In this document: positions 1 through 64,000 of the stretch, piece by piece
Layout of the letters: each line of letters begins with the position of its first letter
Numbering within the stretch: position 1 is the first letter of the stretch
Origin: a bacterium
GTDB lineage: Bacteria > Oederibacteriota > CAKKQC01
DNA length: 64,000 nt
Reading direction: 5' to 3'
NCBI GenBank assembly: GCA_919901855.1
Contig: CAKKQC010000021.1
Span: forward strand, 186,001 to 250,000
The notes under the pieces: generated by a model
Told to the model about the DNA's origin: nothing
Seen by the model: the letters and a program-made list of their open reading frames with translations, nothing else
Databases searched by the model: none
Translations under genes and position numbers: made by a program

Positions 1-210
1 CAGCTCCTGCGCGAGATGGTTCAGTGGGGCATTCCGTCGAAGGGGATGACCTACGGATTCGCCGTGGGCGCCCGCTGGGAGGCTGGGGCGAGCCCCGAGG
101 GTATCCGGTTCATCCAGCGCCACTTCGAGGACGAGGGCGGCAGAGTGCAGAAACAGGTGCTCATCACCTTCGAGCCCTCCGACGAACCGGCCGTCCTGCC
201 GCAGCTCTAG
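1..210 (+). CDS. Hypothetical protein, C-terminal end (5' end outside window)
   Basis: The reading frame is open from the first base and stops at 208-210, giving about 69 residues of a C terminus. I do not recognise the family. The fragment is soluble-looking, with mixed charge, no membrane segment and no cysteines. It ends 37 bases before the following oxidoreductase gene on the same strand, so the two could be co-transcribed. Nothing more can be said without the upstream sequence. Confidence 0.6.
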   Translation, partial: QLLREMVQWGIPSKGMTYGFAVGARWEAGASPEGIRFIQRHFEDEGGRVQKQVLITFEPSDEPAVLPQL

Positions 211-247
211 GGTTGACGGCCCGCTCCGGTGCGCTCGTGACGGGAAG

Positions 248-1288
248 ATGCCTCCGATGAAGAAGCGGGGAATCGGGATCATCGGATTGGGCGGGATCGC
301 CCTGAACCACCTTGCCGCGTACCGCGCCCGCGGATTCCGGGTGGTCGTGGGGCACGACGTCAATCCTGCCATCTTCGACCGCATCCGGAGGGAGTTCGGG
401 GTGCCGCGGCTGACCACGGACCTCGCCGAGTTCCTGGCGACGCCGGGGCTGGACGTCGTGGATCTCGCGATTCCGCACTACCTCGAGCTCCGCAGGCCGG
501 TGGTGACCGCGATCGCCTGGGCGGGCAAGGCCCTCTTCTGCCAGAAGCCGTCGGACGAATGCTTCGCCGGGGCCCTGGACCTGGTCCGGATCGCGGAGAA
601 GGCGGGCATCCCGTACGCCGTGAACCACAATTCCTCGTTCGTGCCCGGGTTCGTGGTCGCGGAGAGGATCCTGCGCGACCGGCGCCGGTTCGGCCGCCCG
701 TTCTGGTTCCAGATCGAGAACCGCGGGTCCCTGTGGTTCACGAAGCACCCACACTGGGGTAGCCGGTACCGCTGGATCCTCGCTGGGATGGCCGTCCACC
801 ACATCGGCCTCATGCACCACTGGTTCGGCATGCCCCGCCGGGTATCTGCCACGCTGGTCAAGGATCCCTCCAAGCCATTCATCCGGGCGGAGAACATCGC
901 CGTGATCGCCCTCGAATACGCGTCCGGCCTCAAGGGACTCATCGTCAACAACTGGTCATACGCGGGTCCAAGGCCCCGGGCGCATACGCGGGAGGAGATC
1001 GTGGTGCAGGGGACGAAGGGGTCATTGACCTTCGACAGCAAGGAGATCTCGTTTGATCCGGCTGGAGGGAAGCGGACGGTCACGCACGTCAAGGGCGAGT
1101 GGTTCAACGACGCGTTTGGGGAGTCGATGCGCGCATTCCTGAAGTCGCTCGACGGCGGCCCGCGGTACCCGTTCGCGGGCCGGGAGGATCTCAAGGTCAT
1201 GGCGGTCGTCGAGGCCGCGTACCGGTCGGCGGAGAAGAAACGGTTCGTGAACCCGGCCGAGATCGCCGGAAAGGAGATCGTGAGGTAA
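248..1288 (+). CDS. Gfo/Idh/MocA-family NAD(P)-dependent oxidoreductase
   Basis: This 346-residue protein has the N-terminal Rossmann fold of the Gfo/Idh/MocA family: a glycine-rich loop (GIIGLGG, residues 10-16), then the family's catalytic K-P region around residues 99-101. Here it reads QKP instead of the usual EKP. The C-terminal half matches the alpha/beta dimerisation and substrate domain. Members oxidise or reduce sugars, inositols and sugar acids in the cytoplasm; the substrate cannot be read from sequence. An alternative start (MKKRG) lies 9 bases downstream. Its stop overlaps the start of the cupin gene (TAATG), so the two are translationally coupled and probably act on the same sugar or sugar acid. 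Confidence 0.9.
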   Translation: MPPMKKRGIGIIGLGGIALNHLAAYRARGFRVVVGHDVNPAIFDRIRREFGVPRLTTDLAEFLATPGLDVVDLAIPHYLELRRPVVTAIAWAGKALFCQKPSDECFAGALDLVRIAEKAGIPYAVNHNSSFVPGFVVAERILRDRRRFGRPFWFQIENRGSLWFTKHPHWGSRYRWILAGMAVHHIGLMHHWFGMPRRVSATLVKDPSKPFIRAENIAVIALEYASGLKGLIVNNWSYAGPRPRAHTREEIVVQGTKGSLTFDSKEISFDPAGGKRTVTHVKGEWFNDAFGESMRAFLKSLDGGPRYPFAGREDLKVMAVVEAAYRSAEKKRFVNPAEIAGKEIVR

Positions 1289-1605
1289 TGCCAATCCTCA
1301 AGGCTGGCCGGCCGAGGCGGATTCCCCAGTGGGCGGACCTGTCCGATTGGGGCGTGTCCCGCCAGGCCAGGGGTAACTGCGTCGAGACGCACTACCACGA
1401 CGCCGTCGAGACCGTGGTCATCGTCTCCGGGAAGGTCCGGGTCAGGACCGAAGGGGTGTCCCGGGACCTGGGACCGGGGGACACCGTCATCACCAGGATG
1501 GGTGAGACGCACTCGTGGCTCGCGCTCCGGAAGTCGGTCTCGGTCTGGATGGTCTCCCGGCTTCGGGGCTGCAAGCGCCCCGGTCACCTGATCCGGAAGC
1601 GCTGA
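1288..1605 (+). CDS. Small cupin-domain protein
   Basis: This 105-residue single-domain cupin starts at an ATG that shares one base with the stop of the oxidoreductase gene (TAATG). Cupin motif 1 is visible as an H-x-H stretch (ETHYHDAVE) followed by a glycine-rich turn (VSGKVRV). Motif 2 is PGDTVITRMGETHSW with a further histidine, giving a plausible metal site. Such small cupins act as sugar-acid isomerases, sensors or dioxygenase-like proteins; which one applies here cannot be told. The coupling suggests a role with the Gfo/Idh enzyme in cytoplasmic sugar metabolism. Confidence 0.8.
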   Translation: MPILKAGRPRRIPQWADLSDWGVSRQARGNCVETHYHDAVETVVIVSGKVRVRTEGVSRDLGPGDTVITRMGETHSWLALRKSVSVWMVSRLRGCKRPGHLIRKR

Positions 1606-1680
1606 CGGGCCGGATTGCGTCGTTGGTGGCCCGGCTTGACGCCGCGCCGCCGCCGGGGGTATGGTCCGTCATGGCCCTCA

Positions 1681-4008
1681 ATGACACGTCTTGCCGCCTT
1701 CCTGCCGTTGTTCCTCATGAGTAGCCAGCCCGTGTCCGCCGCGAAGCTCTCGGGCGTGGCCGTCCTGGACCGGGACCACTTGACGGCTTCGTTCCTCGAG
1801 GGCGAGGTTAAGTTCAAGGACGACGGCGAAGGCCCGGTCGCCCTGGGGGGAGCCGAGAACGACGCGGCGGACAACTGGGTCGTGGCTTACGGCCCCCTCG
1901 ATGTCGCCGCCGCGGCGGAGACTGCGAACTGGACCGTCGTTTGCGCCGACGATCCGGCCTACGGCGCCAACGGCAAGCACCCGGTGCAGGTCTTCCGTAG
2001 GTCCAAGATCAGCGGGATGGCTCAGTTGACTTGGGATCACGATGCCCGGGACTGGCACTACGAGACCCCGATGGGGCACACGCTTTACCTCAAGCTCCCG
2101 TCGCCCCTGCGCGAGGGGAGGCGCTACCGGCTCGTGATCGGCCCGAAGGTCGATCCCGCGAAGTCGTCAACGGAGTTCGTCTTCGACAGTTTCTCGACTC
2201 GCTCCGAAGCCCTCCACGTCAACCTCGTGGGTTACCCGGCCGACGTGCCGCTCCACTCCGCCGATCTATACGCCTGGCTCGGCGACGGGGGAGCGCGGGA
2301 CTACGCCGCGTTCGAGGGCGCGAAGGTCTTCCTGGTAGATGCCGGGTCCGGCGCGAAGCGCGAAGCCGGGACGGTCAAGTTGTGGAAGAAGCGGGGTGAG
2401 GACCTCAACAAGAACGACTTCACGGCATCGGACGTCTGGACCGCGGACGTCACCGGCGGTCCGGGAACGTACCGGATTGCGGTCGAGGGGATCGGGTGCA
2501 GCCAGGACTTCGCGATCGGAGCGACCATCTACGCGATCCCCTTCAAGGTCACCGTCCGCGGCTACTACTACATGCGCATCGGCGAGGTCGAGCGGCCGGA
2601 CATCCGGCCGATCCCGCGCCAGCCCCCGTTCATTCCGGGGAAGCTGCCGCCCGAATGCAGGGTCCTGATCACGACCATGCATCCGTATCATCCCGAATGG
2701 AAAACGTTCGCCCATGGCGACAAGTGGGACCCGCCCCACGCCTGGGAGCCGTACGTCAAGCCGGGGAGGCCGGAGAACCCGAACGCGTTTGGCGGTCACT
2801 CCGACGCCCTCGACTGGGACCGGCACCTGGGGCACGTCTCGAGCATCTACGACATGCTCCTGCCCTACATCCTGACCGACGGGGCGCTGGGCGACGACGA
2901 CTGCAGTATCGCGGAGAGCGGCAACGGCATCCCGGACCTGCTCGACGAGGCCCGCAACGAGGTGGACTTCTGGCTCCGGCTCCGGGACGGGGAAGGGTAC
3001 AGCCACGGGCTCACGAACCCCACCAAGGAGCACGTCTTCTACCAGGCGGCCAACACGACGGTCGCGGCCTGGGCCAACGCGGCGAACGCGGCTATGCTCT
3101 CGGACTGTTTCCGGATCGGCGGGCAGGAAGCCCTGAAGAAGGAGTACCTGGCCCACGCGGTGACGGCCTGGAACTATGCGAGCCGGCAGCCGGACCAGGA
3201 GCTCGAGCTCGCCCAGGGCGAGGGCGGCCCGACGATGCGGGGGGCGGATTTCAAGATGACGGCCGCCGCGTTCCTCTTCAACCTCACGGGGGAGGCGAAG
3301 TACGAGGATGTCGTCAACGAACTGAGCGTGGTCACGGACAACACGGCCGACGTCGTCCAGCGGCACGCGGGCCAGCTCTGGGCGACGGCCGGGTACCTGC
3401 TCTCCCCCCGGAAGAGCCGGTTTCCGGAGCTGCGGGAGCGCATGAGGAAATCCATCCTCCACAACGCCGTCGAGAAGGAGGTCGCGTACGCCGACCGGCG
3501 CCCCTCCCGGCGGTCGACGAACCAGGAGGAGGGCTATTTCTACACCGCCCAGAACGTCCAGCGCACGCTGATCGCGCACCGGATCACGGACGACCCCAGG
3601 GCGAAGGCGCGGTTCCTGGCCGCGCTCGTCATGGAGGCGGACTGGGGGCTGGGCCGGAACTCGCTGAACATGATCCAGATGACGACGGCGACGACGCCGC
3701 TGGCGAAGATACGCAGCGTCGAGAACTGCTACACGTCGGGGCGCAACGACGGCACCCCCGGCCTGCACCCCGGCCACACGCCGTACCTGAACATGGACGA
3801 TTGGGGGCGCAATGGGGGGATGATCATGGCCCGGCCCCGCTGGATGGCCGTGAAGGGGTATCCAGCCTTCGAGGCTTGGCCCCGCGCCGAGTGCTACTTC
3901 AATACCCGGTGGGTCTGGGCCCATTCGGAATTCACCCCGCAGCAGACTATGCGCGGCAAGACCGCCCTGTACGGGTACCTCTACGGGATCGAGAAGCAGG
4001 GCCGATAG
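1681..4008 (+). CDS. Secreted glycoside hydrolase family 9 (endoglucanase-like)
   Basis: This 775-residue protein begins with a signal peptide (MTRLAAFLPLFL...SA) that decides the ATG at 1681; an earlier in-frame ATG at 1615 would bury it. Residues around 170-290 resemble the Ig-like domain that precedes many GH9 catalytic domains (NLVGYPAD at about 181). The rest matches the (alpha/alpha)6 barrel of GH9. The usual DAGD catalytic motif reads DALD at 375-378, and the region GNGIPDLLDEA is typical of the family. The late motif GRNDGTPGLHPG and an E-rich patch (QEEGYFY, about 613) fit the C-terminal active-site segments. GH9 enzymes cut beta-1,4-glucans and related polymers outside the cell. The DALD variant makes exact specificity uncertain. 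Confidence 0.8.
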   Translation: MTRLAAFLPLFLMSSQPVSAAKLSGVAVLDRDHLTASFLEGEVKFKDDGEGPVALGGAENDAADNWVVAYGPLDVAAAAETANWTVVCADDPAYGANGKHPVQVFRRSKISGMAQLTWDHDARDWHYETPMGHTLYLKLPSPLREGRRYRLVIGPKVDPAKSSTEFVFDSFSTRSEALHVNLVGYPADVPLHSADLYAWLGDGGARDYAAFEGAKVFLVDAGSGAKREAGTVKLWKKRGEDLNKNDFTASDVWTADVTGGPGTYRIAVEGIGCSQDFAIGATIYAIPFKVTVRGYYYMRIGEVERPDIRPIPRQPPFIPGKLPPECRVLITTMHPYHPEWKTFAHGDKWDPPHAWEPYVKPGRPENPNAFGGHSDALDWDRHLGHVSSIYDMLLPYILTDGALGDDDCSIAESGNGIPDLLDEARNEVDFWLRLRDGEGYSHGLTNPTKEHVFYQAANTTVAAWANAANAAMLSDCFRIGGQEALKKEYLAHAVTAWNYASRQPDQELELAQGEGGPTMRGADFKMTAAAFLFNLTGEAKYEDVVNELSVVTDNTADVVQRHAGQLWATAGYLLSPRKSRFPELRERMRKSILHNAVEKEVAYADRRPSRRSTNQEEGYFYTAQNVQRTLIAHRITDDPRAKARFLAALVMEADWGLGRNSLNMIQMTTATTPLAKIRSVENCYTSGRNDGTPGLHPGHTPYLNMDDWGRNGGMIMARPRWMAVKGYPAFEAWPRAECYFNTRWVWAHSEFTPQQTMRGKTALYGYLYGIEKQGR

Positions 4009-4038
4009 GAGAGGCCGGAACAGGGTCGTGATGCCCCG

Positions 4039-6381
4039 ATGACCCTCGGCGGGTTCGTGCTTGGCGCGCTTGTGGTGGCCGGTTGCCGGGAGGCCGCCTG
4101 CCGCCCCACAATAGACGCCCATATGCCCTACCAACCCGGCGGGATCTGGCGAGACGACGCGGGACGGCCCATCCAGGCCCACGGTGGCGGCCTCCTGCTC
4201 CACGGCGGTGTTTACTACTGGTACGGCGAGGACAAGAGCCCGGACGACTGGAACGGGACCGGCGCCGGCCGGGTCTCCTGGGTCCGCTGCTATTCGTCCC
4301 GGGACCTCGCCACCTGGCACGACGAGGGGACCGTGCTCGGCGCGCTGCGCGCTCCCGGCCACGACCTCGCGCCCGGCCGGGTGGTCGAACGCCCCAAAGT
4401 GCTGTTCAACGCGAAGTCGGGTACCTTCGTGATGTGGATGCACATCGATTCGCCCGACTACAAGGACGCCCGGGCCGGGGTGGCCGTGAGCCCGACGCCC
4501 ACCGGGCCGTTCGAGTACCTGGGGAGCCTCCGGCCGGACGACGCCGAGAGCCGGGACATGACCGCCTGGGCCGACGACGACGGGACCGCGTACCTCGTGT
4601 ATTCGTCCGAGGGGAACGCGACCACGCACGTCTCGGTCCTGTCCGACGACTACCGGCGGCCGGCGGGGCGGTTCGTCCGCGCCTTCGAGGGGAGGTTCCG
4701 GGAGGCCCCCGCGGTCTTCAAGCACGACGGGCACTACTACCTCGTCTCCTCCCACTGCACCGGGTGGAAGCCCAACGAGGCCGAGGTCGCCGTGGCGGAC
4801 TCGATGCTGGGGCCGTGGACGGTCGCCGGGAACCCGTGCGTCGGGACCGAGGCGCAACGGACGCTGACGTTCGAATCCCAGAGCACGTACGTGGTCCCGG
4901 TGCCCGGCCGGCCCGGCGCGTTCATCTTCATGGCGGACCGCTGGAACGCCAGGGACCTGCCCGAGTCCCGGTACGTCTGGCTCCCGCTGCGCGTCCAGGA
5001 CGGCCGGGTCGAGATCCGGTGGCTCGACGCCTGGGATTTCGGCGTGTTCGCCGGGGCGGCTCCGGCGGGCGGGGGGGCGATGACCGGCGACGAGCTGAAG
5101 TCGCTCGAGAAGAGCAGCGTGGTCTTCAAGAGCCTGGACGGGGTGAAGGCCGACGGGTTGAGGCTTTCCGAGGCGGACATGGCCTGGTGGCAGGACGCCA
5201 AGTTCGGGATGTTCATCCACTGGGGGCTCTACGCCATTCCGGCCCGGGGGGAGTGGGTCATGCACCAGGAGAAGATCCCGGCCGAGGAGTACGCGAAGCT
5301 GGCGGGGGAGTTCCATCCCGGGAAGTTCGACGCGGGCGCGTGGGCCGCGACGGCGAAGGACGCCGGGATGAAGTACATGGTCATGGTCGCCCGGCACCAC
5401 GACGGTTTCGCGCTCTGGGATTCCCCCGGGAGCTACCGCCACTTCACCTCGATGGCGACCGCGGCGAAGCGGGACTTCGTGAAGGCGTACGTCGAGGCGT
5501 GCCGGGCGGCCGGGCTGCGCGTCGGGCTCTACTACTCCCCCCTGGACTGGCGGTTCCCCGGGTACTTCAAGCCTCGGGAGCTGGCCGATAGTGCCGCCCT
5601 GCTCAAGGCGCAGGGGTACGCGCAGGTCGAGGAGCTCATGAGCCGGTACGGCCCGATCGACATCCTCTGGTACGACGGCGGGTGGCTGGCGCACACGGGG
5701 ACCGACGCGGACGCGGCCTGGTTCTGGGAGCCGGTGAAGCTCAACACCATGGTCCGGCGGCTCCAGCCGAAGGTGGTGATCAACCCGCGGTCGGGGTGGA
5801 CCGGGGACTTCCAGTGCGACGAGGGGAGCCACGCGGTCAAGGGCCCGATCGTCCCCCGGCCGTGGGAGAAGTGCCTGAACCTGAACGACACCGCCTGGGG
5901 ATTCACCGAACGCCAGAACCTCCTGAGCCTCGAGTACGTCGTCGGGACGCTCGTGAACGTCGTGTGCCGGGGCGGGAACGTCCTGCTCAACGTCGGGCCG
6001 GACCGGGACGGGGTCATTCCGGCTGCGCACATCGCGCGCCTGCGCGAGATCGGGAGGTGGCTGGGGGCGAACGGGGAGGCGGTCTACGGGACGCGCCCCG
6101 GCCCATTCCAGCCCGTGGACGGCGCATATGGGAGCACGCACCGGGGCCGGCGGGTCTACCTCTTCGTCCTGCGCTGGCCCGAGTCGGGTGCCCTGCGGGT
6201 GCCGGCCCTGCCGGGCCGGATGGTCGTGTCCTGCCGGGTCCTGTCGGGGGCCGCGGGGACCTGCGTGGCGGACGCAGGCGGGCTGGCGCTCACGGTGCCC
6301 GTCTCCGCGCGGACCGCCCCGGTGACGGTCGTCACGCTCGAGCTGGACGGGGACGCGCCGGGGCCGCTGCCGGCCCCCTAG
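4039..6381 (+). CDS. Lipoprotein GH43-like / GH29 alpha-L-fucosidase fusion
   Basis: This is a 780-residue two-enzyme fusion. The N terminus is a lipoprotein signal with lipobox VVAG-C at Cys16, so the protein should be membrane-anchored and exported. Residues about 35-345 form a five-bladed-propeller GH43-like domain (GGGLLLHGGVYYWYGEDKS, DDGTAYLVYSS). From about 379 (WWQDAKFGMFIHWGLYA) the sequence is a GH29 alpha-L-fucosidase with RHHDGFALWDS and the nucleophile Asp at about 544 in LWYDGG. A short beta-sandwich ends the protein. The domains are joined through a linker (GGGAMTGDELK...). GH43-like propellers act on arabinose, xylose or galactose linkages and GH29 removes terminal fucose. The gene follows the GH9 gene by 30 bases. 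Confidence 0.85.
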   Translation: MTLGGFVLGALVVAGCREAACRPTIDAHMPYQPGGIWRDDAGRPIQAHGGGLLLHGGVYYWYGEDKSPDDWNGTGAGRVSWVRCYSSRDLATWHDEGTVLGALRAPGHDLAPGRVVERPKVLFNAKSGTFVMWMHIDSPDYKDARAGVAVSPTPTGPFEYLGSLRPDDAESRDMTAWADDDGTAYLVYSSEGNATTHVSVLSDDYRRPAGRFVRAFEGRFREAPAVFKHDGHYYLVSSHCTGWKPNEAEVAVADSMLGPWTVAGNPCVGTEAQRTLTFESQSTYVVPVPGRPGAFIFMADRWNARDLPESRYVWLPLRVQDGRVEIRWLDAWDFGVFAGAAPAGGGAMTGDELKSLEKSSVVFKSLDGVKADGLRLSEADMAWWQDAKFGMFIHWGLYAIPARGEWVMHQEKIPAEEYAKLAGEFHPGKFDAGAWAATAKDAGMKYMVMVARHHDGFALWDSPGSYRHFTSMATAAKRDFVKAYVEACRAAGLRVGLYYSPLDWRFPGYFKPRELADSAALLKAQGYAQVEELMSRYGPIDILWYDGGWLAHTGTDADAAWFWEPVKLNTMVRRLQPKVVINPRSGWTGDFQCDEGSHAVKGPIVPRPWEKCLNLNDTAWGFTERQNLLSLEYVVGTLVNVVCRGGNVLLNVGPDRDGVIPAAHIARLREIGRWLGANGEAVYGTRPGPFQPVDGAYGSTHRGRRVYLFVLRWPESGALRVPALPGRMVVSCRVLSGAAGTCVADAGGLALTVPVSARTAPVTVVTLELDGDAPGPLPAP

Positions 6382-6417
6382 AGCCATGCGTCATGCGTGG
6401 CTCGCCTGCCCGGGGCG

Positions 6418-6423
6418 TATAAT
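6418..6423 (+). promoter_or_regulatory. Leaderless-type -10 box (TATAAT)
   Basis: A consensus TATAAT lies with only 8 bases between it and the ATG at 6432. At that distance transcription would begin at or within two bases of the start codon. No ribosome-binding site fits between them. No good -35 box is visible. Confidence 0.65.
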
Positions 6424-6431
6424 CGCCGGGC

Positions 6432-7970
6432 ATGAAGACCGTGAAGGCCCGCCCGCTCCGTGGCCTGGTGCTGGCGTTCATGGCCGCGTACGCCATGCCG
6501 GGGACGCGGTGCGAAGGGGCGGCCAAAGGAGCTGACATGAACGTGGAACTGCCGCGCGGGGAGCTTGAGGCGAACGGCGTATCGCCGTCGCGCCTGCTGG
6601 AGTTCGTCAGGGGCCTGGACGCGGAGGTGGATTCCCTCCACGGTTTCGTCCTCGTGCGCCACGGCCGGGTGGTGGCCGAGGGCGCCTGGGCGCCGTACGA
6701 CGCCGACACGCCGCACCAGCTCTGGTCGCTGACCAAGAGCTTTACCTCGATGGCGGTCGGGCTGGCCATATCCGAGGGCCGGTTCGGCCTCGACGAACCC
6801 ATCCTGCCGCACTTCGCTGCGGACGCGCCGGCCGACCCGCCGGCCAACCTGAAGGCGATGACGGTCCGCCACCTGCTCACGATGACCACGGGCCACGATC
6901 CCGAGCCGCCAAACGACCAATGGGCCAAGACGTGGAAGACGACGTTCCTGGCGCAACCCGTTCCCTTCGCTCCGGGCAAGCACTTCGTCTACAACACGCC
7001 GGCCAGCGGCATGCTCGCGGCGCTGGTAGAGCGGACGACGGGGATGCCGATCGCGGATTACCTCAAACCCCGGCTGTTCGAGCCGCTCGGGATCCGCGAG
7101 GTGATCTGGTGGAAGGTCGGGGACGGGACCACGGCCGGCGGCTTCGGCCTCCACCTGCGGACCCCCGAGATCGCCAGGTTCGGCCAGCTCCTTCTCCAGG
7201 GGGGCGAGTGGCAGGGGAAGCAGCTCGTGCCCCGGAGCTGGATCGAGGCCGCGACCTCGAGGCAGGTGCCGAACGGCGACGACCCCAACAACGACTGGAA
7301 CCAGGGTTACGGCTACCAGTTCTGGATGGCCCGGCACGGCGCATTCCGCGGGGACGGGGCGTTCGGCCAGTTCTGCATCGTCATGCGCGACCAGGACGCC
7401 GTTCTCGCCGTGACGTCGGGCACTCCGGACATGGGGAAGGTGATGCAACTGGCCTGGGACAAGCTGCTCCCGGCCCTGGAGCCCGGGCCGCTCAAGTCCG
7501 ACCCGAAAGGCGTCAGGGCGCTGGGGAGGGTGCTCGCGGGGCTGACCCTGCGCCCGGTCGCGTCCGTCTCCAAGCCGGCCGCCAACCTCGTCGGTCGGCG
7601 CTTCCGGTTCCCCGACAATCCGCGCGGGATCGGGCGGATCGGGGTCGGGCCGCGGAAGGGCGGCGCGACTCCGCTGGACCTCCTCCTCGGCGGCCGGGAA
7701 CGGACGATCCGGTGCGGCGGCGGCACGTGGATCCGGGGCCACCTGCCGGGGGAAGGCGGGCTGGAGGAACCCGTCGCGGTCAGCGGAGGTTGGACCGCGC
7801 CGGACACCTTCACCGCCAGGATCGCCCACCTGGACTCCAGCTTCGTCGACACGATCAGGCTGGTATTCTCGGGCGACGAACTCACCCTCGAGCAGGAGAT
7901 GAACGTGTCATTCGGTCCGCCCCGTCTGCCGGACCTGCGCGGCCGTCTCGAGCCCGGCGTGGGCCGGTAG
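6432..7970 (+). CDS. Serine hydrolase, beta-lactamase / penicillin-binding fold
   Basis: This 512-residue protein has the class C beta-lactamase fold of the family of esterases, DD-peptidases and amidases. The active-site S-x-x-K is SLTK at 99-102, and the second motif is YNT at 187-189 (VYNTPASG). A cleavable export signal is plausible (hydrophobic stretch LVLAFMAAYA then charged residues), suggesting a periplasmic or extracellular role. The C-terminal 150 residues form an extra beta-rich domain often attached to this family. Next to secreted glycosidases, an esterase acting on acylated polysaccharide is reasonable, but sequence does not prove it. The ATG at 6432 is chosen because of the TATAAT box 8 bases upstream; an internal ATG at 6537 would remove the signal. 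Confidence 0.85.
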   Translation: MKTVKARPLRGLVLAFMAAYAMPGTRCEGAAKGADMNVELPRGELEANGVSPSRLLEFVRGLDAEVDSLHGFVLVRHGRVVAEGAWAPYDADTPHQLWSLTKSFTSMAVGLAISEGRFGLDEPILPHFAADAPADPPANLKAMTVRHLLTMTTGHDPEPPNDQWAKTWKTTFLAQPVPFAPGKHFVYNTPASGMLAALVERTTGMPIADYLKPRLFEPLGIREVIWWKVGDGTTAGGFGLHLRTPEIARFGQLLLQGGEWQGKQLVPRSWIEAATSRQVPNGDDPNNDWNQGYGYQFWMARHGAFRGDGAFGQFCIVMRDQDAVLAVTSGTPDMGKVMQLAWDKLLPALEPGPLKSDPKGVRALGRVLAGLTLRPVASVSKPAANLVGRRFRFPDNPRGIGRIGVGPRKGGATPLDLLLGGRERTIRCGGGTWIRGHLPGEGGLEEPVAVSGGWTAPDTFTARIAHLDSSFVDTIRLVFSGDELTLEQEMNVSFGPPRLPDLRGRLEPGVGR

Positions 7971-7989
7971 AGGTCGGAGCCTCCAGGCG

Positions 7990-8808
7990 CTAGTCGATCT
8001 TGGGCAGGTTGCGGTACTCGGGCTCCTTGCGGAGCCCCCACTTGAGCGCGTACATCGTGATCATCTTGGGGATCATGTTCTTGATCCGGTAGAACCTGGA
8101 CGAGTAGCGCTTCCGGTCCGCCTCGTCGATCGGCAGGGGGGCGGTGTCCGCCGCTTCGTCCGGGGGAGCGCCGTAGGGGTAGTTGACCTTCACCTTGACG
8201 TCGCCGACGTCGTCGTAATGCTCGGTGCCGTCCACGACGGCCAGCTCCCCCGGGAGGTAGCCCAGGTCCCGGTAAGCCCCCTCCGTGAAGAGGATGTATT
8301 CGTGGGACTTGAGCGAGTTCTTGAGGAGGCGGTGGAGGACGATCACGTCGACGCCCGTCAGCTCCTCGTAACGCCCCAGCTTGGCGCGGATGGCCGATCC
8401 GCTGTGCACGACCGCCTTGAGCCGCAGCCGGTCCGCGTTCGCGCAGGCTCCGCACGCGCAGGCGCCGGAATGCTGGAGCTCGAGCGCCCGGGCGCGGAAC
8501 GCCTTGAAGAACGAGAAGAGCTTGCCGCGAATCCGCTTCTTGCGCTCCTCCCACGGCATGCCGCCGCCCGCCTTCATCGCATAGAGGAACACGGCATCCC
8601 CCTCCAGCTTGGAGACCTGGAGCGGGATCCTGATCTCCCGGATGATCGTCTTGATGAGTTCGCTGATGACGACGTGGGCGTGGCCCAGGGTATCCCGGTT
8701 GCTGACCATGAAATGAGTGTATCCGCTGATGTCGGCCACCATGAGGATGACCTCCCGCGGCTTGGCGTGCGCCGTCGACGAGTCCGTCATGTCACCATGG
8801 TAGCTCAT
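7990..8808 (-). CDS. DUF2652-type adenylate/guanylate cyclase-like protein
   Basis: The 272-residue minus-strand protein resembles the DUF2652 branch of class III nucleotide cyclase-like proteins. The first metal-binding region is VADISGYTHFM and a second acidic site is KLEGDAVFLYA. Both match the cyclase fold, but whether it makes cyclic nucleotides is unknown. A cysteine cluster (ACACGACAN) in the middle could bind a metal. The start used is the ATG at 8808 (MSYHGD); another ATG at 8790 (MTDSS) is equally possible, since neither has a clear ribosome-binding site. It is convergent with the beta-lactamase-like gene (19 bases apart) and divergent from the following UroD-like gene. Confidence 0.8.
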   Translation of the reverse strand: MSYHGDMTDSSTAHAKPREVILMVADISGYTHFMVSNRDTLGHAHVVISELIKTIIREIRIPLQVSKLEGDAVFLYAMKAGGGMPWEERKKRIRGKLFSFFKAFRARALELQHSGACACGACANADRLRLKAVVHSGSAIRAKLGRYEELTGVDVIVLHRLLKNSLKSHEYILFTEGAYRDLGYLPGELAVVDGTEHYDDVGDVKVKVNYPYGAPPDEAADTAPLPIDEADRKRYSSRFYRIKNMIPKMITMYALKWGLRKEPEYRNLPKID

Positions 8809-8878
8809 CCCGGCCACGAAGGCGGAGGAGGCCGGCGGGGCGCAGGCGCCCGCCCGGCACCGGGCCCGCGTTCCCTGC

Positions 8879-8884
8879 GATAAT
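8879..8884 (+). promoter_or_regulatory. Leaderless-type -10 box (GATAAT)
   Basis: GATAAT ends 8 bases before the ATG at 8893. This is the same spacing as upstream of 6432 and 14909 and argues for ATG 8893 rather than the GTG at 8887. Confidence 0.55.
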
Positions 8885-8892
8885 CCGTGGGG

Positions 8893-9951
8893 ATGAACAC
8901 GTTCGAGCGGATGACCCGGATGTACGCGCACCAGGAAGCCGACTGGGTGCCCGTCACGGACTCGCCGTGGGGAAGCACGCTGGCGCGCTGGAGGCGGGAA
9001 GGCCTGCCCGAAGGCTCGACCTACGTCGACTTCTTCGGGCTTGACCGGTTCGAGACCATCCATGCCGACAACGGCCCCCGCTTCCCCTCCTCGACGGTCG
9101 AGGAGACGGACGAGTACCGGATCCACCGGACGTCGTGGGGGGCCACGCTCAAGGACTGGAAGAAACACGGCGGCGTGCCGGAGTTCCTGGACTTCACCAT
9201 CACCGGACCCGACGAGTGGCGGAAGGCGCGGGAACGGATGGCGCCGGGACGCGACCGCATCGACTGGGAATCGCTGAAGAGGAACTTCAAGACTTGGCGC
9301 GGGCAGGGGGCGTGGATCTCGGCCGGCTTCTGGTTCGGGTTCGACGTCACCCACTCGTGGATGGTGGGCACGGAGCGGACGCTGGAGGCGCTCGTAACGG
9401 ACCCCGAATGGATCGTGGACCTCTGGAACCACCACCTGGACGTGGACATGGGGAACTACCAGCTCGTCCTCGACGCGGGGTACCGGTTCGACGAGATCTC
9501 CTGGCCCGACGACATGGGATACAAGGAGAACCAGTTCTTCTCGCTGGCCATGTACCGGAACCTGCTCAAGCCCGTGCACCGGCGCGCGGCGGAATGGGCG
9601 CACGCGCGGGGCCTCAAGGTCCGGCTGCACTCGTGCGGAGACGTCCGTCCGCTGGTCCCCGACCTCATCGAGCTCGGCGTCGACATGCTCAACCCCCTCG
9701 AGGTCAAGGCGGGCATGAACCCCGTGGAGCTCAAGCGCAGGTTCGGCGACCGGCTCGGGTTCCACGGCGGCCTCAACGCCGTGCTCTACGGCCGGCCCGG
9801 CGACCTCGAGGCCGAGATGCGGACGGTCATCCCGGTCATGAAGGAGCACGGGGGCTACGTGATCGGCTCCGACCACAGCGTGCCGGACTCGGTGAGCCTC
9901 GATCAGTTCCGGGAGTTCGTCCGGCTCGCGCGGGAACTGGGGGCGTACTGA
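8893..9951 (+). CDS. Uroporphyrinogen decarboxylase-like (MtaA/CmuA-type) protein, HSCG form
   Basis: This 352-residue cytoplasmic protein has the TIM-barrel UroD fold shared by heme decarboxylases and corrinoid methyltransferases. It keeps H246-S-C248-G, the zinc-ligand pattern of MtaA-type methyltransferases, rather than the substrate-binding arginines of true UroD. The flanking segments (VPDLIELGVDMLNPLEV, LGFHGGLNA, GYVIGSDHSVP) are typical of the uncharacterised members found in polysaccharide-degrading bacteria. No corrinoid protein gene is nearby, so a methyl-transfer role is not supported by context. A D-lyxose isomerase and another UroD-like gene follow on the same strand. Confidence 0.85.
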   Translation: MNTFERMTRMYAHQEADWVPVTDSPWGSTLARWRREGLPEGSTYVDFFGLDRFETIHADNGPRFPSSTVEETDEYRIHRTSWGATLKDWKKHGGVPEFLDFTITGPDEWRKARERMAPGRDRIDWESLKRNFKTWRGQGAWISAGFWFGFDVTHSWMVGTERTLEALVTDPEWIVDLWNHHLDVDMGNYQLVLDAGYRFDEISWPDDMGYKENQFFSLAMYRNLLKPVHRRAAEWAHARGLKVRLHSCGDVRPLVPDLIELGVDMLNPLEVKAGMNPVELKRRFGDRLGFHGGLNAVLYGRPGDLEAEMRTVIPVMKEHGGYVIGSDHSVPDSVSLDQFREFVRLARELGAY

Positions 9952-10002
9952 ATGTCGGGGGACACCGGCGGAGAATGTTAATATGTTAAGTATGGCCCCA
10001 AG

Positions 10003-10686
10003 ATGAAGAGGTCGGAGATCAACGGGCTCATGCGCGAGGCTGTGGGATTTCTCGAGGAGAGGCGGTTTCCGCTCCCCCCGTTCGCGTTCTGGGGGCCCGG
10101 GGACTGGAAGACCAGGGGGCCCGAGTACGACGGGATCCGGGACAGCATGCTGGGCTGGGACATCACCGACTTCGGCGGCGGGGATTTCGCGAAGGTGGGG
10201 CTGCTCCTGTTTACCCTGCGGAACGGCGGGGCCGGAGCGGGGAAGGGCGCGAAGCCGTATGCGGAGAAGATCATGATCGTCCAGGAGGAGCAGGTCACCC
10301 CGTTCCACTTCCACTGGAGCAAGATGGAGGACATCATCAACCGGGGCGGCGGCCGGCTGCTCGTGCGGCTCTACAACTCCACGGCCGCGGGCGGGTTCGA
10401 CGGCTCTCCGGTCAGGTTGGCCATGGATGGCAGGAACTTCACCGTGGACGCGGGCGACACGGTGGCCGTCCGGCCCGGGGAGAGCATCACGCTGCCCGCG
10501 GGGCAGTACCACGAGTTCCGGGGGGAGAAGGGAACCGGCCGGGTCCTGCTGGGCGAGGTGTCAATGGTGAACGACGACCGCACGGATAACCGGTTTCACG
10601 ACCCCATCGGCCGGTTTCCCGCCATCGACGAGGACTGCGAGCCACTGTACCTCCTCGGGAGCGAGTATCCCCCCGCCCGGCGGTGA
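10003..10686 (+). CDS. D-lyxose/D-mannose-type ketol-isomerase (cupin)
   Basis: The 227-residue protein matches the D-lyxose isomerase family, which interconverts D-lyxose with D-xylulose and D-mannose with D-fructose (EC 5.3.1.15). The metal site is clear: H102 and H104 in FHFHW, E109 in KMEDIINRGGG, and H170 in AGQYHEF. The length is normal for the family. It sits between two UroD-like genes, with 51 bases upstream and about 50 downstream. It would feed sugars released by the glycosidases into the pentose phosphate pathway or glycolysis. Upstream, TAAGTAT at 9987-9993 could be a -10 box, but it is a weak match. Confidence 0.9.
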   Translation: MKRSEINGLMREAVGFLEERRFPLPPFAFWGPGDWKTRGPEYDGIRDSMLGWDITDFGGGDFAKVGLLLFTLRNGGAGAGKGAKPYAEKIMIVQEEQVTPFHFHWSKMEDIINRGGGRLLVRLYNSTAAGGFDGSPVRLAMDGRNFTVDAGDTVAVRPGESITLPAGQYHEFRGEKGTGRVLLGEVSMVNDDRTDNRFHDPIGRFPAIDEDCEPLYLLGSEYPPARR

Positions 10687-10735
10687 ACGGGCTCCCGGGA
10701 GCGGCGTGAAGGCCCCGTCGCCCGCCCGGGAGATC

Positions 10736-11815
10736 ATGCCCATCGACCGGATCCCGGACTGGCGGAAGCGGATCGAGCGCGTGGACGCGTGCCTCGACCG
10801 CGCGATCCTGGACCGGCCCGTGGTCTGGTGTACGGTGTGGCCCCGGGAGCAGCAGGTGCCGTGGCCCGCGCCCCGGCCCTGGAAGACGGTCCGCGACCGG
10901 TGGATGGACGCGGAGTGGATGGCGGACCGGGCGTACGCGGCCGCCATGAACGCCGATTACCTCGGCGACGCCCTCCCCGTCACCCACCCGAACCTCGGCC
11001 CCGAGGTGTTCAGCGCCTTCTTCGGGGCCGAGCTCGAGTTCAGCGAGCACTCGTCATGGTCCGTTCCGTGCCTCCCGCGGTGGGAGGACGCGGGGAAGCT
11101 CGAGTTCTCGACCGCGAACCCGTACTGGAAGAAGATGGAGGAGCTGACCGGCGCCCTGCTGGCGAGGGGCCGCGGCGTCTTCTACACCGGGATAACGGAC
11201 CTGCATCCCGGCGGCGACGCGATCGCGGCGTTCCGGGACCCCGAGGTGCTGGCCGTGGACATGATCGAAGCGCCGGAGAAGATCAAGGCGTTCCTGGTCC
11301 GGGTGAACGAGACGTACTGCCGGGTGTTCGACCATTACTGCGCGAGGCTCGAGGCGGCCGCCCAGCCGATCTCGAGCTGGCACCGGTACGTGACGGCCCG
11401 GCGGCAGTACGTCCCGTCGAACGACTTCTCCTGCATGATCTCCAGGCCCATGTTCGACGACGTCTTCCTGCCCGGGATCCGGGAGGAATGCCGGCACACG
11501 GGCTCTTCGGTCTATCACCTCGATGGGCCCGACGCGATCCGGCATCTCGACAGCCTGCTGGCCATCCCGGAGCTCGACGCGATCCAGTGGGTGTGCGGCG
11601 CGGGGAAGGGCCCGGTCACGCGGTGGCTGGACCTCCTGCGCCGCGTTCAGGATGCGGGCAAGGGGGTCCAGGTCCTCGACGTGCATCCCGGCGAGCTCGA
11701 CGCCGTGATGCAGGCGCTGCGCCCCGAGGGCGTCTGGCTGGACCTGGCCGGCGTGGCCACCCGGGACGAGGGCGAGGCCCTGGTCCGGAGGGTCGCGCGA
11801 TGGGGAAAGCGATAG
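10736..11815 (+). CDS. Uroporphyrinogen decarboxylase-like protein, HLDG form
   Basis: This 359-residue protein has the UroD-like TIM barrel. At the position where the first UroD-like protein has HSCG it reads H261-L-D-G, so the zinc-type cysteine is missing. Segments such as IPELDAIQWVCGAGKG and VQVLDVHPGEL are characteristic of the family's uncharacterised members. Function is unknown; it may bind a sugar-derived or methylated substrate. ATG 10736 is preferred because GGGAG precedes it by a few bases, but a GTG at 10706 is possible. It is the second UroD-like gene flanking the lyxose isomerase. Confidence 0.75.
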   Translation: MPIDRIPDWRKRIERVDACLDRAILDRPVVWCTVWPREQQVPWPAPRPWKTVRDRWMDAEWMADRAYAAAMNADYLGDALPVTHPNLGPEVFSAFFGAELEFSEHSSWSVPCLPRWEDAGKLEFSTANPYWKKMEELTGALLARGRGVFYTGITDLHPGGDAIAAFRDPEVLAVDMIEAPEKIKAFLVRVNETYCRVFDHYCARLEAAAQPISSWHRYVTARRQYVPSNDFSCMISRPMFDDVFLPGIREECRHTGSSVYHLDGPDAIRHLDSLLAIPELDAIQWVCGAGKGPVTRWLDLLRRVQDAGKGVQVLDVHPGELDAVMQALRPEGVWLDLAGVATRDEGEALVRRVARWGKR

Positions 11816-11824
11816 AAGGGGGGG

Positions 11825-11830
11825 TATGAT
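11825..11830 (+). promoter_or_regulatory. Leaderless-type -10 box (TATGAT)
   Basis: TATGAT ends 7 bases before the ATG at 11838. It overlaps an earlier ATG at 11826, which argues that the downstream ATG is the real start. Confidence 0.5.
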
Positions 11831-11837
11831 GGCTTCC

Positions 11838-12389
11838 ATGGAATCCGATCAGGGCAACGAAGTGCAGGAGACCTACGGGCTCCAGCCGCTCGTCTGGGGC
11901 GGCTACCTCCTGGTCCTCGCCGTCGTCTCCCTGCTGACCCAGAAGCCCGACTCGTTCGTGCTGGGGGCGTCCGCGACGGCGCTCGCCTGCTCGGCCCTCA
12001 CCCTCTGGTACGAACACCGGCGGCGCGGCCGGGCGCTGAGCATGATCGTCTCCGCCGACACCGTCGAGATCCACCTCCAGGGGCAGTTCAGCCACAAGGT
12101 ACCCAGGGGCGAAGTGACCCACTACGCGCTGCAGATCACGAATTCCATCCAGTACATGATGGTCCATCTCATGTGCGACGCGACGGCGGTGGTGCTCGCC
12201 GTGGTGTTCTGGAAGTCCGATCTCACCGGCAAGATCCTGGGACCCCTGGGCGCGATCGCGATGCTGGTCTCGACCGGCTCGACCGTCTACACCCGGTTCT
12301 TCTGCACCCACCTGTTCGTTCCGAAGAAGGACAAGGGAAGCTGGGGCATCATGGTCGCCAAGTCGCAGGGAAAGCTGCTGGTGGGCTGA
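11838..12389 (+). CDS. Hypothetical integral membrane protein
   Basis: A 183-residue protein with four predicted transmembrane segments, at about residues 13-32, 40-58, 108-126 and 135-155. The first two and last two pairs are separated by a polar domain containing a short beta-rich stretch (SADTVEIHLQGQF). I do not recognise the family. In-frame ATGs at 11826, 11829 and 11838 are available; 11838 is chosen from the TATGAT box 7 bases upstream. The flavin reductase gene follows after 7 bases, suggesting an operon. Confidence 0.6.
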   Translation: MESDQGNEVQETYGLQPLVWGGYLLVLAVVSLLTQKPDSFVLGASATALACSALTLWYEHRRRGRALSMIVSADTVEIHLQGQFSHKVPRGEVTHYALQITNSIQYMMVHLMCDATAVVLAVVFWKSDLTGKILGPLGAIAMLVSTGSTVYTRFFCTHLFVPKKDKGSWGIMVAKSQGKLLVG

Positions 12390-12396
12390 ACCCGGA

Positions 12397-12927
12397 ATGC
12401 GGGCCATGACGTACGGATTCAGGACCGTCAGCCTGGAATCGCGGACCGACAACGTCTTCAAGCTCATCGACAAGGACTGGATGCTCGTGACCGCCGGCAC
12501 CCTGGACTCGTTCAACATGCTGACCGCGAGCTGGGGAGGCCTGGGAATCCTCTGGGAGCGCGAGGTCGCCATGTGCGTCATCCGGCCCCAGCGGCACACC
12601 TTCGCGTTCATGGAGCGGGAGCCCATGTTCACGCTGTCGTTCTTCGAGGAGGAGCACCGGACGGCGCTCAAGATCTGCGGCCGGCATTCGGGCCGGGACA
12701 TGGACAAGGCCGAGGCGGCCGGGCTGACGGCGTTGCAGTGCCCGAAGGGCGGGGTCTACTTCAAGGAGGCCCGCATGGTCTACGTATGCCGCAAGCTATA
12801 CTGGCAGGACTTCGATCCCGCGCATTTCGTCGATCCGAAACTCGACGTCTTCTATCCCCGCAAGGATTACCACCGCCTGTACGTGGGCGAGATCGTGTCC
12901 TGCCTGGCGAGGTACACGGGGACTTGA
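12397..12927 (+). CDS. Flavin reductase-like FMN-binding split-barrel protein
   Basis: The 176-residue sequence has the flavin reductase / FMN-binding split-barrel fold: DWMLVTAGTLDSFNMLTASWGG near the N terminus, followed by the VAMCVIRPQRHTF and FTLSFFEEEH strands. These proteins use NAD(P)H to reduce flavin or serve as FMN-dependent oxidoreductases in the cytoplasm. A second ATG lies at 12406. The stop TGA overlaps the ATG at 12927 (TTGATG), but the rhodanese gene probably starts further on. Confidence 0.85.
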   Translation: MRAMTYGFRTVSLESRTDNVFKLIDKDWMLVTAGTLDSFNMLTASWGGLGILWEREVAMCVIRPQRHTFAFMEREPMFTLSFFEEEHRTALKICGRHSGRDMDKAEAAGLTALQCPKGGVYFKEARMVYVCRKLYWQDFDPAHFVDPKLDVFYPRKDYHRLYVGEIVSCLARYTGT

Positions 12928-12937
12928 TGGGAAGGTC

Positions 12938-12943
12938 TATCAT
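12938..12943 (+). promoter_or_regulatory. Leaderless-type -10 box (TATCAT)
   Basis: TATCAT ends 7 bases before the ATG at 12951. The protein from that ATG begins directly with a good signal peptide, which supports this promoter and start. Confidence 0.5.
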
Positions 12944-12950
12944 GGCATCA

Positions 12951-13511
12951 ATGAACGGACGCTGGCTGGCCTTGTTCCTGATCCTCCTGGCGCCCGGGGT
13001 GCAAGCCGCCCCGGCCGTGAAGGGGGGGGGCTCCGCGACAACGTACGCCGCGGCGACTCCCGTGACTGCCGCCCGGTCGAGCTCGACCGGGCTAGCCGAC
13101 GAGAGCTACCTGCCCGAAGTCCCCGAAGACGTGGTGGTCGACGAAGGCCCGGATACCGGGTTCGAGGTCGTGACGATCGACGACGCCGCCGCGTTCCTCG
13201 CCGGCGGGAAGGCGATCTTCGTCGACGCGCGCTCGCGGCAGGCATGGGAGATGGGGCACATCCCGGGTGCGATCGACGTGCCCTCGTCCGACTTCGAGAA
13301 GGGGTACGCCGCGGCGAAGGCGCGGTTGCCGAAGGACGCCGTGATCATCGTCTACTGCGAGAGCTCGCACTGCGACCAGGCGGTGGTGGTGCTCAACCGG
13401 CTCAAGGCGCTCGGCTACCTCCACCTGCTCCATTACCGGCAGGGCTGGGTCATCTGGGACTGGTCCAAGCAACCCCGGGAGAAGGACCCCAAGTACAAAG
13501 ACTGGCACTGA
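12951..13511 (+). CDS. Exported rhodanese-domain protein
   Basis: This 186-residue protein starts with a signal peptide (MNGRWLALFLILLAPGVQA). Residues about 70-175 form one rhodanese domain: VDARSRQAWEMGHIPGAID, then the active-site loop VYCESSHCDQA, with Cys in the usual sulfur-carrying position. It should sit in the periplasm or be secreted and transfer sulfane sulfur or sense redox state. In-frame ATGs at 12927 and 12942 exist; 12951 is preferred because it begins the signal peptide and lies 7 bases after a TATCAT box. It is convergent with the ferredoxin gene. Confidence 0.8.
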   Translation: MNGRWLALFLILLAPGVQAAPAVKGGGSATTYAAATPVTAARSSSTGLADESYLPEVPEDVVVDEGPDTGFEVVTIDDAAAFLAGGKAIFVDARSRQAWEMGHIPGAIDVPSSDFEKGYAAAKARLPKDAVIIVYCESSHCDQAVVVLNRLKALGYLHLLHYRQGWVIWDWSKQPREKDPKYKDWH

Positions 13512-13522
13512 CCCGAATGGGA

Positions 13523-13551
13523 GGGGGGTGACAGTCCCCCTTTTAGGGGAC
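13523..13551. terminator. Hairpin between convergent genes
   Basis: Two overlapping hairpins can form: GGGGG paired with CCCCC around TGACAGT, or GTCCCC (13534-13539) paired with GGGGAC (13546-13551) around CTTTTA. They share the C-rich arm, so they are mutually exclusive. The site sits between the stops of the rhodanese and ferredoxin genes, so a bidirectional terminator is the simplest reading. No long T tract follows. Confidence 0.45.
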
Positions 13552-13572
13552 GTAGTTGCATAGTTGCGTATC

Positions 13573-13773
13573 TCACCCGCCCTTGCCGGTCACCTTGATC
13601 GCTTCGACCGGACAGGCGCCTTCGCAGCCCCGCCGCCGGTCGCACTGGTTCTCGTCGGTCACTTTGCACTTGCCGGTCTTCTCGTGGACGTAGAGAATCT
13701 TCTTCGGGCACATTGCCGCGCACGCGCCGCAGCCGATACAGAGCTCCTCGTCGACCGTCACGATCTTGCCCAT
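13573..13773 (-). CDS. Small 2[4Fe-4S]-type ferredoxin
   Basis: A 66-residue minus-strand ferredoxin. The first cluster motif is canonical (C12, C15, C18, C22 in LCIGCGACAAMCP). The second is unusual: C36, C44, C50, C54 with ENQCDRRRGCEGACP, so the spacing before the last CP is not the standard C-x2-C-x2-C. The second site may hold a cluster with altered spacing. The protein is cytoplasmic and transfers electrons to an unknown partner. An AGAGGTG ribosome-binding site lies about 10 bases upstream of the ATG at 13773. The gene is divergent from the ADP-ribosylglycohydrolase gene. Confidence 0.9.
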   Translation of the reverse strand: MGKIVTVDEELCIGCGACAAMCPKKILYVHEKTGKCKVTDENQCDRRRGCEGACPVEAIKVTGKGG

Positions 13774-13816
13774 GGTTGTCTGCACCTCTCCCAACTGGAT
13801 ATGGAGGAATAACCGT

Positions 13817-13839
13817 CCGGGAGCGCGTTTTGCTCCCGG
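13817..13839. promoter_or_regulatory. Inverted repeat between divergent genes
   Basis: A perfect 8-base inverted repeat, CCGGGAGC and GCTCCCGG, surrounds a 7-base loop (GCGTTTT). It lies between the divergent ferredoxin and ADP-ribosylglycohydrolase genes, so it could be a shared operator or a hairpin in a transcript. Confidence 0.4.
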
Positions 13840-13855
13840 GATCGGTGTGGCCATG

Positions 13856-13861
13856 TACAAT
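13856..13861 (+). promoter_or_regulatory. -10 box (TACAAT) near a GTG start
   Basis: TACAAT ends 10 bases before the GTG at 13872. The spacing is near the leaderless pattern seen elsewhere in this window, and no ribosome-binding site is visible. Confidence 0.45.
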
Positions 13862-13871
13862 CCGAGCTGCG

Positions 13872-14897
13872 GTGACACCCGAACGATCGACCCAAGACCT
13901 AGCCCAGCTCCACGACCGGACGCTGGGGTGCCTGCTCGGAGGGCTGATCGGCGACGCGATGGGACGCCCGGCCGAGAACAAGACCTACAAGGAGATCGAG
14001 GCCGCGTTCGGCCGGATCACGGACTTCTCAGGCTCCGGCACCGACGACTCCGCCCTCAAGCACCTTCTGTGCGATGCGATTCTCCGGACGGGCGGCAGAG
14101 TCACCGCAGCGGCCTGGGCTGACGAATGGCTCAGACAGGAAGACCTGTTCATCAAGCGGGGCCTCTTCTGGACCCCGGTGATGAACGCCTTCTGGAAGGT
14201 CCGGGCGGAAGGAGTGCCGCCCGACGAGGCGGGCAACGGCAACATGGCCAGCTCCAGCTCGGCCATGTGCATCTCGCCCCTGGGGATCATCAACGCCGCG
14301 GACCCCGGCCGCGCGTACCGCGAGGCGTTCGCGGCCGCGAGCCTGATCCACCACAACTTCTGCCGCGACGCCGCCGCGATGATGGCCGCCGCGGTCGCCG
14401 CCGCCATGGCCGCGGACGCGACGGTCGAGTCCGTCCTCGGGCAGGCGGTCGCGCACCTCCCGCCGGACGTATCCGGCGTCATGCGGGCCTCGACGGCTGC
14501 CACCGTGCGGCTGGCGCGCGAGACCGGCGAATACGCCGCGTTCCGCGCCCGGTTCTACGACGAGCTCATGCTGCCCCGCGTCGCGGCCGCGGATTCGCGG
14601 GAGACCGTCCCCGTGGCACTGGCGCTCTTCATGCTGGCGGGAGGTGATCCCCGGGAGTCCGTGATCATGGGCGCCAACTTCGGGCGAGACACGGACACGA
14701 TCGCGTCGATGGCGGGCGCGCTGGCCGGCGCGTTCCGGGGCGCGTCGGCCCTGCCGCCGGAGTGGGCTTCGAAGGCCGCCGCCGGATCCGGCCGCGACCA
14801 GGAGGCGCTCTCCCGCGCGCTGGTGGCGATAGCCCGGTCCCGTGGGTCCGGCCTGGAGGCCGGCCCCTTCGCGGCGCCGCCGGGCGCGTTGCACTAG
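13872..14897 (+). CDS. ADP-ribosylglycohydrolase family protein
   Basis: The 341-residue protein has the metal sites of the ADP-ribosyl-glycohydrolase (DraG/ARH) family: GLIGDAMGRP near the N terminus, GSGTDDSALKHLL for the Mg-binding DD, and NFGRDTDTIASMAGALAGA near the C terminus. The family removes ADP-ribose from proteins or small molecules, and some members act on other glycosidic substrates. The GTG at 13872 is selected because the conserved region begins just after it and no in-frame ATG is close. It is followed 11 bases later by the sulfatase gene. Confidence 0.85.
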   Translation: MTPERSTQDLAQLHDRTLGCLLGGLIGDAMGRPAENKTYKEIEAAFGRITDFSGSGTDDSALKHLLCDAILRTGGRVTAAAWADEWLRQEDLFIKRGLFWTPVMNAFWKVRAEGVPPDEAGNGNMASSSSAMCISPLGIINAADPGRAYREAFAAASLIHHNFCRDAAAMMAAAVAAAMAADATVESVLGQAVAHLPPDVSGVMRASTAATVRLARETGEYAAFRARFYDELMLPRVAAADSRETVPVALALFMLAGGDPRESVIMGANFGRDTDTIASMAGALAGAFRGASALPPEWASKAAAGSGRDQEALSRALVAIARSRGSGLEAGPFAAPPGALH

Positions 14898-14900
14898 AAT
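14895..14900 (+). promoter_or_regulatory. Leaderless-type -10 box (TAGAAT)
   Basis: TAGAAT overlaps the stop codon of the ADP-ribosylglycohydrolase gene and ends 8 bases before the sulfatase ATG at 14909. Confidence 0.5.
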
Positions 14901-14908
14901 AGGGCCTC

Positions 14909-16378
14909 ATGCCGAATCGGCCGCACATCGTCATGTTCAACCCGGACCAGTGGCGCGGTGACGTGCTCGGGCACATGGGAAACCCCGGGGCGGTCACACC
15001 GGTGCTGGACGGGATGGTCCGGACCGAGGCCGTCTCCTTCCGCTACGCCTTCTGTCAGAACCCCGTGTGCACGCCCAGCCGCTGCTCCTTCATGACCGGA
15101 TGGTATCCGCACGTGAACGGGCACCGGACGATGTACCACATGCTGCGACCGCACGAGCCGGTCCTGCTGAAGACGCTCAAGGAAAGCGGCTACTTCGTCT
15201 TCTGGGCGGGCAAGAACGACCTCGTGCCGGGCGAGGGCGGGTACGGCGCGTTCTGCGATGTGAAGTACAGCCCGAGCGTGCCGCCTCCGAGGAAGAACCC
15301 GCATGAGTGGAACGACTGGCGCGGGGACCCCGGGGGCGACAACTGGTTCTCGTTCTGCCTGGGCCGGCTGGAGCACGACCCCGCCACCGGGCCGTACGAG
15401 GACTGGGAGCACGCCAATATCATGGGCGCCATCGACCTCGTGAAGCATCCGCCCAAGGACCGGCCCCTGTGCCTCTACCTCCCGCTCGGGAACCCTCATC
15501 CCCCCTACGCGGTCGAGGACCCCTGGTACTCGATGATCGACCGGGCGAAGGTGCCGCCGCGGGTGCCAACTCCCGCGGACTGGACGGGCAAGCCGAGCCT
15601 GCTGCGCGGCATCGCCGAACGGCAGCGGCTCCGGGGCTGGACCGAGGACCGCTGGACCGAGCTGCGCGCCACCTACTACGGCATGTGCACGCGGCTCGAC
15701 CACCAGATCGGGATGCTGGCCGAGGCGATGAAGTCGGCCGGGATCTGGGACGACACCGCGTTCCTCATGTTCTCGGATCACGGCGACTTCACCGGCGATT
15801 ACGGGCTGGTGGAGAAGACCCAGAACACGTTCGAGGACTGCCTGACCCGGGTGCCCCTGATCGTGAAGCCGCCGAAGGGGACCGCCGTAACTCCGGGGGT
15901 CCGGGACGCGCTGGTGGAGCTGGTCGACATGCCGGCCACGGTCGAGGCGTTCTCGGGAGTCGCGCCGGGGCACACGCACTTCGGCCGGTCGCTCCTGCCC
16001 CTCCTGGCGGGGGAGCGCGAGCACCGGGACGCGGTCTTCTGCGAGGGCGGACGTCTGGAGGGGGAGACCCACTGCGCCGAGGTGGGGGCGCCGGAGCCGT
16101 ACACGGAGGAAAATCTCTACTGGCCCCGGGTGGCCCTGCAGGCGAGCATGCCCGAGCACTCGAAGGCGGTCATGTGCCGGAACCGGGACTTCAAGTTCGT
16201 CCGGCGTCTCTACGAGCCCGACGAGCTGTACGATCTCCGCGCGGACCCGGGAGAGACGAGGAACCTGGCCGGCGACCCGGCGGTTGCGGGCGTCGTCGCG
16301 GCGATGAAGGAGCGGATGCTCACGTTCTTCCTGGAGACGGGTGACGCAGTGCCGCACGACTTCAACCGCCGTGGGTGA
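14909..16378 (+). CDS. Type I sulfatase (formylglycine-dependent)
   Basis: This 489-residue protein is a type I sulfatase. The signature CTPSR occurs at residues 54-58 (NPVCTPSRCSFMTG), where Cys54 would be converted to formylglycine by a separate maturase. Metal-binding and active-site segments include MFNPDQWRGD near the N terminus and MFSDHGDFTGDYGLVEK in the middle. The C-terminal domain ends with YDLRADPGETRNLAGD, usual for the family. There is no signal peptide, so it may act in the cytoplasm on imported sulfated sugars. A formylglycine-generating enzyme gene is not in the window. The stop overlaps the following methyltransferase. Confidence 0.9.
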   Translation: MPNRPHIVMFNPDQWRGDVLGHMGNPGAVTPVLDGMVRTEAVSFRYAFCQNPVCTPSRCSFMTGWYPHVNGHRTMYHMLRPHEPVLLKTLKESGYFVFWAGKNDLVPGEGGYGAFCDVKYSPSVPPPRKNPHEWNDWRGDPGGDNWFSFCLGRLEHDPATGPYEDWEHANIMGAIDLVKHPPKDRPLCLYLPLGNPHPPYAVEDPWYSMIDRAKVPPRVPTPADWTGKPSLLRGIAERQRLRGWTEDRWTELRATYYGMCTRLDHQIGMLAEAMKSAGIWDDTAFLMFSDHGDFTGDYGLVEKTQNTFEDCLTRVPLIVKPPKGTAVTPGVRDALVELVDMPATVEAFSGVAPGHTHFGRSLLPLLAGEREHRDAVFCEGGRLEGETHCAEVGAPEPYTEENLYWPRVALQASMPEHSKAVMCRNRDFKFVRRLYEPDELYDLRADPGETRNLAGDPAVAGVVAAMKERMLTFFLETGDAVPHDFNRRG

Positions 16379-17159
16379 CGCCGCGACGCCTTCCCATCCA
16401 TACTCGGGCCTGACGGCGTCCACGTGGGACCTGCATCGCGACACCCGCTACCGGTGGGACGATGCCCAGTTGTTCCTGGAGCTGGTCCGGGAATACGGCC
16501 AACCCGCGCTGGACCTCGGGTGCGGGACCGGCAGGATCCTGCTGGACTTCCTCGACGAAGGGATCGATATCGACGGCGTGGACAACGCCCCCGACATGCT
16601 GGCGATCTGCCGGACGGCCGCGGCGGCGAAGGGGAAGTCTCCCGCCCTCTTCGAGCAGTCGCTCGAGACGCTCGATCTGCCGAGACGGTACGGGACGATC
16701 CTGGGGCCGTCCAGCGTCCTGCAGCTCGTCTGCGGACCGGCCGGGGCGTTGGGCGCCCTCCGGCGCATCCAGTCGCACCTGGTCCCGGGGGGGGCGTTCA
16801 TCACGATGTTCTCCTTCGACTGGCGGGAGGGCGAGCCGCTGGACACGGGGTGGCAGGTGCATTTCGAAAAGCCGCGACCGGAGGATGGCGCGGTTATCCG
16901 GGCTTTCACCCGGGAATGGCGCGAGCCGGCGACCCGGTGCTGGCACACGGAGGAGCGGTTCGAGGTGCTCAAGGACGGGAAGGTCGTGGCCACCGAGCTG
17001 CACCGTCGGTCGCCCGAGGGGCGATGGTACTCCCAGGGCGAGGCCCTCGCCCTCTACCAGGAGGCGGGGTTCGGGAAGCTCCAGCTCTTTCGGGACTTCA
17101 CGCGAAGTCCCGCCGGCCCGGATGACCGGAACTTCTGCCTCCTCGGGATCAAGTCGTAG
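16371..17159 (+). CDS. Class I SAM-dependent methyltransferase
   Basis: The 262-residue protein has the class I SAM fold: motif I LDLGCGTGRILL, an acidic motif II residue (DIDGVDNAPDML), and LVPGGAFITMFSFD in the motif III region. The substrate is not evident. GTG 16371 overlaps the end of the sulfatase gene by 8 bases, and another GTG at 16341 would extend it; the later one is preferred because it leaves only a short overlap. The following gene's homologous region begins about 20 bases after this stop. Confidence 0.8.
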   Translation: MGDAATPSHPYSGLTASTWDLHRDTRYRWDDAQLFLELVREYGQPALDLGCGTGRILLDFLDEGIDIDGVDNAPDMLAICRTAAAAKGKSPALFEQSLETLDLPRRYGTILGPSSVLQLVCGPAGALGALRRIQSHLVPGGAFITMFSFDWREGEPLDTGWQVHFEKPRPEDGAVIRAFTREWREPATRCWHTEERFEVLKDGKVVATELHRRSPEGRWYSQGEALALYQEAGFGKLQLFRDFTRSPAGPDDRNFCLLGIKS

Positions 17160-17238
17160 CTACGGGCCCCCCCGGGCGCTCAAGGCGGCGTCGGGGCGGT
17201 TCCGGAAGGGCATCTTCGGGAGCCGGCTCCCGGCGGTC

Positions 17239-18333
17239 ATGAAGGAGGCCTACTCGGCCCAGCTCTTCGCCTTCGTGAAGCAGAGCTGGTACGACGCGAA
17301 GGGCCGGTTCGGCGTCTGGGAGGGGTCGTGTTCGTGTTGCGGCCTCCAGACCACGGACGTCTCGTTCTACGGCTCCTGGCTCTACGTGAAACTCCTTCCC
17401 ATGCTCGAGAAGTCGGGCCTCAGGCTCACGCGCAAGTTCCAGCGGAAGTCCGACGGCTGGATCCCGCACTTCTTTCCCGGAACCTTCGAGCGCATCGACA
17501 CGTACCACCGGCAGGACCTGAACACGCAGTTCGTGCTCATGGTCTTCCGGGACGCCGTGCTCTGGGAGGACCGCTCGTTCATGCGCGAGATGTGGCCCGC
17601 GGTCGAGAAGGCCGTTGGCTGCGCCCGCGCGATGGACCGGGACGGCGACGGGCTCCCGGAGGTGGCGCCGGCGGCCCAGACCTTCGACTCGTGGGGGTTC
17701 AAGGGGACCGCGATCTACACCGCGACCCTGTGGATGGGGGCGCTCAAGGCGGCGGCGAGGATGGCGCGCGATCTCGGGAAGGTTGGGGTCGCGGCCGGGT
17801 ACGAGGCCGACTTCGACCGCGCGCGGCGCGCCACGATCGCGAAGCTCTGGAACGGCACGTACTTCATCCTCGCCGCCGACGGCGGGAAGCGGGACCCCGG
17901 GTGCCTGATCGACGCGCTGGCCGGGGACTGGTACTGCCGGCTGCTCGGGCTGGGCGGGATCCTGCCGGACCCCATGGTCGTTTCGCACCTCGACGCCGTC
18001 TGGCGGCTCAACCGAAAGCGCGTGGACCGCTCGTACATGAAGTCATACGAGACCCCGGGCGAGACCGGCTGGTGCTACGTGAACGGCGGGTACCCGGACC
18101 GCCGCCGGGTCGGGTTCCAGCAGTACGAGCCCTGGACCGGGATGGAATACGCCTACGCGCTCCAGCTCGATCTCATGGGGCGGCGCTCGCGCGCCCTCCA
18201 GGTGGTCCGGAACATCCACGATCGCAAGGACCGGTGCGGCATGGTCTGGAACCATGTCGAGTGCGGCGGCGACTACTTCCGCCCCATGATCATCGGCGCC
18301 CTCTGGGACCGGTTCCTGTCGGGCATGCCATGA
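17239..18333 (+). CDS. GH116-like glycosidase, catalytic domain only (5'-truncated)
   Basis: From the ATG at 17239 the protein is 364 residues, but the homologous reading frame begins earlier, at about 17179, without a start codon. Full GH116 enzymes (glucosylceramidase/beta-glucosidase/xylosidase type) have an N-terminal beta-sandwich domain of roughly 300 residues that is missing here. The catalytic (alpha/alpha)6 domain is intact: FGVWEG with the likely nucleophile E28, DGLPEV, and TFDSWGFKG with the likely acid/base D150. It abuts the methyltransferase gene with no promoter and looks like a deletion product. It may be a pseudogene or a shortened enzyme. A second GH116 C terminus lies at the right end of the window. 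Confidence 0.65.
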   Translation: MKEAYSAQLFAFVKQSWYDAKGRFGVWEGSCSCCGLQTTDVSFYGSWLYVKLLPMLEKSGLRLTRKFQRKSDGWIPHFFPGTFERIDTYHRQDLNTQFVLMVFRDAVLWEDRSFMREMWPAVEKAVGCARAMDRDGDGLPEVAPAAQTFDSWGFKGTAIYTATLWMGALKAAARMARDLGKVGVAAGYEADFDRARRATIAKLWNGTYFILAADGGKRDPGCLIDALAGDWYCRLLGLGGILPDPMVVSHLDAVWRLNRKRVDRSYMKSYETPGETGWCYVNGGYPDRRRVGFQQYEPWTGMEYAYALQLDLMGRRSRALQVVRNIHDRKDRCGMVWNHVECGGDYFRPMIIGALWDRFLSGMP

Positions 18334-18401
18334 AGCTGAACCAGCGATTCGCGCCCGAGGGGGCCCTCCCCGGGCAGGAGCGGAGGTGGCGGAAGCGGAG
18401 C

Positions 18402-18407
18402 TAAGAT
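18402..18407 (+). promoter_or_regulatory. Leaderless-type -10 box (TAAGAT)
   Basis: TAAGAT ends 9 bases before the ATG of the AraC regulator at 18417. No ribosome-binding site is visible between them. Confidence 0.5.
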
Positions 18408-18416
18408 AGGGCGGAT

Positions 18417-19346
18417 ATGGCGTCAAGGAGCATGAGGCCGAAGGCGAATACCGGGGCGGACGCGATGCCGGTGTGGGTCAGCGTCATCCCGGAGTGCAGG
18501 GGATTCGGCACCGCCAGGATGCCTGTCCCGAACTCCTCCAGGCGGAAGGGAGGATGGTGGCCCTGGCGCGTCCTCCTGGTCGAATACAAGCGCCTCCGGG
18601 AGGGGCACAGCTTTCCCGTCCACCGCCATCCGCCCGGGCTCTTCGAGTTCTACGCGGTGATGGCGGGCAAGGTGACTCTGTCGGTACGCGGGAGGGCCCC
18701 GATCGAGGTCGGGACGGGCAGGGCGGTGCTTCTTCCCTCGCTGGCCGCGCACTCGATGGAGAGCGCGGGCGGGGCCACCGTCGTGAACATGCATTTCCCC
18801 CTCTCCCGCCGCGAGCCGTGGCTGAAGATGCTCAACCTGCTCGAAGGGAAGGTATCCGGTCTTTCGCCGTCCGCAATGGCGACGGTGCGCCAGCTTGTCC
18901 AGCTCAACAGCCGGCCTCGCGCGTTGCGTCCGTACCTTGCGCACGCCCTCCTCTCCTCCATGCTCCTGAGTGCCGCTGCCGAAGCGCGTTCGGGGGTGCC
19001 GCGCGGCGTGGTGCGGGAGGCCGGCTCTCCGCTGGCGGACCGCGTACGCTGGCTGATCGAGCACCGGTTGTCCGGTCGCTGGATCAACACCGACATTGCG
19101 AAGGCGCTTGGGATGAGCGTGCGCGCGCTCGAGGAGCGTTACCGGGCCGAGACGGGCGGCTCGCTGCATGCGGCCGTGATCCGGATGCGGCTCGACCGGG
19201 CCCGGCACCTGATGGCGTCCGGATCAGTGTCGGTGAAACGGGCCGCCTTCGAGTGCGGGTTCAGGGATCCGTCGTACTTCGTGAGGGCATATCGCCGGGT
19301 CCACGGCGTCACTCCCGGGGAGCTGGTCCAGGGCCGCTCCGCCTGA
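18417..19346 (+). CDS. AraC-family transcription regulator with N-terminal cupin
   Basis: The 309-residue protein has a cupin-type sensing domain (residues about 60-140, with HSFPVHRHPPGLFEF and VLLPSLAAHSME) and a C-terminal AraC/XylS pair of helix-turn-helix motifs. The first is IAKALGMSVRALEERYRAE, and the second is VKRAAFECGFRDPSYFVRAYRR followed by the usual HGVTPGEL. It would sense a sugar and control the adjacent polysaccharide genes. A candidate operator of two direct repeats 21 bp apart lies just beyond its stop codon (19368-19397). The last 25 codons and that operator are repeated at 44269-44450. Confidence 0.95.
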   Translation: MASRSMRPKANTGADAMPVWVSVIPECRGFGTARMPVPNSSRRKGGWWPWRVLLVEYKRLREGHSFPVHRHPPGLFEFYAVMAGKVTLSVRGRAPIEVGTGRAVLLPSLAAHSMESAGGATVVNMHFPLSRREPWLKMLNLLEGKVSGLSPSAMATVRQLVQLNSRPRALRPYLAHALLSSMLLSAAAEARSGVPRGVVREAGSPLADRVRWLIEHRLSGRWINTDIAKALGMSVRALEERYRAETGGSLHAAVIRMRLDRARHLMASGSVSVKRAAFECGFRDPSYFVRAYRRVHGVTPGELVQGRSA

Positions 19347-19367
19347 CGGGAGAGGCGCCTTCGTGGA

Positions 19368-19397
19368 AAAGTACCATCGCTTGGCATGAAAGTGCCA
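19368..19397 (+). promoter_or_regulatory. AraC-type operator: two direct repeats 21 bp apart
   Basis: AAAGTACCA (19368-19376) and AAAGTGCCA (19389-19397) start exactly 21 bp apart, two helical turns, the geometry of AraC-type half-sites. An overlapping inverted pair TGGCA-N6-TGCCA (19382-19397) is also present. It sits 33 bases before the -10 box TAGGAT. Confidence 0.65.
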
Positions 19398-19400
19398 CAA

Positions 19401-19436
19401 CCCGCGCGTAGTCCGGCGCATACCGCGGGTTAGGAT
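19401..19436 (+). promoter_or_regulatory. Inverted repeat and -10 box (TAGGAT)
   Basis: CCCGCG (19401-19406) and CGCGGG (19424-19429) form a conserved inverted repeat directly before TAGGAT (19431-19436). The same arrangement appears in the right copy, where the -10 box reads TATGAT. The -10 box is followed by a true 5' leader here. Confidence 0.5.
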
Positions 19437-19501
19437 GTCCGGGGCTGGCGTTGCACTCCGCGGTGCATGTCATGGCGACCACTGAGGAGGGAAATGGCAT
19501 T

Positions 19502-20272
19502 TTGAGAACGATACGAGCGGATTGCCGGAGCATCAAGGGGCCGAAGGACAGCGCCTGGCGCCGGTGCGTGGGCGCCTGCCACGCGGCGCTCAACCTGCGC
19601 GAGGACTGGCGTCGCCAGATCGAGTTCATCCATCGGGAGTGCGGGTTCGAATACGTCCGCTTCCACGGATTGCTGGACGACGACATGGAGATCTACCATG
19701 AGGACGCGGAAGGAACCCCGTTCTACCGCTGGGAGAGGCTGGACGCTCTCTACGATTCCATCCGCAACGCCGGTATGCGCCCGTTCGTGGAGCTGGGGTT
19801 CATGCCCGGGGCGCTGGCCAGTGGCGACAAGACGATCTTCTTCTACAAGGGGAACGTAACGCCGCCGCGGTCGATCGACAAATGGGGCGGCCTGATCGAG
19901 GCGCTGGTACGCCACTGCGAAGAGCGTTCCCTGCCGCAGGATCAGCTGACCGAGCCCGACCAGGTGTTCTTCCGAGAGGACCTGGTGGCGAAGGAACGCG
20001 GACCGGTGCGCGTGGACATCGCCGGCGTTCCGGCCGGCCGCTACCGGCTGACCATCCACCGGGTTGGGTACGCCGCCAACGACCTGTTCGACGCCTATCG
20101 CCGGCTGGGCATGCCCGGGACGCCGGACGCGGACCAGCGCCGGGTCCTGGAACAGGCGACCGCCGACGAGCCGGTTGTCCAGCGGGACGTGACCGTGGGG
20201 AGCGACGGCGGATTCCGGACGGAGATCGCCCTGCGGGAAAACGACGTGTTCTTCATCGAGCTGAGGCGGTGA
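19502..20272 (+). pseudogene. GH39 beta-xylosidase remnant, catalytic core deleted
   Basis: From the TTG at 19502 this 256-residue frame has the start of a GH39 enzyme: RECGFEYVRFHGLLDDDM, VELGFMPGALASG, the FYKGNVTPPRS region and WGGLIEALVRHCEER. It then jumps at about residue 140 to a C-terminal GH39-like tail (RLTIHRVGYAANDLFDAYRRLG). Roughly 200 residues that hold both catalytic glutamates in GH39 are absent. The frame stays open, but the enzyme should be inactive. The start is uncertain; GAGGAGGG at about 19484 suggests TTG 19502, and an ATG at 19472 is possible. It is the first gene behind the left operator. Confidence 0.8.
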
Positions 20273-20302
20273 GGCCGGTCGCGTGCACGCCCGGGCGACC
20301 CG

Positions 20303-20308
20303 TACAAT
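20303..20308 (+). promoter_or_regulatory. Leaderless-type -10 box (TACAAT)
   Basis: TACAAT ends 7 bases before the ATG at 20316, which is also where a signal peptide begins. Confidence 0.5.
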
Positions 20309-20315
20309 GGGCAGG

Positions 20316-22703
20316 ATGGGATGGCTCGTTCTCCTGGGAACGGCCGTAGCGACGGCCGGCATGGCGTCCGTCCACCACACCGCAACCCTGACGATCAGGG
20401 CCGACCGGCCCGGGCCGGCGGTCAGCCCGCTTCTCTGGGGAGTCTTCTTCGAGGAAATCAACCGCGCGGGTGACGGGGGACTCCTCGCCGAGATGCTCCA
20501 GAACCGGTCGTTCGAGGACGACGCGAACGCCATGCCGGGCTGGACCCCGGTCGGCAAGGCTGTGGCAGCGCTCGACCGGTCCCGGCCGCTGAACGATCGT
20601 AATCCGGCAGCGCTGCGGCTGGTGCTCCGGTCCGCGGGCGACGGAGTGGCCAACGCCGGGTTCGGCCGGCCCGCGCGGGATGGACAGCCCGCGTACGCCG
20701 GCGGGCTCGCGATCCGGGCCGGTCGGCCGCTGATACTTTCCCTCTTCCAGCAGGCGGACAGCCCGGTCAAGCCCCTGGAGGCGCGGCTTGAAGCCGCCGG
20801 CGGCACCGTGCTCGCTCGCGCGCGGCTCCCCGCGGCCGGCACCGCGTGGTCGCGGACGGAATCGCGGCTCGTCCCGTCGGGAGACGCGGATGACGGGCGC
20901 CTGGTCATCGCCGGTACGGGAGCCGGCGAGGTCCGGCTCGACCATGTCTCGCTCGTGCCCGTGGACACGTGGAAGGGCCATGGACTGCGCCCCGATCTCG
21001 CCGGGCTGATCGCCGCGATGCGCCCGGCATTCGTCAGGTTCCCCGGCGGGTGCTTCGTCGAGGGCTGGAACCGGGCCAACGCCCTGCGCTGGAAGGACTC
21101 GATCGGCGATCCGGTGTCCCGGCGCGGCGTCGGGAATCTCTGGGGCTACCGGACCACCGGCGGGTTCGGATTCCACGAGTTCCTGCAGTGGTGCGAGGAT
21201 CTCGACGCGCAGCCGCTGTACGTCATCAACGCCGGCATGGGGCACGGGTTTGCGGTCCCCATGCAGGAGATGGGCGAATGGGTGCAGGACGCCCTCGATC
21301 TCGTCGAGTACGCCCGCAGTCCCGCCGACTCGCCGTGGGGAGCCAGGCGGGCGGCGGCGGGCCACCCGAAGCCGTTCCCGCTGAACTTGATCGAGATCGG
21401 CAACGAGAACGGCGGGCCCGAGTACAACGAGCGCTACGCGCTCTTCCACGACGCGCTCAAGAAGCGGTATCCGGACATTCAATTGATCGCGAACGTCTGG
21501 AACGGCGTCCCGGACAGCCGCCCGCGCGACCTCGACGACGAGCACGCCTACATGGACGTGGACGGATGCCTCGCGCGCGCCGGCTCGTACGACGCCCGGC
21601 CCCGCACCGGCCCGAAGGTCTATTTCGGCGAGTACGCGGTGACCAGCGGGTGTGGCCACGGCAACCTTGCGGCGGCGGTCGCGGAGGCTGCCCTCATGAC
21701 CGGAATCGAGGCCAATTCAGACCTCGTCACGATGGCGTCGTACGCCCCGCTGCTGGTGCATCCCGCCTGGAGAGCCTGGAACCCGAACGCGATCGTCTTC
21801 GATCATGCGAGAGCCTACGGCACGCCGTCGTACCACGTGCAGGCGCTGTTCGCCTCGAACCGGCCCGAGAGCAACTGTCCCGTCGCGATCCGCCAGCCGG
21901 ACCTGCCCCCTCCCGCTCCCAGCGGCTGGTTTGGCGTCGGCACGTGGGAAACGCAGGCGGAGTTCAAGGACGTTTCCTACGTGACGCCCGACGGCAGGGA
22001 ACACCTGGCTGCCGGCGCCGGTCTCGATGCATGGACGACCGCCGGTGGCACCTGGTCGGTTGCTGACGGACTCCTCCGCCAGACCGGAGGCGGGACCCCG
22101 GCCATGGCCGTGTCGAAGATCGGTCAACTCGGCGACGGCACGATCTCGATGAAGGCGCGAAAGACCGGGGGGAAAGAGGGATTCCTGATCCTGTTCCAGG
22201 CCGCAGACCACTCCCAGCACCGGTGGTGGAACCTCGGCGGCTGGGGCAACACCCGGCACGGGATCGAGCAGGTCACCGGCAATCCCCGCGTCCCCGGCTC
22301 GATCGAGACCGGCCGGTGGTACGACGTCCGGATCGAGCTGGCCGGTCCGCGGATCCGTTGTTACCTCGACGGCGCGCTCGTGCAGGACGTGGTCCGGGAA
22401 GTCCCGCAATCCGTATACGCCGTCGCGGGACTCACCAGGGACCGGCGCGAGTTGATCGTCAAGGCCGTCAACACGTCCTCCGTCACGGTGGACGCCGCAT
22501 GGACGCTCCAGGGCGTCACCCCGGTCCCGGCGCCGGGCACGGTCACCGTGCTCACCTCCGCTTCCCCCGCCGACGAGAATTCGTTCGAGGTCCCGGACCG
22601 CGTCGCCCCGGCCACCTCCCCCTTTTCGTCGGCCGGGCCCCGGTTTGCCCGCGCCCTGCCCCCGTGGTCGGTCACCATCATTCGGCTCCACCTTGTCCCC
22701 TGA
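20316..22703 (+). CDS. Secreted GH51 alpha-L-arabinofuranosidase with extra C-terminal domain
   Basis: The 795-residue protein has a signal peptide (MGWLVLLGTAVATAG). GH51 motifs follow: WGVFFEEINRAGDGGL, VRFPGGCFVEG, then the acid/base E364 in IEIGNENGGPEYNERY and the nucleophile E439 in KVYFGEYAV. The C-terminal 250 residues include a laminin-G/CBM-like beta-sandwich (GFLILFQAADHSQHRWWNLGGWG) commonly attached to GH51. The enzyme releases terminal arabinofuranose from arabinan or arabinoxylan outside the cell. It is followed after 58 bases by the large GH2 gene. Confidence 0.95.
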   Translation: MGWLVLLGTAVATAGMASVHHTATLTIRADRPGPAVSPLLWGVFFEEINRAGDGGLLAEMLQNRSFEDDANAMPGWTPVGKAVAALDRSRPLNDRNPAALRLVLRSAGDGVANAGFGRPARDGQPAYAGGLAIRAGRPLILSLFQQADSPVKPLEARLEAAGGTVLARARLPAAGTAWSRTESRLVPSGDADDGRLVIAGTGAGEVRLDHVSLVPVDTWKGHGLRPDLAGLIAAMRPAFVRFPGGCFVEGWNRANALRWKDSIGDPVSRRGVGNLWGYRTTGGFGFHEFLQWCEDLDAQPLYVINAGMGHGFAVPMQEMGEWVQDALDLVEYARSPADSPWGARRAAAGHPKPFPLNLIEIGNENGGPEYNERYALFHDALKKRYPDIQLIANVWNGVPDSRPRDLDDEHAYMDVDGCLARAGSYDARPRTGPKVYFGEYAVTSGCGHGNLAAAVAEAALMTGIEANSDLVTMASYAPLLVHPAWRAWNPNAIVFDHARAYGTPSYHVQALFASNRPESNCPVAIRQPDLPPPAPSGWFGVGTWETQAEFKDVSYVTPDGREHLAAGAGLDAWTTAGGTWSVADGLLRQTGGGTPAMAVSKIGQLGDGTISMKARKTGGKEGFLILFQAADHSQHRWWNLGGWGNTRHGIEQVTGNPRVPGSIETGRWYDVRIELAGPRIRCYLDGALVQDVVREVPQSVYAVAGLTRDRRELIVKAVNTSSVTVDAAWTLQGVTPVPAPGTVTVLTSASPADENSFEVPDRVAPATSPFSSAGPRFARALPPWSVTIIRLHLVP

Positions 22704-22761
22704 CCGAGGCGGCCCCGGGTCGGGCAAGAGCTTCGCTCCCGCAAGAACGGGGGCCTCGATA

Positions 22762-25700
22762 TTGGCAAGACAAGGCGGACTCTCCCTGCTGGCGATCATT
22801 TTCGCGCTGGGTGTGAACGGGGGGGCGAGGGGGAGCGACGGTGTCCGGGAGGATATCTCCCTCAACGGGAAGTGGGAGCACGTCGTGGTACCGGCGAAGT
22901 CCGACAACGTCCCGGCGGAAGGCTGGAAGGAGTTCACGGTTCCCGGGACCGTGTGGCTCGGGACCGAGGCCCCGGGCAAGTACCTGTGGCTGCGCCGCGA
23001 GGTCGAGATCCCGGACAAGTCGCCCGGGTGCCGGTTCTTCGTGGACGTCCGGGGGGCCAAATACGATCCCCACGTCTATGTTGACGGAGTGCTCGCCGGC
23101 TTCCGGCTGGAAGGCTTCTCGCCGTTCGAGGTCGAGATCACAGGGTTGGTGAAGCCGGGCGGCAGGCACCGGATCGGGATCCGGTGCCGGGATCACGGCG
23201 TGGTGTTCTCGAGGAAGGAGTCATCGAAGGGGAAGTTCCTCGCGCCCGTGGGCGGATACAAGAACCCGGCGGGACCGTTCGGGGACATCCTGCTCCGGAT
23301 CCGGCCGCCGGTCCGGCTCGTGGACCGCGATCTCGTGATCGTCACCTCGACGAGGAAGGGGACGATCACGGTGACCGGCCGGGTGGACGGCGGCGGCGGC
23401 GACGGCCTGATGGTCGATGCCGTCGTCCTCGACGGCGGGAAGGAGAGGCTCCGGCTCGACGCCGGACGGGTGGGTCCCGGCGGGGAGTGGACGATCGCGA
23501 AGGCGTTCCCGGACGCCCGCTGCTGGTCGCCGGAGGCCCCGCATCTCTACCACCTCGGGATCTCCCTCCGCCGGGGCGGGGACCTCGTCGACGCCCAGAC
23601 GATCCGGTTCGGATTCAAGGAGATATGGACGGAAGGGCCGGACTTCTACCTGAACGGGGTCAAGCGCCACTTGCTGGCTTCGAGCACGTGGCCGGTAACG
23701 CAACCCCAGAGCGACGAGGAGATACGCAGGAATCTGGAGACGATGAGGGCGGGCAACGTTTGCACGTTCCGGCTTCATACCGAGCCATGGCCCGCGCGCT
23801 GGCTCGATATCGCCGACGAGGTCGGAGTCATGATCGTGGACGAGGCCGCGGTATACACGGACACCGGATCCTACGCGTACAGCGACCACGGGTTCTGGGA
23901 GAACTACCGGACGCACCTGGCGGAACTCGTGCGCCGGGACCGGAACCATGCCTGCCTCGCGCTATGGAGCCTGGGCAACGAGATCATGTTCATGGGGAAC
24001 GCGAGGACCTGCCCCGACCTGGAGAAGAAACTCGCGGAGCTCGGGCGGTTCGTGAAGGGGATCGACCCGCACCACCCGGTCACGTTCGAGGCCGATCTCG
24101 ATCCGGGAGGTTCCTACGACGTCATCGGCCTGCACTATCCGTGGGAACTGCCGAACCAGCACGCGTACCCGGTGATCTGCGACTGGCTGGGGAGCCGGGT
24201 CCAGACCGAGGCGGGCGGCGGGATGCTGGGCCAAAGGAGCACGGGGTTCCTCTGGGAACGGAAGAAGCCGCTCTACATCGGCGAGTACCTGTGGGTCCCC
24301 ATACGGGACTACTCCGCCGGGTCGGTCTTCTTCGGGGACGAGGCGTACCTGAACCGGGGCGAGCACACGGACCGGGCGCGGGTGCGGGCGTGGACGGACC
24401 AGACGCTGGCGTACCGGCGGTCGGGAGTCTCGGCCATGTGCCCGTGGTCGGCGTTCGACTTTGGCGGCCGGCCAGGCAAGCGGCGCGGTTACGATGAGCA
24501 GAAGGAGTTCTACCGGCGGGTGGCGGCGTACCTTAGGACCCGGGACAACCGCGTGTTCGCGGGGGAGAAGGCGACTCTCGAGTTCGACGTCTTCAACGAT
24601 TCGGCGAAGACCCTCTCCCTGGAGCTGCGTCTCCTGCGCGCGGGGAAGACGGTCGCGTCCGCGACGCTGGTCCTGGAGCCGGCCGGCTACCGGCCGGTGA
24701 GCCTGGCGGTGGAGGCGCCGCCGGTCAAGGGACGCAAGGTCTTCGCGCTGGAGGCGGTCCTGCTCGCCGACGGTGATGAGGTCCATCGCGCGGCGTGTTC
24801 CCTGGGGGTGGAGCCGAAGACGGAGCTGGCGGCGCCGGCCGGAACGCGCCTCGTCACCTACGATCCCGCCGGTACGTGGCCGGGTTCGGTGAAGTCGCTG
24901 GACGGTCTGGCCGGCGTGGACTCGGCGCGGACGGTCCTGGTCGTGGCGCCGAATGCGCTTGGGAAGGACTCGGGCGGCGGGGTTCCCGTGATCGGAGGGA
25001 CGGCGTTCGATACGGCCGCGTTTACGGGCTTTCTCCGGTCCGGGGGCCGCGCGGTCGTGCTCGAGCAGGAGACGCTGGGGCCGCTCGGCATGGGACTCAG
25101 GCTCGTCGAGCACGGGTCGACCATGACGTTCCCGCTGAACCCGCGGCACCCGTTGCTGGAGGGGATCGGAGCCGGGGACCTCGCGTTCTGGCGCGGCGAC
25201 CTCTACGTGGCGCGGCGGCAGGTGGTCAGACCGGAGAGCGCCGGCGGGCGGGCGATCGTGGTGTCGGGCGGGCCGAGCTCGCTCGACCAGGCTGCCGTGG
25301 TGGAGTTTCCGGCCGGGAAGGGCCGCCTCGTGCTCGTGCAGGCGCTGGTCGGGGGGAAGTACGGGACCGAGCCGGCGGCGCGCCGGCTGCTGGCCAATGC
25401 GGTCGCATACCTCGCCAGGTGGCGGCCGCCGCGGCGGGACCGCACGCTCCTGCTCGGCGACGACGACGCGTTCGCGGCCAGGCTGTCGTCGGTCGGGGTC
25501 GAGTTCGAGAGGGCCGCGGGGTCCCTGCGCCCCTCCGGCCTGGCCGGCGTAGGGCTCCTCATTCTCGAGGGCGGCGGGGAGGGCATCACGGGATCGCGGG
25601 AGGCCGTGGCCGGGTTCGTTCGCTCGGGCGGCGGCCGGATCTACTGGCACCGGCCCGGGGCGGAGGCGTTCCGGGCGCTCGGGAAGGCGCTCGGCGCGTC

Positions 25701-26835
25701 CGAACTCGAGATGCGGGAGACCCGGGTCGCGACGGCGTTGCGCGCGCGTGAGAGCGCCCTGCTGGACGGCGTGTCGCGCGAGGACGTCACCTACACCACC
25801 CGTCCCGCGGGCTGGGAGAGGAACATCTCCCCCGTCATGGACGCCGCGGACCGCGTGTTCGTTCCCTCCCGGCGCGGCCGGTCCGGCGGCAGGTCCTATC
25901 CGGCGGGCGTGTTCAGCCTGAGCGGCGGAGAACCGCGGACCGCGGGGAACCGGAGCGAGGCCTGGTTCAACCGGCGCGGGAACGCGGTGGTGCGGGTCCG
26001 GGTGGGCGAGCCCGGGCTGTACCCGGTGACGGTGGCGGCGTCGGGAACCGCGCGGGACGGCGTGTTCCCGGCCGTGCTGTTCTGCGTGAACGGCGTGATC
26101 CAGGGCGGACTGACCGTGGATGCGGCCGCGCCGCAGGGATACGAGTTCGTCGCCGGGTTCGCGGCCGGCGAGAACGCCCTGGAGATCGCATTCGTCAACG
26201 GGTCGGAATGGGGCGGCGGGCGCGAGCTGGCGCTGGGCCCGGTCGAGGTCGGGCCGCGGCTCCGGTATCCGCCCGGGAGCGAGGTCCTGGTCTCTCCCGG
26301 GGCCGTCGTGGCGATGAAGACGGGGGATACCACCGTGGTCCTGGACGGGATGAACTGGGACCGGGACGGGGACAACGCCGTGCGGGGACGGAGGTACGCG
26401 ACCGCGCTCCTGGCCGGCCTGGAGGCCGGGTTTCCGGCGCCGTCGGGGCGCGGCGTCTGCGAGGCCCTGCCGCTCGGTGCCTTCCGGCTGACCGGCGAGA
26501 GCCCGTACTCGTCGGTGTCGGGAAGCGGGATCGCGCTGAGGAGCGCGGGCCGGGTCGAGGCCGGGTTCGAGTGCGCGCGCGCGGGCGCCTACGGGATCCT
26601 CGTGACCGGGAACTCGACCCCGGCCGGGGGCGAGTACGCGAAGCTGAGGTTCTCGGTGGACGGCCGGGAGCTGTCGACGACCGAGCTGGTCGGATCAGGA
26701 AGGTGCGGCGGCGGTCCGGTGACACTGGAACCGGGCCGTCACCGGATGGCGATCGAGTTCATCAACGACGCGATCATCGCGGGAGAGGACCGGAACCTCT
26801 TCATCGACTCGGTCGGGATGTGCGCCGGATGGTAG
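22762..26835 (+). CDS. Large secreted GH2-like glycosidase with accessory modules
   Basis: A TTG at 22762 gives a signal peptide (ARQGGLSLLAIIFALG) and a 1357-residue protein; this start is inferred, with no strong ribosome-binding site. Residues about 30-180 are the sugar-binding domain of GH2, then an Ig-like domain and a TIM barrel with acid/base E407 (LWSLGNE) and nucleophile E508 (YIGEYLW). Beyond about 600 lie domains not part of basic GH2: an Ig-like domain, a segment resembling the glutamine-amidotransferase-like domain of some beta-galactosidases (LVVAPNALG), and two copies of a CBM36/60-like module (GYEFVAGFAAGENALEIAF; EFINDAIIAGEDRNLFID). Substrate could be a beta-galactoside, mannoside or glucuronide. 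It overlaps the pectate lyase gene by 7 bases. Confidence 0.8.
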   Translation: MARQGGLSLLAIIFALGVNGGARGSDGVREDISLNGKWEHVVVPAKSDNVPAEGWKEFTVPGTVWLGTEAPGKYLWLRREVEIPDKSPGCRFFVDVRGAKYDPHVYVDGVLAGFRLEGFSPFEVEITGLVKPGGRHRIGIRCRDHGVVFSRKESSKGKFLAPVGGYKNPAGPFGDILLRIRPPVRLVDRDLVIVTSTRKGTITVTGRVDGGGGDGLMVDAVVLDGGKERLRLDAGRVGPGGEWTIAKAFPDARCWSPEAPHLYHLGISLRRGGDLVDAQTIRFGFKEIWTEGPDFYLNGVKRHLLASSTWPVTQPQSDEEIRRNLETMRAGNVCTFRLHTEPWPARWLDIADEVGVMIVDEAAVYTDTGSYAYSDHGFWENYRTHLAELVRRDRNHACLALWSLGNEIMFMGNARTCPDLEKKLAELGRFVKGIDPHHPVTFEADLDPGGSYDVIGLHYPWELPNQHAYPVICDWLGSRVQTEAGGGMLGQRSTGFLWERKKPLYIGEYLWVPIRDYSAGSVFFGDEAYLNRGEHTDRARVRAWTDQTLAYRRSGVSAMCPWSAFDFGGRPGKRRGYDEQKEFYRRVAAYLRTRDNRVFAGEKATLEFDVFNDSAKTLSLELRLLRAGKTVASATLVLEPAGYRPVSLAVEAPPVKGRKVFALEAVLLADGDEVHRAACSLGVEPKTELAAPAGTRLVTYDPAGTWPGSVKSLDGLAGVDSARTVLVVAPNALGKDSGGGVPVIGGTAFDTAAFTGFLRSGGRAVVLEQETLGPLGMGLRLVEHGSTMTFPLNPRHPLLEGIGAGDLAFWRGDLYVARRQVVRPESAGGRAIVVSGGPSSLDQAAVVEFPAGKGRLVLVQALVGGKYGTEPAARRLLANAVAYLARWRPPRRDRTLLLGDDDAFAARLSSVGVEFERAAGSLRPSGLAGVGLLILEGGGEGITGSREAVAGFVRSGGGRIYWHRPGAEAFRALGKALGASELEMRETRVATALRARESALLDGVSREDVTYTTRPAGWERNISPVMDAADRVFVPSRRGRSGGRSYPAGVFSLSGGEPRTAGNRSEAWFNRRGNAVVRVRVGEPGLYPVTVAASGTARDGVFPAVLFCVNGVIQGGLTVDAAAPQGYEFVAGFAAGENALEIAFVNGSEWGGGRELALGPVEVGPRLRYPPGSEVLVSPGAVVAMKTGDTTVVLDGMNWDRDGDNAVRGRRYATALLAGLEAGFPAPSGRGVCEALPLGAFRLTGESPYSSVSGSGIALRSAGRVEAGFECARAGAYGILVTGNSTPAGGEYAKLRFSVDGRELSTTELVGSGRCGGGPVTLEPGRHRMAIEFINDAIIAGEDRNLFIDSVGMCAGW

Positions 26836-28898
26836 CGTCGGCACTGGCGGCCGCCCTGGCCGCCGGCGTGGCGTCGGCCGGCCATCCGCGGCTTGACGCC
26901 GGACGGCCCGCAGGCTGGTACCGGACGCCGGAAGCGGCGCGGATCGCGGCCAATGTGCTCTCGTACCAGACGCCGTCCGGGGGGTGGCCGAAGAACATCG
27001 ACATGACGGCGGGTCCGAGGCCGCCGGGCGCCGCGCCGGGCCTTGCGACGATCGACAACGGGGCGACGGCGGACCAGATGCGATTCCTGATGAGGTTTGC
27101 CGCGGCGGGCGGGGGGACGGCGTACGGGCAGGCTGTTCGCCGGGGCCTCGCCTGGATCCTCACGGCGCAGTACCCGAGCGGCGGCTGGCCCCAGATCTTC
27201 CCGTTGGCCGGCGGCTACCGCGACCGGATCACGTTCAACGACGACGCCATGGTCAACGCCCTCGAAGGCCTGCGCGACGCGGCGCGGGACGGCGGAGGGT
27301 GCGTGGATGCGGGCCGCCGCGAAGCCGCGGGCGCCGCCGTCCACCGGGGCGTCGAATGCATCCTCCGGTGCCAGATCGTGGTCGCGGGGACGAGGACGGC
27401 GTGGTGCCAGCAACACGACGAGAGGACTTTTGCCCCCGCTCCCGGCCGCTCGTACGAGCCGGCCGCGCTCGCGAGCGCCGAGAGCGTCCGCATCGTGCGG
27501 TTTCTGATGGGGGAACCGCCGTCGCCCGGGGTGACCGGGGCGGTCGAAGCCGCGGTGGCCTGGCTCCGGAAGGCGCGGCTTCCAGACGGCCGATGGGCGC
27601 GGTTCTACGAGATCGGGACCGACCGTCCGGTCTTCTGCGGCCGCGACGGGGTCGTGCGCCACTCCGTGGACGAAATCGAGTCCGAGCGCCGCGATGGCTA
27701 CGCGTGGTTCACGGACCGCCCGGCCAAGCTGCTGTCGAAGGACTACCCCCGGTGGCGGGGGAAGGAATCGAACCGCCAGGGGATGCGGTTGCGTTATTGC
27801 ACAGCTCCGCGCGGACGTCGTCATGGGCCAACTGGGGTGGATCCCGACACCCGGGGCGTCCATGATCCCTGCATCATTGCGGACCGGGGCCGGTACTACG
27901 TCTTCTCCACCGGGGACGGCCTCCCGATCCGCCGCTCGACCGACCTGGTCCATTGGGAACGCGTCGGCCGGGTCTTCGCGGCCACGCCGTCGTGGGTGAG
28001 CGCGGCCGTGCCTGGGGTGGGGGCGCTGTGGGCGCCGGATATCAGCCGGCGGAACGGCCGGTTCCACCTGTACTATGCCGCCTCGACGTTCGGGAGCAAC
28101 CGCTCGTGCATCGGTCTGGCGTCCAATGCCACGCTCGATCCGGACGCGCCGGACTACGGGTGGCGGGATGAAGGCGAAGTGATCGCCTCGCGGCCGGGCG
28201 ATGACTATGACGCGATCGATCCGCAGGCGGTGTGCGATCGCGCCGGGCGCTGGTGGCTCGCGTTCGGCTCCTACTGGAGTGGGATCAAGGTGGTTCCGCT
28301 CGATGCCGCCACGGGGAAACCTGAAGGCCATCCCGTGGCGTTGACGGCGATCGCGCGCCGCCCCTCCACCGACATCGAGGCGCCCTTCATCGTGGAGCAC
28401 GCGGGCTTCTACTACCTCTTCGCGTCCACGGGCCAGTGCTGCCGCGGCGCGGAGAGCACCTACGAGATCCGCGCGGGCCGGTCGCGATTCCCGGCGGGAC
28501 CCTATCTGGACCGTCGGGGGAAAGGCATGATGGAGGGCGGCGGCGACCTGATCCTGGGTGGCGATGAACGGTGGCGGGGCCCCGGACACTGCGCCGTGCT
28601 CTCCGACGCCGGACAGGATTTCCTGGTCTATCACGCCTACGATGCGTACCACGACGGTCAGCCGACACTGCACGTGCGCCGCCTCCGGTGGACCGCGGAC
28701 GGCTGGCCCGAGGCGGGCGAGCCGGTCGTCATTCGGGGGAAGCGCATCCCCTCCCGGTTCCATGTCTGCGGCGATTGCGGGTCGCGAGTGGAAGCGGTTG
28801 CGGTCGCGTGTGAGTACTCGGCGGGCGGAATGCCGTCGGTGGGTGACCGGTCCGGCCCGGTCATTCATCTTCCCGCAATTGATATAGTGTGCCGATGA
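26829..28898 (+). CDS. Secreted PL10 pectate lyase / GH43 arabinanase-like fusion
   Basis: A 689-residue fusion. After a signal peptide (MVASALAAALAAGVASA), residues about 20-312 match polysaccharide lyase family 10: PSGGWPKNIDM, FNDDAMVNALEGLRD, TAWCQQHDE and LLSKDYPRWR. Residues about 340-640 match GH43 endo-1,5-alpha-L-arabinanase: the base Asp346 in GVHDPCI, LWAPDISRRNGRFHLYY, and GSYWSGIKV. The linker is short and lies where PL10 enzymes normally stop. It would cut polygalacturonate and the arabinan side chains of pectin. The C-terminal tail past about 640 has no family match and overlaps the next promoter, so the original GH43 end may have been lost. Coupled to GH2. Confidence 0.8.
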   Translation: MVASALAAALAAGVASAGHPRLDAGRPAGWYRTPEAARIAANVLSYQTPSGGWPKNIDMTAGPRPPGAAPGLATIDNGATADQMRFLMRFAAAGGGTAYGQAVRRGLAWILTAQYPSGGWPQIFPLAGGYRDRITFNDDAMVNALEGLRDAARDGGGCVDAGRREAAGAAVHRGVECILRCQIVVAGTRTAWCQQHDERTFAPAPGRSYEPAALASAESVRIVRFLMGEPPSPGVTGAVEAAVAWLRKARLPDGRWARFYEIGTDRPVFCGRDGVVRHSVDEIESERRDGYAWFTDRPAKLLSKDYPRWRGKESNRQGMRLRYCTAPRGRRHGPTGVDPDTRGVHDPCIIADRGRYYVFSTGDGLPIRRSTDLVHWERVGRVFAATPSWVSAAVPGVGALWAPDISRRNGRFHLYYAASTFGSNRSCIGLASNATLDPDAPDYGWRDEGEVIASRPGDDYDAIDPQAVCDRAGRWWLAFGSYWSGIKVVPLDAATGKPEGHPVALTAIARRPSTDIEAPFIVEHAGFYYLFASTGQCCRGAESTYEIRAGRSRFPAGPYLDRRGKGMMEGGGDLILGGDERWRGPGHCAVLSDAGQDFLVYHAYDAYHDGQPTLHVRRLRWTADGWPEAGEPVVIRGKRIPSRFHVCGDCGSRVEAVAVACEYSAGGMPSVGDRSGPVIHLPAIDIVCR
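28883..28888 (+). promoter_or_regulatory. Leaderless-type -10 box (TATAGT)
   Basis: TATAGT ends 6 bases before the ATG at 28895. It lies inside the 3' end of the preceding fusion gene and favours ATG 28895 over the GTG at 28889. Confidence 0.5.
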
Positions 28899-30046
28899 CA
28901 TTGCCGTCCCGGCTTCGCGCCGCTGCCATTCTCGCCGGCCTGACCGGAAGCCTCGTGATGATCTCGAGGGGGGCGGGCGCGGCGCCGGCATCCGAGACCC
29001 CTGCCATGGTCTTTGTCCGCCGGATGGGGCTGGGCTGGAACCTCGGCAACACGCTGGAGGCCTGCGGCGACTGGATCAAGGGCGGCCGGGTCCGCGACTA
29101 CGAAACCGCCTGGGGCAATCCGGTGACGACGCGTGAACTGGTCCATGCGATCCGGGAGGCCGGGTTCGGGTCGGTCCGGATTCCCGTGGCCTGGTCGAAC
29201 CTGATGGGCGAAAACTTCACGATTGATACCCGGCTCCTCGAGCGCGTCGGCCGGGTGGTCGATGACGTGCTGGATGAAGGCATGGTCGCCGTCGTCAATA
29301 TCCACTGGGACGGCGGCTGGTGGGAGCACTTCCAGACGGACGAGCCCGGCACCATGCGCCGGTACACCCGGATGTGGTCCCAGATCGCCGGGCACTGCCG
29401 GGACCGGTCAACGAATCTCGTCTTCGAGTCGCTCAACGAGGAGGGGAACTTCCCGAAGCTCTGGGATCCCTACAAGCCCGGACAGGCGGAGGGCAAGCGG
29501 CAGGCGTACGCCATCCTCAACCGGATCAACCAGGCCTTTGTGGACCTGACCCGCACCTCCGGTGGCATGAACGGCGTCCGGCCGCTCCTCATCGCGGGGC
29601 ATTCAACCGACATCGACCGGACGACCGACCCCGAATTCCGCATGCCGACGGACCCGGCGAAGATGTCCATCGTCTCGGTGCACTACTACACGCCCTCCAC
29701 GTTCGCCATTCTTGAGAAGGACGCGTCGTGGGGCAAGGCCAGATCCACCTGGGGGACGAGGGAAGACCTCAAGGAACTCGACGACAACTTCAAGAAACTG
29801 CACGAGCGGTTCCTCACGCAGGGCATTCCGGTGATCGTGGGCGAGTACGGCGGGGCGGCGAAGAACAAGGACCCGGTCAGCGTGCGGACCTACAACCTGA
29901 CGATCGCCGGGAGGGCCTTGCGGCTGGGCATGTGCCCGATGCTCTGGGACGCCGGCGGGTACTTCAACCGGAAGATCCTCCGGTTCAACGATCCGGAACT
30001 CGCCGACGGGTTCCGGAAGCTCGCCGCACCGGACCGGACGCCATGA
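28895..30046 (+). CDS. Secreted GH5 endo-beta-glycanase
   Basis: The 383-residue protein has a signal peptide and one GH5 catalytic domain: GLGWNLGNTLEACG, FGSVRIPVAW, NIHWDGGWWEHF, the acid/base E182 in FESLNEEG and the nucleophile E317 in VIVGEYGG. It has no extra binding module. GH5 enzymes include cellulases, mannanases and xyloglucanases; this sequence looks cellulase-like, but the subfamily was not determined. Its stop overlaps the start of the GH29 gene (ATGA), so the two are translationally coupled. Confidence 0.9.
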   Translation: MTLPSRLRAAAILAGLTGSLVMISRGAGAAPASETPAMVFVRRMGLGWNLGNTLEACGDWIKGGRVRDYETAWGNPVTTRELVHAIREAGFGSVRIPVAWSNLMGENFTIDTRLLERVGRVVDDVLDEGMVAVVNIHWDGGWWEHFQTDEPGTMRRYTRMWSQIAGHCRDRSTNLVFESLNEEGNFPKLWDPYKPGQAEGKRQAYAILNRINQAFVDLTRTSGGMNGVRPLLIAGHSTDIDRTTDPEFRMPTDPAKMSIVSVHYYTPSTFAILEKDASWGKARSTWGTREDLKELDDNFKKLHERFLTQGIPVIVGEYGGAAKNKDPVSVRTYNLTIAGRALRLGMCPMLWDAGGYFNRKILRFNDPELADGFRKLAAPDRTP

Positions 30047-32169
30047 CCCGGCTGGACGCCGACGATTCAGAGGAGGCCGTGCTGGCCAAGGCGGCGCAGG
30101 TGCGGCCGACCGCCCGCCAGCTCGCGTGGCAGCGCGACGAGATCTCGGCCTTCGTGCATTTCGGGATGAACACCTTCACGAACCGCGAATGGGGGGACGG
30201 ATCGGAGGATCCCGCGCTGTTCAACCCGGCCGCCCTCGATGCCGGGCAGTGGGCCCGCGCGGCGAAGTCGGCCGGCATCACGCGCATGATCCTCACGGCC
30301 AAGCACCACGACGGATTCTGCCTGTGGCCCACCCGGTACACCGAACACTGCGTAAGGAGCAGCCCCTGGAAGGGCGGCCGGGGCGACGTGCTGGGGGAAT
30401 TCGTCGCGGCGTGCCGTACGCAAGGCCTGCGCTACGGCGTCTATCTCTCGCCGTGGGACCGGCACGAGCGGAGTTACGGTGATTCCCCCCGGTACAACCG
30501 GTATTTCCTGAACCAGCTCCGGGAGGTGTTGACGACCTATCCCGGATTCGAGGAAGTCTGGTTCGACGGCGCCTGCGCGGAGGGACCCAATGGCAGGAAG
30601 CAGGAGTACGACTGGCGCGCGTACTGGCGGCTGATCCGGGAACTCGCACCATCCGCGACGATCAGCGTCCGGGGACCGGATGTCCGCTGGTGCGGGAACG
30701 AGGCGGGACACGCCCGGGTCAGTGAGTGGAGCGTCATCCCGATGCCCGGCGACGGACGGGCGTGGGAGCGCTCCGACGAGACGCTGGGAGGTTATCTGCG
30801 GGACATCCACGGGGACGACCTGGGCAGCCGGCAGGCGCTGATGCGAAGTCGGGGAGATCGGGCGAGGCTGGCGTGGTACCCCAGCCAGGTGAACACGTCC
30901 ATCCGCCCGGGCTGGTTCTACCATGAGAACGAGGACGACCGCGTCCGCCCGCTCGGCGAGTTGCTGGACGTCTACTACGGTTCGGTCGGCGGAAACGGCC
31001 AGTTCCTCCTCAACATTCCGCCGGACCGGAGGGGCCTGTTCCATGAGCGGGATGTCGCCCGGCTCGCGCAGTTCGGCGGGGTCCTCAAGCAGACGTTCGG
31101 TCGGGATCTCGCGGCGGGAGCCCGGCTGACCGCGGAGGTGACCGGCGGCGCTTCGGTGGGCGACCCGACATCGCTGCTGGACGGCGATCCCGGCACGTTC
31201 TGGACCACGACGGACGGCGCGACCACGGTCACGATCACCGCGGAATGGCCGGCCCCGGTCCGGGCCAACTGCCTCTCGCTTCAGGAGTACATCGCCTCGG
31301 GCCAGCGCGTCGAGACCTTCGACGTGGAGATCCTCACGGAGGGGGGGTGGTCACGGGTCGCCGGCGGGACCGTCATCGGTCACAAACGGTTGGTCCGCTT
31401 CGCCGATGCCACCCTCTCCGGCGTCAGGGTCCATTTCACGCGATTCCGTCTCCGGCCCGCGTTGACGGGCCTCGGCCTGTATCTGGCTCCCGCGATCCTG
31501 GCCGGACCGAAGATCGCCCGCGACCTCGGGGGCCTCGTGACGATCACACCGCCGGCGGGAGCATACGCGCGTTACACCCTGGACGGCACCGATCCGACGG
31601 ATGCCTCGGCGCGGTACACGAACACGATCCCGCTGCCCCGGGGCGGCGTCATGCAGGCGGCTTCCTTCCCGTTGACCCCGGGCGGGGAGATCGCCGGCAG
31701 CGGGCCGGTGGCGAGCCGCGTCGAGTACGGACCGGCGAAGGGGAAATGGAAGATCCTGAGTTGCGATTCCCAGGATGACGCCGGCGGCCGGGCCGAGCGC
31801 GCGATCGACGACGATCCCGGGACGTTCTGGGAGACCCGGCACCGCGACGGCACCGACCCCGGGCCGCACCATCTCGCGGTGGACCTGGGCGAGACCGTGG
31901 CGGTGCGCGGATTCTCGTACACGCCGCGCCAGGACGGCTGGGACGGCGGCATCGTCATGCAGGCCAGATTCGAGGTCAGCCTTGACGGAACGAACTGGGT
32001 TGTGGCCGCGGATCGGGTGGGGTTTGACAACATCGTCAACAGCCGGACGCAGCAGATCGTGAGGCTGGCCGCGCCCGTGTCCGCCCGATATTTCAGGATG
32101 ACGGCGCTGCGGACCGTAGGCGACAGTGACCGGGCGTCGGCGGCCGAGATTGATGTGATCGTCGGATAG
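30043..32169 (+). CDS. GH29 alpha-L-fucosidase with F5/8-type C-terminal domain
   Basis: This 708-residue protein starts by ATGA overlap with the GH5 gene and has no signal peptide. The GH29 domain covers residues about 20-345: EISAFVHFGMNTF, LTAKHHDGFCLWP and the nucleophile Asp175 in EVWFDGA, then PGWFYHENEDDRVR. Residues about 350-475 and 575-708 carry F5/8-type (CBM32-like) beta-sandwiches separated by a chitobiase-type module (YTLDGTDPTD). It removes terminal alpha-L-fucose or a similar sugar from side chains. The lack of signal suggests action on imported oligosaccharides. A 26-bp piece of its C-terminal domain recurs at 36048-36073. Confidence 0.9.
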   Translation: MTRLDADDSEEAVLAKAAQVRPTARQLAWQRDEISAFVHFGMNTFTNREWGDGSEDPALFNPAALDAGQWARAAKSAGITRMILTAKHHDGFCLWPTRYTEHCVRSSPWKGGRGDVLGEFVAACRTQGLRYGVYLSPWDRHERSYGDSPRYNRYFLNQLREVLTTYPGFEEVWFDGACAEGPNGRKQEYDWRAYWRLIRELAPSATISVRGPDVRWCGNEAGHARVSEWSVIPMPGDGRAWERSDETLGGYLRDIHGDDLGSRQALMRSRGDRARLAWYPSQVNTSIRPGWFYHENEDDRVRPLGELLDVYYGSVGGNGQFLLNIPPDRRGLFHERDVARLAQFGGVLKQTFGRDLAAGARLTAEVTGGASVGDPTSLLDGDPGTFWTTTDGATTVTITAEWPAPVRANCLSLQEYIASGQRVETFDVEILTEGGWSRVAGGTVIGHKRLVRFADATLSGVRVHFTRFRLRPALTGLGLYLAPAILAGPKIARDLGGLVTITPPAGAYARYTLDGTDPTDASARYTNTIPLPRGGVMQAASFPLTPGGEIAGSGPVASRVEYGPAKGKWKILSCDSQDDAGGRAERAIDDDPGTFWETRHRDGTDPGPHHLAVDLGETVAVRGFSYTPRQDGWDGGIVMQARFEVSLDGTNWVVAADRVGFDNIVNSRTQQIVRLAAPVSARYFRMTALRTVGDSDRASAAEIDVIVG
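31762..31787 (+). repeat. 26-bp repeat inside GH29 (copy of 36048-36073)
   Basis: This stretch codes for CDSQDDAGG in the second F5/8-type domain. It matches 36048-36073 at 25 of 26 positions. Confidence 0.7.
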
Positions 32170-32181
32170 AAGGGAGACACG

Positions 32182-34497
32182 ATGATGAACAGATGGCGGT
32201 GGGCCGGACTCGTCCTGATGATCGCCTCGCAGTCGGCGGGGGCCGGGACGCTGACGGTGGACGCTTCCAAGGAGCTTCGCACCATGGATCGTCGGCGCCT
32301 GCTGGGCACCAACGTCGCGGGGTGGTACTTCAAGAAGACGTACGACAACCCGGTGCTGCGGGGTTGGATCAGGGACCTGGGCCCGATTCTGATCCGCCTG
32401 CCCGGAGGAAGCTGGGGGGACGGCACGTTCTGGAACGGGAACGGCGTGCGGCACGGCGACGACGTGGACTACTCCCGGTTCAACCCCAAGCCGTATTCCG
32501 CGTGGTCGGCCCCGTGGGGCACCTGGAACATCGACTACTCGGACTGGGCACCGGGTTTCCTGGTGGACGTCAAACCCAACGAGAGGCCCAGGATGCTCTC
32601 GACCAAGTGGCACGGTCACGTGGACGTCAAGACGATGCACGAATTCATCCGCGACCTCGGCGATGAGCCGTTCGTCATCGTGAACGCCGGCACGGGATCC
32701 CCCCGCGACGCGGCCGAGTGGGTGCGCTGGGCGAACAAGAAGATGGGATACAACGTTCGATACTGGGAGGTCGGGAACGAACAAGGGGGGTCGTGGGAAG
32801 CCGGCCACTTCCTGCCGGACGGCACGGAACTCAACGGGAACATCTTCGCCCGCCGGTACGAGGAATTCGCCCGGGCCATGAAGGCCGTGGATCCGACCAT
32901 CAAGGTGGGGTGCATGGACTGGCTGGAAGAGGTGTTGAAGCAGTGCGGCGATCAGCTCGATTTCTTCTCCATCCACGCCTACCCCGCCGGGATCGGCACG
33001 GGGCCGGGCGCGATGCCCGACGATGAACTCTTCTCCAAGCTGGACGAGGTCCGGAGGACCATGGATGAAGCCAAAGCCATCATCCGCCGGGTCCGGCCCG
33101 ACCGGGAGGGGAAGATCGAGATCAACTTTTCCGAGTGGAACATGGGCTGGGCGGACATGCGCGGGGCCCTCTGGCACGCCGGATGGGTGGGAGAAATGTT
33201 CCGGCACGGAGCGGCCTTTGCCATGCAGTGGGATGTCTTCGCCATGGTGGCGGAGGCGGAGCCCGGGAGCATGCGCCGGAGCATCTACTGGCCGTTCTGG
33301 CTGTGGAGCCGGGCCATGGGCGACACGCTGGTGGCTTCGGAACTCACGGGCGCGAAGAACGCCGCGGTGTACGCCACCCGGTCGGACCGGGGTCTTTCGA
33401 TCATGGTCATCAACCAGTCGACATGGGACCCGGTCGATCTCGACGTGAATCTGCGGGGCTTCACGCCCGGTCCGGCCGGCCGGGAGTTCCGGTTCACCCC
33501 CCGGGAGTTCTTCTGGCTGGACCGCGAGCCGGAGAAGCCCGAAGGGAAGAAGCGGCCCGCGGAGATCTGGAATACCGGCCCGGCCGTCAGGGCGTTCAAG
33601 GCCGGAGCGTCCTTCCGGGCGTCGGTCCCGCCGTCGTCGATCATCGTGTACGCGATCCCCGCCGCGGGGCAGGAGCCCGCGGTGGCGGAGACCAGTGATC
33701 CCGCTCCGCGGACGCCGAACCTGGCGCTGTGGATTCCGCCGGAGCTGTACGCCGGAGACCAGGTGGAAGCCTGGGTGTTTGCGCGCAACGGCGATGAGGA
33801 CGCCCCGTATCCGCTTCCGCTGGAGGACGGGCGCATCAGCCTCCAGGGGCCGGTGACGGCCGACCGGCGGACCATCGGGCTCCCGCAGTCGGTCGGGAGA
33901 TTCTTCATCAAGGGCGACCGCCCCGGGTCCGCCACGGTGGAGGTCCAATCCGGGAAATGGAAGGTGAGCCGGAACGTGGTGTTCAAGCCTTCAGTGCCGA
34001 AACCCCGGATCCTCTGGGACTTCGAGGGACCGACGCTGCCCGCGTCGGTGCGATCGCAGTGGAAAGTCGAATATGACGCCAGCGTCCGCCCCAATCAGCA
34101 GGTGTGCAAGATCACCCTGGATGGCGGGATTCCGGACAGTGACCGGCTGCGCGAGCTCCTGGTGGTCTCGGACTTCCCTGGAGAAGACAAGCTCGACCGG
34201 AAGAACATCCGGGGGGCCGTGTTCGACATCCGTCTGGCTCCCGATTTCGCGACCGGCGATCCGGACGCCTACATCGAAGCCGTGATGCAGAGCCCCATCA
34301 ACTGGTGGATGCCGCTGGGACGGATAAGGCTGTCGGACCTCACGCGCGGGGAGTGGAAGACCGAAACGCTCCTCACCGCCGACCCCGGGCACATCAAGGC
34401 CATGCCCAAGGCGTTCGATCTCTGGATTACCATCAGGTCGAAATCGCCCGTGATCGGTTCGATCGCTCTGGATCGCGTCGGCTTGATGGTGCGATGA
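32182..34497 (+). CDS. Secreted clan GH-A glycosidase (GH51/GH39-like), paralog 1
   Basis: The 771-residue protein has a signal peptide (WAGLVLMIASQSAGA). The N-terminal half looks like a clan GH-A TIM barrel with acid/base E200 in RYWEVGNEQGGSW and nucleophile E318 in INFSEWNMGW. LIRLPGGSWGDGTFWNG resembles the RFPGG region of GH51. It is not a standard GH51 or GH39 sequence, and I cannot assign a family. Residues about 520-770 form an uncharacterised beta-rich C-terminal region. It lies 12 bases after the GH29 gene and its stop overlaps the GH43 gene start. A close paralog is at 52368-54656, roughly two-thirds identical by eye. Confidence 0.75.
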   Translation: MMNRWRWAGLVLMIASQSAGAGTLTVDASKELRTMDRRRLLGTNVAGWYFKKTYDNPVLRGWIRDLGPILIRLPGGSWGDGTFWNGNGVRHGDDVDYSRFNPKPYSAWSAPWGTWNIDYSDWAPGFLVDVKPNERPRMLSTKWHGHVDVKTMHEFIRDLGDEPFVIVNAGTGSPRDAAEWVRWANKKMGYNVRYWEVGNEQGGSWEAGHFLPDGTELNGNIFARRYEEFARAMKAVDPTIKVGCMDWLEEVLKQCGDQLDFFSIHAYPAGIGTGPGAMPDDELFSKLDEVRRTMDEAKAIIRRVRPDREGKIEINFSEWNMGWADMRGALWHAGWVGEMFRHGAAFAMQWDVFAMVAEAEPGSMRRSIYWPFWLWSRAMGDTLVASELTGAKNAAVYATRSDRGLSIMVINQSTWDPVDLDVNLRGFTPGPAGREFRFTPREFFWLDREPEKPEGKKRPAEIWNTGPAVRAFKAGASFRASVPPSSIIVYAIPAAGQEPAVAETSDPAPRTPNLALWIPPELYAGDQVEAWVFARNGDEDAPYPLPLEDGRISLQGPVTADRRTIGLPQSVGRFFIKGDRPGSATVEVQSGKWKVSRNVVFKPSVPKPRILWDFEGPTLPASVRSQWKVEYDASVRPNQQVCKITLDGGIPDSDRLRELLVVSDFPGEDKLDRKNIRGAVFDIRLAPDFATGDPDAYIEAVMQSPINWWMPLGRIRLSDLTRGEWKTETLLTADPGHIKAMPKAFDLWITIRSKSPVIGSIALDRVGLMVR

Positions 34498-36014
34498 AGT
34501 ACCGGAATCCCGTCCTGTCCGGGTTCCATCCCGACCCCAGCGTCTGCCGGGTGGGGCGGGACTTCTACCTCGTCACCAGCAGCTTCGAGTACTTTCCCGG
34601 GGTCCCCGTCTTCCACAGCCGCGACCTGGTGCATTGGGACCAGCTCGGGCACTGCCTGACCCGGGAAAGCCAGCTGCCCCTCAGGAAGGCTGGCGCCTCC
34701 CAGGGCGTCTTTGCGCCCACGATCCGGCACCACCGGGGTCTGTTCTACATGACCACGACCAACGTGAGCGCCGGAGGGAACTTCATCGTCACCGCGAACC
34801 ACCCGGCTGGTCCCTGGTCCGAGCCGGTCATGGTTAGGCAGGAGGGTATCGACCCGTCACTCTTCTTCGACGACGACGGGAGCGTTTACTACACGACCTC
34901 TCGGGATGGGGCGTTGCAGAGCCGCATCGATGTGAAGACCGGCGCGTTGCTGACCGAGCCGAAGGTGGTGTGGCCGGGTACCGGGGGCCAGTATCCTGAA
35001 GCCCCCCATCTCTACCGCCGACGTGAGTGGTATTACCTCATGATCGCCGAAGGCGGCACGGAGTATGGGCACATGGTGACGATCGCCCGGAGCACGAGCC
35101 CTTGGGGGCCGTTTACGCCCTGCCCGCGCAACCCCATCCTGACGCACCGGAGTTTCCGGAGTCCGATTCAGGTCTTGGGACATGCCGACCTGGTCGAAGC
35201 CGAGTCGGGCGAATGGTCTGCGGTGTTCCTCGGGGTCCGCCCGGTGGGGTATCCGCCCTGCTATCACCTGGGGCGCGAAACCTTCCTGAGCCCGGTCACT
35301 TGGGCCGAGGACGGTTTCCCGGTCATCGGCCAGCAGGGCAGAATCGAGCTGGAGATGGAATCGTCCCTGGAGCCCGCGCCGGGGCCAGCGGCGGCCGCGC
35401 GCGACGATTTTGATTCACTCACGCTGGGTCCCCAATGGAACTTCCTTCGCAACCCGGATCCCGCATGCTACTCGCTTGCGGAGCGCCCAAGCCATCTCCG
35501 CCTGCGGGGCTCCGCGCACGGCCTCGGTGACATCGCCTCCCCGGCCTGGGTGGGCCGGCGCCAGCGTCATTTCTCGCTGCGCGCGGCGGCATGCCTTGAA
35601 TTCAGCCCGGAGACCGAGAACGAGGAGGCCGGTCTGGTGGCCAGGATGAACGAGACCCACCACTACGAGATCTTCGTCACCCGCCGCGGAACCATGGACT
35701 GCGTGGTCCTGCGCCGCCGGATCGGCAGCCTCCATGCCGAAGTGGCCTGTGAACCCTTGTCCGCGGGGACCACGTCGCGAATTATCCTGGCCATCGACGC
35801 GGACCGGGAACGGTACCGCTTCCTCTATGGCGCCGCGGAAGGCGGCTTGAAATGTCTGGGCCAGGGCGAGACCCGCTACCTCTCGACGGAAGTCGCGGGG
35901 GGCTTCACGGGCGTCTATCTCGCCATGTACGCCAGCGGCAACGGCTCGCCCTGCAAGAGACCCGCGGATTTCGACTGGTTCGACTATCAAGAACACGACG
36001 AGCCGTCGCGATAG
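34494..36014 (+). CDS. GH43 beta-xylosidase / arabinofuranosidase with C-terminal beta-sandwich
   Basis: The 506-residue protein starts at an ATG overlapping the previous stop (ATGA). It has no signal peptide. The propeller begins at once: NPVLSGFHPDPSV with the catalytic base Asp14, FYLVTSSFEYFPGVPVFHSRD, GVFAPTIRHHRG and GQYPEAPHLYRR with the likely acid Glu. The last 180 residues form the DUF1349-like domain usual for this GH43 branch (EEAGLVARMNETHHYEIFV). It would trim xylose or arabinose from oligosaccharides in the cytoplasm. It forms an operon with the GH29 and GH-A genes. Confidence 0.9.
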   Translation: MKYRNPVLSGFHPDPSVCRVGRDFYLVTSSFEYFPGVPVFHSRDLVHWDQLGHCLTRESQLPLRKAGASQGVFAPTIRHHRGLFYMTTTNVSAGGNFIVTANHPAGPWSEPVMVRQEGIDPSLFFDDDGSVYYTTSRDGALQSRIDVKTGALLTEPKVVWPGTGGQYPEAPHLYRRREWYYLMIAEGGTEYGHMVTIARSTSPWGPFTPCPRNPILTHRSFRSPIQVLGHADLVEAESGEWSAVFLGVRPVGYPPCYHLGRETFLSPVTWAEDGFPVIGQQGRIELEMESSLEPAPGPAAAARDDFDSLTLGPQWNFLRNPDPACYSLAERPSHLRLRGSAHGLGDIASPAWVGRRQRHFSLRAAACLEFSPETENEEAGLVARMNETHHYEIFVTRRGTMDCVVLRRRIGSLHAEVACEPLSAGTTSRIILAIDADRERYRFLYGAAEGGLKCLGQGETRYLSTEVAGGFTGVYLAMYASGNGSPCKRPADFDWFDYQEHDEPSR

Positions 36015-36047
36015 AGTGCGGCGAGAATGACCAGGAGGACTTGGCGC

Positions 36048-36073
36048 TGCGATTCCCAGGATGATGCCGGCGG
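36048..36073 (+). repeat. Fragment of GH29/F5-8 domain in intergenic region
   Basis: These 26 bases match 31762-31787 at 25 of 26 positions. They lie in the 212-base gap between the GH43 and GH95 genes. The rest of the gap (36015-36226) contains an open frame of unknown origin but no recognisable gene, so this looks like debris from a second F5/8-type domain. Confidence 0.6.
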
Positions 36074-36226
36074 AAGCGGAGGACGGGACGCACGGGGGTC
36101 GGCGCGCGTGTTCAGTCTGGCGCTGGGCCTCGTCACCTCCGGCGCGTGGGACGGGCGCATCTTTCTCGAGACCCTCACTTCGGACCTGGACCGCGTGATG
36201 GTGACGAGACGGGTTCACTGCGGAGA

Positions 36227-38512
36227 ATGACCGGCCTGATGGGAGGGGCAGCGGCGATCGCACTGACGATCTGGTCGGACCAGCCGGCGCGCGATCCGAT
36301 CACGGAGGGCTATCCGGTCGGGAACGGCCGGCTGGGGGCGCTGGTGTGCGGCGGTACGGAGGAGGAGCGGCTGGTCCTGTGCGAGAGCTCGCTCTTTGCC
36401 GGCGGCCCCTACGACCAGGTCAACCCGGAGGGACGCGCGACGCTGGCCCGCATCAGGGAGTTGATCTTCGCGGGAAGGAACCGCGAGGCGGGGGAGCTGG
36501 CGGACGCCCGGTTCATGTCCCGGCCTTTGCGCCAGATGCCCTATGAGACGCTGGGCAACCTCCATATCGAGTTCCCCGGACACGCGGCCGCGACCGGCTA
36601 CCGCCGCGAGCTCGACCTGGACGAGGCGGCCGTCAGGATCAGCTACGACCTGAACGGCACGCGCTTCACCCGGGAATGCTTCGCCAGCGCGCCGGACGGG
36701 GTGCTGGTGGTGGTCCTGCGGGCGGTGGGGCCGGGCAGTCTCGATTGCAGCCTGTTCCTCGACACTCCGCACGTCGAGCACGGCGAGCGGGCCGTGCCGG
36801 GCGGGCTGATCATGGGGGGCCGGAACGAAAGCCGCGAGGGAGTCGCGGACGCGCTCGCGTGGGAGGCGCGGATCGCCGTGCGCGCGGAGGGCGGGACCGT
36901 CGAGGCCCGCGGCGCCCGCCTGGGCATCAGGGGCGCCTCGTCGGCCGTCATCCTCGTCGCGATGGCGACGTCGTACCGGTCGTTCAGGGACGTCACGGCG
37001 GATCCGGCGCGGCTCAACGGGGAGACCCTCGCAGCCGCCGGGCGCTTCGGCGCGGACGATCTGCGCGCTCGTCATCGCGCGGACTACCGGGCGCTGTTCC
37101 GGCGGTTCGCGATCCGCCTCGGCGGGGAGACGGGCCCGGACAAGCCGACGGCCTCCCGGCGCGAGCACTCCGGGGACGACCCCGCGCTGGCCGCGCTGTA
37201 CGTGCAGTTCGCCCGCTATCTCATGATCGCGAGCTCGCGGCCCGGCGGCCAGCCCGCGGGGCTCCAGGGGCTGTGGGTGGACGGCCTCGATCCGCCGTGG
37301 GGCGCGAAGTACACGATCAACATCAACACCGAGATGAACTACTGGCTCGCCGAACCCGCGGACCTTCCGGAATGCGTGGAGCCCTTGGCGGCGATGGTGC
37401 ACGATCTGGCGGAGGCGGGGAGACACACGGCCGTTGCGCTCTACGGCGCCCGGGGCTGGGTGGCGCATCACAACACCGACGTGTGGCGGGCCAGCGGGCC
37501 GATTGACGGGGCCCGGTGGGGCCTGTGGCCCATGGGGGGCGCCTGGCTCTGTCTGCACCTGTGGCAGCGCTGGCTTTACGGCGGCGACCGGACGGCGCTG
37601 GCTCGCGATTATCCCGTACTCAAGGGCGCGGCCGAGTTCTTTCTGGACACGCTCGTCAAGGACCCCCGAACGGGGTTCCTGGTCACCTGCCCGTCGCTTT
37701 CGCCGGAGAACGCGATCCCCGGCCAGGCCGACACGGCGCTGTGCGCGGGGCCGTCCATGGACATGAGCATCCTTCGGGACCTCTTCGACGCGGTCGCCGG
37801 GGCTTCGCGCGTGCTGGAGCGCGACGTCGCGTTCCGGGCGAAGGTTCTGGACGCGCGGGCGAGGCTGGCGCCGCTTGCGATAGGGAAGGCGGGCCAGCTC
37901 CAGGAATGGCAGGAGGACTGGGACCTCGAGGCGCCCGAACGGGGTCACCGCCATGTCTCCCACCTGTTCGCCCTGCATCCCAGCGCGCAGATCACGCTCC
38001 TCGCGACCCCGGATCTCGCCGCCGCGGCGCGAAAGTCCCTCGAGCTGCGCGGTGACGCGGGCACGGGCTGGAGCCTGGCCTGGAAGGTCAACTTCTGGGC
38101 TCGCCTGCACGACGGCGAGCGTTCCCACCGGCTCCTGGCGATGCTGCTGCAGCCTGAGCGGAGCTACCCCAACCTGTTTGATGCCCATCCGCCATTCCAG
38201 ATTGACGGCAACTTCGGCGGGGCGGCGGGGATCCTGGAGATGCTGGTCCAGAGCCACGCGCTGGACGGCCGGGGCGGTTTCGTCATACACCTGTTGCCGG
38301 CGCTTCCCCCGGCGTGGCCTTCGGGTTCGGTCCGCGGCCTGCGCGCGCGCGGCGGTGTCCTGGTGGACCTTGATTGGGAAGCCGGGCGCCTGGCGCGCGC
38401 CGTCCTCACCGCGAAGGAGCGGCGGGATCAGGCGGTGCGCGTCGGCGGAGTCACCCGCCGCGTCATCCTGGAGCCCGGCATCCCGACGGAGGTGTCCGTG
38501 CCGGGCGAGTGA
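36227..38512 (+). CDS. GH95 alpha-L-fucosidase
   Basis: The 761-residue protein matches GH95 (alpha-1,2-L-fucosidase or alpha-L-galactosidase). The beta-sandwich starts at once ([33 protein letters not shown]). The helical catalytic domain includes [15 protein letters not shown], which carries the conserved Asn pair that activates water. Also present are SPENAIPG and the Asp in [16 protein letters not shown]. Length is near the family norm. There is no signal peptide, so it probably works inside the cell on imported fucosylated oligosaccharides. The ATG at 36227 is used; an ATG at 36239 is possible. Confidence 0.9.
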
Positions 38513-38593
38513 GGCCGGGGGCACGCCTCGGGCATTTCGCGCGCGTTCGTGAGGGCAATGGGGGGCGTAGTGCGGAGCGATGTTGTGGAAGCG

Positions 38594-38615
38594 CCTTGGT
38601 ACCATGGAACCTTGG
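38594..38615. promoter_or_regulatory. Three CCWTGG boxes at 8-bp period upstream of ABC importer
   Basis: CCTTGG (38594), CCATGG (38602) and CCTTGG (38610) follow one another with 2-base gaps (TA, AA). The repeat period of 8 bp lies about 50 bases before the ABC binding-protein gene. It may be an operator. The rest of the 150-base gap shows only the ribosome-binding site. Confidence 0.4.
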
Positions 38616-38662
38616 GCGAGGAACGAGGCCGCAGGACTTTCAAGGAAAGGGAGGGGTGACCG

Positions 38663-39619
38663 ATGAGATTGAAGCGAGGAATGCTGGCGTGCGCGGCCGC
38701 GGTGGCGGTGCTGGGCGCGGGGTGCGGAAAAGCGGGCGGGGATAAGCTCAACGTCGCCTTCGTGACCAACAACGCGTCGGACTTCTGGACGATCGCCCGG
38801 GCGGGGTGCAACAAGGCGGTGTCTGAACTGCCCGGAGTGGGGCTGGAGTTCCAGATTCCGTCGGACGGCTCGGCGGCGACGCAGAAGCGGATCCTGGATG
38901 ACCTGCTGGCGAAGGGTATCCGGGGCGTCGCGATCAGCCCCGTGGATCCGGCCAACCAGACGCTCCTGCTCAACGAGGTGGCCAGGAAGGCGTTGCTGGT
39001 GACCCAGGATAGCGATGCGCCTCAGAGCGATCGCGCGTGCTACATCGGCACGGACAACGTGGCCGCGGGGCGGCAGGCGGGGGACCTCATCAAGCGGTTC
39101 CTGCCGCGGGGCGGAAGGATCATGGTGTTCGTGGGCACGCTGGACGCGCAGAACGCGCGGGAGCGGTTGGAGGGGATCAAGCAGGCGATTAAGGGGAGCG
39201 CGGTGCGGATCGTGGACGTGCGGACCGACGAAACGGACCGGGTTCGGGCCAAGGCGAACGTGCTCGACGCGCTGGTGAAGTACCCCGGCTTGGCCTGCCT
39301 GGTCGGGCTCTGGAGCTACAACGGCCCGGCGATCCTGAACGCGGTCAAGGAGTCGGGAAAAACGGGCAGGATCGGAATCGTGTGCTTCGACGAGGAGGAG
39401 GAGACGCTGGAAGGAGTCCGGTCCGGCGCGATCTTCGCCACGGTCGTTCAGCAACCGTACGAGTTCGGCTACCGGGCCGTGCACCTCATGGCGAAAGTCT
39501 TGCAGGGCGACAAGTCCGCGATACCCGCGAGCCGGAAGATCATCGTCCCCACGCTCGCGATCTCGAAGGATGGCGTGGACGAGTTCGCGGCGCGCCTCAA
39601 AGTTCTCCGTGGCAGATGA
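38663..39619 (+). CDS. Sugar ABC transporter substrate-binding lipoprotein
   Basis: The 318-residue protein has a lipoprotein signal with LGAG-C at Cys22. The rest has the ribose/galactose-binding fold of cluster B (periplasmic binding protein type 1): VAFVTNNASDFWTIARAGC, GVAISPVDPANQ, GTDNVAAGRQAGDLIKR, FDEEEETLEGVRSGAI. It would capture a monosaccharide or small sugar and deliver it to the permease. An AAGGGAGGGG ribosome-binding site precedes the ATG. Its stop overlaps the ATP-binding gene, forming a three-gene importer. Confidence 0.95.
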   Translation: MRLKRGMLACAAAVAVLGAGCGKAGGDKLNVAFVTNNASDFWTIARAGCNKAVSELPGVGLEFQIPSDGSAATQKRILDDLLAKGIRGVAISPVDPANQTLLLNEVARKALLVTQDSDAPQSDRACYIGTDNVAAGRQAGDLIKRFLPRGGRIMVFVGTLDAQNARERLEGIKQAIKGSAVRIVDVRTDETDRVRAKANVLDALVKYPGLACLVGLWSYNGPAILNAVKESGKTGRIGIVCFDEEEETLEGVRSGAIFATVVQQPYEFGYRAVHLMAKVLQGDKSAIPASRKIIVPTLAISKDGVDEFAARLKVLRGR

Positions 39620-41133
39620 TCCCTGGCGGGGCGGACCATCCCCTTCTTGAGGTCCGTGGGGTAACCAAGCGGTTTCCCGGCGTTCTGGCCCTCGACGGCG
39701 TGAACCTTACGGTCAAGGCCGGAGAGGTGGTGGGACTGGTCGGGGAAAACGGGGCGGGCAAGTCCACGCTCATGAACCTCTTGGGCGGTGTCCACCAGCC
39801 CGACGCGGGCTCGATTGTCATCGACGGCCGGCCGGTCGAGATCCGGTCCGCGCGCGCCTCGATCGCGCTGGGAATCGGGTTCATCCACCAGGAGTTGACG
39901 GTACTGGACAACCTGGACGCGCCGGGGAACATCCTGCTGGGACGCGAGCCGGTGCGCGGCGGTCCGTTGCGGCTCCTGGATCGCGCGGCGATGCTTTCGG
40001 CGGCGCGGGAACCGCTGGCGCGCCTGGGGATCGCGGCTTCCCCCGGCGTGCCGCTCAGGGACCTTTCGCTCGCCCAGCGGCAGATGGTCGAGATCGCCAA
40101 GGTCCTTTCGAGGCATGCCCGCCTGATCATCATGGACGAGCCCACCAGCCGGCTCACTCCGGCGGAGACGGACCGGCTGCTTGCGGTGGTACGCGACCTG
40201 AAGGCGCAAGGAGCGGGCGTGATCCTGATCTCGCACCGGCTCGGGGAGGTCGGGGCGTGCGCGGACCGGGTGGTGGTCCTGCGGGACGGACGCAACGCGG
40301 GCGAGCTGGCGCGCCAGGAGATCTCTCACGACCGGATGGTCCGGCTCATGGTCGGGCGGGAGCTGGCCCGGGCTCCCGCGCGGGCGGCCCTGCCGGAGCG
40401 GGCCCCGGCGCTCGAGGTGCGGGGGTTGGTGGTCCGGGCCCGGCCGCAGTGCGCGGTGAGCTTCGAGGTGGCCGCCGGGGAGATCCTGGGACTCGCGGGG
40501 CTCGTGGGGGCGGGGCGCTCGGAGCTGGCGCAGGCGCTGTTCGGGATCGATCCTCCGCTCGCGGGGGACATCCTCGTGGACGGCCGGCCGGTCGCGGTTC
40601 GCTTCCCCCGTGACGCGATCGCGGCGGGGATCGCGCTCGTTCCCGAGGACCGGCACACCGCGGGGCTCGTCGTGGAAATGACGGTGCGGGAGAACCTGAC
40701 GCTTGCCTGCCTCGGGCAGTTCACGAGGATTGGGCTGATCCGGGCGAAGCCGGAGAAGGATTTCGCCCGCGGTCGGTGCGCGGCGCTCGCGATCCGGACG
40801 CCCTCGGTGGAGGCTCCGGTTCAAAGCCTGAGCGGCGGCAACCAGCAGAAGGTCGCGGTCGGCAAGTGGCTTTCCCCCCCTCCCCGGGTACTGATCCTGG
40901 ACGAGCCGACGCGGGGGGTTGACGTGGGGGCGAAGGCCGAGATCTATTCCCTCATGCGGGATCTGGTGGAAGGAGGCGTCGGAATACTGATGATCAGCTC
41001 CGACATGGAGGAGGTGCTGGGGGTCAGCGACCGGGTTGCGGTGATGCACGAGGGACGGCTCGCGGGAGTCCTGGGGCGCGACGCGTTCGGGGAGGAGGCG
41101 GTGATGCGACTGGCGGTGGGGAGCGCGGGATGA
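39616..41133 (+). CDS. Sugar ABC transporter ATP-binding protein (two ABC domains)
   Basis: A 505-residue ribose/galactose-type ATPase with two ABC domains. The first has Walker A GENGAGKST, the LSLAQRQMVEI signature region and Walker B LIIMDEPTS. The second has the degenerate Walker A (GAGRSE) typical of this family, plus LSGGNQQKVAVGKW and LILDEPTRGVD. It starts at an ATG inside the previous stop (ATGA). It couples ATP hydrolysis to import with the permease that follows. Confidence 0.95.
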   Translation: MIPGGADHPLLEVRGVTKRFPGVLALDGVNLTVKAGEVVGLVGENGAGKSTLMNLLGGVHQPDAGSIVIDGRPVEIRSARASIALGIGFIHQELTVLDNLDAPGNILLGREPVRGGPLRLLDRAAMLSAAREPLARLGIAASPGVPLRDLSLAQRQMVEIAKVLSRHARLIIMDEPTSRLTPAETDRLLAVVRDLKAQGAGVILISHRLGEVGACADRVVVLRDGRNAGELARQEISHDRMVRLMVGRELARAPARAALPERAPALEVRGLVVRARPQCAVSFEVAAGEILGLAGLVGAGRSELAQALFGIDPPLAGDILVDGRPVAVRFPRDAIAAGIALVPEDRHTAGLVVEMTVRENLTLACLGQFTRIGLIRAKPEKDFARGRCAALAIRTPSVEAPVQSLSGGNQQKVAVGKWLSPPPRVLILDEPTRGVDVGAKAEIYSLMRDLVEGGVGILMISSDMEEVLGVSDRVAVMHEGRLAGVLGRDAFGEEAVMRLAVGSAG

Positions 41134-42098
41134 GCCGCAAGGAGTTGGCCCTCGCGCTTCTGCTCGCCGTGCTGTGCGCGGCGACCGCGGCGCTCAACCC
41201 GCGGTTCCTGGGGGTGGACAATCTTCAGAACATGGCCCGCCTGACCGGGCTGTTCGGCATCTTCAGCATCGGGCTCGGGGCGGCGATCATCACGGGGGGG
41301 ATCGACCTTTCGGTGGGCTCGTTGTTCGCGCTCCAGGGCGTTCTGCTGGCGATGGCCCTGCGCGAGTGGAACTGGGGCTGGGCGGTCGCGGTGGCGGCGG
41401 CGCTGGCGGGGCCGGCCGCGCTGGGCTGGCTGCACGGCTGGCTGGTGGTGCGGATGCGGCTACAGCCGTTCATCGTGACGCTGTGCGGCCTCCTCGTGTA
41501 CCGCGGCGCGGCACGGTTCCTGGCGAACGATGAGACCAAGGGCTTCGGGAGCGGGAACTTCGGGCCCCTGCGGGCGCTGGCCGCCGGCGACGTACTGGGC
41601 GTGCCGATGTCCTTCGTCCTGCTGCTGGCGGTGGCGGCCGTAACGGGTGTCCTCCTGAACCGCTCGGTGTACGGGCGCTGGCTCCTGGCGACCGGGCGCA
41701 ACGAAGAGGCGGCGCGTTATTCGGGCGTTCCCACGGCGCGCGTGATCATGGGCGCGTACGTGGTCTCCGGTGCGCTGGCGGGCGTTTCGGGAATCCTGAT
41801 CGCGTTCTACACCAACTCGATCTCTCCCGCCTCCCACGGCAACTTCTACGAGTTGTACGGCATTGCCGCGGCCGTCCTGGGCGGCTGTACCCTGCGCGGC
41901 GGCGAGGGCTCCGTGACCGGTATCGTGATCGGCACCGCGATCCTGCAGGTGCTTCAGAACCTGGTCAACCTTCTGGGCATTCCCAGCTCCCTCAACTTCG
42001 CGGTGATGGGGGCGGTCATCCTGCTCGGCGTCCTCGCCGACGAGCTGGTGGGGAGGTGGAGGCCGGGAGGCGGGGGCGGGCGGCCCAACTCGACTTGA
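41130..42098 (+). CDS. Sugar ABC transporter permease
   Basis: The 322-residue permease has about eight to ten hydrophobic segments and the motifs of the ribose/galactose permease family: GIDLSVGSLFALQGV, PFIVTLCGLLVYRGAARF, GNEEAARYSGV-like cytoplasmic loop and AAAVLGGCTLRGGEGSVTG. It starts by ATGA overlap with the ATPase gene. It forms the membrane channel of the importer. Confidence 0.95.
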   Translation: MSRKELALALLLAVLCAATAALNPRFLGVDNLQNMARLTGLFGIFSIGLGAAIITGGIDLSVGSLFALQGVLLAMALREWNWGWAVAVAAALAGPAALGWLHGWLVVRMRLQPFIVTLCGLLVYRGAARFLANDETKGFGSGNFGPLRALAAGDVLGVPMSFVLLLAVAAVTGVLLNRSVYGRWLLATGRNEEAARYSGVPTARVIMGAYVVSGALAGVSGILIAFYTNSISPASHGNFYELYGIAAAVLGGCTLRGGEGSVTGIVIGTAILQVLQNLVNLLGIPSSLNFAVMGAVILLGVLADELVGRWRPGGGGGRPNST

Positions 42099-42116
42099 TA
42101 GGATCGAATCAATTCG
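42099..42116 (+). promoter_or_regulatory. -10 box (TAGGAT) followed by inverted repeat
   Basis: TAGGAT (42099-42104) lies right after the permease stop. It is followed directly by a perfect inverted repeat CGAAT-CA-ATTCG (42105-42116). This would place an operator over the transcription start of the dehydrogenase genes. Confidence 0.4.
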
Positions 42117-42132
42117 GACGAGGAGGAGGACA

Positions 42133-43224
42133 ATGGATATCCCGCGGAAGATGAAGGGTGCCGTTCTGCCCGGGAACAGCGCCGTCGTGATCAGGGAATA
42201 CGACGTGCCCGAACCCGGGCATGGCGAAGTGCTCATCAGGATCAAGTCGTCCACGATCTGCGGGAGCGACATCCGCGCGATATACCGCGAGCACCTGGGC
42301 AAGGGGCCGGAGGGGTACCGGGGGGTGATCGCGGGCCACGAGCCGTGCGGGCAGATCGTCCGTGCCGGCCCGGGGATGCGCCGGTTCAAGGAGGGCGACC
42401 GGGTCATCGTCTACCACATCTCGGGGTGCGGGGTGTGCTACGACTGCCGGCGCGGCTACATGATCAGTTGCACGAGCCCGGAGTTCCGCCGAGCCTACGG
42501 GTGGCAGAGGGACGGCGGGATGGCGGAGTACATGCTCGCGGAGGAGAAGGACCTGGTCGCCCTTCCCGGGTTCCTGACCTACACCGACGGCGCGCAGGTC
42601 GCGTGCGGCTTCGGGACGGCGTACGAGGGCCTGCGGAAGGTCGGCGTGTCGGGCGACGATGCGGTGCTGGTGACGGGTCTCGGGCCGGTGGGGCTCGCGA
42701 CCCTGATGCTCGCCAAGGCGATGGGGGCGCGGATGCTGATAGGCGCCGACGTGGTCCCCGAGCGCCTCGACCTCGCGCGGCGGCTGGGCCTCGCCCGCCA
42801 CGTCCTCGTGTCCGGCCCGGACACCGTCGGCGAGGTCAGGAAGATCACGGGCGGGGCGGGCTGCGAGCGGACCGTCGACTGCTCCGCCAACGACCAGGCG
42901 CGCCTCCTCTGCATCCAGGCGGCGCGGAGGTGGGGCCGGATATGCTTCATCGGCGAGGGGGGGACGGTGTCCTTCCAGCCCAGTCCGGACATCATCCACG
43001 ACCAGAAGAGGATATACGGGAGCTGGGTGACCAGCACCTGGCTGATGGAGGAGCTGGCGGAGCGGCTGGCGGCGTGGGAGCTGCACCCCGACGCCCTCGT
43101 GACGCACCGGTTCCCGCTGGGCCGGGCCGGAGACGCCTACGCCCTCATGGCGGGCGGGAAGTGCGGCAAGGTCGCCGTCGCCTTCGACGAGGAACTGGCC
43201 CCGGCCGGGAAGGGGGCGGCATGA
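42133..43224 (+). CDS. Zinc-dependent alcohol/polyol dehydrogenase (MDR family)
   Basis: This 363-residue medium-chain dehydrogenase has the catalytic zinc site (ICGSDIRAIYRE, AGHEPCGQIV), the four-cysteine structural zinc loop (CGVCYDCRRGYMISC) and the NAD(P)-binding GLGPVGLATLML motif. It is likely to oxidise a sugar, polyol or aldose in the cytoplasm. GAGGAGGAGGA precedes the ATG by about 3 bases. It overlaps the aldo/keto reductase gene and lies behind the ABC importer, so it probably handles the imported sugar. Confidence 0.9.
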   Translation: MDIPRKMKGAVLPGNSAVVIREYDVPEPGHGEVLIRIKSSTICGSDIRAIYREHLGKGPEGYRGVIAGHEPCGQIVRAGPGMRRFKEGDRVIVYHISGCGVCYDCRRGYMISCTSPEFRRAYGWQRDGGMAEYMLAEEKDLVALPGFLTYTDGAQVACGFGTAYEGLRKVGVSGDDAVLVTGLGPVGLATLMLAKAMGARMLIGADVVPERLDLARRLGLARHVLVSGPDTVGEVRKITGGAGCERTVDCSANDQARLLCIQAARRWGRICFIGEGGTVSFQPSPDIIHDQKRIYGSWVTSTWLMEELAERLAAWELHPDALVTHRFPLGRAGDAYALMAGGKCGKVAVAFDEELAPAGKGAA

Positions 43225-44243
43225 AGCCCGGCGACGGCGTGGACCCCGGCCAGGTCCCGTTCCGGACCCTCTACACCGGGGCCAGGATGCCCGGGGTCGG
43301 GCTGGGGACATTCGGGTCCGACCACGCGTCGCCCGCCGCCGTGGGATCCGCGGTTCGCGCCGCCATCCGCGCGGGCTACCGGCACATCGACTGCGCGTCG
43401 GTATACGGCAACGAGGCCGAGGTCGGGGCCGCCATCCGCGAGGCCGTCCGCGACGGCGTCGTGCGGCGCGAGGATCTCTGGATAACCTCGAAAGTCTGGA
43501 ACGACATGCACGGGAAGCGGAACGTCATGCTCTCGTGCGCGAGGTCGCTCAGGGACCTCGGACTCGACTACCTCGACATGTGCCTCGTCCACTGGCCGTT
43601 CCCGAACACCCACTCCGCGGGTTGCTCCGTCGACGCCCGGAGCCCCGACGCCCGGGCGTATCTCCACGAGGAGTACATGGAAACCTGGGGGGCGATGGAG
43701 CGGCTGGTGGGCATGGGGATGACAAGGCACGCCGGCACTTCGAACATGACCGTGCCGAAACTCAGGCTGGTGCTCCGGGACGCCCGGATCAGGCCCGCCT
43801 GTGAGGAGATGGAACTGCACCCGCACTTCCAGCAGCAGGAGCTCTTCGACTTCGTGACGGCCAGCGGGATGGTCCCGGTGGGCTATTCCCCCGTCGGCTC
43901 GCCAGCGCGGCCGGAGCGGGACAGGACGCCGGACGACACGGTCGACGTCGAGGACCCCGTCGTGAGGAGGATCGCGGCGGCGCATGGGATCCACCCGGCG
44001 ACGCTGTGCGTGAAGTGGGGGGCGCAGCGGGGCCATGTGCCCATCCCCTTCACCACCAGCCTGGCCCACGGCCTCGAGAACCTGCGGTGCGTGACAACCC
44101 CGCCCCTGAGCGCGGCCGAGATGGAGGCAATCGCGGGCATCGACAGGAACTGCCGGCTCATCAAGGGCCACGTCTTCCTGTGGAAGGACGGCCAGACCTG
44201 GGAGGCCCTCTGGGACACGGACGGAAGGATCACCCCGCCGTAG
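43221..44243 (+). CDS. Aldo/keto reductase
   Basis: The 340-residue protein has the AKR catalytic tetrad: D57, Y62 (CASVYGNE), the Lys in TSKVWN and the His in LVHWPF. It has the (alpha/beta)8 barrel order, and ends with the usual GLENLRCVT and FLWKDGQ region. It uses NAD(P)H to reduce aldoses or ketones. Its ATG overlaps the dehydrogenase stop. Together they could interconvert an aldose, its polyol and its ketose. The right-hand repeat copy begins 25 bases after its stop. Confidence 0.9.
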   Translation: MKPGDGVDPGQVPFRTLYTGARMPGVGLGTFGSDHASPAAVGSAVRAAIRAGYRHIDCASVYGNEAEVGAAIREAVRDGVVRREDLWITSKVWNDMHGKRNVMLSCARSLRDLGLDYLDMCLVHWPFPNTHSAGCSVDARSPDARAYLHEEYMETWGAMERLVGMGMTRHAGTSNMTVPKLRLVLRDARIRPACEEMELHPHFQQQELFDFVTASGMVPVGYSPVGSPARPERDRTPDDTVDVEDPVVRRIAAAHGIHPATLCVKWGAQRGHVPIPFTTSLAHGLENLRCVTTPPLSAAEMEAIAGIDRNCRLIKGHVFLWKDGQTWEALWDTDGRITPP

Positions 44244-44268
44244 TCGGGAAGCGCCACACATTGGGACC

Positions 44269-44346
44269 CCGTCGTACTTCGTGAGGGCGTATCGCCGGGT
44301 CCACGGTGTCACTCCTGGCGATTTCGTGCGGCGCCGCTCCGCCTGA
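44269..44346 (+). pseudogene. AraC regulator 3' fragment
   Basis: Twenty-five codons plus stop, PSYFVRAYRRVHGVTPGD..., match the end of the AraC protein at 18417-19346 with a few substitutions. The last residues diverge (FVRRRSA instead of LVQGRSA). Nothing upstream of 44269 belongs to AraC, so the fragment was carried by a duplication. Confidence 0.85.
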
Positions 44347-44367
44347 CGGGAAGGGAACTTCCGTAGA

Positions 44368-44397
44368 AAAGTACCATCGTTCGGCATGAAAGTGCCA
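44368..44397 (+). promoter_or_regulatory. AraC-type operator, right copy
   Basis: AAAGTACCA (44368-44376) and AAAGTGCCA (44389-44397) start 21 bp apart, as in the left copy. The TGGCA-N6-TGCCA arms are changed only at the edge base. It is placed to control the giant cysteine-rich protein gene. Confidence 0.65.
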
Positions 44398-44400
44398 TGA

Positions 44401-44436
44401 CCCGCGCGTGTTCCTGCGCATGCCGCGGGTTATGAT
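44401..44436 (+). promoter_or_regulatory. Inverted repeat and -10 box (TATGAT), right copy
   Basis: CCCGCG (44401-44406) and CGCGGG (44424-44429) precede TATGAT (44431-44436). The -10 box is closer to consensus than in the left copy. The next 85 bases are an untranslated leader. Confidence 0.5.
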
Positions 44437-44521
44437 TTCTCGGGCTGGCGGTTCGCGGGAGCTCCGCCGGTCCCGGGCTATTACCATGACGACTGGGGGG
44501 GCAGACGAGGAGATCGAGTTG

Positions 44522-47500
44522 GTGAAGCGTGTCCGGGCGGCGGTCCTGGCGGCGTGCTGGCTGGTCATGGCTGGCGCGGCGCGGGCCAACTACTTCAACG
44601 ACGCCTACGCGTCGTCCGTGCCCCCGTTCAGCGACATCGACACCCTGTTCCCCAACTGGCTCCAGGCGCCTGCCGCGGTCTTCACGCTCGACGACTGCGA
44701 CGCCACGATCTGCACGTGGTGCACGACCGACCAGATCGTCGGGCTCACGATCCTGAACTACGGCACCGCCTCGGGTAGCCCGACGGGCGACATCCGGTAC
44801 GTCTACTTCGACGTCGTCTGCGGGTCGAAGACCAACATCGCGGTGCAGACGATGACCTGGGCCGGCAACTGGACCATCGGGGCCCAGGTCTTCCCGGCGT
44901 GGACTTGGGGCGGCGGGCCCCTGGTGATGTTGAACGTCTGCGACGGTCCCTCGTGGGGCTGTTCGTGCTACCCGAACATCATGACCTACGTGGACATCGG
45001 GCCGTGCCCGGGCGACGGCGAGACGGTGGAGCTGGGGCTCGGGTTCAACGATACCGTGAACCCGGCCTGGCCGGGGGGCGTGTTCGATTCCTGCGGGTCG
45101 GCCGGCAACTGGGGTCCGACGTCGGACCCCGCGCCGAAGACGATCCGGTACTCGATGAAGAGCGTGAACCTGGACGTGGCGGCGCCGGGGGACACCCTCC
45201 TCTATACGATCTTCTACGGCAAGCCGAGCGCGGGACCCGTCTCCAACATGTGGATCATGGACACCCTGCCGGCGTTCATGCACTGGCTGGCCGGCGTGGG
45301 GTCGGTGCCCGACCCCGGGTACGACCCCGACCCCGGGCCGCCGACGCGCCTGCGCTGGACCATCCCCGGGCCGTTCACGACGACGGGGGGTGCGACGGGC
45401 ATGATCGTCTTCGCGGCGACGATCGACTGGGGGAACGGGGAGGCCTTCGAGCCCGGGTCGGGCGACGCGGCGGCGCAGGAGGGCCAATGGCTGTTCAACA
45501 GCGTGCACACGTCCTGGGACCCGGCGGGCGGCTGTCCGGCGGGGCGGACCTCGAACACGGTGTCGACGGTAGTGAAGCGGTACTACTTCTGGCTGCTGGG
45601 GGACCAGGACATCCTCTTCGCCCCCCGGATCGGCCAGCCGGACGACGAGATCATCTACTCCCTGTTCGTGAAGAACATCTCGTCGTCGAAGACGTGGTGG
45701 AAGGTCAACATCTGGGATACGGTGCCCGCCCAGCTCGACTCGTGGAGCCAGGACCAGGGGATCGAGGACCCGTGCACGGGCTGGACGATGACGCCGTCGG
45801 GGTGCGCGGCGGCGAGCCCGGGGAAGGTGGTGACGGGGGCGAAGAACACGATCCTGACGTGGCAGTTGGACCTGCCGCCGGGGTTCACGCTCACGGTGCG
45901 GTGGAAGGGCAAGGTGCGGCAGTCGACGACGGTCGGGACCATCATGATCGACCAGGCGTCGATCCTCGCGGCCGGGCGGACGGGGGTCGTGGGGGGCACG
46001 GGGTCGGCGCAGAGCCTGCGGTCGTTCACGCACCAGGCCAGCGTAGTGCTCCGCACCACGTTCGTGAGCTACGTCGGATGGGCGGCCGGCGACAACGGGT
46101 CGTTCAAGGGGTGCGTCAACCAGACTTACTTCATCTCGTTCTACCCGCTGAACAAGGCCTGCGACTTCCAGCTTTACAAGAAGTGGTGCTGTGCGGCGGC
46201 GCCCTGCGACGTCACGTGCGCGGGCTTCGCCGCCGTGGGCGGGGTCAGCCCCAAGATCGACGTCTTCGCGGGGACGTGCACGGGCGGGCCGCCGATCGAC
46301 TGGGAGATGGGGTGCAAGGTCGAGCGGTCGCCGGCGCGGTACATCCCCAACGAGTTCGTAGCCGGGGCCCAGCCCGCGCTCTCGTTCAACTTCCTGCACA
46401 AGATGGTCTCGAACGCGCCCATGATCTGGGAGCTGTCCATGTGCCTCGCCGGGGGTAACCAGGACGCGAACACGTTCGCGGGGGCGACATCGCTGTCGTT
46501 CTGCGGGTTCATCGCCTATTCCTACCTTCGGACGCACGTGACGGACATGACGATCGTGGACGACCTCTACTGCGTCAACACGGACGACGCGCAGCCGACC
46601 ACGATCTTCATCTTCGCGTGGAATCCGGCCCTGCTCGACTGGGAGTTCACCAAGACGCAGGATGTCTGGAACGGGAGCCAGTGGGACTTCAACCCGACGG
46701 CCGCCAGCCACTACCGGGTCATCTCGTCGAACACGAAGCTCATCATCCAGAAGGGGTGGATCGGCATCGGGGTGGGCGGCGCCTACAACGACCTGGGGAC
46801 GCTCGCCCCGAACCGGGAGAACGGCGGGCTCGTGAACTTCGGAAACCCCGCGACCTTCTATCTCTTCTGCGGCAACCTGCCCGGCACGTCGGACGTCGCC
46901 GTCTTCCAGAACGTCGGGGCCGCGGCGCTCAACTACGAGGTCCGGCGGTACGTGCCGCTCGACCCGACGGCCAAGTCGCCGAACCCGAAGAACATATCCT
47001 CCGACCTCGTCGGCTACTCGGGGACCTGGACGCCCGTGCTGTGTTCCGGCACCGTGCCGGCGGGATTATTCGGCGTCAACAATCCGGAGATCTACGGCGA
47101 CAACTACACGACCGGGTGCTTCGCGGTCCGGTACCGGCTCTACAAGGCGACGTTCACCACGGGCAAGGGTCAGGCCTACTGCGGCCGCGCGATCGTGGAC
47201 CAGTACTCGGGCGGATCCATGCTCCACGCGAGCGACGCGGCGACGGCGGGTCAGCAGACCGGCCTGCAGTACTGGATCACGACATACCAGAGCGCGCACA
47301 ACTCCGGGGGGTACGCGATCACGGATGTCGACGTCTTCGTGCCGAAGGTCAACTGCGGGGTCAACCTCTCCTCGGGGCTGAACACGGCCGGCCTCGCGGC
47401 GTCCGCGACCTACACAACGACGGACGTGGACCAGTGCATCGCGTTCCGGAGCGTCACGAACACGACGGCGCCGGTCACCCTGAACTGGAGGATCCAGGTC

Positions 47501-48298
47501 CAGGCCGGGGGTAACCCCGGCGACGTGATCGCCCAGTACATCGCGAGCAACATCGGGGAGAAGTTCTATACGGCGCCGTTCCTCCAGCGCGGCGTCTTCT
47601 ACGACATCCAGGTGCCGCCCACGGTGTTCACGGGCGAGAGCTTCTGGATCACGATCGTGGTCGTGCAGGGGACGAGCGGGCAGACGAAGACCGACTACTG
47701 CGGCACCTCGAGCTTTACGTCGACGGATCCGCTGGCCAAGATCCAGGGCTCGAACATGGACGCCTACAACTACACCTGGGACAGCAGCGGCGGCGGGTGC
47801 GGCTCGGCGCCGTACGACGACGGCGTCCACATCTTCGTCAACGTGATCTTCACCAAGCTGGGCCTCCAGACCATGGTGGCCGGCGACACCGCGGACGGGA
47901 CGATCACGGGACTGGCGACGATCATGGTCGTCGGCGCGGACGTGGAGCTGACGAAGTCGCCGCGGCTGGTGCTGGCGGCGTCGGCGGACACGGTGCAGTT
48001 CAAGGTCTGCTGGAGCAACTACTCGTCGGCGTCGGCGTTCACGTTCGTGATCACGGACGCGGTGCCGATGGGGACGACGTTCGTGCCGGAGGCGGGCACG
48101 GCGGCGTTCAACTGCGGGACGACGGACGGGGTGGCGGTGACGGTGGCGTACTCGACGCAGGCGTCGGCGGCGCAGCCGCCGGCGGCGTCGTTCACGACCG
48201 GCAATCCGGTGGCGGGGTCGCGGTGGCTGAAGTGGACGGTACCGATGGCGGGCGTCGAGACCTCGGGCTGCGCCTGCTACCGCATTGTCATTAACTGA
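44522..48298 (+). CDS. Giant secreted cysteine-rich DUF11-type protein, paralog 1
   Basis: A 1258-residue secreted protein of unknown function. The GTG at 44522 (or TTG at 44519) follows AGGAG at 44508 and begins a signal peptide (VKRVRAAVLAACWLVMAGAARA). About 35 cysteines are spread along the mature protein. Three stretches resemble DUF11-type beta-sandwiches: about residues 205-310 (DTLLYTIFYG), 370-480 (DDEIIYSLFVKN) and the last 130 (VCWSNYSSASAFTFVITDA). The middle has no family match. There is no C-terminal anchor, so it is probably released or assembled at the surface. The AraC-type operator copy lies upstream, and a paralog follows 99 bases later. A structural or adhesive role is only inference. 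Confidence 0.75.
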   Translation: MKRVRAAVLAACWLVMAGAARANYFNDAYASSVPPFSDIDTLFPNWLQAPAAVFTLDDCDATICTWCTTDQIVGLTILNYGTASGSPTGDIRYVYFDVVCGSKTNIAVQTMTWAGNWTIGAQVFPAWTWGGGPLVMLNVCDGPSWGCSCYPNIMTYVDIGPCPGDGETVELGLGFNDTVNPAWPGGVFDSCGSAGNWGPTSDPAPKTIRYSMKSVNLDVAAPGDTLLYTIFYGKPSAGPVSNMWIMDTLPAFMHWLAGVGSVPDPGYDPDPGPPTRLRWTIPGPFTTTGGATGMIVFAATIDWGNGEAFEPGSGDAAAQEGQWLFNSVHTSWDPAGGCPAGRTSNTVSTVVKRYYFWLLGDQDILFAPRIGQPDDEIIYSLFVKNISSSKTWWKVNIWDTVPAQLDSWSQDQGIEDPCTGWTMTPSGCAAASPGKVVTGAKNTILTWQLDLPPGFTLTVRWKGKVRQSTTVGTIMIDQASILAAGRTGVVGGTGSAQSLRSFTHQASVVLRTTFVSYVGWAAGDNGSFKGCVNQTYFISFYPLNKACDFQLYKKWCCAAAPCDVTCAGFAAVGGVSPKIDVFAGTCTGGPPIDWEMGCKVERSPARYIPNEFVAGAQPALSFNFLHKMVSNAPMIWELSMCLAGGNQDANTFAGATSLSFCGFIAYSYLRTHVTDMTIVDDLYCVNTDDAQPTTIFIFAWNPALLDWEFTKTQDVWNGSQWDFNPTAASHYRVISSNTKLIIQKGWIGIGVGGAYNDLGTLAPNRENGGLVNFGNPATFYLFCGNLPGTSDVAVFQNVGAAALNYEVRRYVPLDPTAKSPNPKNISSDLVGYSGTWTPVLCSGTVPAGLFGVNNPEIYGDNYTTGCFAVRYRLYKATFTTGKGQAYCGRAIVDQYSGGSMLHASDAATAGQQTGLQYWITTYQSAHNSGGYAITDVDVFVPKVNCGVNLSSGLNTAGLAASATYTTTDVDQCIAFRSVTNTTAPVTLNWRIQVQAGGNPGDVIAQYIASNIGEKFYTAPFLQRGVFYDIQVPPTVFTGESFWITIVVVQGTSGQTKTDYCGTSSFTSTDPLAKIQGSNMDAYNYTWDSSGGGCGSAPYDDGVHIFVNVIFTKLGLQTMVAGDTADGTITGLATIMVVGADVELTKSPRLVLAASADTVQFKVCWSNYSSASAFTFVITDAVPMGTTFVPEAGTAAFNCGTTDGVAVTVAYSTQASAAQPPAASFTTGNPVAGSRWLKWTVPMAGVETSGCACYRIVIN

Positions 48299-48315
48299 CG
48301 CTCGAATAGCGCGCC

Positions 48316-48335
48316 GACCGCGTCCCGGCGCGGTC
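48316..48335. terminator. Hairpin after giant protein gene
   Basis: GACCGCG and CGCGGTC form a perfect 7-base stem around TCCCGG, 18 bases after the stop. No T tract follows, so termination is only likely. The rest of the gap to 48398 holds no gene. Confidence 0.4.
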
Positions 48336-48397
48336 TCCGGGGGCCCCTCCGGGCCAGTCTGCGCGTCCATCTCCTCCGGGGTCCCCAAGGCTATGCC

Positions 48398-51300
48398 TTG
48401 AAGCACATCCACCGGATTCACACGTTACTGGCCGGCGGCGCCGGGACCGCCCGGCGGCTCGCCGGGCTGGTCTTTGCGGTCGCGATCCTGTGGGCCCAGC
48501 ACGGGGCCGCCGACTGCGTGCTGGATGTCGCGCCGCTGGACGATGCCGCCTTCTCGGGCGATACGCTGTTCCCGAACTGGGTGGCCGCGCCGGCCGCGGC
48601 GTTCACGGTCTTCGAGTGTGACGACACGGCCTGCGCCGGGTGTTCGAACAACCCGGTCACGGGCGTGACGATCCTGAACTACGGCACGGCCACCGCGTCG
48701 GACCTGACCGGGGTCTCGTTCCGACTGCTCTGCAACGCGACCGATTCCGGGATCCTTGCGATGACGTACGCCGGGGTCTGGACCGTGGGAGGGTCGCCGT
48801 ATCCCGCCTGGACGTGGGCCGGGTCCATCGCCTGGGCCGGCGACCCCTGCCAGGCGCCAGGGGCTGGCAGCAAAGGATGCGGCTGTTTCGTGTCCCTGTA
48901 CGTGTACGCGGACATCGCACCGTGTCCCGCCGATGGGGCGGTGGTGGAGCTCGGGCCGGGCTACGACCCGCTCCGGGACATCAACCTCCCCGGAGGGATC
49001 AGCGACAGCTGCGGCTGCGTCGCCCCGTGGTCCCGCGTGGTCGCGGCCGTCCCGAAGACGATCCGGTATATGGTGAAGACTGCGGACCGGACCGCGGCGG
49101 CCCCGGGCGACCCGGTGGAGTACACGATCTACTACGGGCGCCCGGGCACCGGGACGCTGAACTGGATCCGGGTCACGGACAGCCTGCCCGCGTACATGCA
49201 CGTGTCCTCGTACGGCACGCCGGCGCCCGATCCCGGCTGGGACCCCGACCCGGGGCCGCCGATCCGCCTGCGCTGGACCAGCGGATCGCTGGCCACGACC
49301 GGCGGCGCGACGCAGTCGGTCTCGTTCACCGCCACCGTGGACTGGGGGAACGGCGAGGCCTTCGAGCCGGGCTCGGGGGACGTCGGCGCGCCCGAGGGGG
49401 CAATGCTCGCGAACGCGGCGCACCTGGCGTGGGATCCGGCCGGGTGCGCGCCCGGCCGGTCCTCGAACCAGCCGCGCACGGTGATCCAGCGCTTCCTGTT
49501 CTGGAAGATCGGCAGCAACGACATCCTGTTCGCCGGGCGGCTGGGCCTGCCGGACGACGAGATCGTCTACGAGATCTTCATCAAGAACATGTCCCCCACG
49601 GAGACCTGGTGGGACGTCAACGTGTGGGACACGGTGCCGGCCGGGCTCGATCCCTGGGGCCCGGGCATGGGCTTCGAGGATCCCTGCGCCGGGTGGACAA
49701 TGACGCCGACCGGGTGCGCGGCGGCCTCGCCGGGACGCGCCGGGGCGGCGTCCACGATGCTGACCTGGAACCTGGACATGCCCCCCGGGATGACGCTGAC
49801 GGTGCGGTGGAAGGCCCGCATCCGCCCGACGATGACCGCCGGCTCGACGGTCATCAACCGGATCAGCCTCCTCGAGCTCGGGCGCGCGGGCATCGTGAAC
49901 GGCACCGGCCACTCGGGGAAGCCCGCGGTGTTCACCCATGTCGCCCCCGTGCTCCTGCGCACGACGTACTTCTCCTATGTGGGGTATGCGGCCGAATGCG
50001 ACGACGGGAGCGGTCCCGGCTTCTTCATCTCGTTCTTCCCGCTCAACATGGCCGCGGACTTCGAGCTGCGCAAGCTCGAGTACGTGGGCAGCGCAGGTGT
50101 GGCGCTGGCGGGGGGGAAGAGCGCGTCGATCAACGCCCTGGTCGGGAGCTGTGTCGGGGGGTTCGCGGACGGGGGATTCAGCCGCGCGGGCTGCAAGGTC
50201 GAGCGCGTCCCTGCCCGGTACCAGCCCGGGATCTACGATCCTCACGCCGGCGGCACGAAGCCGGCGTACGACTGGACCTTCCTCTACAAGGTCACGTCGA
50301 ACTGTCCCCTGCTCTGGATCATGGAGAGCGAGATCGTGAACGAGCGGCAGGACGCCTTCACGTTCCTGCCGTCCACGAGCCTGAACTACCGGGGGTTCAT
50401 GCACTACACGACCATGCGCCCGGACGAGGGGGCCCTGGCGACGGCGGGGCACGGCGACCGGCTCCTGATCCTGAACACGGCGATGAACGACGCGAACGTG
50501 GTCGACCCCGCGCTCGCGACCGTCGTCCATCTCTTCCGGTGGAATCCGGGCACGCTCGGCTGGGACTACGTGCAGACCGGCACAGTGGACCCCGAGAGCT
50601 TCTGGATCCCGCTCGACGGCACGACGGCGACGGCCGCCTCCGACCTCTTTGACTGGCGGATCGTCTCTTCCGTCGCCCAGTTGCACGTCTACCAGGGGGA
50701 TATGACCTTCGGCATGCCGAGCGGCATCTTCGGGTCCTACAACGACCACGGGGGCTACGTGCCGAACCGGGAGAACGGGAACCTCGTGTCCTCGACGACC
50801 CCGGCGAGCTTCTACGGGATCGCGCGGGCGACCACGGGCTACGACATCCCCGTGAACATCATCGTCGGCAACACGGGGGCCGCCAACGCCACCTACCGGC
50901 TCTGGAAGTACGTGCCCGTGAGCGCCGTCTCGGCGGGTGCCGACTGGCCCGCCTCCCTGGCCGGCTTCTCGGGCGACTGGGAGCTCGTGACCACGGACAA
51001 CGTGACCGCCGGCCTCGCGGTGCCGGGAAACCCCCACGTCTACGGCCAGAACTACGACACGGCCACCCTCCTGGGCACCACGACGGCGGTCGGCTGGAAG
51101 GTCGAGCTGGTCTCCGGCGGCCCGATCCAGGTCCGCATCGGGAGCGGCCTCGACTCGGCCTGGGCGGGCGGGTCCATAATCCACGCGGCCAACGGCAACC
51201 AGTCGGGCGGCGAGTTCTGGCACGGGCAGGCGTGGAGCGACTGGGGGTGCTCGACCGCGCTCGGGTTCTTCCACGTGTTCGTGCCCAAGACGGGCGTGGG

Positions 51301-52216
51301 GGTCCGGGCGGTGTCGAACGACGGCTACTCCGCCGCCTACACGACGGACGGCGTGGACCAGTGCATCCTGTTCGGGAAGCTGAGCGACCTGGCGCCGGGG
51401 GCCCGCCGGAACTACCGGATCACGCAATCCGGCGGCCCCGCCACGGAGTTGATCGCCCAGTACCAGCAGTGGAAGTACACGGAGAAGTTCTTCACGGCCC
51501 CGTTCGTGAAGACGGGCGTGCACTACGACATCATCGCTCCGGGGGTCGTGTTCACGGGCCAGTCGTTCTGGATCACGGTGGTCGTGATCGACTCCGGGGG
51601 CGGGACGAAGGCCGACTACTGCGGTACGACGACTTTCACCTCGACGGATCCCGCGTCGAAGATCGAGAACTCGGCCATGGACGGCTACAACTACACGTGG
51701 GACTCGAGCTGGGGGTGCGGGTCGGCGCCGTACGACGACGGCGTCAGAATCTTCCTGAACATGTCGATGAGCGACCTGGGCAGCCAGGCGCTCATCGCCG
51801 TGGACACGGCGGACGGCTCTATCACCGGGATCGCGAGCATCCTCGTCGTGGGGGCGGACATCAAGCTCGAGAAGCGGCCGCCGTTCTCGATCGCGGCCAC
51901 GGGCGACACGGTGCAGTTCCGGATCTGCTGGAGTAACTATTCCTCCGCGTCCGGGTTCACCTTCGTCGTCAACGACGCCGTGCCCATGGGGCTGACGTTC
52001 CTGCCGGAGGGATCGGCGGCGGCGCTCGATTGCGGCAACACCGATGGCGTGCCCGTGACCGTCGCCTACGCGACCACGGCCTCGCCCGCGGTCCCGGCGG
52101 CTGCGTCTTTCACGGCGGGCAACCCGGTCGCGGGGACGCGCTGGCTGAGGTGGACGGTCCCCGTGGCCGGTGTGCAGACGACGGGGTGCGCCTGCTTCAG
52201 GGTCACGGTCCAGTAA
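48398..52216 (+). CDS. Giant secreted cysteine-rich DUF11-type protein, paralog 2
   Basis: A 1272-residue paralog of the preceding protein, similar over the full length. The likely start is the TTG at 48398, giving a signal peptide (LAGLVFAVAILWAQHGAA). About 26 cysteines are present, many at the same places. Shared motifs include VTILNYGTA, GCKVER-x-PARY-x-P, PNRENG-x-LV, the SFWIT region, DYCGT-xx-FTSTDP, CGSAPYDDGV, and CWSNYSSAS near the C terminus followed by GCxC. It has no C-terminal membrane anchor. It has no copy of the AraC operator of its own, so it is probably read through from the upstream gene. Confidence 0.75.
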   Translation: MKHIHRIHTLLAGGAGTARRLAGLVFAVAILWAQHGAADCVLDVAPLDDAAFSGDTLFPNWVAAPAAAFTVFECDDTACAGCSNNPVTGVTILNYGTATASDLTGVSFRLLCNATDSGILAMTYAGVWTVGGSPYPAWTWAGSIAWAGDPCQAPGAGSKGCGCFVSLYVYADIAPCPADGAVVELGPGYDPLRDINLPGGISDSCGCVAPWSRVVAAVPKTIRYMVKTADRTAAAPGDPVEYTIYYGRPGTGTLNWIRVTDSLPAYMHVSSYGTPAPDPGWDPDPGPPIRLRWTSGSLATTGGATQSVSFTATVDWGNGEAFEPGSGDVGAPEGAMLANAAHLAWDPAGCAPGRSSNQPRTVIQRFLFWKIGSNDILFAGRLGLPDDEIVYEIFIKNMSPTETWWDVNVWDTVPAGLDPWGPGMGFEDPCAGWTMTPTGCAAASPGRAGAASTMLTWNLDMPPGMTLTVRWKARIRPTMTAGSTVINRISLLELGRAGIVNGTGHSGKPAVFTHVAPVLLRTTYFSYVGYAAECDDGSGPGFFISFFPLNMAADFELRKLEYVGSAGVALAGGKSASINALVGSCVGGFADGGFSRAGCKVERVPARYQPGIYDPHAGGTKPAYDWTFLYKVTSNCPLLWIMESEIVNERQDAFTFLPSTSLNYRGFMHYTTMRPDEGALATAGHGDRLLILNTAMNDANVVDPALATVVHLFRWNPGTLGWDYVQTGTVDPESFWIPLDGTTATAASDLFDWRIVSSVAQLHVYQGDMTFGMPSGIFGSYNDHGGYVPNRENGNLVSSTTPASFYGIARATTGYDIPVNIIVGNTGAANATYRLWKYVPVSAVSAGADWPASLAGFSGDWELVTTDNVTAGLAVPGNPHVYGQNYDTATLLGTTTAVGWKVELVSGGPIQVRIGSGLDSAWAGGSIIHAANGNQSGGEFWHGQAWSDWGCSTALGFFHVFVPKTGVGVRAVSNDGYSAAYTTDGVDQCILFGKLSDLAPGARRNYRITQSGGPATELIAQYQQWKYTEKFFTAPFVKTGVHYDIIAPGVVFTGQSFWITVVVIDSGGGTKADYCGTTTFTSTDPASKIENSAMDGYNYTWDSSWGCGSAPYDDGVRIFLNMSMSDLGSQALIAVDTADGSITGIASILVVGADIKLEKRPPFSIAATGDTVQFRICWSNYSSASGFTFVVNDAVPMGLTFLPEGSAAALDCGNTDGVPVTVAYATTASPAVPAAASFTAGNPVAGTRWLRWTVPVAGVQTTGCACFRVTVQ

Positions 52217-52353
52217 TGGCACGGCGTGTTGCGCCGGGACATGCGATGATGGCGGACATGCCGCCTGGGATCGCCAGCATGAAGGGCCGACCATTCCGCC
52301 CCGATCGCGCCGCGGTGGGTGTGGTGTCGTCGGCAGGCCGTGCTCGTGCCATG

Positions 52354-52360
52354 AAGGAGG
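52354..52360 (+). promoter_or_regulatory. Strong ribosome-binding site
   Basis: AAGGAGG lies 7 bases before the ATG at 52368 and decides that start over other in-frame codons. The rest of the gap 52217-52367 shows no gene or promoter I can defend. Confidence 0.7.
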
Positions 52361-52367
52361 CAATTGC

Positions 52368-54656
52368 ATGATCGGGACCATCGCGGCCGCGCTGGCGGCC
52401 TTCCTGCTGCTTGCCCCGGCCCAGGCCGCCAGCCTTCGCGTGGATGGCTCCAAGGTGCTGCGCACCATGGACCGCCACCGGTTGCTGGGCAGCAATGTCG
52501 CGGGATGGTACGAGAAGAAGACCTACGATGACGGGATCCTGCGGGGGTGGATCAGGGATCTCGGCCCCATCCTCCTGCGGTTGCCCGGCGGAAGCTGGGG
52601 GAACGGGACCTTCTGGAACGGCAACGGGGTGCGGCACGGCAACAAGGTGGACTATTCCCGGCTCCATCCCAAGCCCTATTCGGACTGGTCGGCGCCTTGG
52701 GGCACGTGGGACATCGACTACTCGGATTACGCCCCGGGTTTCCTGGTGGATGTGAAGCCCAACGAGAAGCCACGGATGCTCTCCACCGAGTGGCACGGCA
52801 ACGTGGACGTCAGGACCATGCACGACTTCATCCGGGAGGTCGGCGACGAGCCCCTCGTCATCGTGAACGTGGCCACGGGTTCCCCCCGGGACGCTGCCGA
52901 GTGGGTGCGCTGGGCGAACAAGAAGATGGGGTATGGGGTCAGGTACTGGGAGATCGGCAACGAGCTGGGCGGATCGTGGGAGTGCGGGCACTTCCTGCCT
53001 GATGGCAGTGTCCTGAACGGCGAGATCTACGCGCACCGCTTCGAGGAGTTCGCCAAGGCCATGAAGGCCGTGGACCCCACGATCAAGGTCGGCACCATGG
53101 ACTGGCTCGAGGATGTGCTCAAGCTCTGCGGCGACCAGCTCGATTTCTTCTCCATTCACGCCTACCCCGCCGGTATCGGCACGGGGCCGGGGTCGATGCC
53201 CGACGACGAGCTCTTCGCCAAGCTGGACGAGGTCCGGAGGACCATGGAGGAGGCGAGGGCCACGATCCGCAGGGTCCGGCCCGACCGGGAGGGGAAGATC
53301 GAGATCGATTATTCCGAGTGGAGCATGGGCTGGGGGGACAATCGCGGGGCCCTCTGGCATGCCGGTTGGGTGGGGGAGATGTTCCGGCACGGCGCCGCTT
53401 TTGCCATGCAGTGGGACGTCTTCGGCCTGGTGTCCCAGGCCAAGTCCGGGAACGTGCGCCGCAGTATCTACTGGCCCTTCTGGCTCTGGAGCCGGGCGAT
53501 GGGCGACTCCCTCGTGGCCTCGACCCTCGAGGAATCGGACCATGCCGCCGCCTACGCGACCCGGTCCGCAGACGGTCTCCGGATCATGGTCATCAACCAG
53601 TCCGCCGGGGAAGAGCTGAGGGTGAACGTGCGCCTCGACGGCTTCACCCCGGCCTCCCGGGCGCAGGAGGTCCGGTTCACCCGCCGGGAGTTCTTCCTGC
53701 TGGAAGAGAACGCCGATCACCTCGTCTGGAACACGGGACCCGTCATCCGGCCCTTCAAGGCGGCAAGGTCCTTCAAGGCGGTCGTTCCGCCCGCTTCCAT
53801 CGTCGTCTGGGTCCTCCCCGGGGAGGGACAGCCGCTCCCTCTCGAGGAGACGAAGCCACCCGAACCCCGGGAGCCCCGGATGAACCTCTGGTTCCCGCCG
53901 GACACCTACGCCGGTGACTGGGTGGATGCGTGGGCCTACGTCCGGAACGGGGAGGAAGAAGCGCCCTATGCCCTCCCGCTTGCGGACGGAAAGATACGCG
54001 TCAAGGGTGCCGCCCGGTCCGATCGCGGGACCGTCCGGCTCTCCGAGGCGGCGGGGCATTTCCGCGTCAAGGCCGGCCGGCCCGGGGCCGTCACGGTCGA
54101 AGTCCGCTCCGGCAAGGCGACGGCGGCCCGGGAGGTGGTCTTCAAGTCGTCGGTGCCCAGGCCCCGTGTCTTCTGGGAGTTCGAGGAAGAGAAGATACCC
54201 GGGTTCGTGTATTCCCAATGGCCCCTGACCTTCGACGACAGCATCCGGCCCAACGAACGGGTTGCACGGATTGCCCTGGACGGGGATACCCCCCAGGGCG
54301 ACAAGAAGCGCGACCTGCTGAGCATCCGCGAGCTCCCCGGGGCGGACCGGCTCGACAAGAAGAACATCCGTGGCGCCGTATTCGACGTCAGCGTATCCCC
54401 CGGGTTCGGGTGCGACGATCCCGCCGCCTTCATCGATGTCGTGATGCAGAGTCCCGCGAACTGGTGGATGCATCTGGGGAAGGTCCTGCTTTCGGACCTC
54501 AAGCCCGGCGAGTGGAAGACGGTAGCATTCGTCACCGACAAGCCCGAAAACCTGAGGGCCATGGGCCATGCCCTGAACCTCCTGTTCCTCGTGAATTCCG
54601 CGAAGCCCATCCGCGGCGCGATCCTCCTCGACGGCGCCGGATTGATGGTCAGATAG
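52368..54656 (+). CDS. Secreted clan GH-A glycosidase (GH51/GH39-like), paralog 2
   Basis: The 762-residue protein is a close paralog of the one at 32182-34497. The ATG has a strong AAGGAGG site 7 bases upstream and begins a signal peptide (AAALAAFLLLAPAQA). The catalytic glutamates align: E199 in YWEIGNELGGSW and E317 in DYSEWSMGWG. The C-terminal beta-rich region (about 520-762) is also shared. The two copies differ most in the linker between catalytic and C-terminal regions. The family remains unassigned; an arabinofuranosidase- or xylosidase-like activity is a guess. It is followed at once by GH29 debris, whereas its paralog is preceded by an intact GH29. Confidence 0.75.
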   Translation: MIGTIAAALAAFLLLAPAQAASLRVDGSKVLRTMDRHRLLGSNVAGWYEKKTYDDGILRGWIRDLGPILLRLPGGSWGNGTFWNGNGVRHGNKVDYSRLHPKPYSDWSAPWGTWDIDYSDYAPGFLVDVKPNEKPRMLSTEWHGNVDVRTMHDFIREVGDEPLVIVNVATGSPRDAAEWVRWANKKMGYGVRYWEIGNELGGSWECGHFLPDGSVLNGEIYAHRFEEFAKAMKAVDPTIKVGTMDWLEDVLKLCGDQLDFFSIHAYPAGIGTGPGSMPDDELFAKLDEVRRTMEEARATIRRVRPDREGKIEIDYSEWSMGWGDNRGALWHAGWVGEMFRHGAAFAMQWDVFGLVSQAKSGNVRRSIYWPFWLWSRAMGDSLVASTLEESDHAAAYATRSADGLRIMVINQSAGEELRVNVRLDGFTPASRAQEVRFTRREFFLLEENADHLVWNTGPVIRPFKAARSFKAVVPPASIVVWVLPGEGQPLPLEETKPPEPREPRMNLWFPPDTYAGDWVDAWAYVRNGEEEAPYALPLADGKIRVKGAARSDRGTVRLSEAAGHFRVKAGRPGAVTVEVRSGKATAAREVVFKSSVPRPRVFWEFEEEKIPGFVYSQWPLTFDDSIRPNERVARIALDGDTPQGDKKRDLLSIRELPGADRLDKKNIRGAVFDVSVSPGFGCDDPAAFIDVVMQSPANWWMHLGKVLLSDLKPGEWKTVAFVTDKPENLRAMGHALNLLFLVNSAKPIRGAILLDGAGLMVR

Positions 54657-54663
54657 TACGCAG

Positions 54664-55081
54664 ATGCGCGACAGCCTTCCGGACGAAGCGGCCTCGATCC
54701 GGCCGGGCTGGTTCTACCATCCCGAGGAAGACGGGCGGGTGAAGTCCCTGGACGAGGTTCAGCGCATCTACGACGGCGCGGTGGGTGGCAACGCCTGTTT
54801 CCTGCTCAACCTGCCTCCCGCCCCGCGAGGCCTGATTCACGAGGCGGACACCGCGAGGATGCGCGACTTCGGGAACGCGCTGCGGGCGCGGTTCGCACGG
54901 AACCTGGCGGCGAACGGGCGCGCGACGGCGGACGTGCCGTCCGCGGCCGGTCACGAGGCGTCGCGTCCGGAGCCTGCGCATCCGCTTCGAGTCGGTACGG
55001 GGCTTTCCGACACTCGCGTTCGTGGGCGCCTATAGCTCTTCAGGGACGCCCTTCGGATTGCCGGATTCTGCCGGGAGTTGA
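54664..55081 (+). pseudogene. GH29 alpha-L-fucosidase remnant
   Basis: From 54688 the frame reads SIRPGWFYHPEEDGRVKSL and GGNACFLLNLPPAPRGLIHE, matching the end of the GH29 domain at 30043-32169. After about 54940 the homologous sequence continues in another frame (LRIRFESVRGFPTLAFVGAY), ending at 55079-55081. The catalytic N-terminal two-thirds are gone, and a frameshift or small deletion separates the two parts. It is clearly a broken gene. Confidence 0.8.
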
Positions 55082-55125
55082 AGAATCCGGGAGCCTGCCT
55101 CCGCCCTGAGTGGGCGGCAAGTGCG

Positions 55126-55131
55126 TACAAT
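55126..55131 (+). promoter_or_regulatory. Leaderless-type -10 box (TACAAT)
   Basis: TACAAT ends 9 bases before the ATG at 55141, with no ribosome-binding site between. Confidence 0.5.
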
Positions 55132-55140
55132 ACCCCTGCC

Positions 55141-56448
55141 ATGACACCAACTCGGATCAAGATCAGCGCGGACGGGCGGTTCTTCACCGACCAGGACGGC
55201 CGGCCGTGGTTCTACCTCGCCGACACGTGCTGGCTCCTGTTCAAGCGCGCAACCATGAAGGAACTGGACGAGTACCTCCAGGACCGGGCCGCCAAGGGGT
55301 TCACGGTCATCCAGGCTTACGTGATCCGGGGGCTGGGGGAGACGGACCCGGACGGCAACACGTCCCTGATCGGCGCCGTGCCCTTCCAGGATCGCGACCC
55401 CAACCGCCCCAACGAGGACTTCTTCCGGCACGTGGACGAGGTCGTCGCCCGCGCCAACGCGCTCGGGCTGGTCATGGCGCTCGTGACCGCCAAGTCCTGG
55501 CACGTCCCGGGCGGCCGGGAGTGCTGTTTCGACGAGGCGAACGCCAGGACCTTCGGCGCGTTCCTGGGCAATCGCTATCGCGACCGCGCGGTCATGTGGC
55601 TGCCCGGGGGCGACTCGGCGCCGGCGCAGGCCGACGCGGTCTGGCAGGCGATGGCCCGGGGCCTCAAGGAGGGCAGCGGAGGCCGCCACCTCGTCAGCTA
55701 CCACGGCGACTGGGTGACTTCCTCCTCGGAGTGGTACCACGGCGCCGACTGGCTCGACTTCAACACGATCCAGTCCGGCCACACGTGGGAGTCCGACAAC
55801 TACGCCTTCGTGAGCGTGGATCGCGCGCTCTCCCCGGCCAAGCCCACGGTCGACATCGAGCCGAGTTACGAGAACCACCCCGTGGGCGGCAGGCTCCCGA
55901 TCGACTCGCACAAGGTCCGCACGCAGGCGTACACGGCCATGCTCGCGGGAGCGGCCGGCCACGGATACGGCGCACTCGACCTCTTCTGCTTCTTCAAGGA
56001 CGCCGACGGCCCCTTCCCGCGCGGCGGCGGGGGATGGAAGGAGCTCGCGTTCCAGCACTGGCGCACCGCCTGCGCGTACGAGGGCGCGGCGCAGATGGGG
56101 CTAATGCGGAAGCTCTTCGAGACTCGGCCGTGGTGGAAGCTCGTCCCGGGCCAGTCGCTGATGGCCTCGTACAAGGGCGAGGGGAACCAACGCCGCACGG
56201 CGGCCCGGGCGGCCGACGGGAGCTTCATGCTCGCGTACCTGCCCGAGGGCGGCACCGTCACGATGCGCGGGCTGGATGTCCTCACCGGCTCGGAGGTGAT
56301 CGCCTCGTGGTTCGATCCCCGGACCGGGCAGTGGAAGGAAGCCGGGCGGTTCAAGAAGACCGGCTCGCTGAGCTTCGAGGCCCCCACGTCCGGCGAGAAG
56401 GATGACTGGGTTCTGGTCCTCGACGCACAGCCCTCGAGCCGGTCGTGA
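55141..56448 (+). CDS. GH140 apiosidase-like (DUF4038) glycosidase, no signal peptide
   Basis: The 435-residue protein matches the DUF4038 apiosidase-like family (GH140), which in gut bacteria removes apiose from rhamnogalacturonan II. The barrel begins FYLADTCWLLFKR, with RAAKGFTVIQAYVI. The expected catalytic acid and nucleophile positions are D158 (WLPGGDSAP) and E240 (VDIEPSYEN). The last 100 residues form the beta-sandwich usual for the family (WFDPRTGQWKEAG). It has no signal peptide, unlike the paralog at 61971. Its stop overlaps the HicA-like gene. Confidence 0.85.
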   Translation: MTPTRIKISADGRFFTDQDGRPWFYLADTCWLLFKRATMKELDEYLQDRAAKGFTVIQAYVIRGLGETDPDGNTSLIGAVPFQDRDPNRPNEDFFRHVDEVVARANALGLVMALVTAKSWHVPGGRECCFDEANARTFGAFLGNRYRDRAVMWLPGGDSAPAQADAVWQAMARGLKEGSGGRHLVSYHGDWVTSSSEWYHGADWLDFNTIQSGHTWESDNYAFVSVDRALSPAKPTVDIEPSYENHPVGGRLPIDSHKVRTQAYTAMLAGAAGHGYGALDLFCFFKDADGPFPRGGGGWKELAFQHWRTACAYEGAAQMGLMRKLFETRPWWKLVPGQSLMASYKGEGNQRRTAARAADGSFMLAYLPEGGTVTMRGLDVLTGSEVIASWFDPRTGQWKEAGRFKKTGSLSFEAPTSGEKDDWVLVLDAQPSSRS

Positions 56449-56705
56449 ATCGCAAAGCGCTTCTTGCGCGCCTGGTTCGCGGTGACGTCCGCAACGTGCG
56501 TTTCGCCGACTTCTGCAACCTCGTGGAAGGATTCGGATTCCGGTCCGCGAGGCAGGACGGGAGCCATCACATCTACGCACATCCCCAGGTGCGAGAACTC
56601 GTGAACTTGCAGGAGGTGGACGGGGAAGCGAAACCGTATCAGATCAGGCAAGTGCTCCGGCTCGTTGAGCGGTATAATCTGATCATGGAAGGCGGCGACG
56701 AGTGA
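56445..56705 (+). CDS. hicA: HicA-type toxin
   Basis: The 86-residue protein resembles the HicA/YcfA family: a double-stranded RNA-binding-like fold with FVEGFGFRSARQDGSHHIYAHP-type sequence around the catalytic-type His and ending in a short helix. HicA toxins cleave mRNA. The GTG at 56445 overlaps the upstream glycosidase stop. The typical G-S-H-H core is present. It is coupled to the HicB-like gene. Confidence 0.8.
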   Translation: MNRKALLARLVRGDVRNVRFADFCNLVEGFGFRSARQDGSHHIYAHPQVRELVNLQEVDGEAKPYQIRQVLRLVERYNLIMEGGDE

Positions 56706-56923
56706 GCGACTACCACATCAACATCTTCTACAGTGACGAGGATGGCGGGTACATCGCGGATATCCCGGACCTTGACGCCTGTTCCGCCTTCGGCGCGACC
56801 GCCGAGCAGGCCCTTGTTGAGGTCAAGCGGGCGATGGCGGCCTGGATCGCGGCCGCCAAACAGGCTGGCAAGCCGGTTCCGCCCCCGCGGTATCGGCCCG
56901 CGATCTATCAAGCGGGACGATAG
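56702..56923 (+). CDS. hicB: HicB-type antitoxin
   Basis: The 73-residue protein has the HicB partial RNase-H-like fold: FYSDEDGGYIADIPDLDACSA, then EQALVEVKRAM and the GKPVPPPR C terminus. It lacks a separate DNA-binding domain, so it probably needs another regulator or HicA for repression. GTG 56702 overlaps the HicA stop. The 85-base gap before the next gene shows no gene. Confidence 0.85.
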   Translation: MSDYHINIFYSDEDGGYIADIPDLDACSAFGATAEQALVEVKRAMAAWIAAAKQAGKPVPPPRYRPAIYQAGR

Positions 56924-57008
56924 CCGGTCGGGGCCGGAGGCCGTGCTTAGGTCGGTCTCCCTCGTCCATTCTCTGGTCTGGCTCCCCGCCCCCGGCGCCT
57001 GGGACTGA

Positions 57009-58094
57009 ATGATCTACCGGGATCGCGAGCGAGTCAGGAAGGCGCTTGCACACGAGGAGCCTGACCGGATTCCGTTCTGCACGTTCCATCCCCCGGCCGA
57101 CGCCTTCGTCAAGGTCCTCGACTCGCTGAACCTCGACCCGGACCGGCGCGCCTGCTACTTCGAGGGCGACTTCCGGTACGTGTCGTTCAGGGAGGTCGTG
57201 GACCGGGCGACCTACCTGCCGTACCTGCCGGGGCTGCCCGCCGACGCCGCCGCCGTCACCGACTTCGGGATCGGGGAGACCGAGGTCTTCACGGCCGAGG
57301 GGTACGTGGCTGGCAAAAAGACCTGGCATCCGCTGGCCGGCATCGACACGATCCCCGGTCTGGACGCCTACCCGTGGCCGGACATGACCGACCCGCGCCG
57401 GCACGCGCACCTCGACGAGGAGGTGCGTCGGGCGAAGGCGGAGGGGTACACGGTCATCGGCCAGATGTCGCAGACGATCCTCGAGAATGCGTACCGGATG
57501 CGGGGGATGGAGGCCCTGTTCGCGGACTTCCACGAGCGGCCTTCATTCGTCGCCCGGCTCTTCGAGTACCACGCCGAACGGCGCCGGTTCCAGGCGAAAC
57601 GGCTCATCGAGGCCGGGGTGGACGTCCTGCGCATCGGCGACGACATCGCGACGCAGCAGGGCCTAATCATCGGCCCCGCCCTCTACCGCGAGGCGATCAA
57701 GCCGTTCCATGTCTCCGTAGTGAAGGTGGCGCGCGACCTCAAGCCCGGTGTCCCCGTTCTCTACCACAGCGACGGGAACCTGACCGGCCTCCTGCCCGAC
57801 CTCATCGACGTGGGAGTGAGCGCGATCAACCCGGCGCAGGTCGAGTGCATGGACCTCGTGGCGGTGAAGCGCGAGTTCGGCAGCCGGCTGACGCTCTGGG
57901 GCTGCCTGCCGACCCAGAGCATCTTCGCCCACGGGACGGGGGACGAGGTCCGCGAGTACCTGCGCTGGATGAAGCGGGAGCTGGCGCCCGGCGGCGGCCT
58001 CGTGGTCGAGTTCTACAACGCCCTGGTCACCCCGGTCTTCCTCTCGAACCTCCGCGTCTTCTGTGAGGAGTTCTTCGACTTGGCGAATACATGA
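57009..58094 (+). CDS. Uroporphyrinogen decarboxylase-like protein, HSDG form
   Basis: The 361-residue protein has the UroD-like barrel. The motif that carries the zinc-type Cys in the first UroD-like protein reads H253-S-D-G here, so no such zinc site is expected. Also present are GVSAINPAQVECMD and LWGCLPTQS. It does not have the full substrate-arginine set of heme UroD. Its stop overlaps the GH9 gene by ATGA, linking it to polysaccharide breakdown. Function is unknown. Confidence 0.8.
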   Translation: MIYRDRERVRKALAHEEPDRIPFCTFHPPADAFVKVLDSLNLDPDRRACYFEGDFRYVSFREVVDRATYLPYLPGLPADAAAVTDFGIGETEVFTAEGYVAGKKTWHPLAGIDTIPGLDAYPWPDMTDPRRHAHLDEEVRRAKAEGYTVIGQMSQTILENAYRMRGMEALFADFHERPSFVARLFEYHAERRRFQAKRLIEAGVDVLRIGDDIATQQGLIIGPALYREAIKPFHVSVVKVARDLKPGVPVLYHSDGNLTGLLPDLIDVGVSAINPAQVECMDLVAVKREFGSRLTLWGCLPTQSIFAHGTGDEVREYLRWMKRELAPGGGLVVEFYNALVTPVFLSNLRVFCEEFFDLANT

Positions 58095-60445
58095 TTGATC
58101 CCGCCGCGGACTCCGCCGCCAATCGGTGGCTGCACAAGAAGGTGCTGGCCAGCCGGCTGCTCGACGATATGACCACCCCCGCGCACTGGACCGCCTTCAC
58201 GACGGGCGCCCCCGAGGTCGCGGACGCCCGGGTCAAACCCCGGATCGGCGATCGCGACCGGGCGGTCGCTACGATCGCCTTCGCGCGGAACCGCTCCCGC
58301 GGGGGCCGTAAGGCGCTCAGGATGCGACTGCCCTCCCGACTGGAAGGCCCCGGCCCCGCCAACGGCCGCGGCTGGGGTGGCGCCGGGGTCCGCAGGCGCT
58401 TCGACGGCGAGGACTGGCGCCGCTTCAACCGGCTCTCGCTCTGGATTCGCCCCGACTGCCGGGGCCACGGCGTCGTCGCGCTGGGCCTGTGCCTCCACAA
58501 CGACGGCGCGGAGAAGCTCCCCGCCGCGTTCGGGCAGGAGGGCGAGACCACGGTCGACCTCAAGGACCGCGAATGGAACCACGTCGTCTGGGAGATCGGC
58601 AACGTGGCCCGGGACCGGGTGACCCGGCTGGAGATCTCCGGGCTAATGTCCGGCCACGAGCCGGGAGCCGCCACGACCCTGACCTTCGACCTGGACCGCC
58701 TCGAGCTCGAGCAGGTCGAGCCCGACTACATCGAGGGCTGGGAGGTCTGGCCCGGGCGCATTGCCTGCAGCCACGCCGGCTACCGGCCCGGGGCCGCCAA
58801 GTGCGCCCTCGCCTCCGGAGTCGGGGCGCGCACCTTCAAGCTCATCGATCGGGCCACCGGGAAGACCGTGCTTTCGAAGGCGACCCGGCCGGTCAGGGCC
58901 GCGCTCGGGAGGTTCGAAGTCATGGACTTCTCCGAGGTCCGGCGGCCCGGCACCTACATCCTAGTCGCCGGCCGGGCGCGCACGCACGAGTTCCGGATCG
59001 GCCCCGACGCCTGGCGGCCCTCGATCGAGAAGGCGCTCCGGTTCTTCCGCGCCGAGCGGTGTGGAACGTCCGTTCCCGGCGTCCACGGCGTCTGCCACAA
59101 GGATTGGACCGTCGTCCACGGAGGCAAGCGGATCGTGATCAACGGCGGCTGGCACGATGCCGGGGACCTGACCCAGGGGCTCGGGAACACGGCCGAGATC
59201 GTGTACGCTCTGTTCTCCATGGCCGAGCGGCTGACGGCGCGGCGCAAGCATCCGGGGCTCGGGCGGCGGCTCGTGCGGGAAGCACGCTGGGGCATCGACT
59301 GGATCCTGAAGACGAGCTTCCACGACGGGTTCCGCAACCAGGGCTCCGTGAACTCCCGCTGGACGGACGGGATCATCGGCACCAACGACGACGTCACCGT
59401 CGAGGCCCGCAACACTCCGATGAACAACTTCACCGCCGCCGCGGCCGAGGCGATCGCGGCGCGGGTGCTCGCCAGGTCGGATCCGCGGCTGGCGGCCCGT
59501 TGCCGCAGGATGGCAGCCGAGGACTGGGAGTTCGCCCGCGCCGGGATGGCCGCCCGGCCCGCCGCGGGTCCCTTCCAGCGCTGGCGCGTGACCTTCGACT
59601 CGGACCACGTCGAGCTCGAGGTCGCGTCCATCGCGGCCCTGGCGTCGGTGGACCTCTGGCAGGTGACGCGGGAGGCGAAGTACGCCGCCCTCGCGACCAG
59701 GTGCGCCCGCACGATCCTGGCCTGCCAGGAACGCACCCGGCCGGACTGGAAGATTCCCCTCGACGGGTTCTTCTACACGAGCCCGGCCCGGGACCGCCTC
59801 CTGCATTACTGCCACCGGGGACGGGATCAGGGCCCGATCCAGGCGCTCGTCCGGCTGTGCGAGGCCCTACCCGGCCATCCCGACCGGACCGAGTGGCGTT
59901 CGGCGGTGGCCCGTTACACGCGGTACCTGAAGACCGCGGCCCGGCTCAACTGCCCCTGGGGCGTCCTGCCCGCGTCGATCTACCGCGAAGACGAGGCATC
60001 GACCGTCCCGCCGGGACTGCGGGAGTCCTTCCGGGCCCAGGTGCGGAACGGCATCCCGCTGGGGAAGGGCCATTATCTCCGGCGATTCCCGGTCTGGACG
60101 AACTACCGCGGGCACTTCGGGGTCCTCCTGCCGCAGGCGCAGGCCCTCGCGGCGGCTGGCCGCCTGCTCGACGATCCCGAAGCGGCCGCGCTGGCCGAGC
60201 GGCAGGCGGAATGGATCGTGGGATTTAACCCGTTTGCGCAGAGCGCGATGTATGGCTTGGGGTCCGACTTCCCGCCTTTATACGCTCCGCTCTTCGGCAA
60301 CCACGAAGGTTCCCTGCCCGTCGGATTCCAGACGCGCGGCGACCGCGACGTGCCCTATTGGCCGGTCCAGGCGACCTGGACCTACAAGGAGGTCTGGGTG
60401 CATCCCGTGGCGTGCTGGATCCGGCTCATGGCCGACCTGATGTAG
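58091..60445 (+). CDS. GH9-family glycosidase (second copy, no signal peptide)
   Basis: This 784-residue protein differs from the GH9 at 1681. It has an N-terminal beta-sandwich (residues about 30-215), an Ig-like domain (SHAGYRPGAAK, about 225-300), then the GH9 barrel with the full motif GGWHDAGD (DAGD at 356-359). NTPMNNFTAAAAEAI and WIVGFNPFAQSAMYGLG are also family-like. No signal peptide is visible, so it would be cytoplasmic or exported by another route. It starts by ATGA overlap with the UroD-like gene and ends 2 bases before the convergent HAD gene. Confidence 0.85.
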   Translation: MIDPAADSAANRWLHKKVLASRLLDDMTTPAHWTAFTTGAPEVADARVKPRIGDRDRAVATIAFARNRSRGGRKALRMRLPSRLEGPGPANGRGWGGAGVRRRFDGEDWRRFNRLSLWIRPDCRGHGVVALGLCLHNDGAEKLPAAFGQEGETTVDLKDREWNHVVWEIGNVARDRVTRLEISGLMSGHEPGAATTLTFDLDRLELEQVEPDYIEGWEVWPGRIACSHAGYRPGAAKCALASGVGARTFKLIDRATGKTVLSKATRPVRAALGRFEVMDFSEVRRPGTYILVAGRARTHEFRIGPDAWRPSIEKALRFFRAERCGTSVPGVHGVCHKDWTVVHGGKRIVINGGWHDAGDLTQGLGNTAEIVYALFSMAERLTARRKHPGLGRRLVREARWGIDWILKTSFHDGFRNQGSVNSRWTDGIIGTNDDVTVEARNTPMNNFTAAAAEAIAARVLARSDPRLAARCRRMAAEDWEFARAGMAARPAAGPFQRWRVTFDSDHVELEVASIAALASVDLWQVTREAKYAALATRCARTILACQERTRPDWKIPLDGFFYTSPARDRLLHYCHRGRDQGPIQALVRLCEALPGHPDRTEWRSAVARYTRYLKTAARLNCPWGVLPASIYREDEASTVPPGLRESFRAQVRNGIPLGKGHYLRRFPVWTNYRGHFGVLLPQAQALAAAGRLLDDPEAAALAERQAEWIVGFNPFAQSAMYGLGSDFPPLYAPLFGNHEGSLPVGFQTRGDRDVPYWPVQATWTYKEVWVHPVACWIRLMADLM

Positions 60446-60447
60446 GG

Positions 60448-61065
60448 CTAGGGAAGTCCAAGGCGGGTGAGCGCCTCCCGCAACGATTCCGGCGACTCGT
60501 ACCGGATCCCGTGGAACCCCAGCGCCCGGGCGGCCTCGACGTTGCGCTCGACGTCGTCGACAAAGGCCGAGCGTTCCGGGACCACCCCGTACCGGCCCAT
60601 GAGGAGCCGGAAGATCTCCGGTGAAGGCTTCCGGACACCTTCCCGGCCGGAGACGACGATGCCGTCGAAGCGCTCGAGGAACGGGCACCGGCCCAAAGCC
60701 ACCGGGAACTTCTCCGCGGGCCAGTTCGTGAGGCCGTAGACGCCCCGGCCGGCGGCCTGGAGTTCCCCGATGAGGGCCACGTTCGGGGCGATGGGCTCGC
60801 CGAGCATCTCATCCCAGCGCTCGTTATAGGCCCGGATCGCGTCCGCGTGCTCCGGGTGCCTCCCCACGAGCTCGGCGACGCCGTCGGCGAACTCCCGGCC
60901 GGAGTCGTGCGTCTCGTTCCACTCGGCGGTGCAGATCTCGCGGAGGAACCATTCGACCCGCGCCTCGTCCCCTTGGAACAGCTTGCGGTAGAGGTGCCGC
61001 GGGTCCCACGGGATCAGGACGTTCCCGAGATCGAAGACGACGGTATCCACGGCGGGAGATGTCAT
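60448..61065 (-). CDS. HAD-superfamily hydrolase (HAD-IA type)
   Basis: The 205-residue protein has the HAD motifs: FDLGNVL (motif I, nucleophile Asp), LTNWPAEKF (motif II), VRKPSPEIF (motif III Lys) and FVDDVERN (motif IV). It is likely to be a phosphatase for a sugar phosphate or nucleotide. It lies 4 bases after the nucleotidyltransferase gene on the same strand, so it belongs to that operon. Confidence 0.85.
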   Translation of the reverse strand: MTSPAVDTVVFDLGNVLIPWDPRHLYRKLFQGDEARVEWFLREICTAEWNETHDSGREFADGVAELVGRHPEHADAIRAYNERWDEMLGEPIAPNVALIGELQAAGRGVYGLTNWPAEKFPVALGRCPFLERFDGIVVSGREGVRKPSPEIFRLLMGRYGVVPERSAFVDDVERNVEAARALGFHGIRYESPESLREALTRLGLP

Positions 61066-61069
61066 CCGG

Positions 61070-61609
61070 TCAGCGGCCGCGCTTCACCAGCGTCCGCAGG
61101 AACTCCAGGTCCGAGGCATCGGAGGCGGATTTACGGTCGGCGTGTGCGATCTCCTTGAGCCTGAGGAGGTCGGGGGCTGAGGCGATGCGGACATGGCCTG
61201 AGGGAAAGCCGACCGTCGTGGCGTGGCCGGCGATGTCCCGGGCTGGCAGGGGGAAGTCGAAAAGGAGGTCGACGCGGAGGCCCGTCTTCCGGGCGAAGAA
61301 GGAAACGGACTGCGGACGCTCCGAATCGATCTTCAGGGAGGCAATCCGGGGATTGTCTACCGTGCGGATGACCTCTCCTTGCGGGCTGAGCTTCGTGACG
61401 AGTTCCAGCTTGCGGCGGTACATGGCCTCGACGAGGATCCTGGACGAGGGCGCCGGCCGTGGTACCACGAAGTCGAAGTCCTGGGTGACCCGCTGGGAGC
61501 CGAGGACCACGAGCGCCATCCCGCCGACGAGCACGGGTTGGACCCCGGCGGCCTCGAGCGCGTCCACGAGGGCGACCATCTCCTCCGTGAGGGCGGCGTC
61601 AGCGGGCAT
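61070..61609 (-). CDS. Nucleotidyltransferase, AbiEii-like
   Basis: This 179-residue protein has the minimal nucleotidyltransferase fold: VLVGGMALVVLGSQRV followed by the metal-binding DFDFVV pair, then RVDLLFDF. The C terminus has DLLRLKEIAHADRKSASDASDLEFL, common in toxin-type members. AbiEii-type proteins transfer nucleotides to tRNA or other targets, but some similar proteins are housekeeping. The gene overlaps a small upstream gene by 11 bases and precedes the HAD gene. Confidence 0.75.
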   Translation of the reverse strand: MPADAALTEEMVALVDALEAAGVQPVLVGGMALVVLGSQRVTQDFDFVVPRPAPSSRILVEAMYRRKLELVTKLSPQGEVIRTVDNPRIASLKIDSERPQSVSFFARKTGLRVDLLFDFPLPARDIAGHATTVGFPSGHVRIASAPDLLRLKEIAHADRKSASDASDLEFLRTLVKRGR

Positions 61610-61814
61610 GGGTCCTCAGGGACGCCCGGCGCAGGTCTGAGGCGGCCGCCAGGTACCGGAAGTTCTGTTCGATGCGCCGTGCGGCGTGGCGGGACAGGGA
61701 ACGGGTCAGGCCGCCCAGCGACGCGATGCGGCGCCGCTCGGCAGGGTCCAGCTTCCGGGCGCGGGCCAGCCCGCCCAGGCGGCCGAGCTCCTGGGCGTAC
61801 CGGTGGGTGTTCAT
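61599..61814 (-). CDS. Small putative antitoxin-like protein
   Basis: This 71-residue basic protein contains GGLARARKLDPAERRRIASLGG, a pattern seen in small proteins of unknown role and in some DNA- or RNA-binding antitoxins. I cannot assign a family. It is the first gene of a three-gene minus-strand operon with the nucleotidyltransferase (overlap 11 bases) and HAD genes. It has a leaderless-type promoter with an inverted repeat inside the spacer, consistent with autoregulation by this protein or its complex. Confidence 0.6.
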   Translation of the reverse strand: MNTHRYAQELGRLGGLARARKLDPAERRRIASLGGLTRSLSRHAARRIEQNFRYLAAASDLRRASLRTHAR

Positions 61815-61820
61815 GCCGTC

Positions 61821-61849
61821 ATTATTGCTTACCGCTAAGCATAATGCAA
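61821..61849 (-). promoter_or_regulatory. Promoter with operator in the spacer
   Basis: On the minus strand, TTGCAT (-35), a 17-bp spacer and AATAAT (-10) end 6 bases before the ATG at 61814. The spacer contains the perfect inverted repeat TGCTTA-N4-TAAGCA (61826-61841). This is the best promoter in the window and a likely autoregulatory site. Confidence 0.65.
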
Positions 61850-61970
61850 CCTGGAGTAACCGGCTCGCCGGCGTGTTGTGGGTACGGGCAGCAGGCCGCA
61901 GGTGTTGATTGACCGGGCGGATGGCCCGGTGGTTCAATAGCGAGCGTTCAGGACTCTTCCAAGCGCGAAG

Positions 61971-63374
61971 ATGAGCCCGAGGGGGAAGATCATCAGGAAG
62001 GCACTGGCATACTCGATACTGGCCATCTTGGTTTCGACGATGGGGACGGCGGCCGGCGCGGGGAAATCCGGGGAGGCCGGTGGGGCGCCGGTCACCCTCA
62101 AGGTCAACTCCGACGGTCGGCACCTGACCGACGGGGACGGCAGGTTCTTTTTCTACCTCGGCGACACGGCTTGGGAGCTGTTCCACCGGCTGAAACTCCC
62201 GGACGCCGAGACCTACTTCCGGGACCGCGCCGCCAAGGGGTTCACCGTAATCCAGGCCGTGATCCTCGCGGAGTTCGACGGGCTGGGGACGCCGAACGCC
62301 TACGGGAATACCCCCCTCGCCGGCAACGATCCCGCGAAGCCGAACGAGGCCTACTTCAGGAACGTGGACGACGCCGTCCGGCTCGCGAACTCCCTCGGAC
62401 TGGTCATGGGATTGCTTCCGACCTGGGGGGACAAGGTCGGGCCGAAGAAGTGGGGCAAAGGCCCCGAGGTATTCACGCCTGCGAACGCGCTCGCCTACGG
62501 CCGGTTCCTCGGGAAACGCTACCGGAAGGCGTCCGTGATCTGGATCCTGGGCGGCGACCGGGCGCCCGAGACGGAGGAACAGAAGGCGGTCTGGCGGGCG
62601 ATGGCGAAGGGCCTCGCGCAAGGCGACAAGGGAAGGCACCTGATCACGTACCACCCGTGGGGCGGGGCGTATTCCGGCGATTACTTCCACGGCGAGGACT
62701 GGCTGGACTTCAACGGCTTCCAGTCCGGCCACAGCTCCCGGGATACGGACAACGCGGTCATGATCGACAGGGACTACGCCCGCACGCCGCCCAAGCCCTG
62801 CCTGGACCTTGAGCCCGCCTACGAGGACCACCCGATCAATTGGAGGCCGGAGAACGGGTGGTTCGACGACGCCGACGTGCGCGTCGGGATCTGGCGCGCC
62901 CTGTTCGCGGGAGCCTGCGGGCACACGTACGGCTGTCACGACATCTGGCAGTTCCTGGAGGCGGGGCGGGAGCCGGTGAGCTCGGCCCGGACGCCGTGGC
63001 GCGAGGCCATCAACCTCCCCGGTTCCGCCCAGGTTGGGTTCGCCCGGAAGCTGGTCGAGTCCCGGGCCCCGCTGATCCGGGTTCCGGACCAGGGCGTGTT
63101 CGCACGGGACCCCGGGCAGGGGGCGCTGAAGCCGCGCGCCTGCCGGGGGTCGGATGGGAGCTACCTCCTTGTCTACCTGCCGGAGGGTGGATCGACGGAG
63201 ATTCGCATGGACGCCGTAAAGGGTTCCGCGGCGAGGGCGTCGTGGTTCGATCCGCGCACCGGCCGGGCGACGGATGCCGGCGAGCACGAGGCGCGGGGAA
63301 CGAGGCCGTTCGCCGCCCCCTCCTCGGGGCCGGGCAACGACTGGGTCCTCGTGCTTGACGCCGTCTCGAGGTGA
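61971..63374 (+). CDS. Secreted GH140 apiosidase-like (DUF4038) glycosidase
   Basis: The 467-residue protein is a paralog of the enzyme at 55141-56448, but with a signal peptide (ALAYSILAILVSTMG). Catalytic positions are D196 (WILGGDRAP) and E281 (LDLEPAYED). The C-terminal beta-sandwich (WFDPRTGRATDAG) is also shared. It probably removes a side-chain sugar such as apiose from rhamnogalacturonan II or a related glycan outside the cell. It is the only plus-strand gene between the two minus-strand operons. The 156-base gap before it is occupied on the left by the minus-strand promoter. Confidence 0.85.
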   Translation: MSPRGKIIRKALAYSILAILVSTMGTAAGAGKSGEAGGAPVTLKVNSDGRHLTDGDGRFFFYLGDTAWELFHRLKLPDAETYFRDRAAKGFTVIQAVILAEFDGLGTPNAYGNTPLAGNDPAKPNEAYFRNVDDAVRLANSLGLVMGLLPTWGDKVGPKKWGKGPEVFTPANALAYGRFLGKRYRKASVIWILGGDRAPETEEQKAVWRAMAKGLAQGDKGRHLITYHPWGGAYSGDYFHGEDWLDFNGFQSGHSSRDTDNAVMIDRDYARTPPKPCLDLEPAYEDHPINWRPENGWFDDADVRVGIWRALFAGACGHTYGCHDIWQFLEAGREPVSSARTPWREAINLPGSAQVGFARKLVESRAPLIRVPDQGVFARDPGQGALKPRACRGSDGSYLLVYLPEGGSTEIRMDAVKGSAARASWFDPRTGRATDAGEHEARGTRPFAAPSSGPGNDWVLVLDAVSR

Positions 63375-63403
63375 TCCCCCGCCCGGTGCACCAGGGGACG
63401 TGC

Positions 63404-64000
63404 TTAAGTAATTAACTTGCGCCGTACGGCCTGGAGGACGATGCGCCTGACCGGGATCGTTCCCGAGACCGCCTGAACGAACGGCTGGCCCCGGCGGATG
63501 CCGACCGTGCCGAAGCCCCGGGCGGTGGAGATGAACGCGCGGAAATCGCCCCGGACGGCCGGATCGAGGTACAGGACCTGTTCGACCGCGTCGTACCGTG
63601 CGCCGCTCAGGGCCTGTAGCAGGCCGTAGGAAGCCATCGCTCGCGCGTACCAGTGGCCGCATTCGTATTCGTCGAACGGATTGCGCCACCGGCCGTCGTA
63701 TCGCCGGCGCACGGCGTGCACGATCGCCAGCCCCTCCGTCATCCGGCCGGCCATGATCAGGTGCGCCGCCGCCTGGTATTCGATCCCGGTCCAGACCTCG
63801 TCGCTGTAGACGAAGGGCAGGACGGGCTTGTGCCCCCTTGGCCAGGAGCAGAGCAGGAGCCCGCCTTCCTGCGGGAAGGCGTACCCGGGACGCTGGGTAT
63901 TGGAGTGGTCCGCCAGCTTCCTGCGGAAGTTGTGCCGGTACACCGACCTGAGGTGCCGGGCGGTCTGGCCGGGATCCAGCACGGGCCCGACGCCGCAGCA
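63404..64000 (-). CDS. GH116-like glycosidase, C-terminal part (5' end outside window)
   Basis: The frame is open to the window edge, giving about 198 residues of a C terminus. It matches GH116 (glucosylceramidase/beta-glucosidase type): VYRHNF, FPQEGGLLLCSWPRG, FVYSDEVWTGIEYQAAAHL and NPFDEYECGHWYARAMAS. The catalytic residues lie upstream and outside the window. It is a second GH116 beside the shortened one at 17239-18333. Confidence 0.85.
   Translation of the reverse strand, partial: CCGVGPVLDPGQTARHLRSVYRHNFRRKLADHSNTQRPGYAFPQEGGLLLCSWPRGHKPVLPFVYSDEVWTGIEYQAAAHLIMAGRMTEGLAIVHAVRRRYDGRWRNPFDEYECGHWYARAMASYGLLQALSGARYDAVEQVLYLDPAVRGDFRAFISTARGFGTVGIRRGQPFVQAVSGTIPVRRIVLQAVRRKLIT

Follow-up and report, generated by a model that had tools for sequence, protein, structure and literature searches.

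Polysaccharide utilisation loci typically place one local regulator beside the genes for glycosidases, an importer and sugar dehydrogenases. In the XylS/Pm, MekR and MtlR systems, direct repeats with a 21-bp period lie upstream of the promoter and the regulator gene stands beside a catabolic operon; the XylS (TGCA-N6-GGNTA-N6-...) and MekR sites share this period (PMC4514859). Promoter capture by duplication, in which a copied promoter is joined to a different gene and brings it under new control, has been described for the citrate transporter in the E. coli long-term experiment (Blount et al. 2012) and for the his genes of Salmonella (Anderson and Roth 1978), both as cited in PMC11111574.

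The window (the whole 64,000-nucleotide stretch of DNA that was analysed) contains an AraC-type regulator gene whose 3′ end, together with the promoter that follows, occurs a second time 25 kb downstream. The repeat period and the position of the regulator beside a catabolic operon are like those of XylS/Pm, MekR and MtlR; unlike in those systems, there are two promoters 25 kb apart and an additional inverted repeat, and the system is known from sequence alone. A local regulator next to glycosidases, an importer and sugar dehydrogenases is shared with polysaccharide utilisation loci in general, from which the locus differs in its two operator-identical promoters derived by duplication, in its ABC importer and in the lineage-restricted family of large secreted proteins in the second gene set. 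The joining of a copied promoter to a different gene, here with predicted new control, is shared with the citrate and his cases; the age of the event, the operator control of the captured promoter and the piece of regulator gene brought along with it set this locus apart. Promoter capture, or regulon expansion by duplication, is a known process, and this locus is a good example of it and not a new mechanism. The locus is notable for its age, for a captured operator accompanied by the regulator remnant and for a clear footprint that one genome is enough to show. As an instance of a regulon widened through promoter duplication it is natural, old and well resolved.

Two copies of an AraC gene end and its promoter

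18417-19346, + strand: AraC-type regulator gene, full length (309 aa), cupin-like sensor and HTH_18 (Pfam)
19269-19450, + strand: P, left copy; last 25 AraC codons, stop codon and operator/promoter (153/182 identical to 44269-44450)
44269-44450, + strand: P′, right copy; 25-codon AraC tail and operator/promoter (alignment to the left copy)

The regulator belongs to the AraC/XylS family according to its C-terminal double helix-turn-helix (Pfam HTH_18, E=4.9e-21; HTH_AraC, E=9.6e-13), and its N-terminal sensor domain scored above the cut-off for AraC_binding (E=1.4e-7) and Cupin_2 (E=5.2e-8). Among the NCBIfam equivalogs, including RhaS, AraC and QhpR, all scores were far below the cut-off, the best being QhpR with 59 against 250 bits. 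Only two genes with an AraC-type helix-turn-helix were found in the genome, this regulator gene being one of them.

Self-alignment of the window showed that P and P′ match without gaps at 153 of 182 positions (84.1%) at an offset of exactly 25,000 bp, a round figure that is a coincidence; the pair was also detected in a BLASTN self-comparison (E ~1e-50). Among the 182-base ungapped matches at all offsets in the window it ranks second, behind the X/X′ gene pair described below (165/182, offset 20,183). The edges are sharp: in 20-bp windows, identity rises from 14/20 at 19260 to 19/20 at 19270 and falls from 12/20 at 19440 to 5/20 at 19450, and it is at background within about 10 bp on either side. 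The similarity starts at 19269 within the AraC gene (CCG TCG TAC ...) and ends at about 19450; any continuation into the leader is marginal, 2.8% of random windows scoring as high, and is not claimed. Since the ungapped 84% identity takes in AraC coding sequence that is not regulatory, the two copies are of common descent and not the product of convergence. P carries the final 25 codons and the stop codon of the full gene. P′ holds those 25 codons only, and they start 25 bp after the stop codon of the aldo/keto reductase gene. The ungapped match of about 84% at a distance of 25,000 bp, the right copy reduced to 25 codons, and the presence in each segment of an AraC end, a direct-repeat operator, an inverted repeat and a −10 box had all been proposed in a sequence-only reading of this DNA, and every one of these elements was found.

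The 182-bp unit has only two copies in its own genome (4.68 Mb, 91 contigs) and no match in 44 other genomes of the phylum or among the PLSDB plasmids. No orthologue of the P/P′ locus occurs in the sole genome of the same family, which is fragmented and 83% complete, or in 43 other genomes of the phylum, and AraC relatives found in GTDB contigs are distant only (23-32% identity). The counter-explanation named by the sequence-only reading, ordinary paralogues each with a full AraC gene in many relatives, found no support, as the relatives examined do not have the locus. That reading had further suggested that recombination between the repeats could delete or amplify the whole block, and this part is weak. 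P and P′ have no exact run of more than 20 bp in common, which falls short of the minimal RecA/RecBC segment of 23-27 bp given in PMC12074656, and no genome with a hybrid-repeat junction in place of the block was present among the same-family genome and the 43 other genomes of the phylum. With a 20-bp longest run, 84% identity and a distance of 25 kb, such events should be rare.

Conservation of the operator

19368-19376, + strand: direct-repeat half-site 1, AAAGTACCA, left; identical in the right copy at 44368-44376
19389-19397, + strand: direct-repeat half-site 2, AAAGTGCCA, left; 21 bp from half-site 1; identical at 44389-44397
44368-44397, + strand: right direct-repeat operator, both half-sites unchanged (sequence comparison)
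19399-19431, + strand: inverted repeat AACCCGCG-N17-CGCGGGTT, left
44396-44434, + strand: inverted repeat CATGACCCGCG-N17-CGCGGGTTATG, right, this copy beginning GACCCGCG
19431-19436, + strand: −10-like hexamer TAGGAT, left, without a −35 consensus
44431-44436, + strand: −10-like hexamer TATGAT, right

Behind the AraC end, each copy shows the arrangement typical of AraC-type operators, with two half-sites in tandem that are spaced by about two turns of the helix and lie ahead of the promoter. The direct repeat, with its 12-bp spacer and 21-bp period, is free of mismatches at 19368-19397 and 44368-44397, where shuffled sequence is expected to give no such repeat. In the 4.68-Mb genome it occurs at exactly these two sites even if three mismatches are allowed; the reversed pattern, used as a control, gave 7 chance matches. 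The inverted repeat common to both copies (ACCCGCG...CGCGGGT) lies between the operator and the −10 hexamer. Scanning revealed no σ70 consensus pair at either promoter, the −35 consensus being absent. If transcription starts about 7 bp past the hexamer, the direct repeat would be centred near −60.

In the stretch from the AraC stop codon to 19450, the half-sites with their flanks and the inverted-repeat arms contain no change in 43 positions, compared with 19 changes in the 61 other positions (Fisher p=1.3e-5). This wider operator definition was partly shaped by the conservation itself; a stricter set of half-sites and arms only gave the weaker result of 1/34 against 18/70 (p=0.0055). Intergenic positions outside the operator have diverged by about 25-30%. 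Both promoters therefore appear to be under selection, and the strongest indication of their use is that the operator was kept in each while the spacer diverged over a long time. As the same operator is seen twice while the spacer has diverged, a single genome suffices to read the putative binding site as a footprint.

Gene sets behind the two promoters

19502-20272, + strand: GH39-like gene that opens the set behind P (only positions 6-139 of the 472 of Pfam Glyco_hydro_39 are matched)
29728-32169, + strand: GH29-type α-L-fucosidase reading frame (Pfam)
32182-34497, + strand: X, arabinofuranosidase-like secreted enzyme (weak NCBIfam ArfA match; paralogue X′)
38663-42098, + strand: ABC sugar importer; binding protein, ATPase and permease (Pfam)
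42133-44243, + strand: zinc alcohol/sugar dehydrogenase, then aldo/keto reductase ending at 44243 (Pfam)

The left set runs in the order GH39-GH51-GH2-PL10/GH43-GH5-GH29-X-GH43-GH95-importer-dehydrogenase, and the Pfam matches bear out the earlier statement that the block between the repeats holds glycosidases, an ABC importer and sugar dehydrogenases. In the GH39-like gene the middle of the catalytic barrel is apparently missing, in frame; the assignment of its C-terminal part is our own reading. The enzyme content points to a fucosylated and arabinosylated hemicellulose as the likely substrate, and on the same grounds a pentose or fucose would be a plausible inducer.

44441-48305, + strand: D1 with its own leader (86-87% nucleotide identity to a gene on contig C75, G000:C75, L066:10318-6443, minus strand)
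48398-52216, + strand: D2, second large secreted β-rich protein of the D1 family (sequence comparison)
52170-54656, + strand: X′, paralogue of X with 66% amino acid identity, homology from 52440
54691-54948, + strand: GH29 remnant of about 86 codons directly after X′, corresponding to residues 390-475 of the protein encoded at 29728-32169

The right set is a mosaic. The coding sequence of D1, which stands first behind P′, extends from about 44522 (GTG, with GAGGAG upstream) to 48298, and its homology to the C75 gene starts, in a permissive alignment, at 44441-44475, where the P/P′ homology stops. The junction between P′ and D1 is therefore placed at about 44441-44450, with a short overlap GGGC(T)GGCG; a sequence homologous to the promoter of another gene is here joined to an unrelated coding sequence, which is what defines promoter capture. 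D2 is a more distant family member with its best match (56%) on contig C22. X and X′ form a second duplication (32257-34404 and 52440-54563; 75% DNA and 66% protein identity); each is the closest match of the other in the phylum, and the two are clearly more alike in the N-terminal half (up to 92% of DNA positions) than in the C-terminal half. The gene order is permuted, X′ preceding the GH29 tail on the right whereas GH29 precedes X in the block. Identity at silent or four-fold sites is 71% for D1 and the C75 gene and 54% for X/X′, and it is 69% at the non-operator intergenic positions of P/P′ (54% vs 69%, p=0.045). Dating by identity is rough, and what is said of the succession and direction of events depends on small counts and degrees of identity; with this proviso, the promoter and D1 may have been joined at about the same time, after X and X′ had split.

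Proposed origin and control of the second promoter

We consider it likely that an old duplication of the AraC 3′ end and promoter yielded a copy that was joined to D1, and that the AraC-type protein acts on both operons. The 3′ end of the activator gene was duplicated together with the promoter that follows, and the promoter copy would have been fused near 44441-44450 with the start of D1, whose own duplication was a separate one. At both promoters the direct repeat with its 21-bp period is probably the binding site of a dimer of the 18417-19346 protein, which would activate both operons, presumably in trans. Two sets would be co-induced: the operon from GH39 through the ABC importer to the aldo/keto reductase, and D1-D2-X′, which encode large secreted β-rich proteins and an arabinofuranosidase-like enzyme. 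Each set is assumed from gene spacing to form one transcript, and operator conservation lends indirect support to P′ driving D1. The suggestion of the sequence-only reading that a duplication or insertion placed a second operon under the same regulator is borne out in so far as the duplication is real, the right AraC copy is a tail only, P′ fronts a different gene set and the operator has been kept. A simple 25-kb unit of duplication or insertion is not supported, since D1 was copied from elsewhere in the genome, X′ is an older copy of a gene inside the block and the GH29 tail is permuted.

One alternative is that a short piece of about 182 bp was all that was copied, and that the right AraC tail is a mere passenger which at no time belonged to a working gene; this would explain why just 25 codons are left right behind the aldo/keto reductase gene and why no further AraC remnant was found in the genome. 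The codon pattern of the tail speaks against it: the changes between P and P′ at codon positions 1, 2 and 3 number 2, 1 and 7, so that third positions hold 7 of the 10 (p=0.02), and positions 1 and 2 differ at 3 of 52 sites compared with 19 of 61 in the neighbouring spacer. Had the right tail been non-coding throughout, about 8 changes at positions 1 and 2 would be expected on that branch, and only 3 are seen in total (p ~0.03). This pattern is a moderate hint of a formerly longer AraC′ gene next to P′ that has since lost most of its length, and we regard the short piece as a possible but somewhat doubtful account. Tandem duplication of the whole 25-kb block, with the second copy mostly lost and P′, X′ and the GH29 tail as leftovers, would yield exactly the junction of reductase end and AraC tail at 44243-44269 and would place X′ and the GH29 tail on the right. 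It is unlikely, as X′ precedes the GH29 tail in reverse of the block order, X/X′ have diverged more than P/P′ at silent sites, and D1 is a copy from another contig.

It seems improbable that P′ is a functionless relic and that D1 uses its own promoter, as its C75 paralogue may. The paralogue does have TATAAT right before its leader, ahead of ATGGCGAC, whereas D1 reads TATTAC at this place, a change consistent with a switch to P′, and the operator positions of P′ are unchanged amid the diverged spacer. An assembly artefact, of which the distance of exactly 25,000 bp might be taken as a sign, can be practically dismissed, as an assembly copy is incompatible with the 29 substitutions in 182 bp, which are distributed in a selection-like pattern, and the window contains no N. 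For a lineage that has no close relatives, the duplication of the AraC end and promoter, with probable capture of D1, suggests a concrete regulon of two promoters, and it points to family-restricted large secreted proteins as part of a response to plant polysaccharides.

D1 and D2 (44408-52216) belong to a family of secreted β-rich proteins of about 1,270 amino acids containing DUF11. The genome holds 14 full-length and 3 partial copies and the one same-family genome at least 14, and none occurred in the 43 other genomes of the phylum. The neighbours of sampled family members vary widely (GH31, OTCase, a sigma factor, an O-antigen ligase, a mannosyltransferase). The AlphaFold model of a D protein is all-β with a mean pLDDT of 69; a search for a specific structural relative gave, among the PDB matches listed, TM-scores of 0.17 at most and generic arrays of β-domains only. 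The other AraC-type gene found in the genome adjoins a D-family gene divergently (L061:4679-10257, G000:C10). As both of the AraC-type genes found are tied to a D gene, one through P′ before D1 and the other through the divergent regulator on contig C10, one might speculate that D-family genes have repeatedly been put under local substrate-responsive regulators by shuffling of promoters and gene cassettes in this bacterial family, though we think this unlikely. If it were so, the D proteins would work as surface or capture modules that can replace one another to suit different substrates.

The window also contains two apiosidase-like genes (55110-56405 and 61971-63374), 7 kb apart and with 44% protein identity. 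The one at 61971 is preceded by a second promoter-like repeat at 61906-61954, which comprises TTGACC, a GGGC/GCCC hairpin and TTCAATA and has only two copies in the genome; the other copy (G000:C21:268630-268678, 88% identity over 49 bp) lies before another gene about 20.7 kb away.
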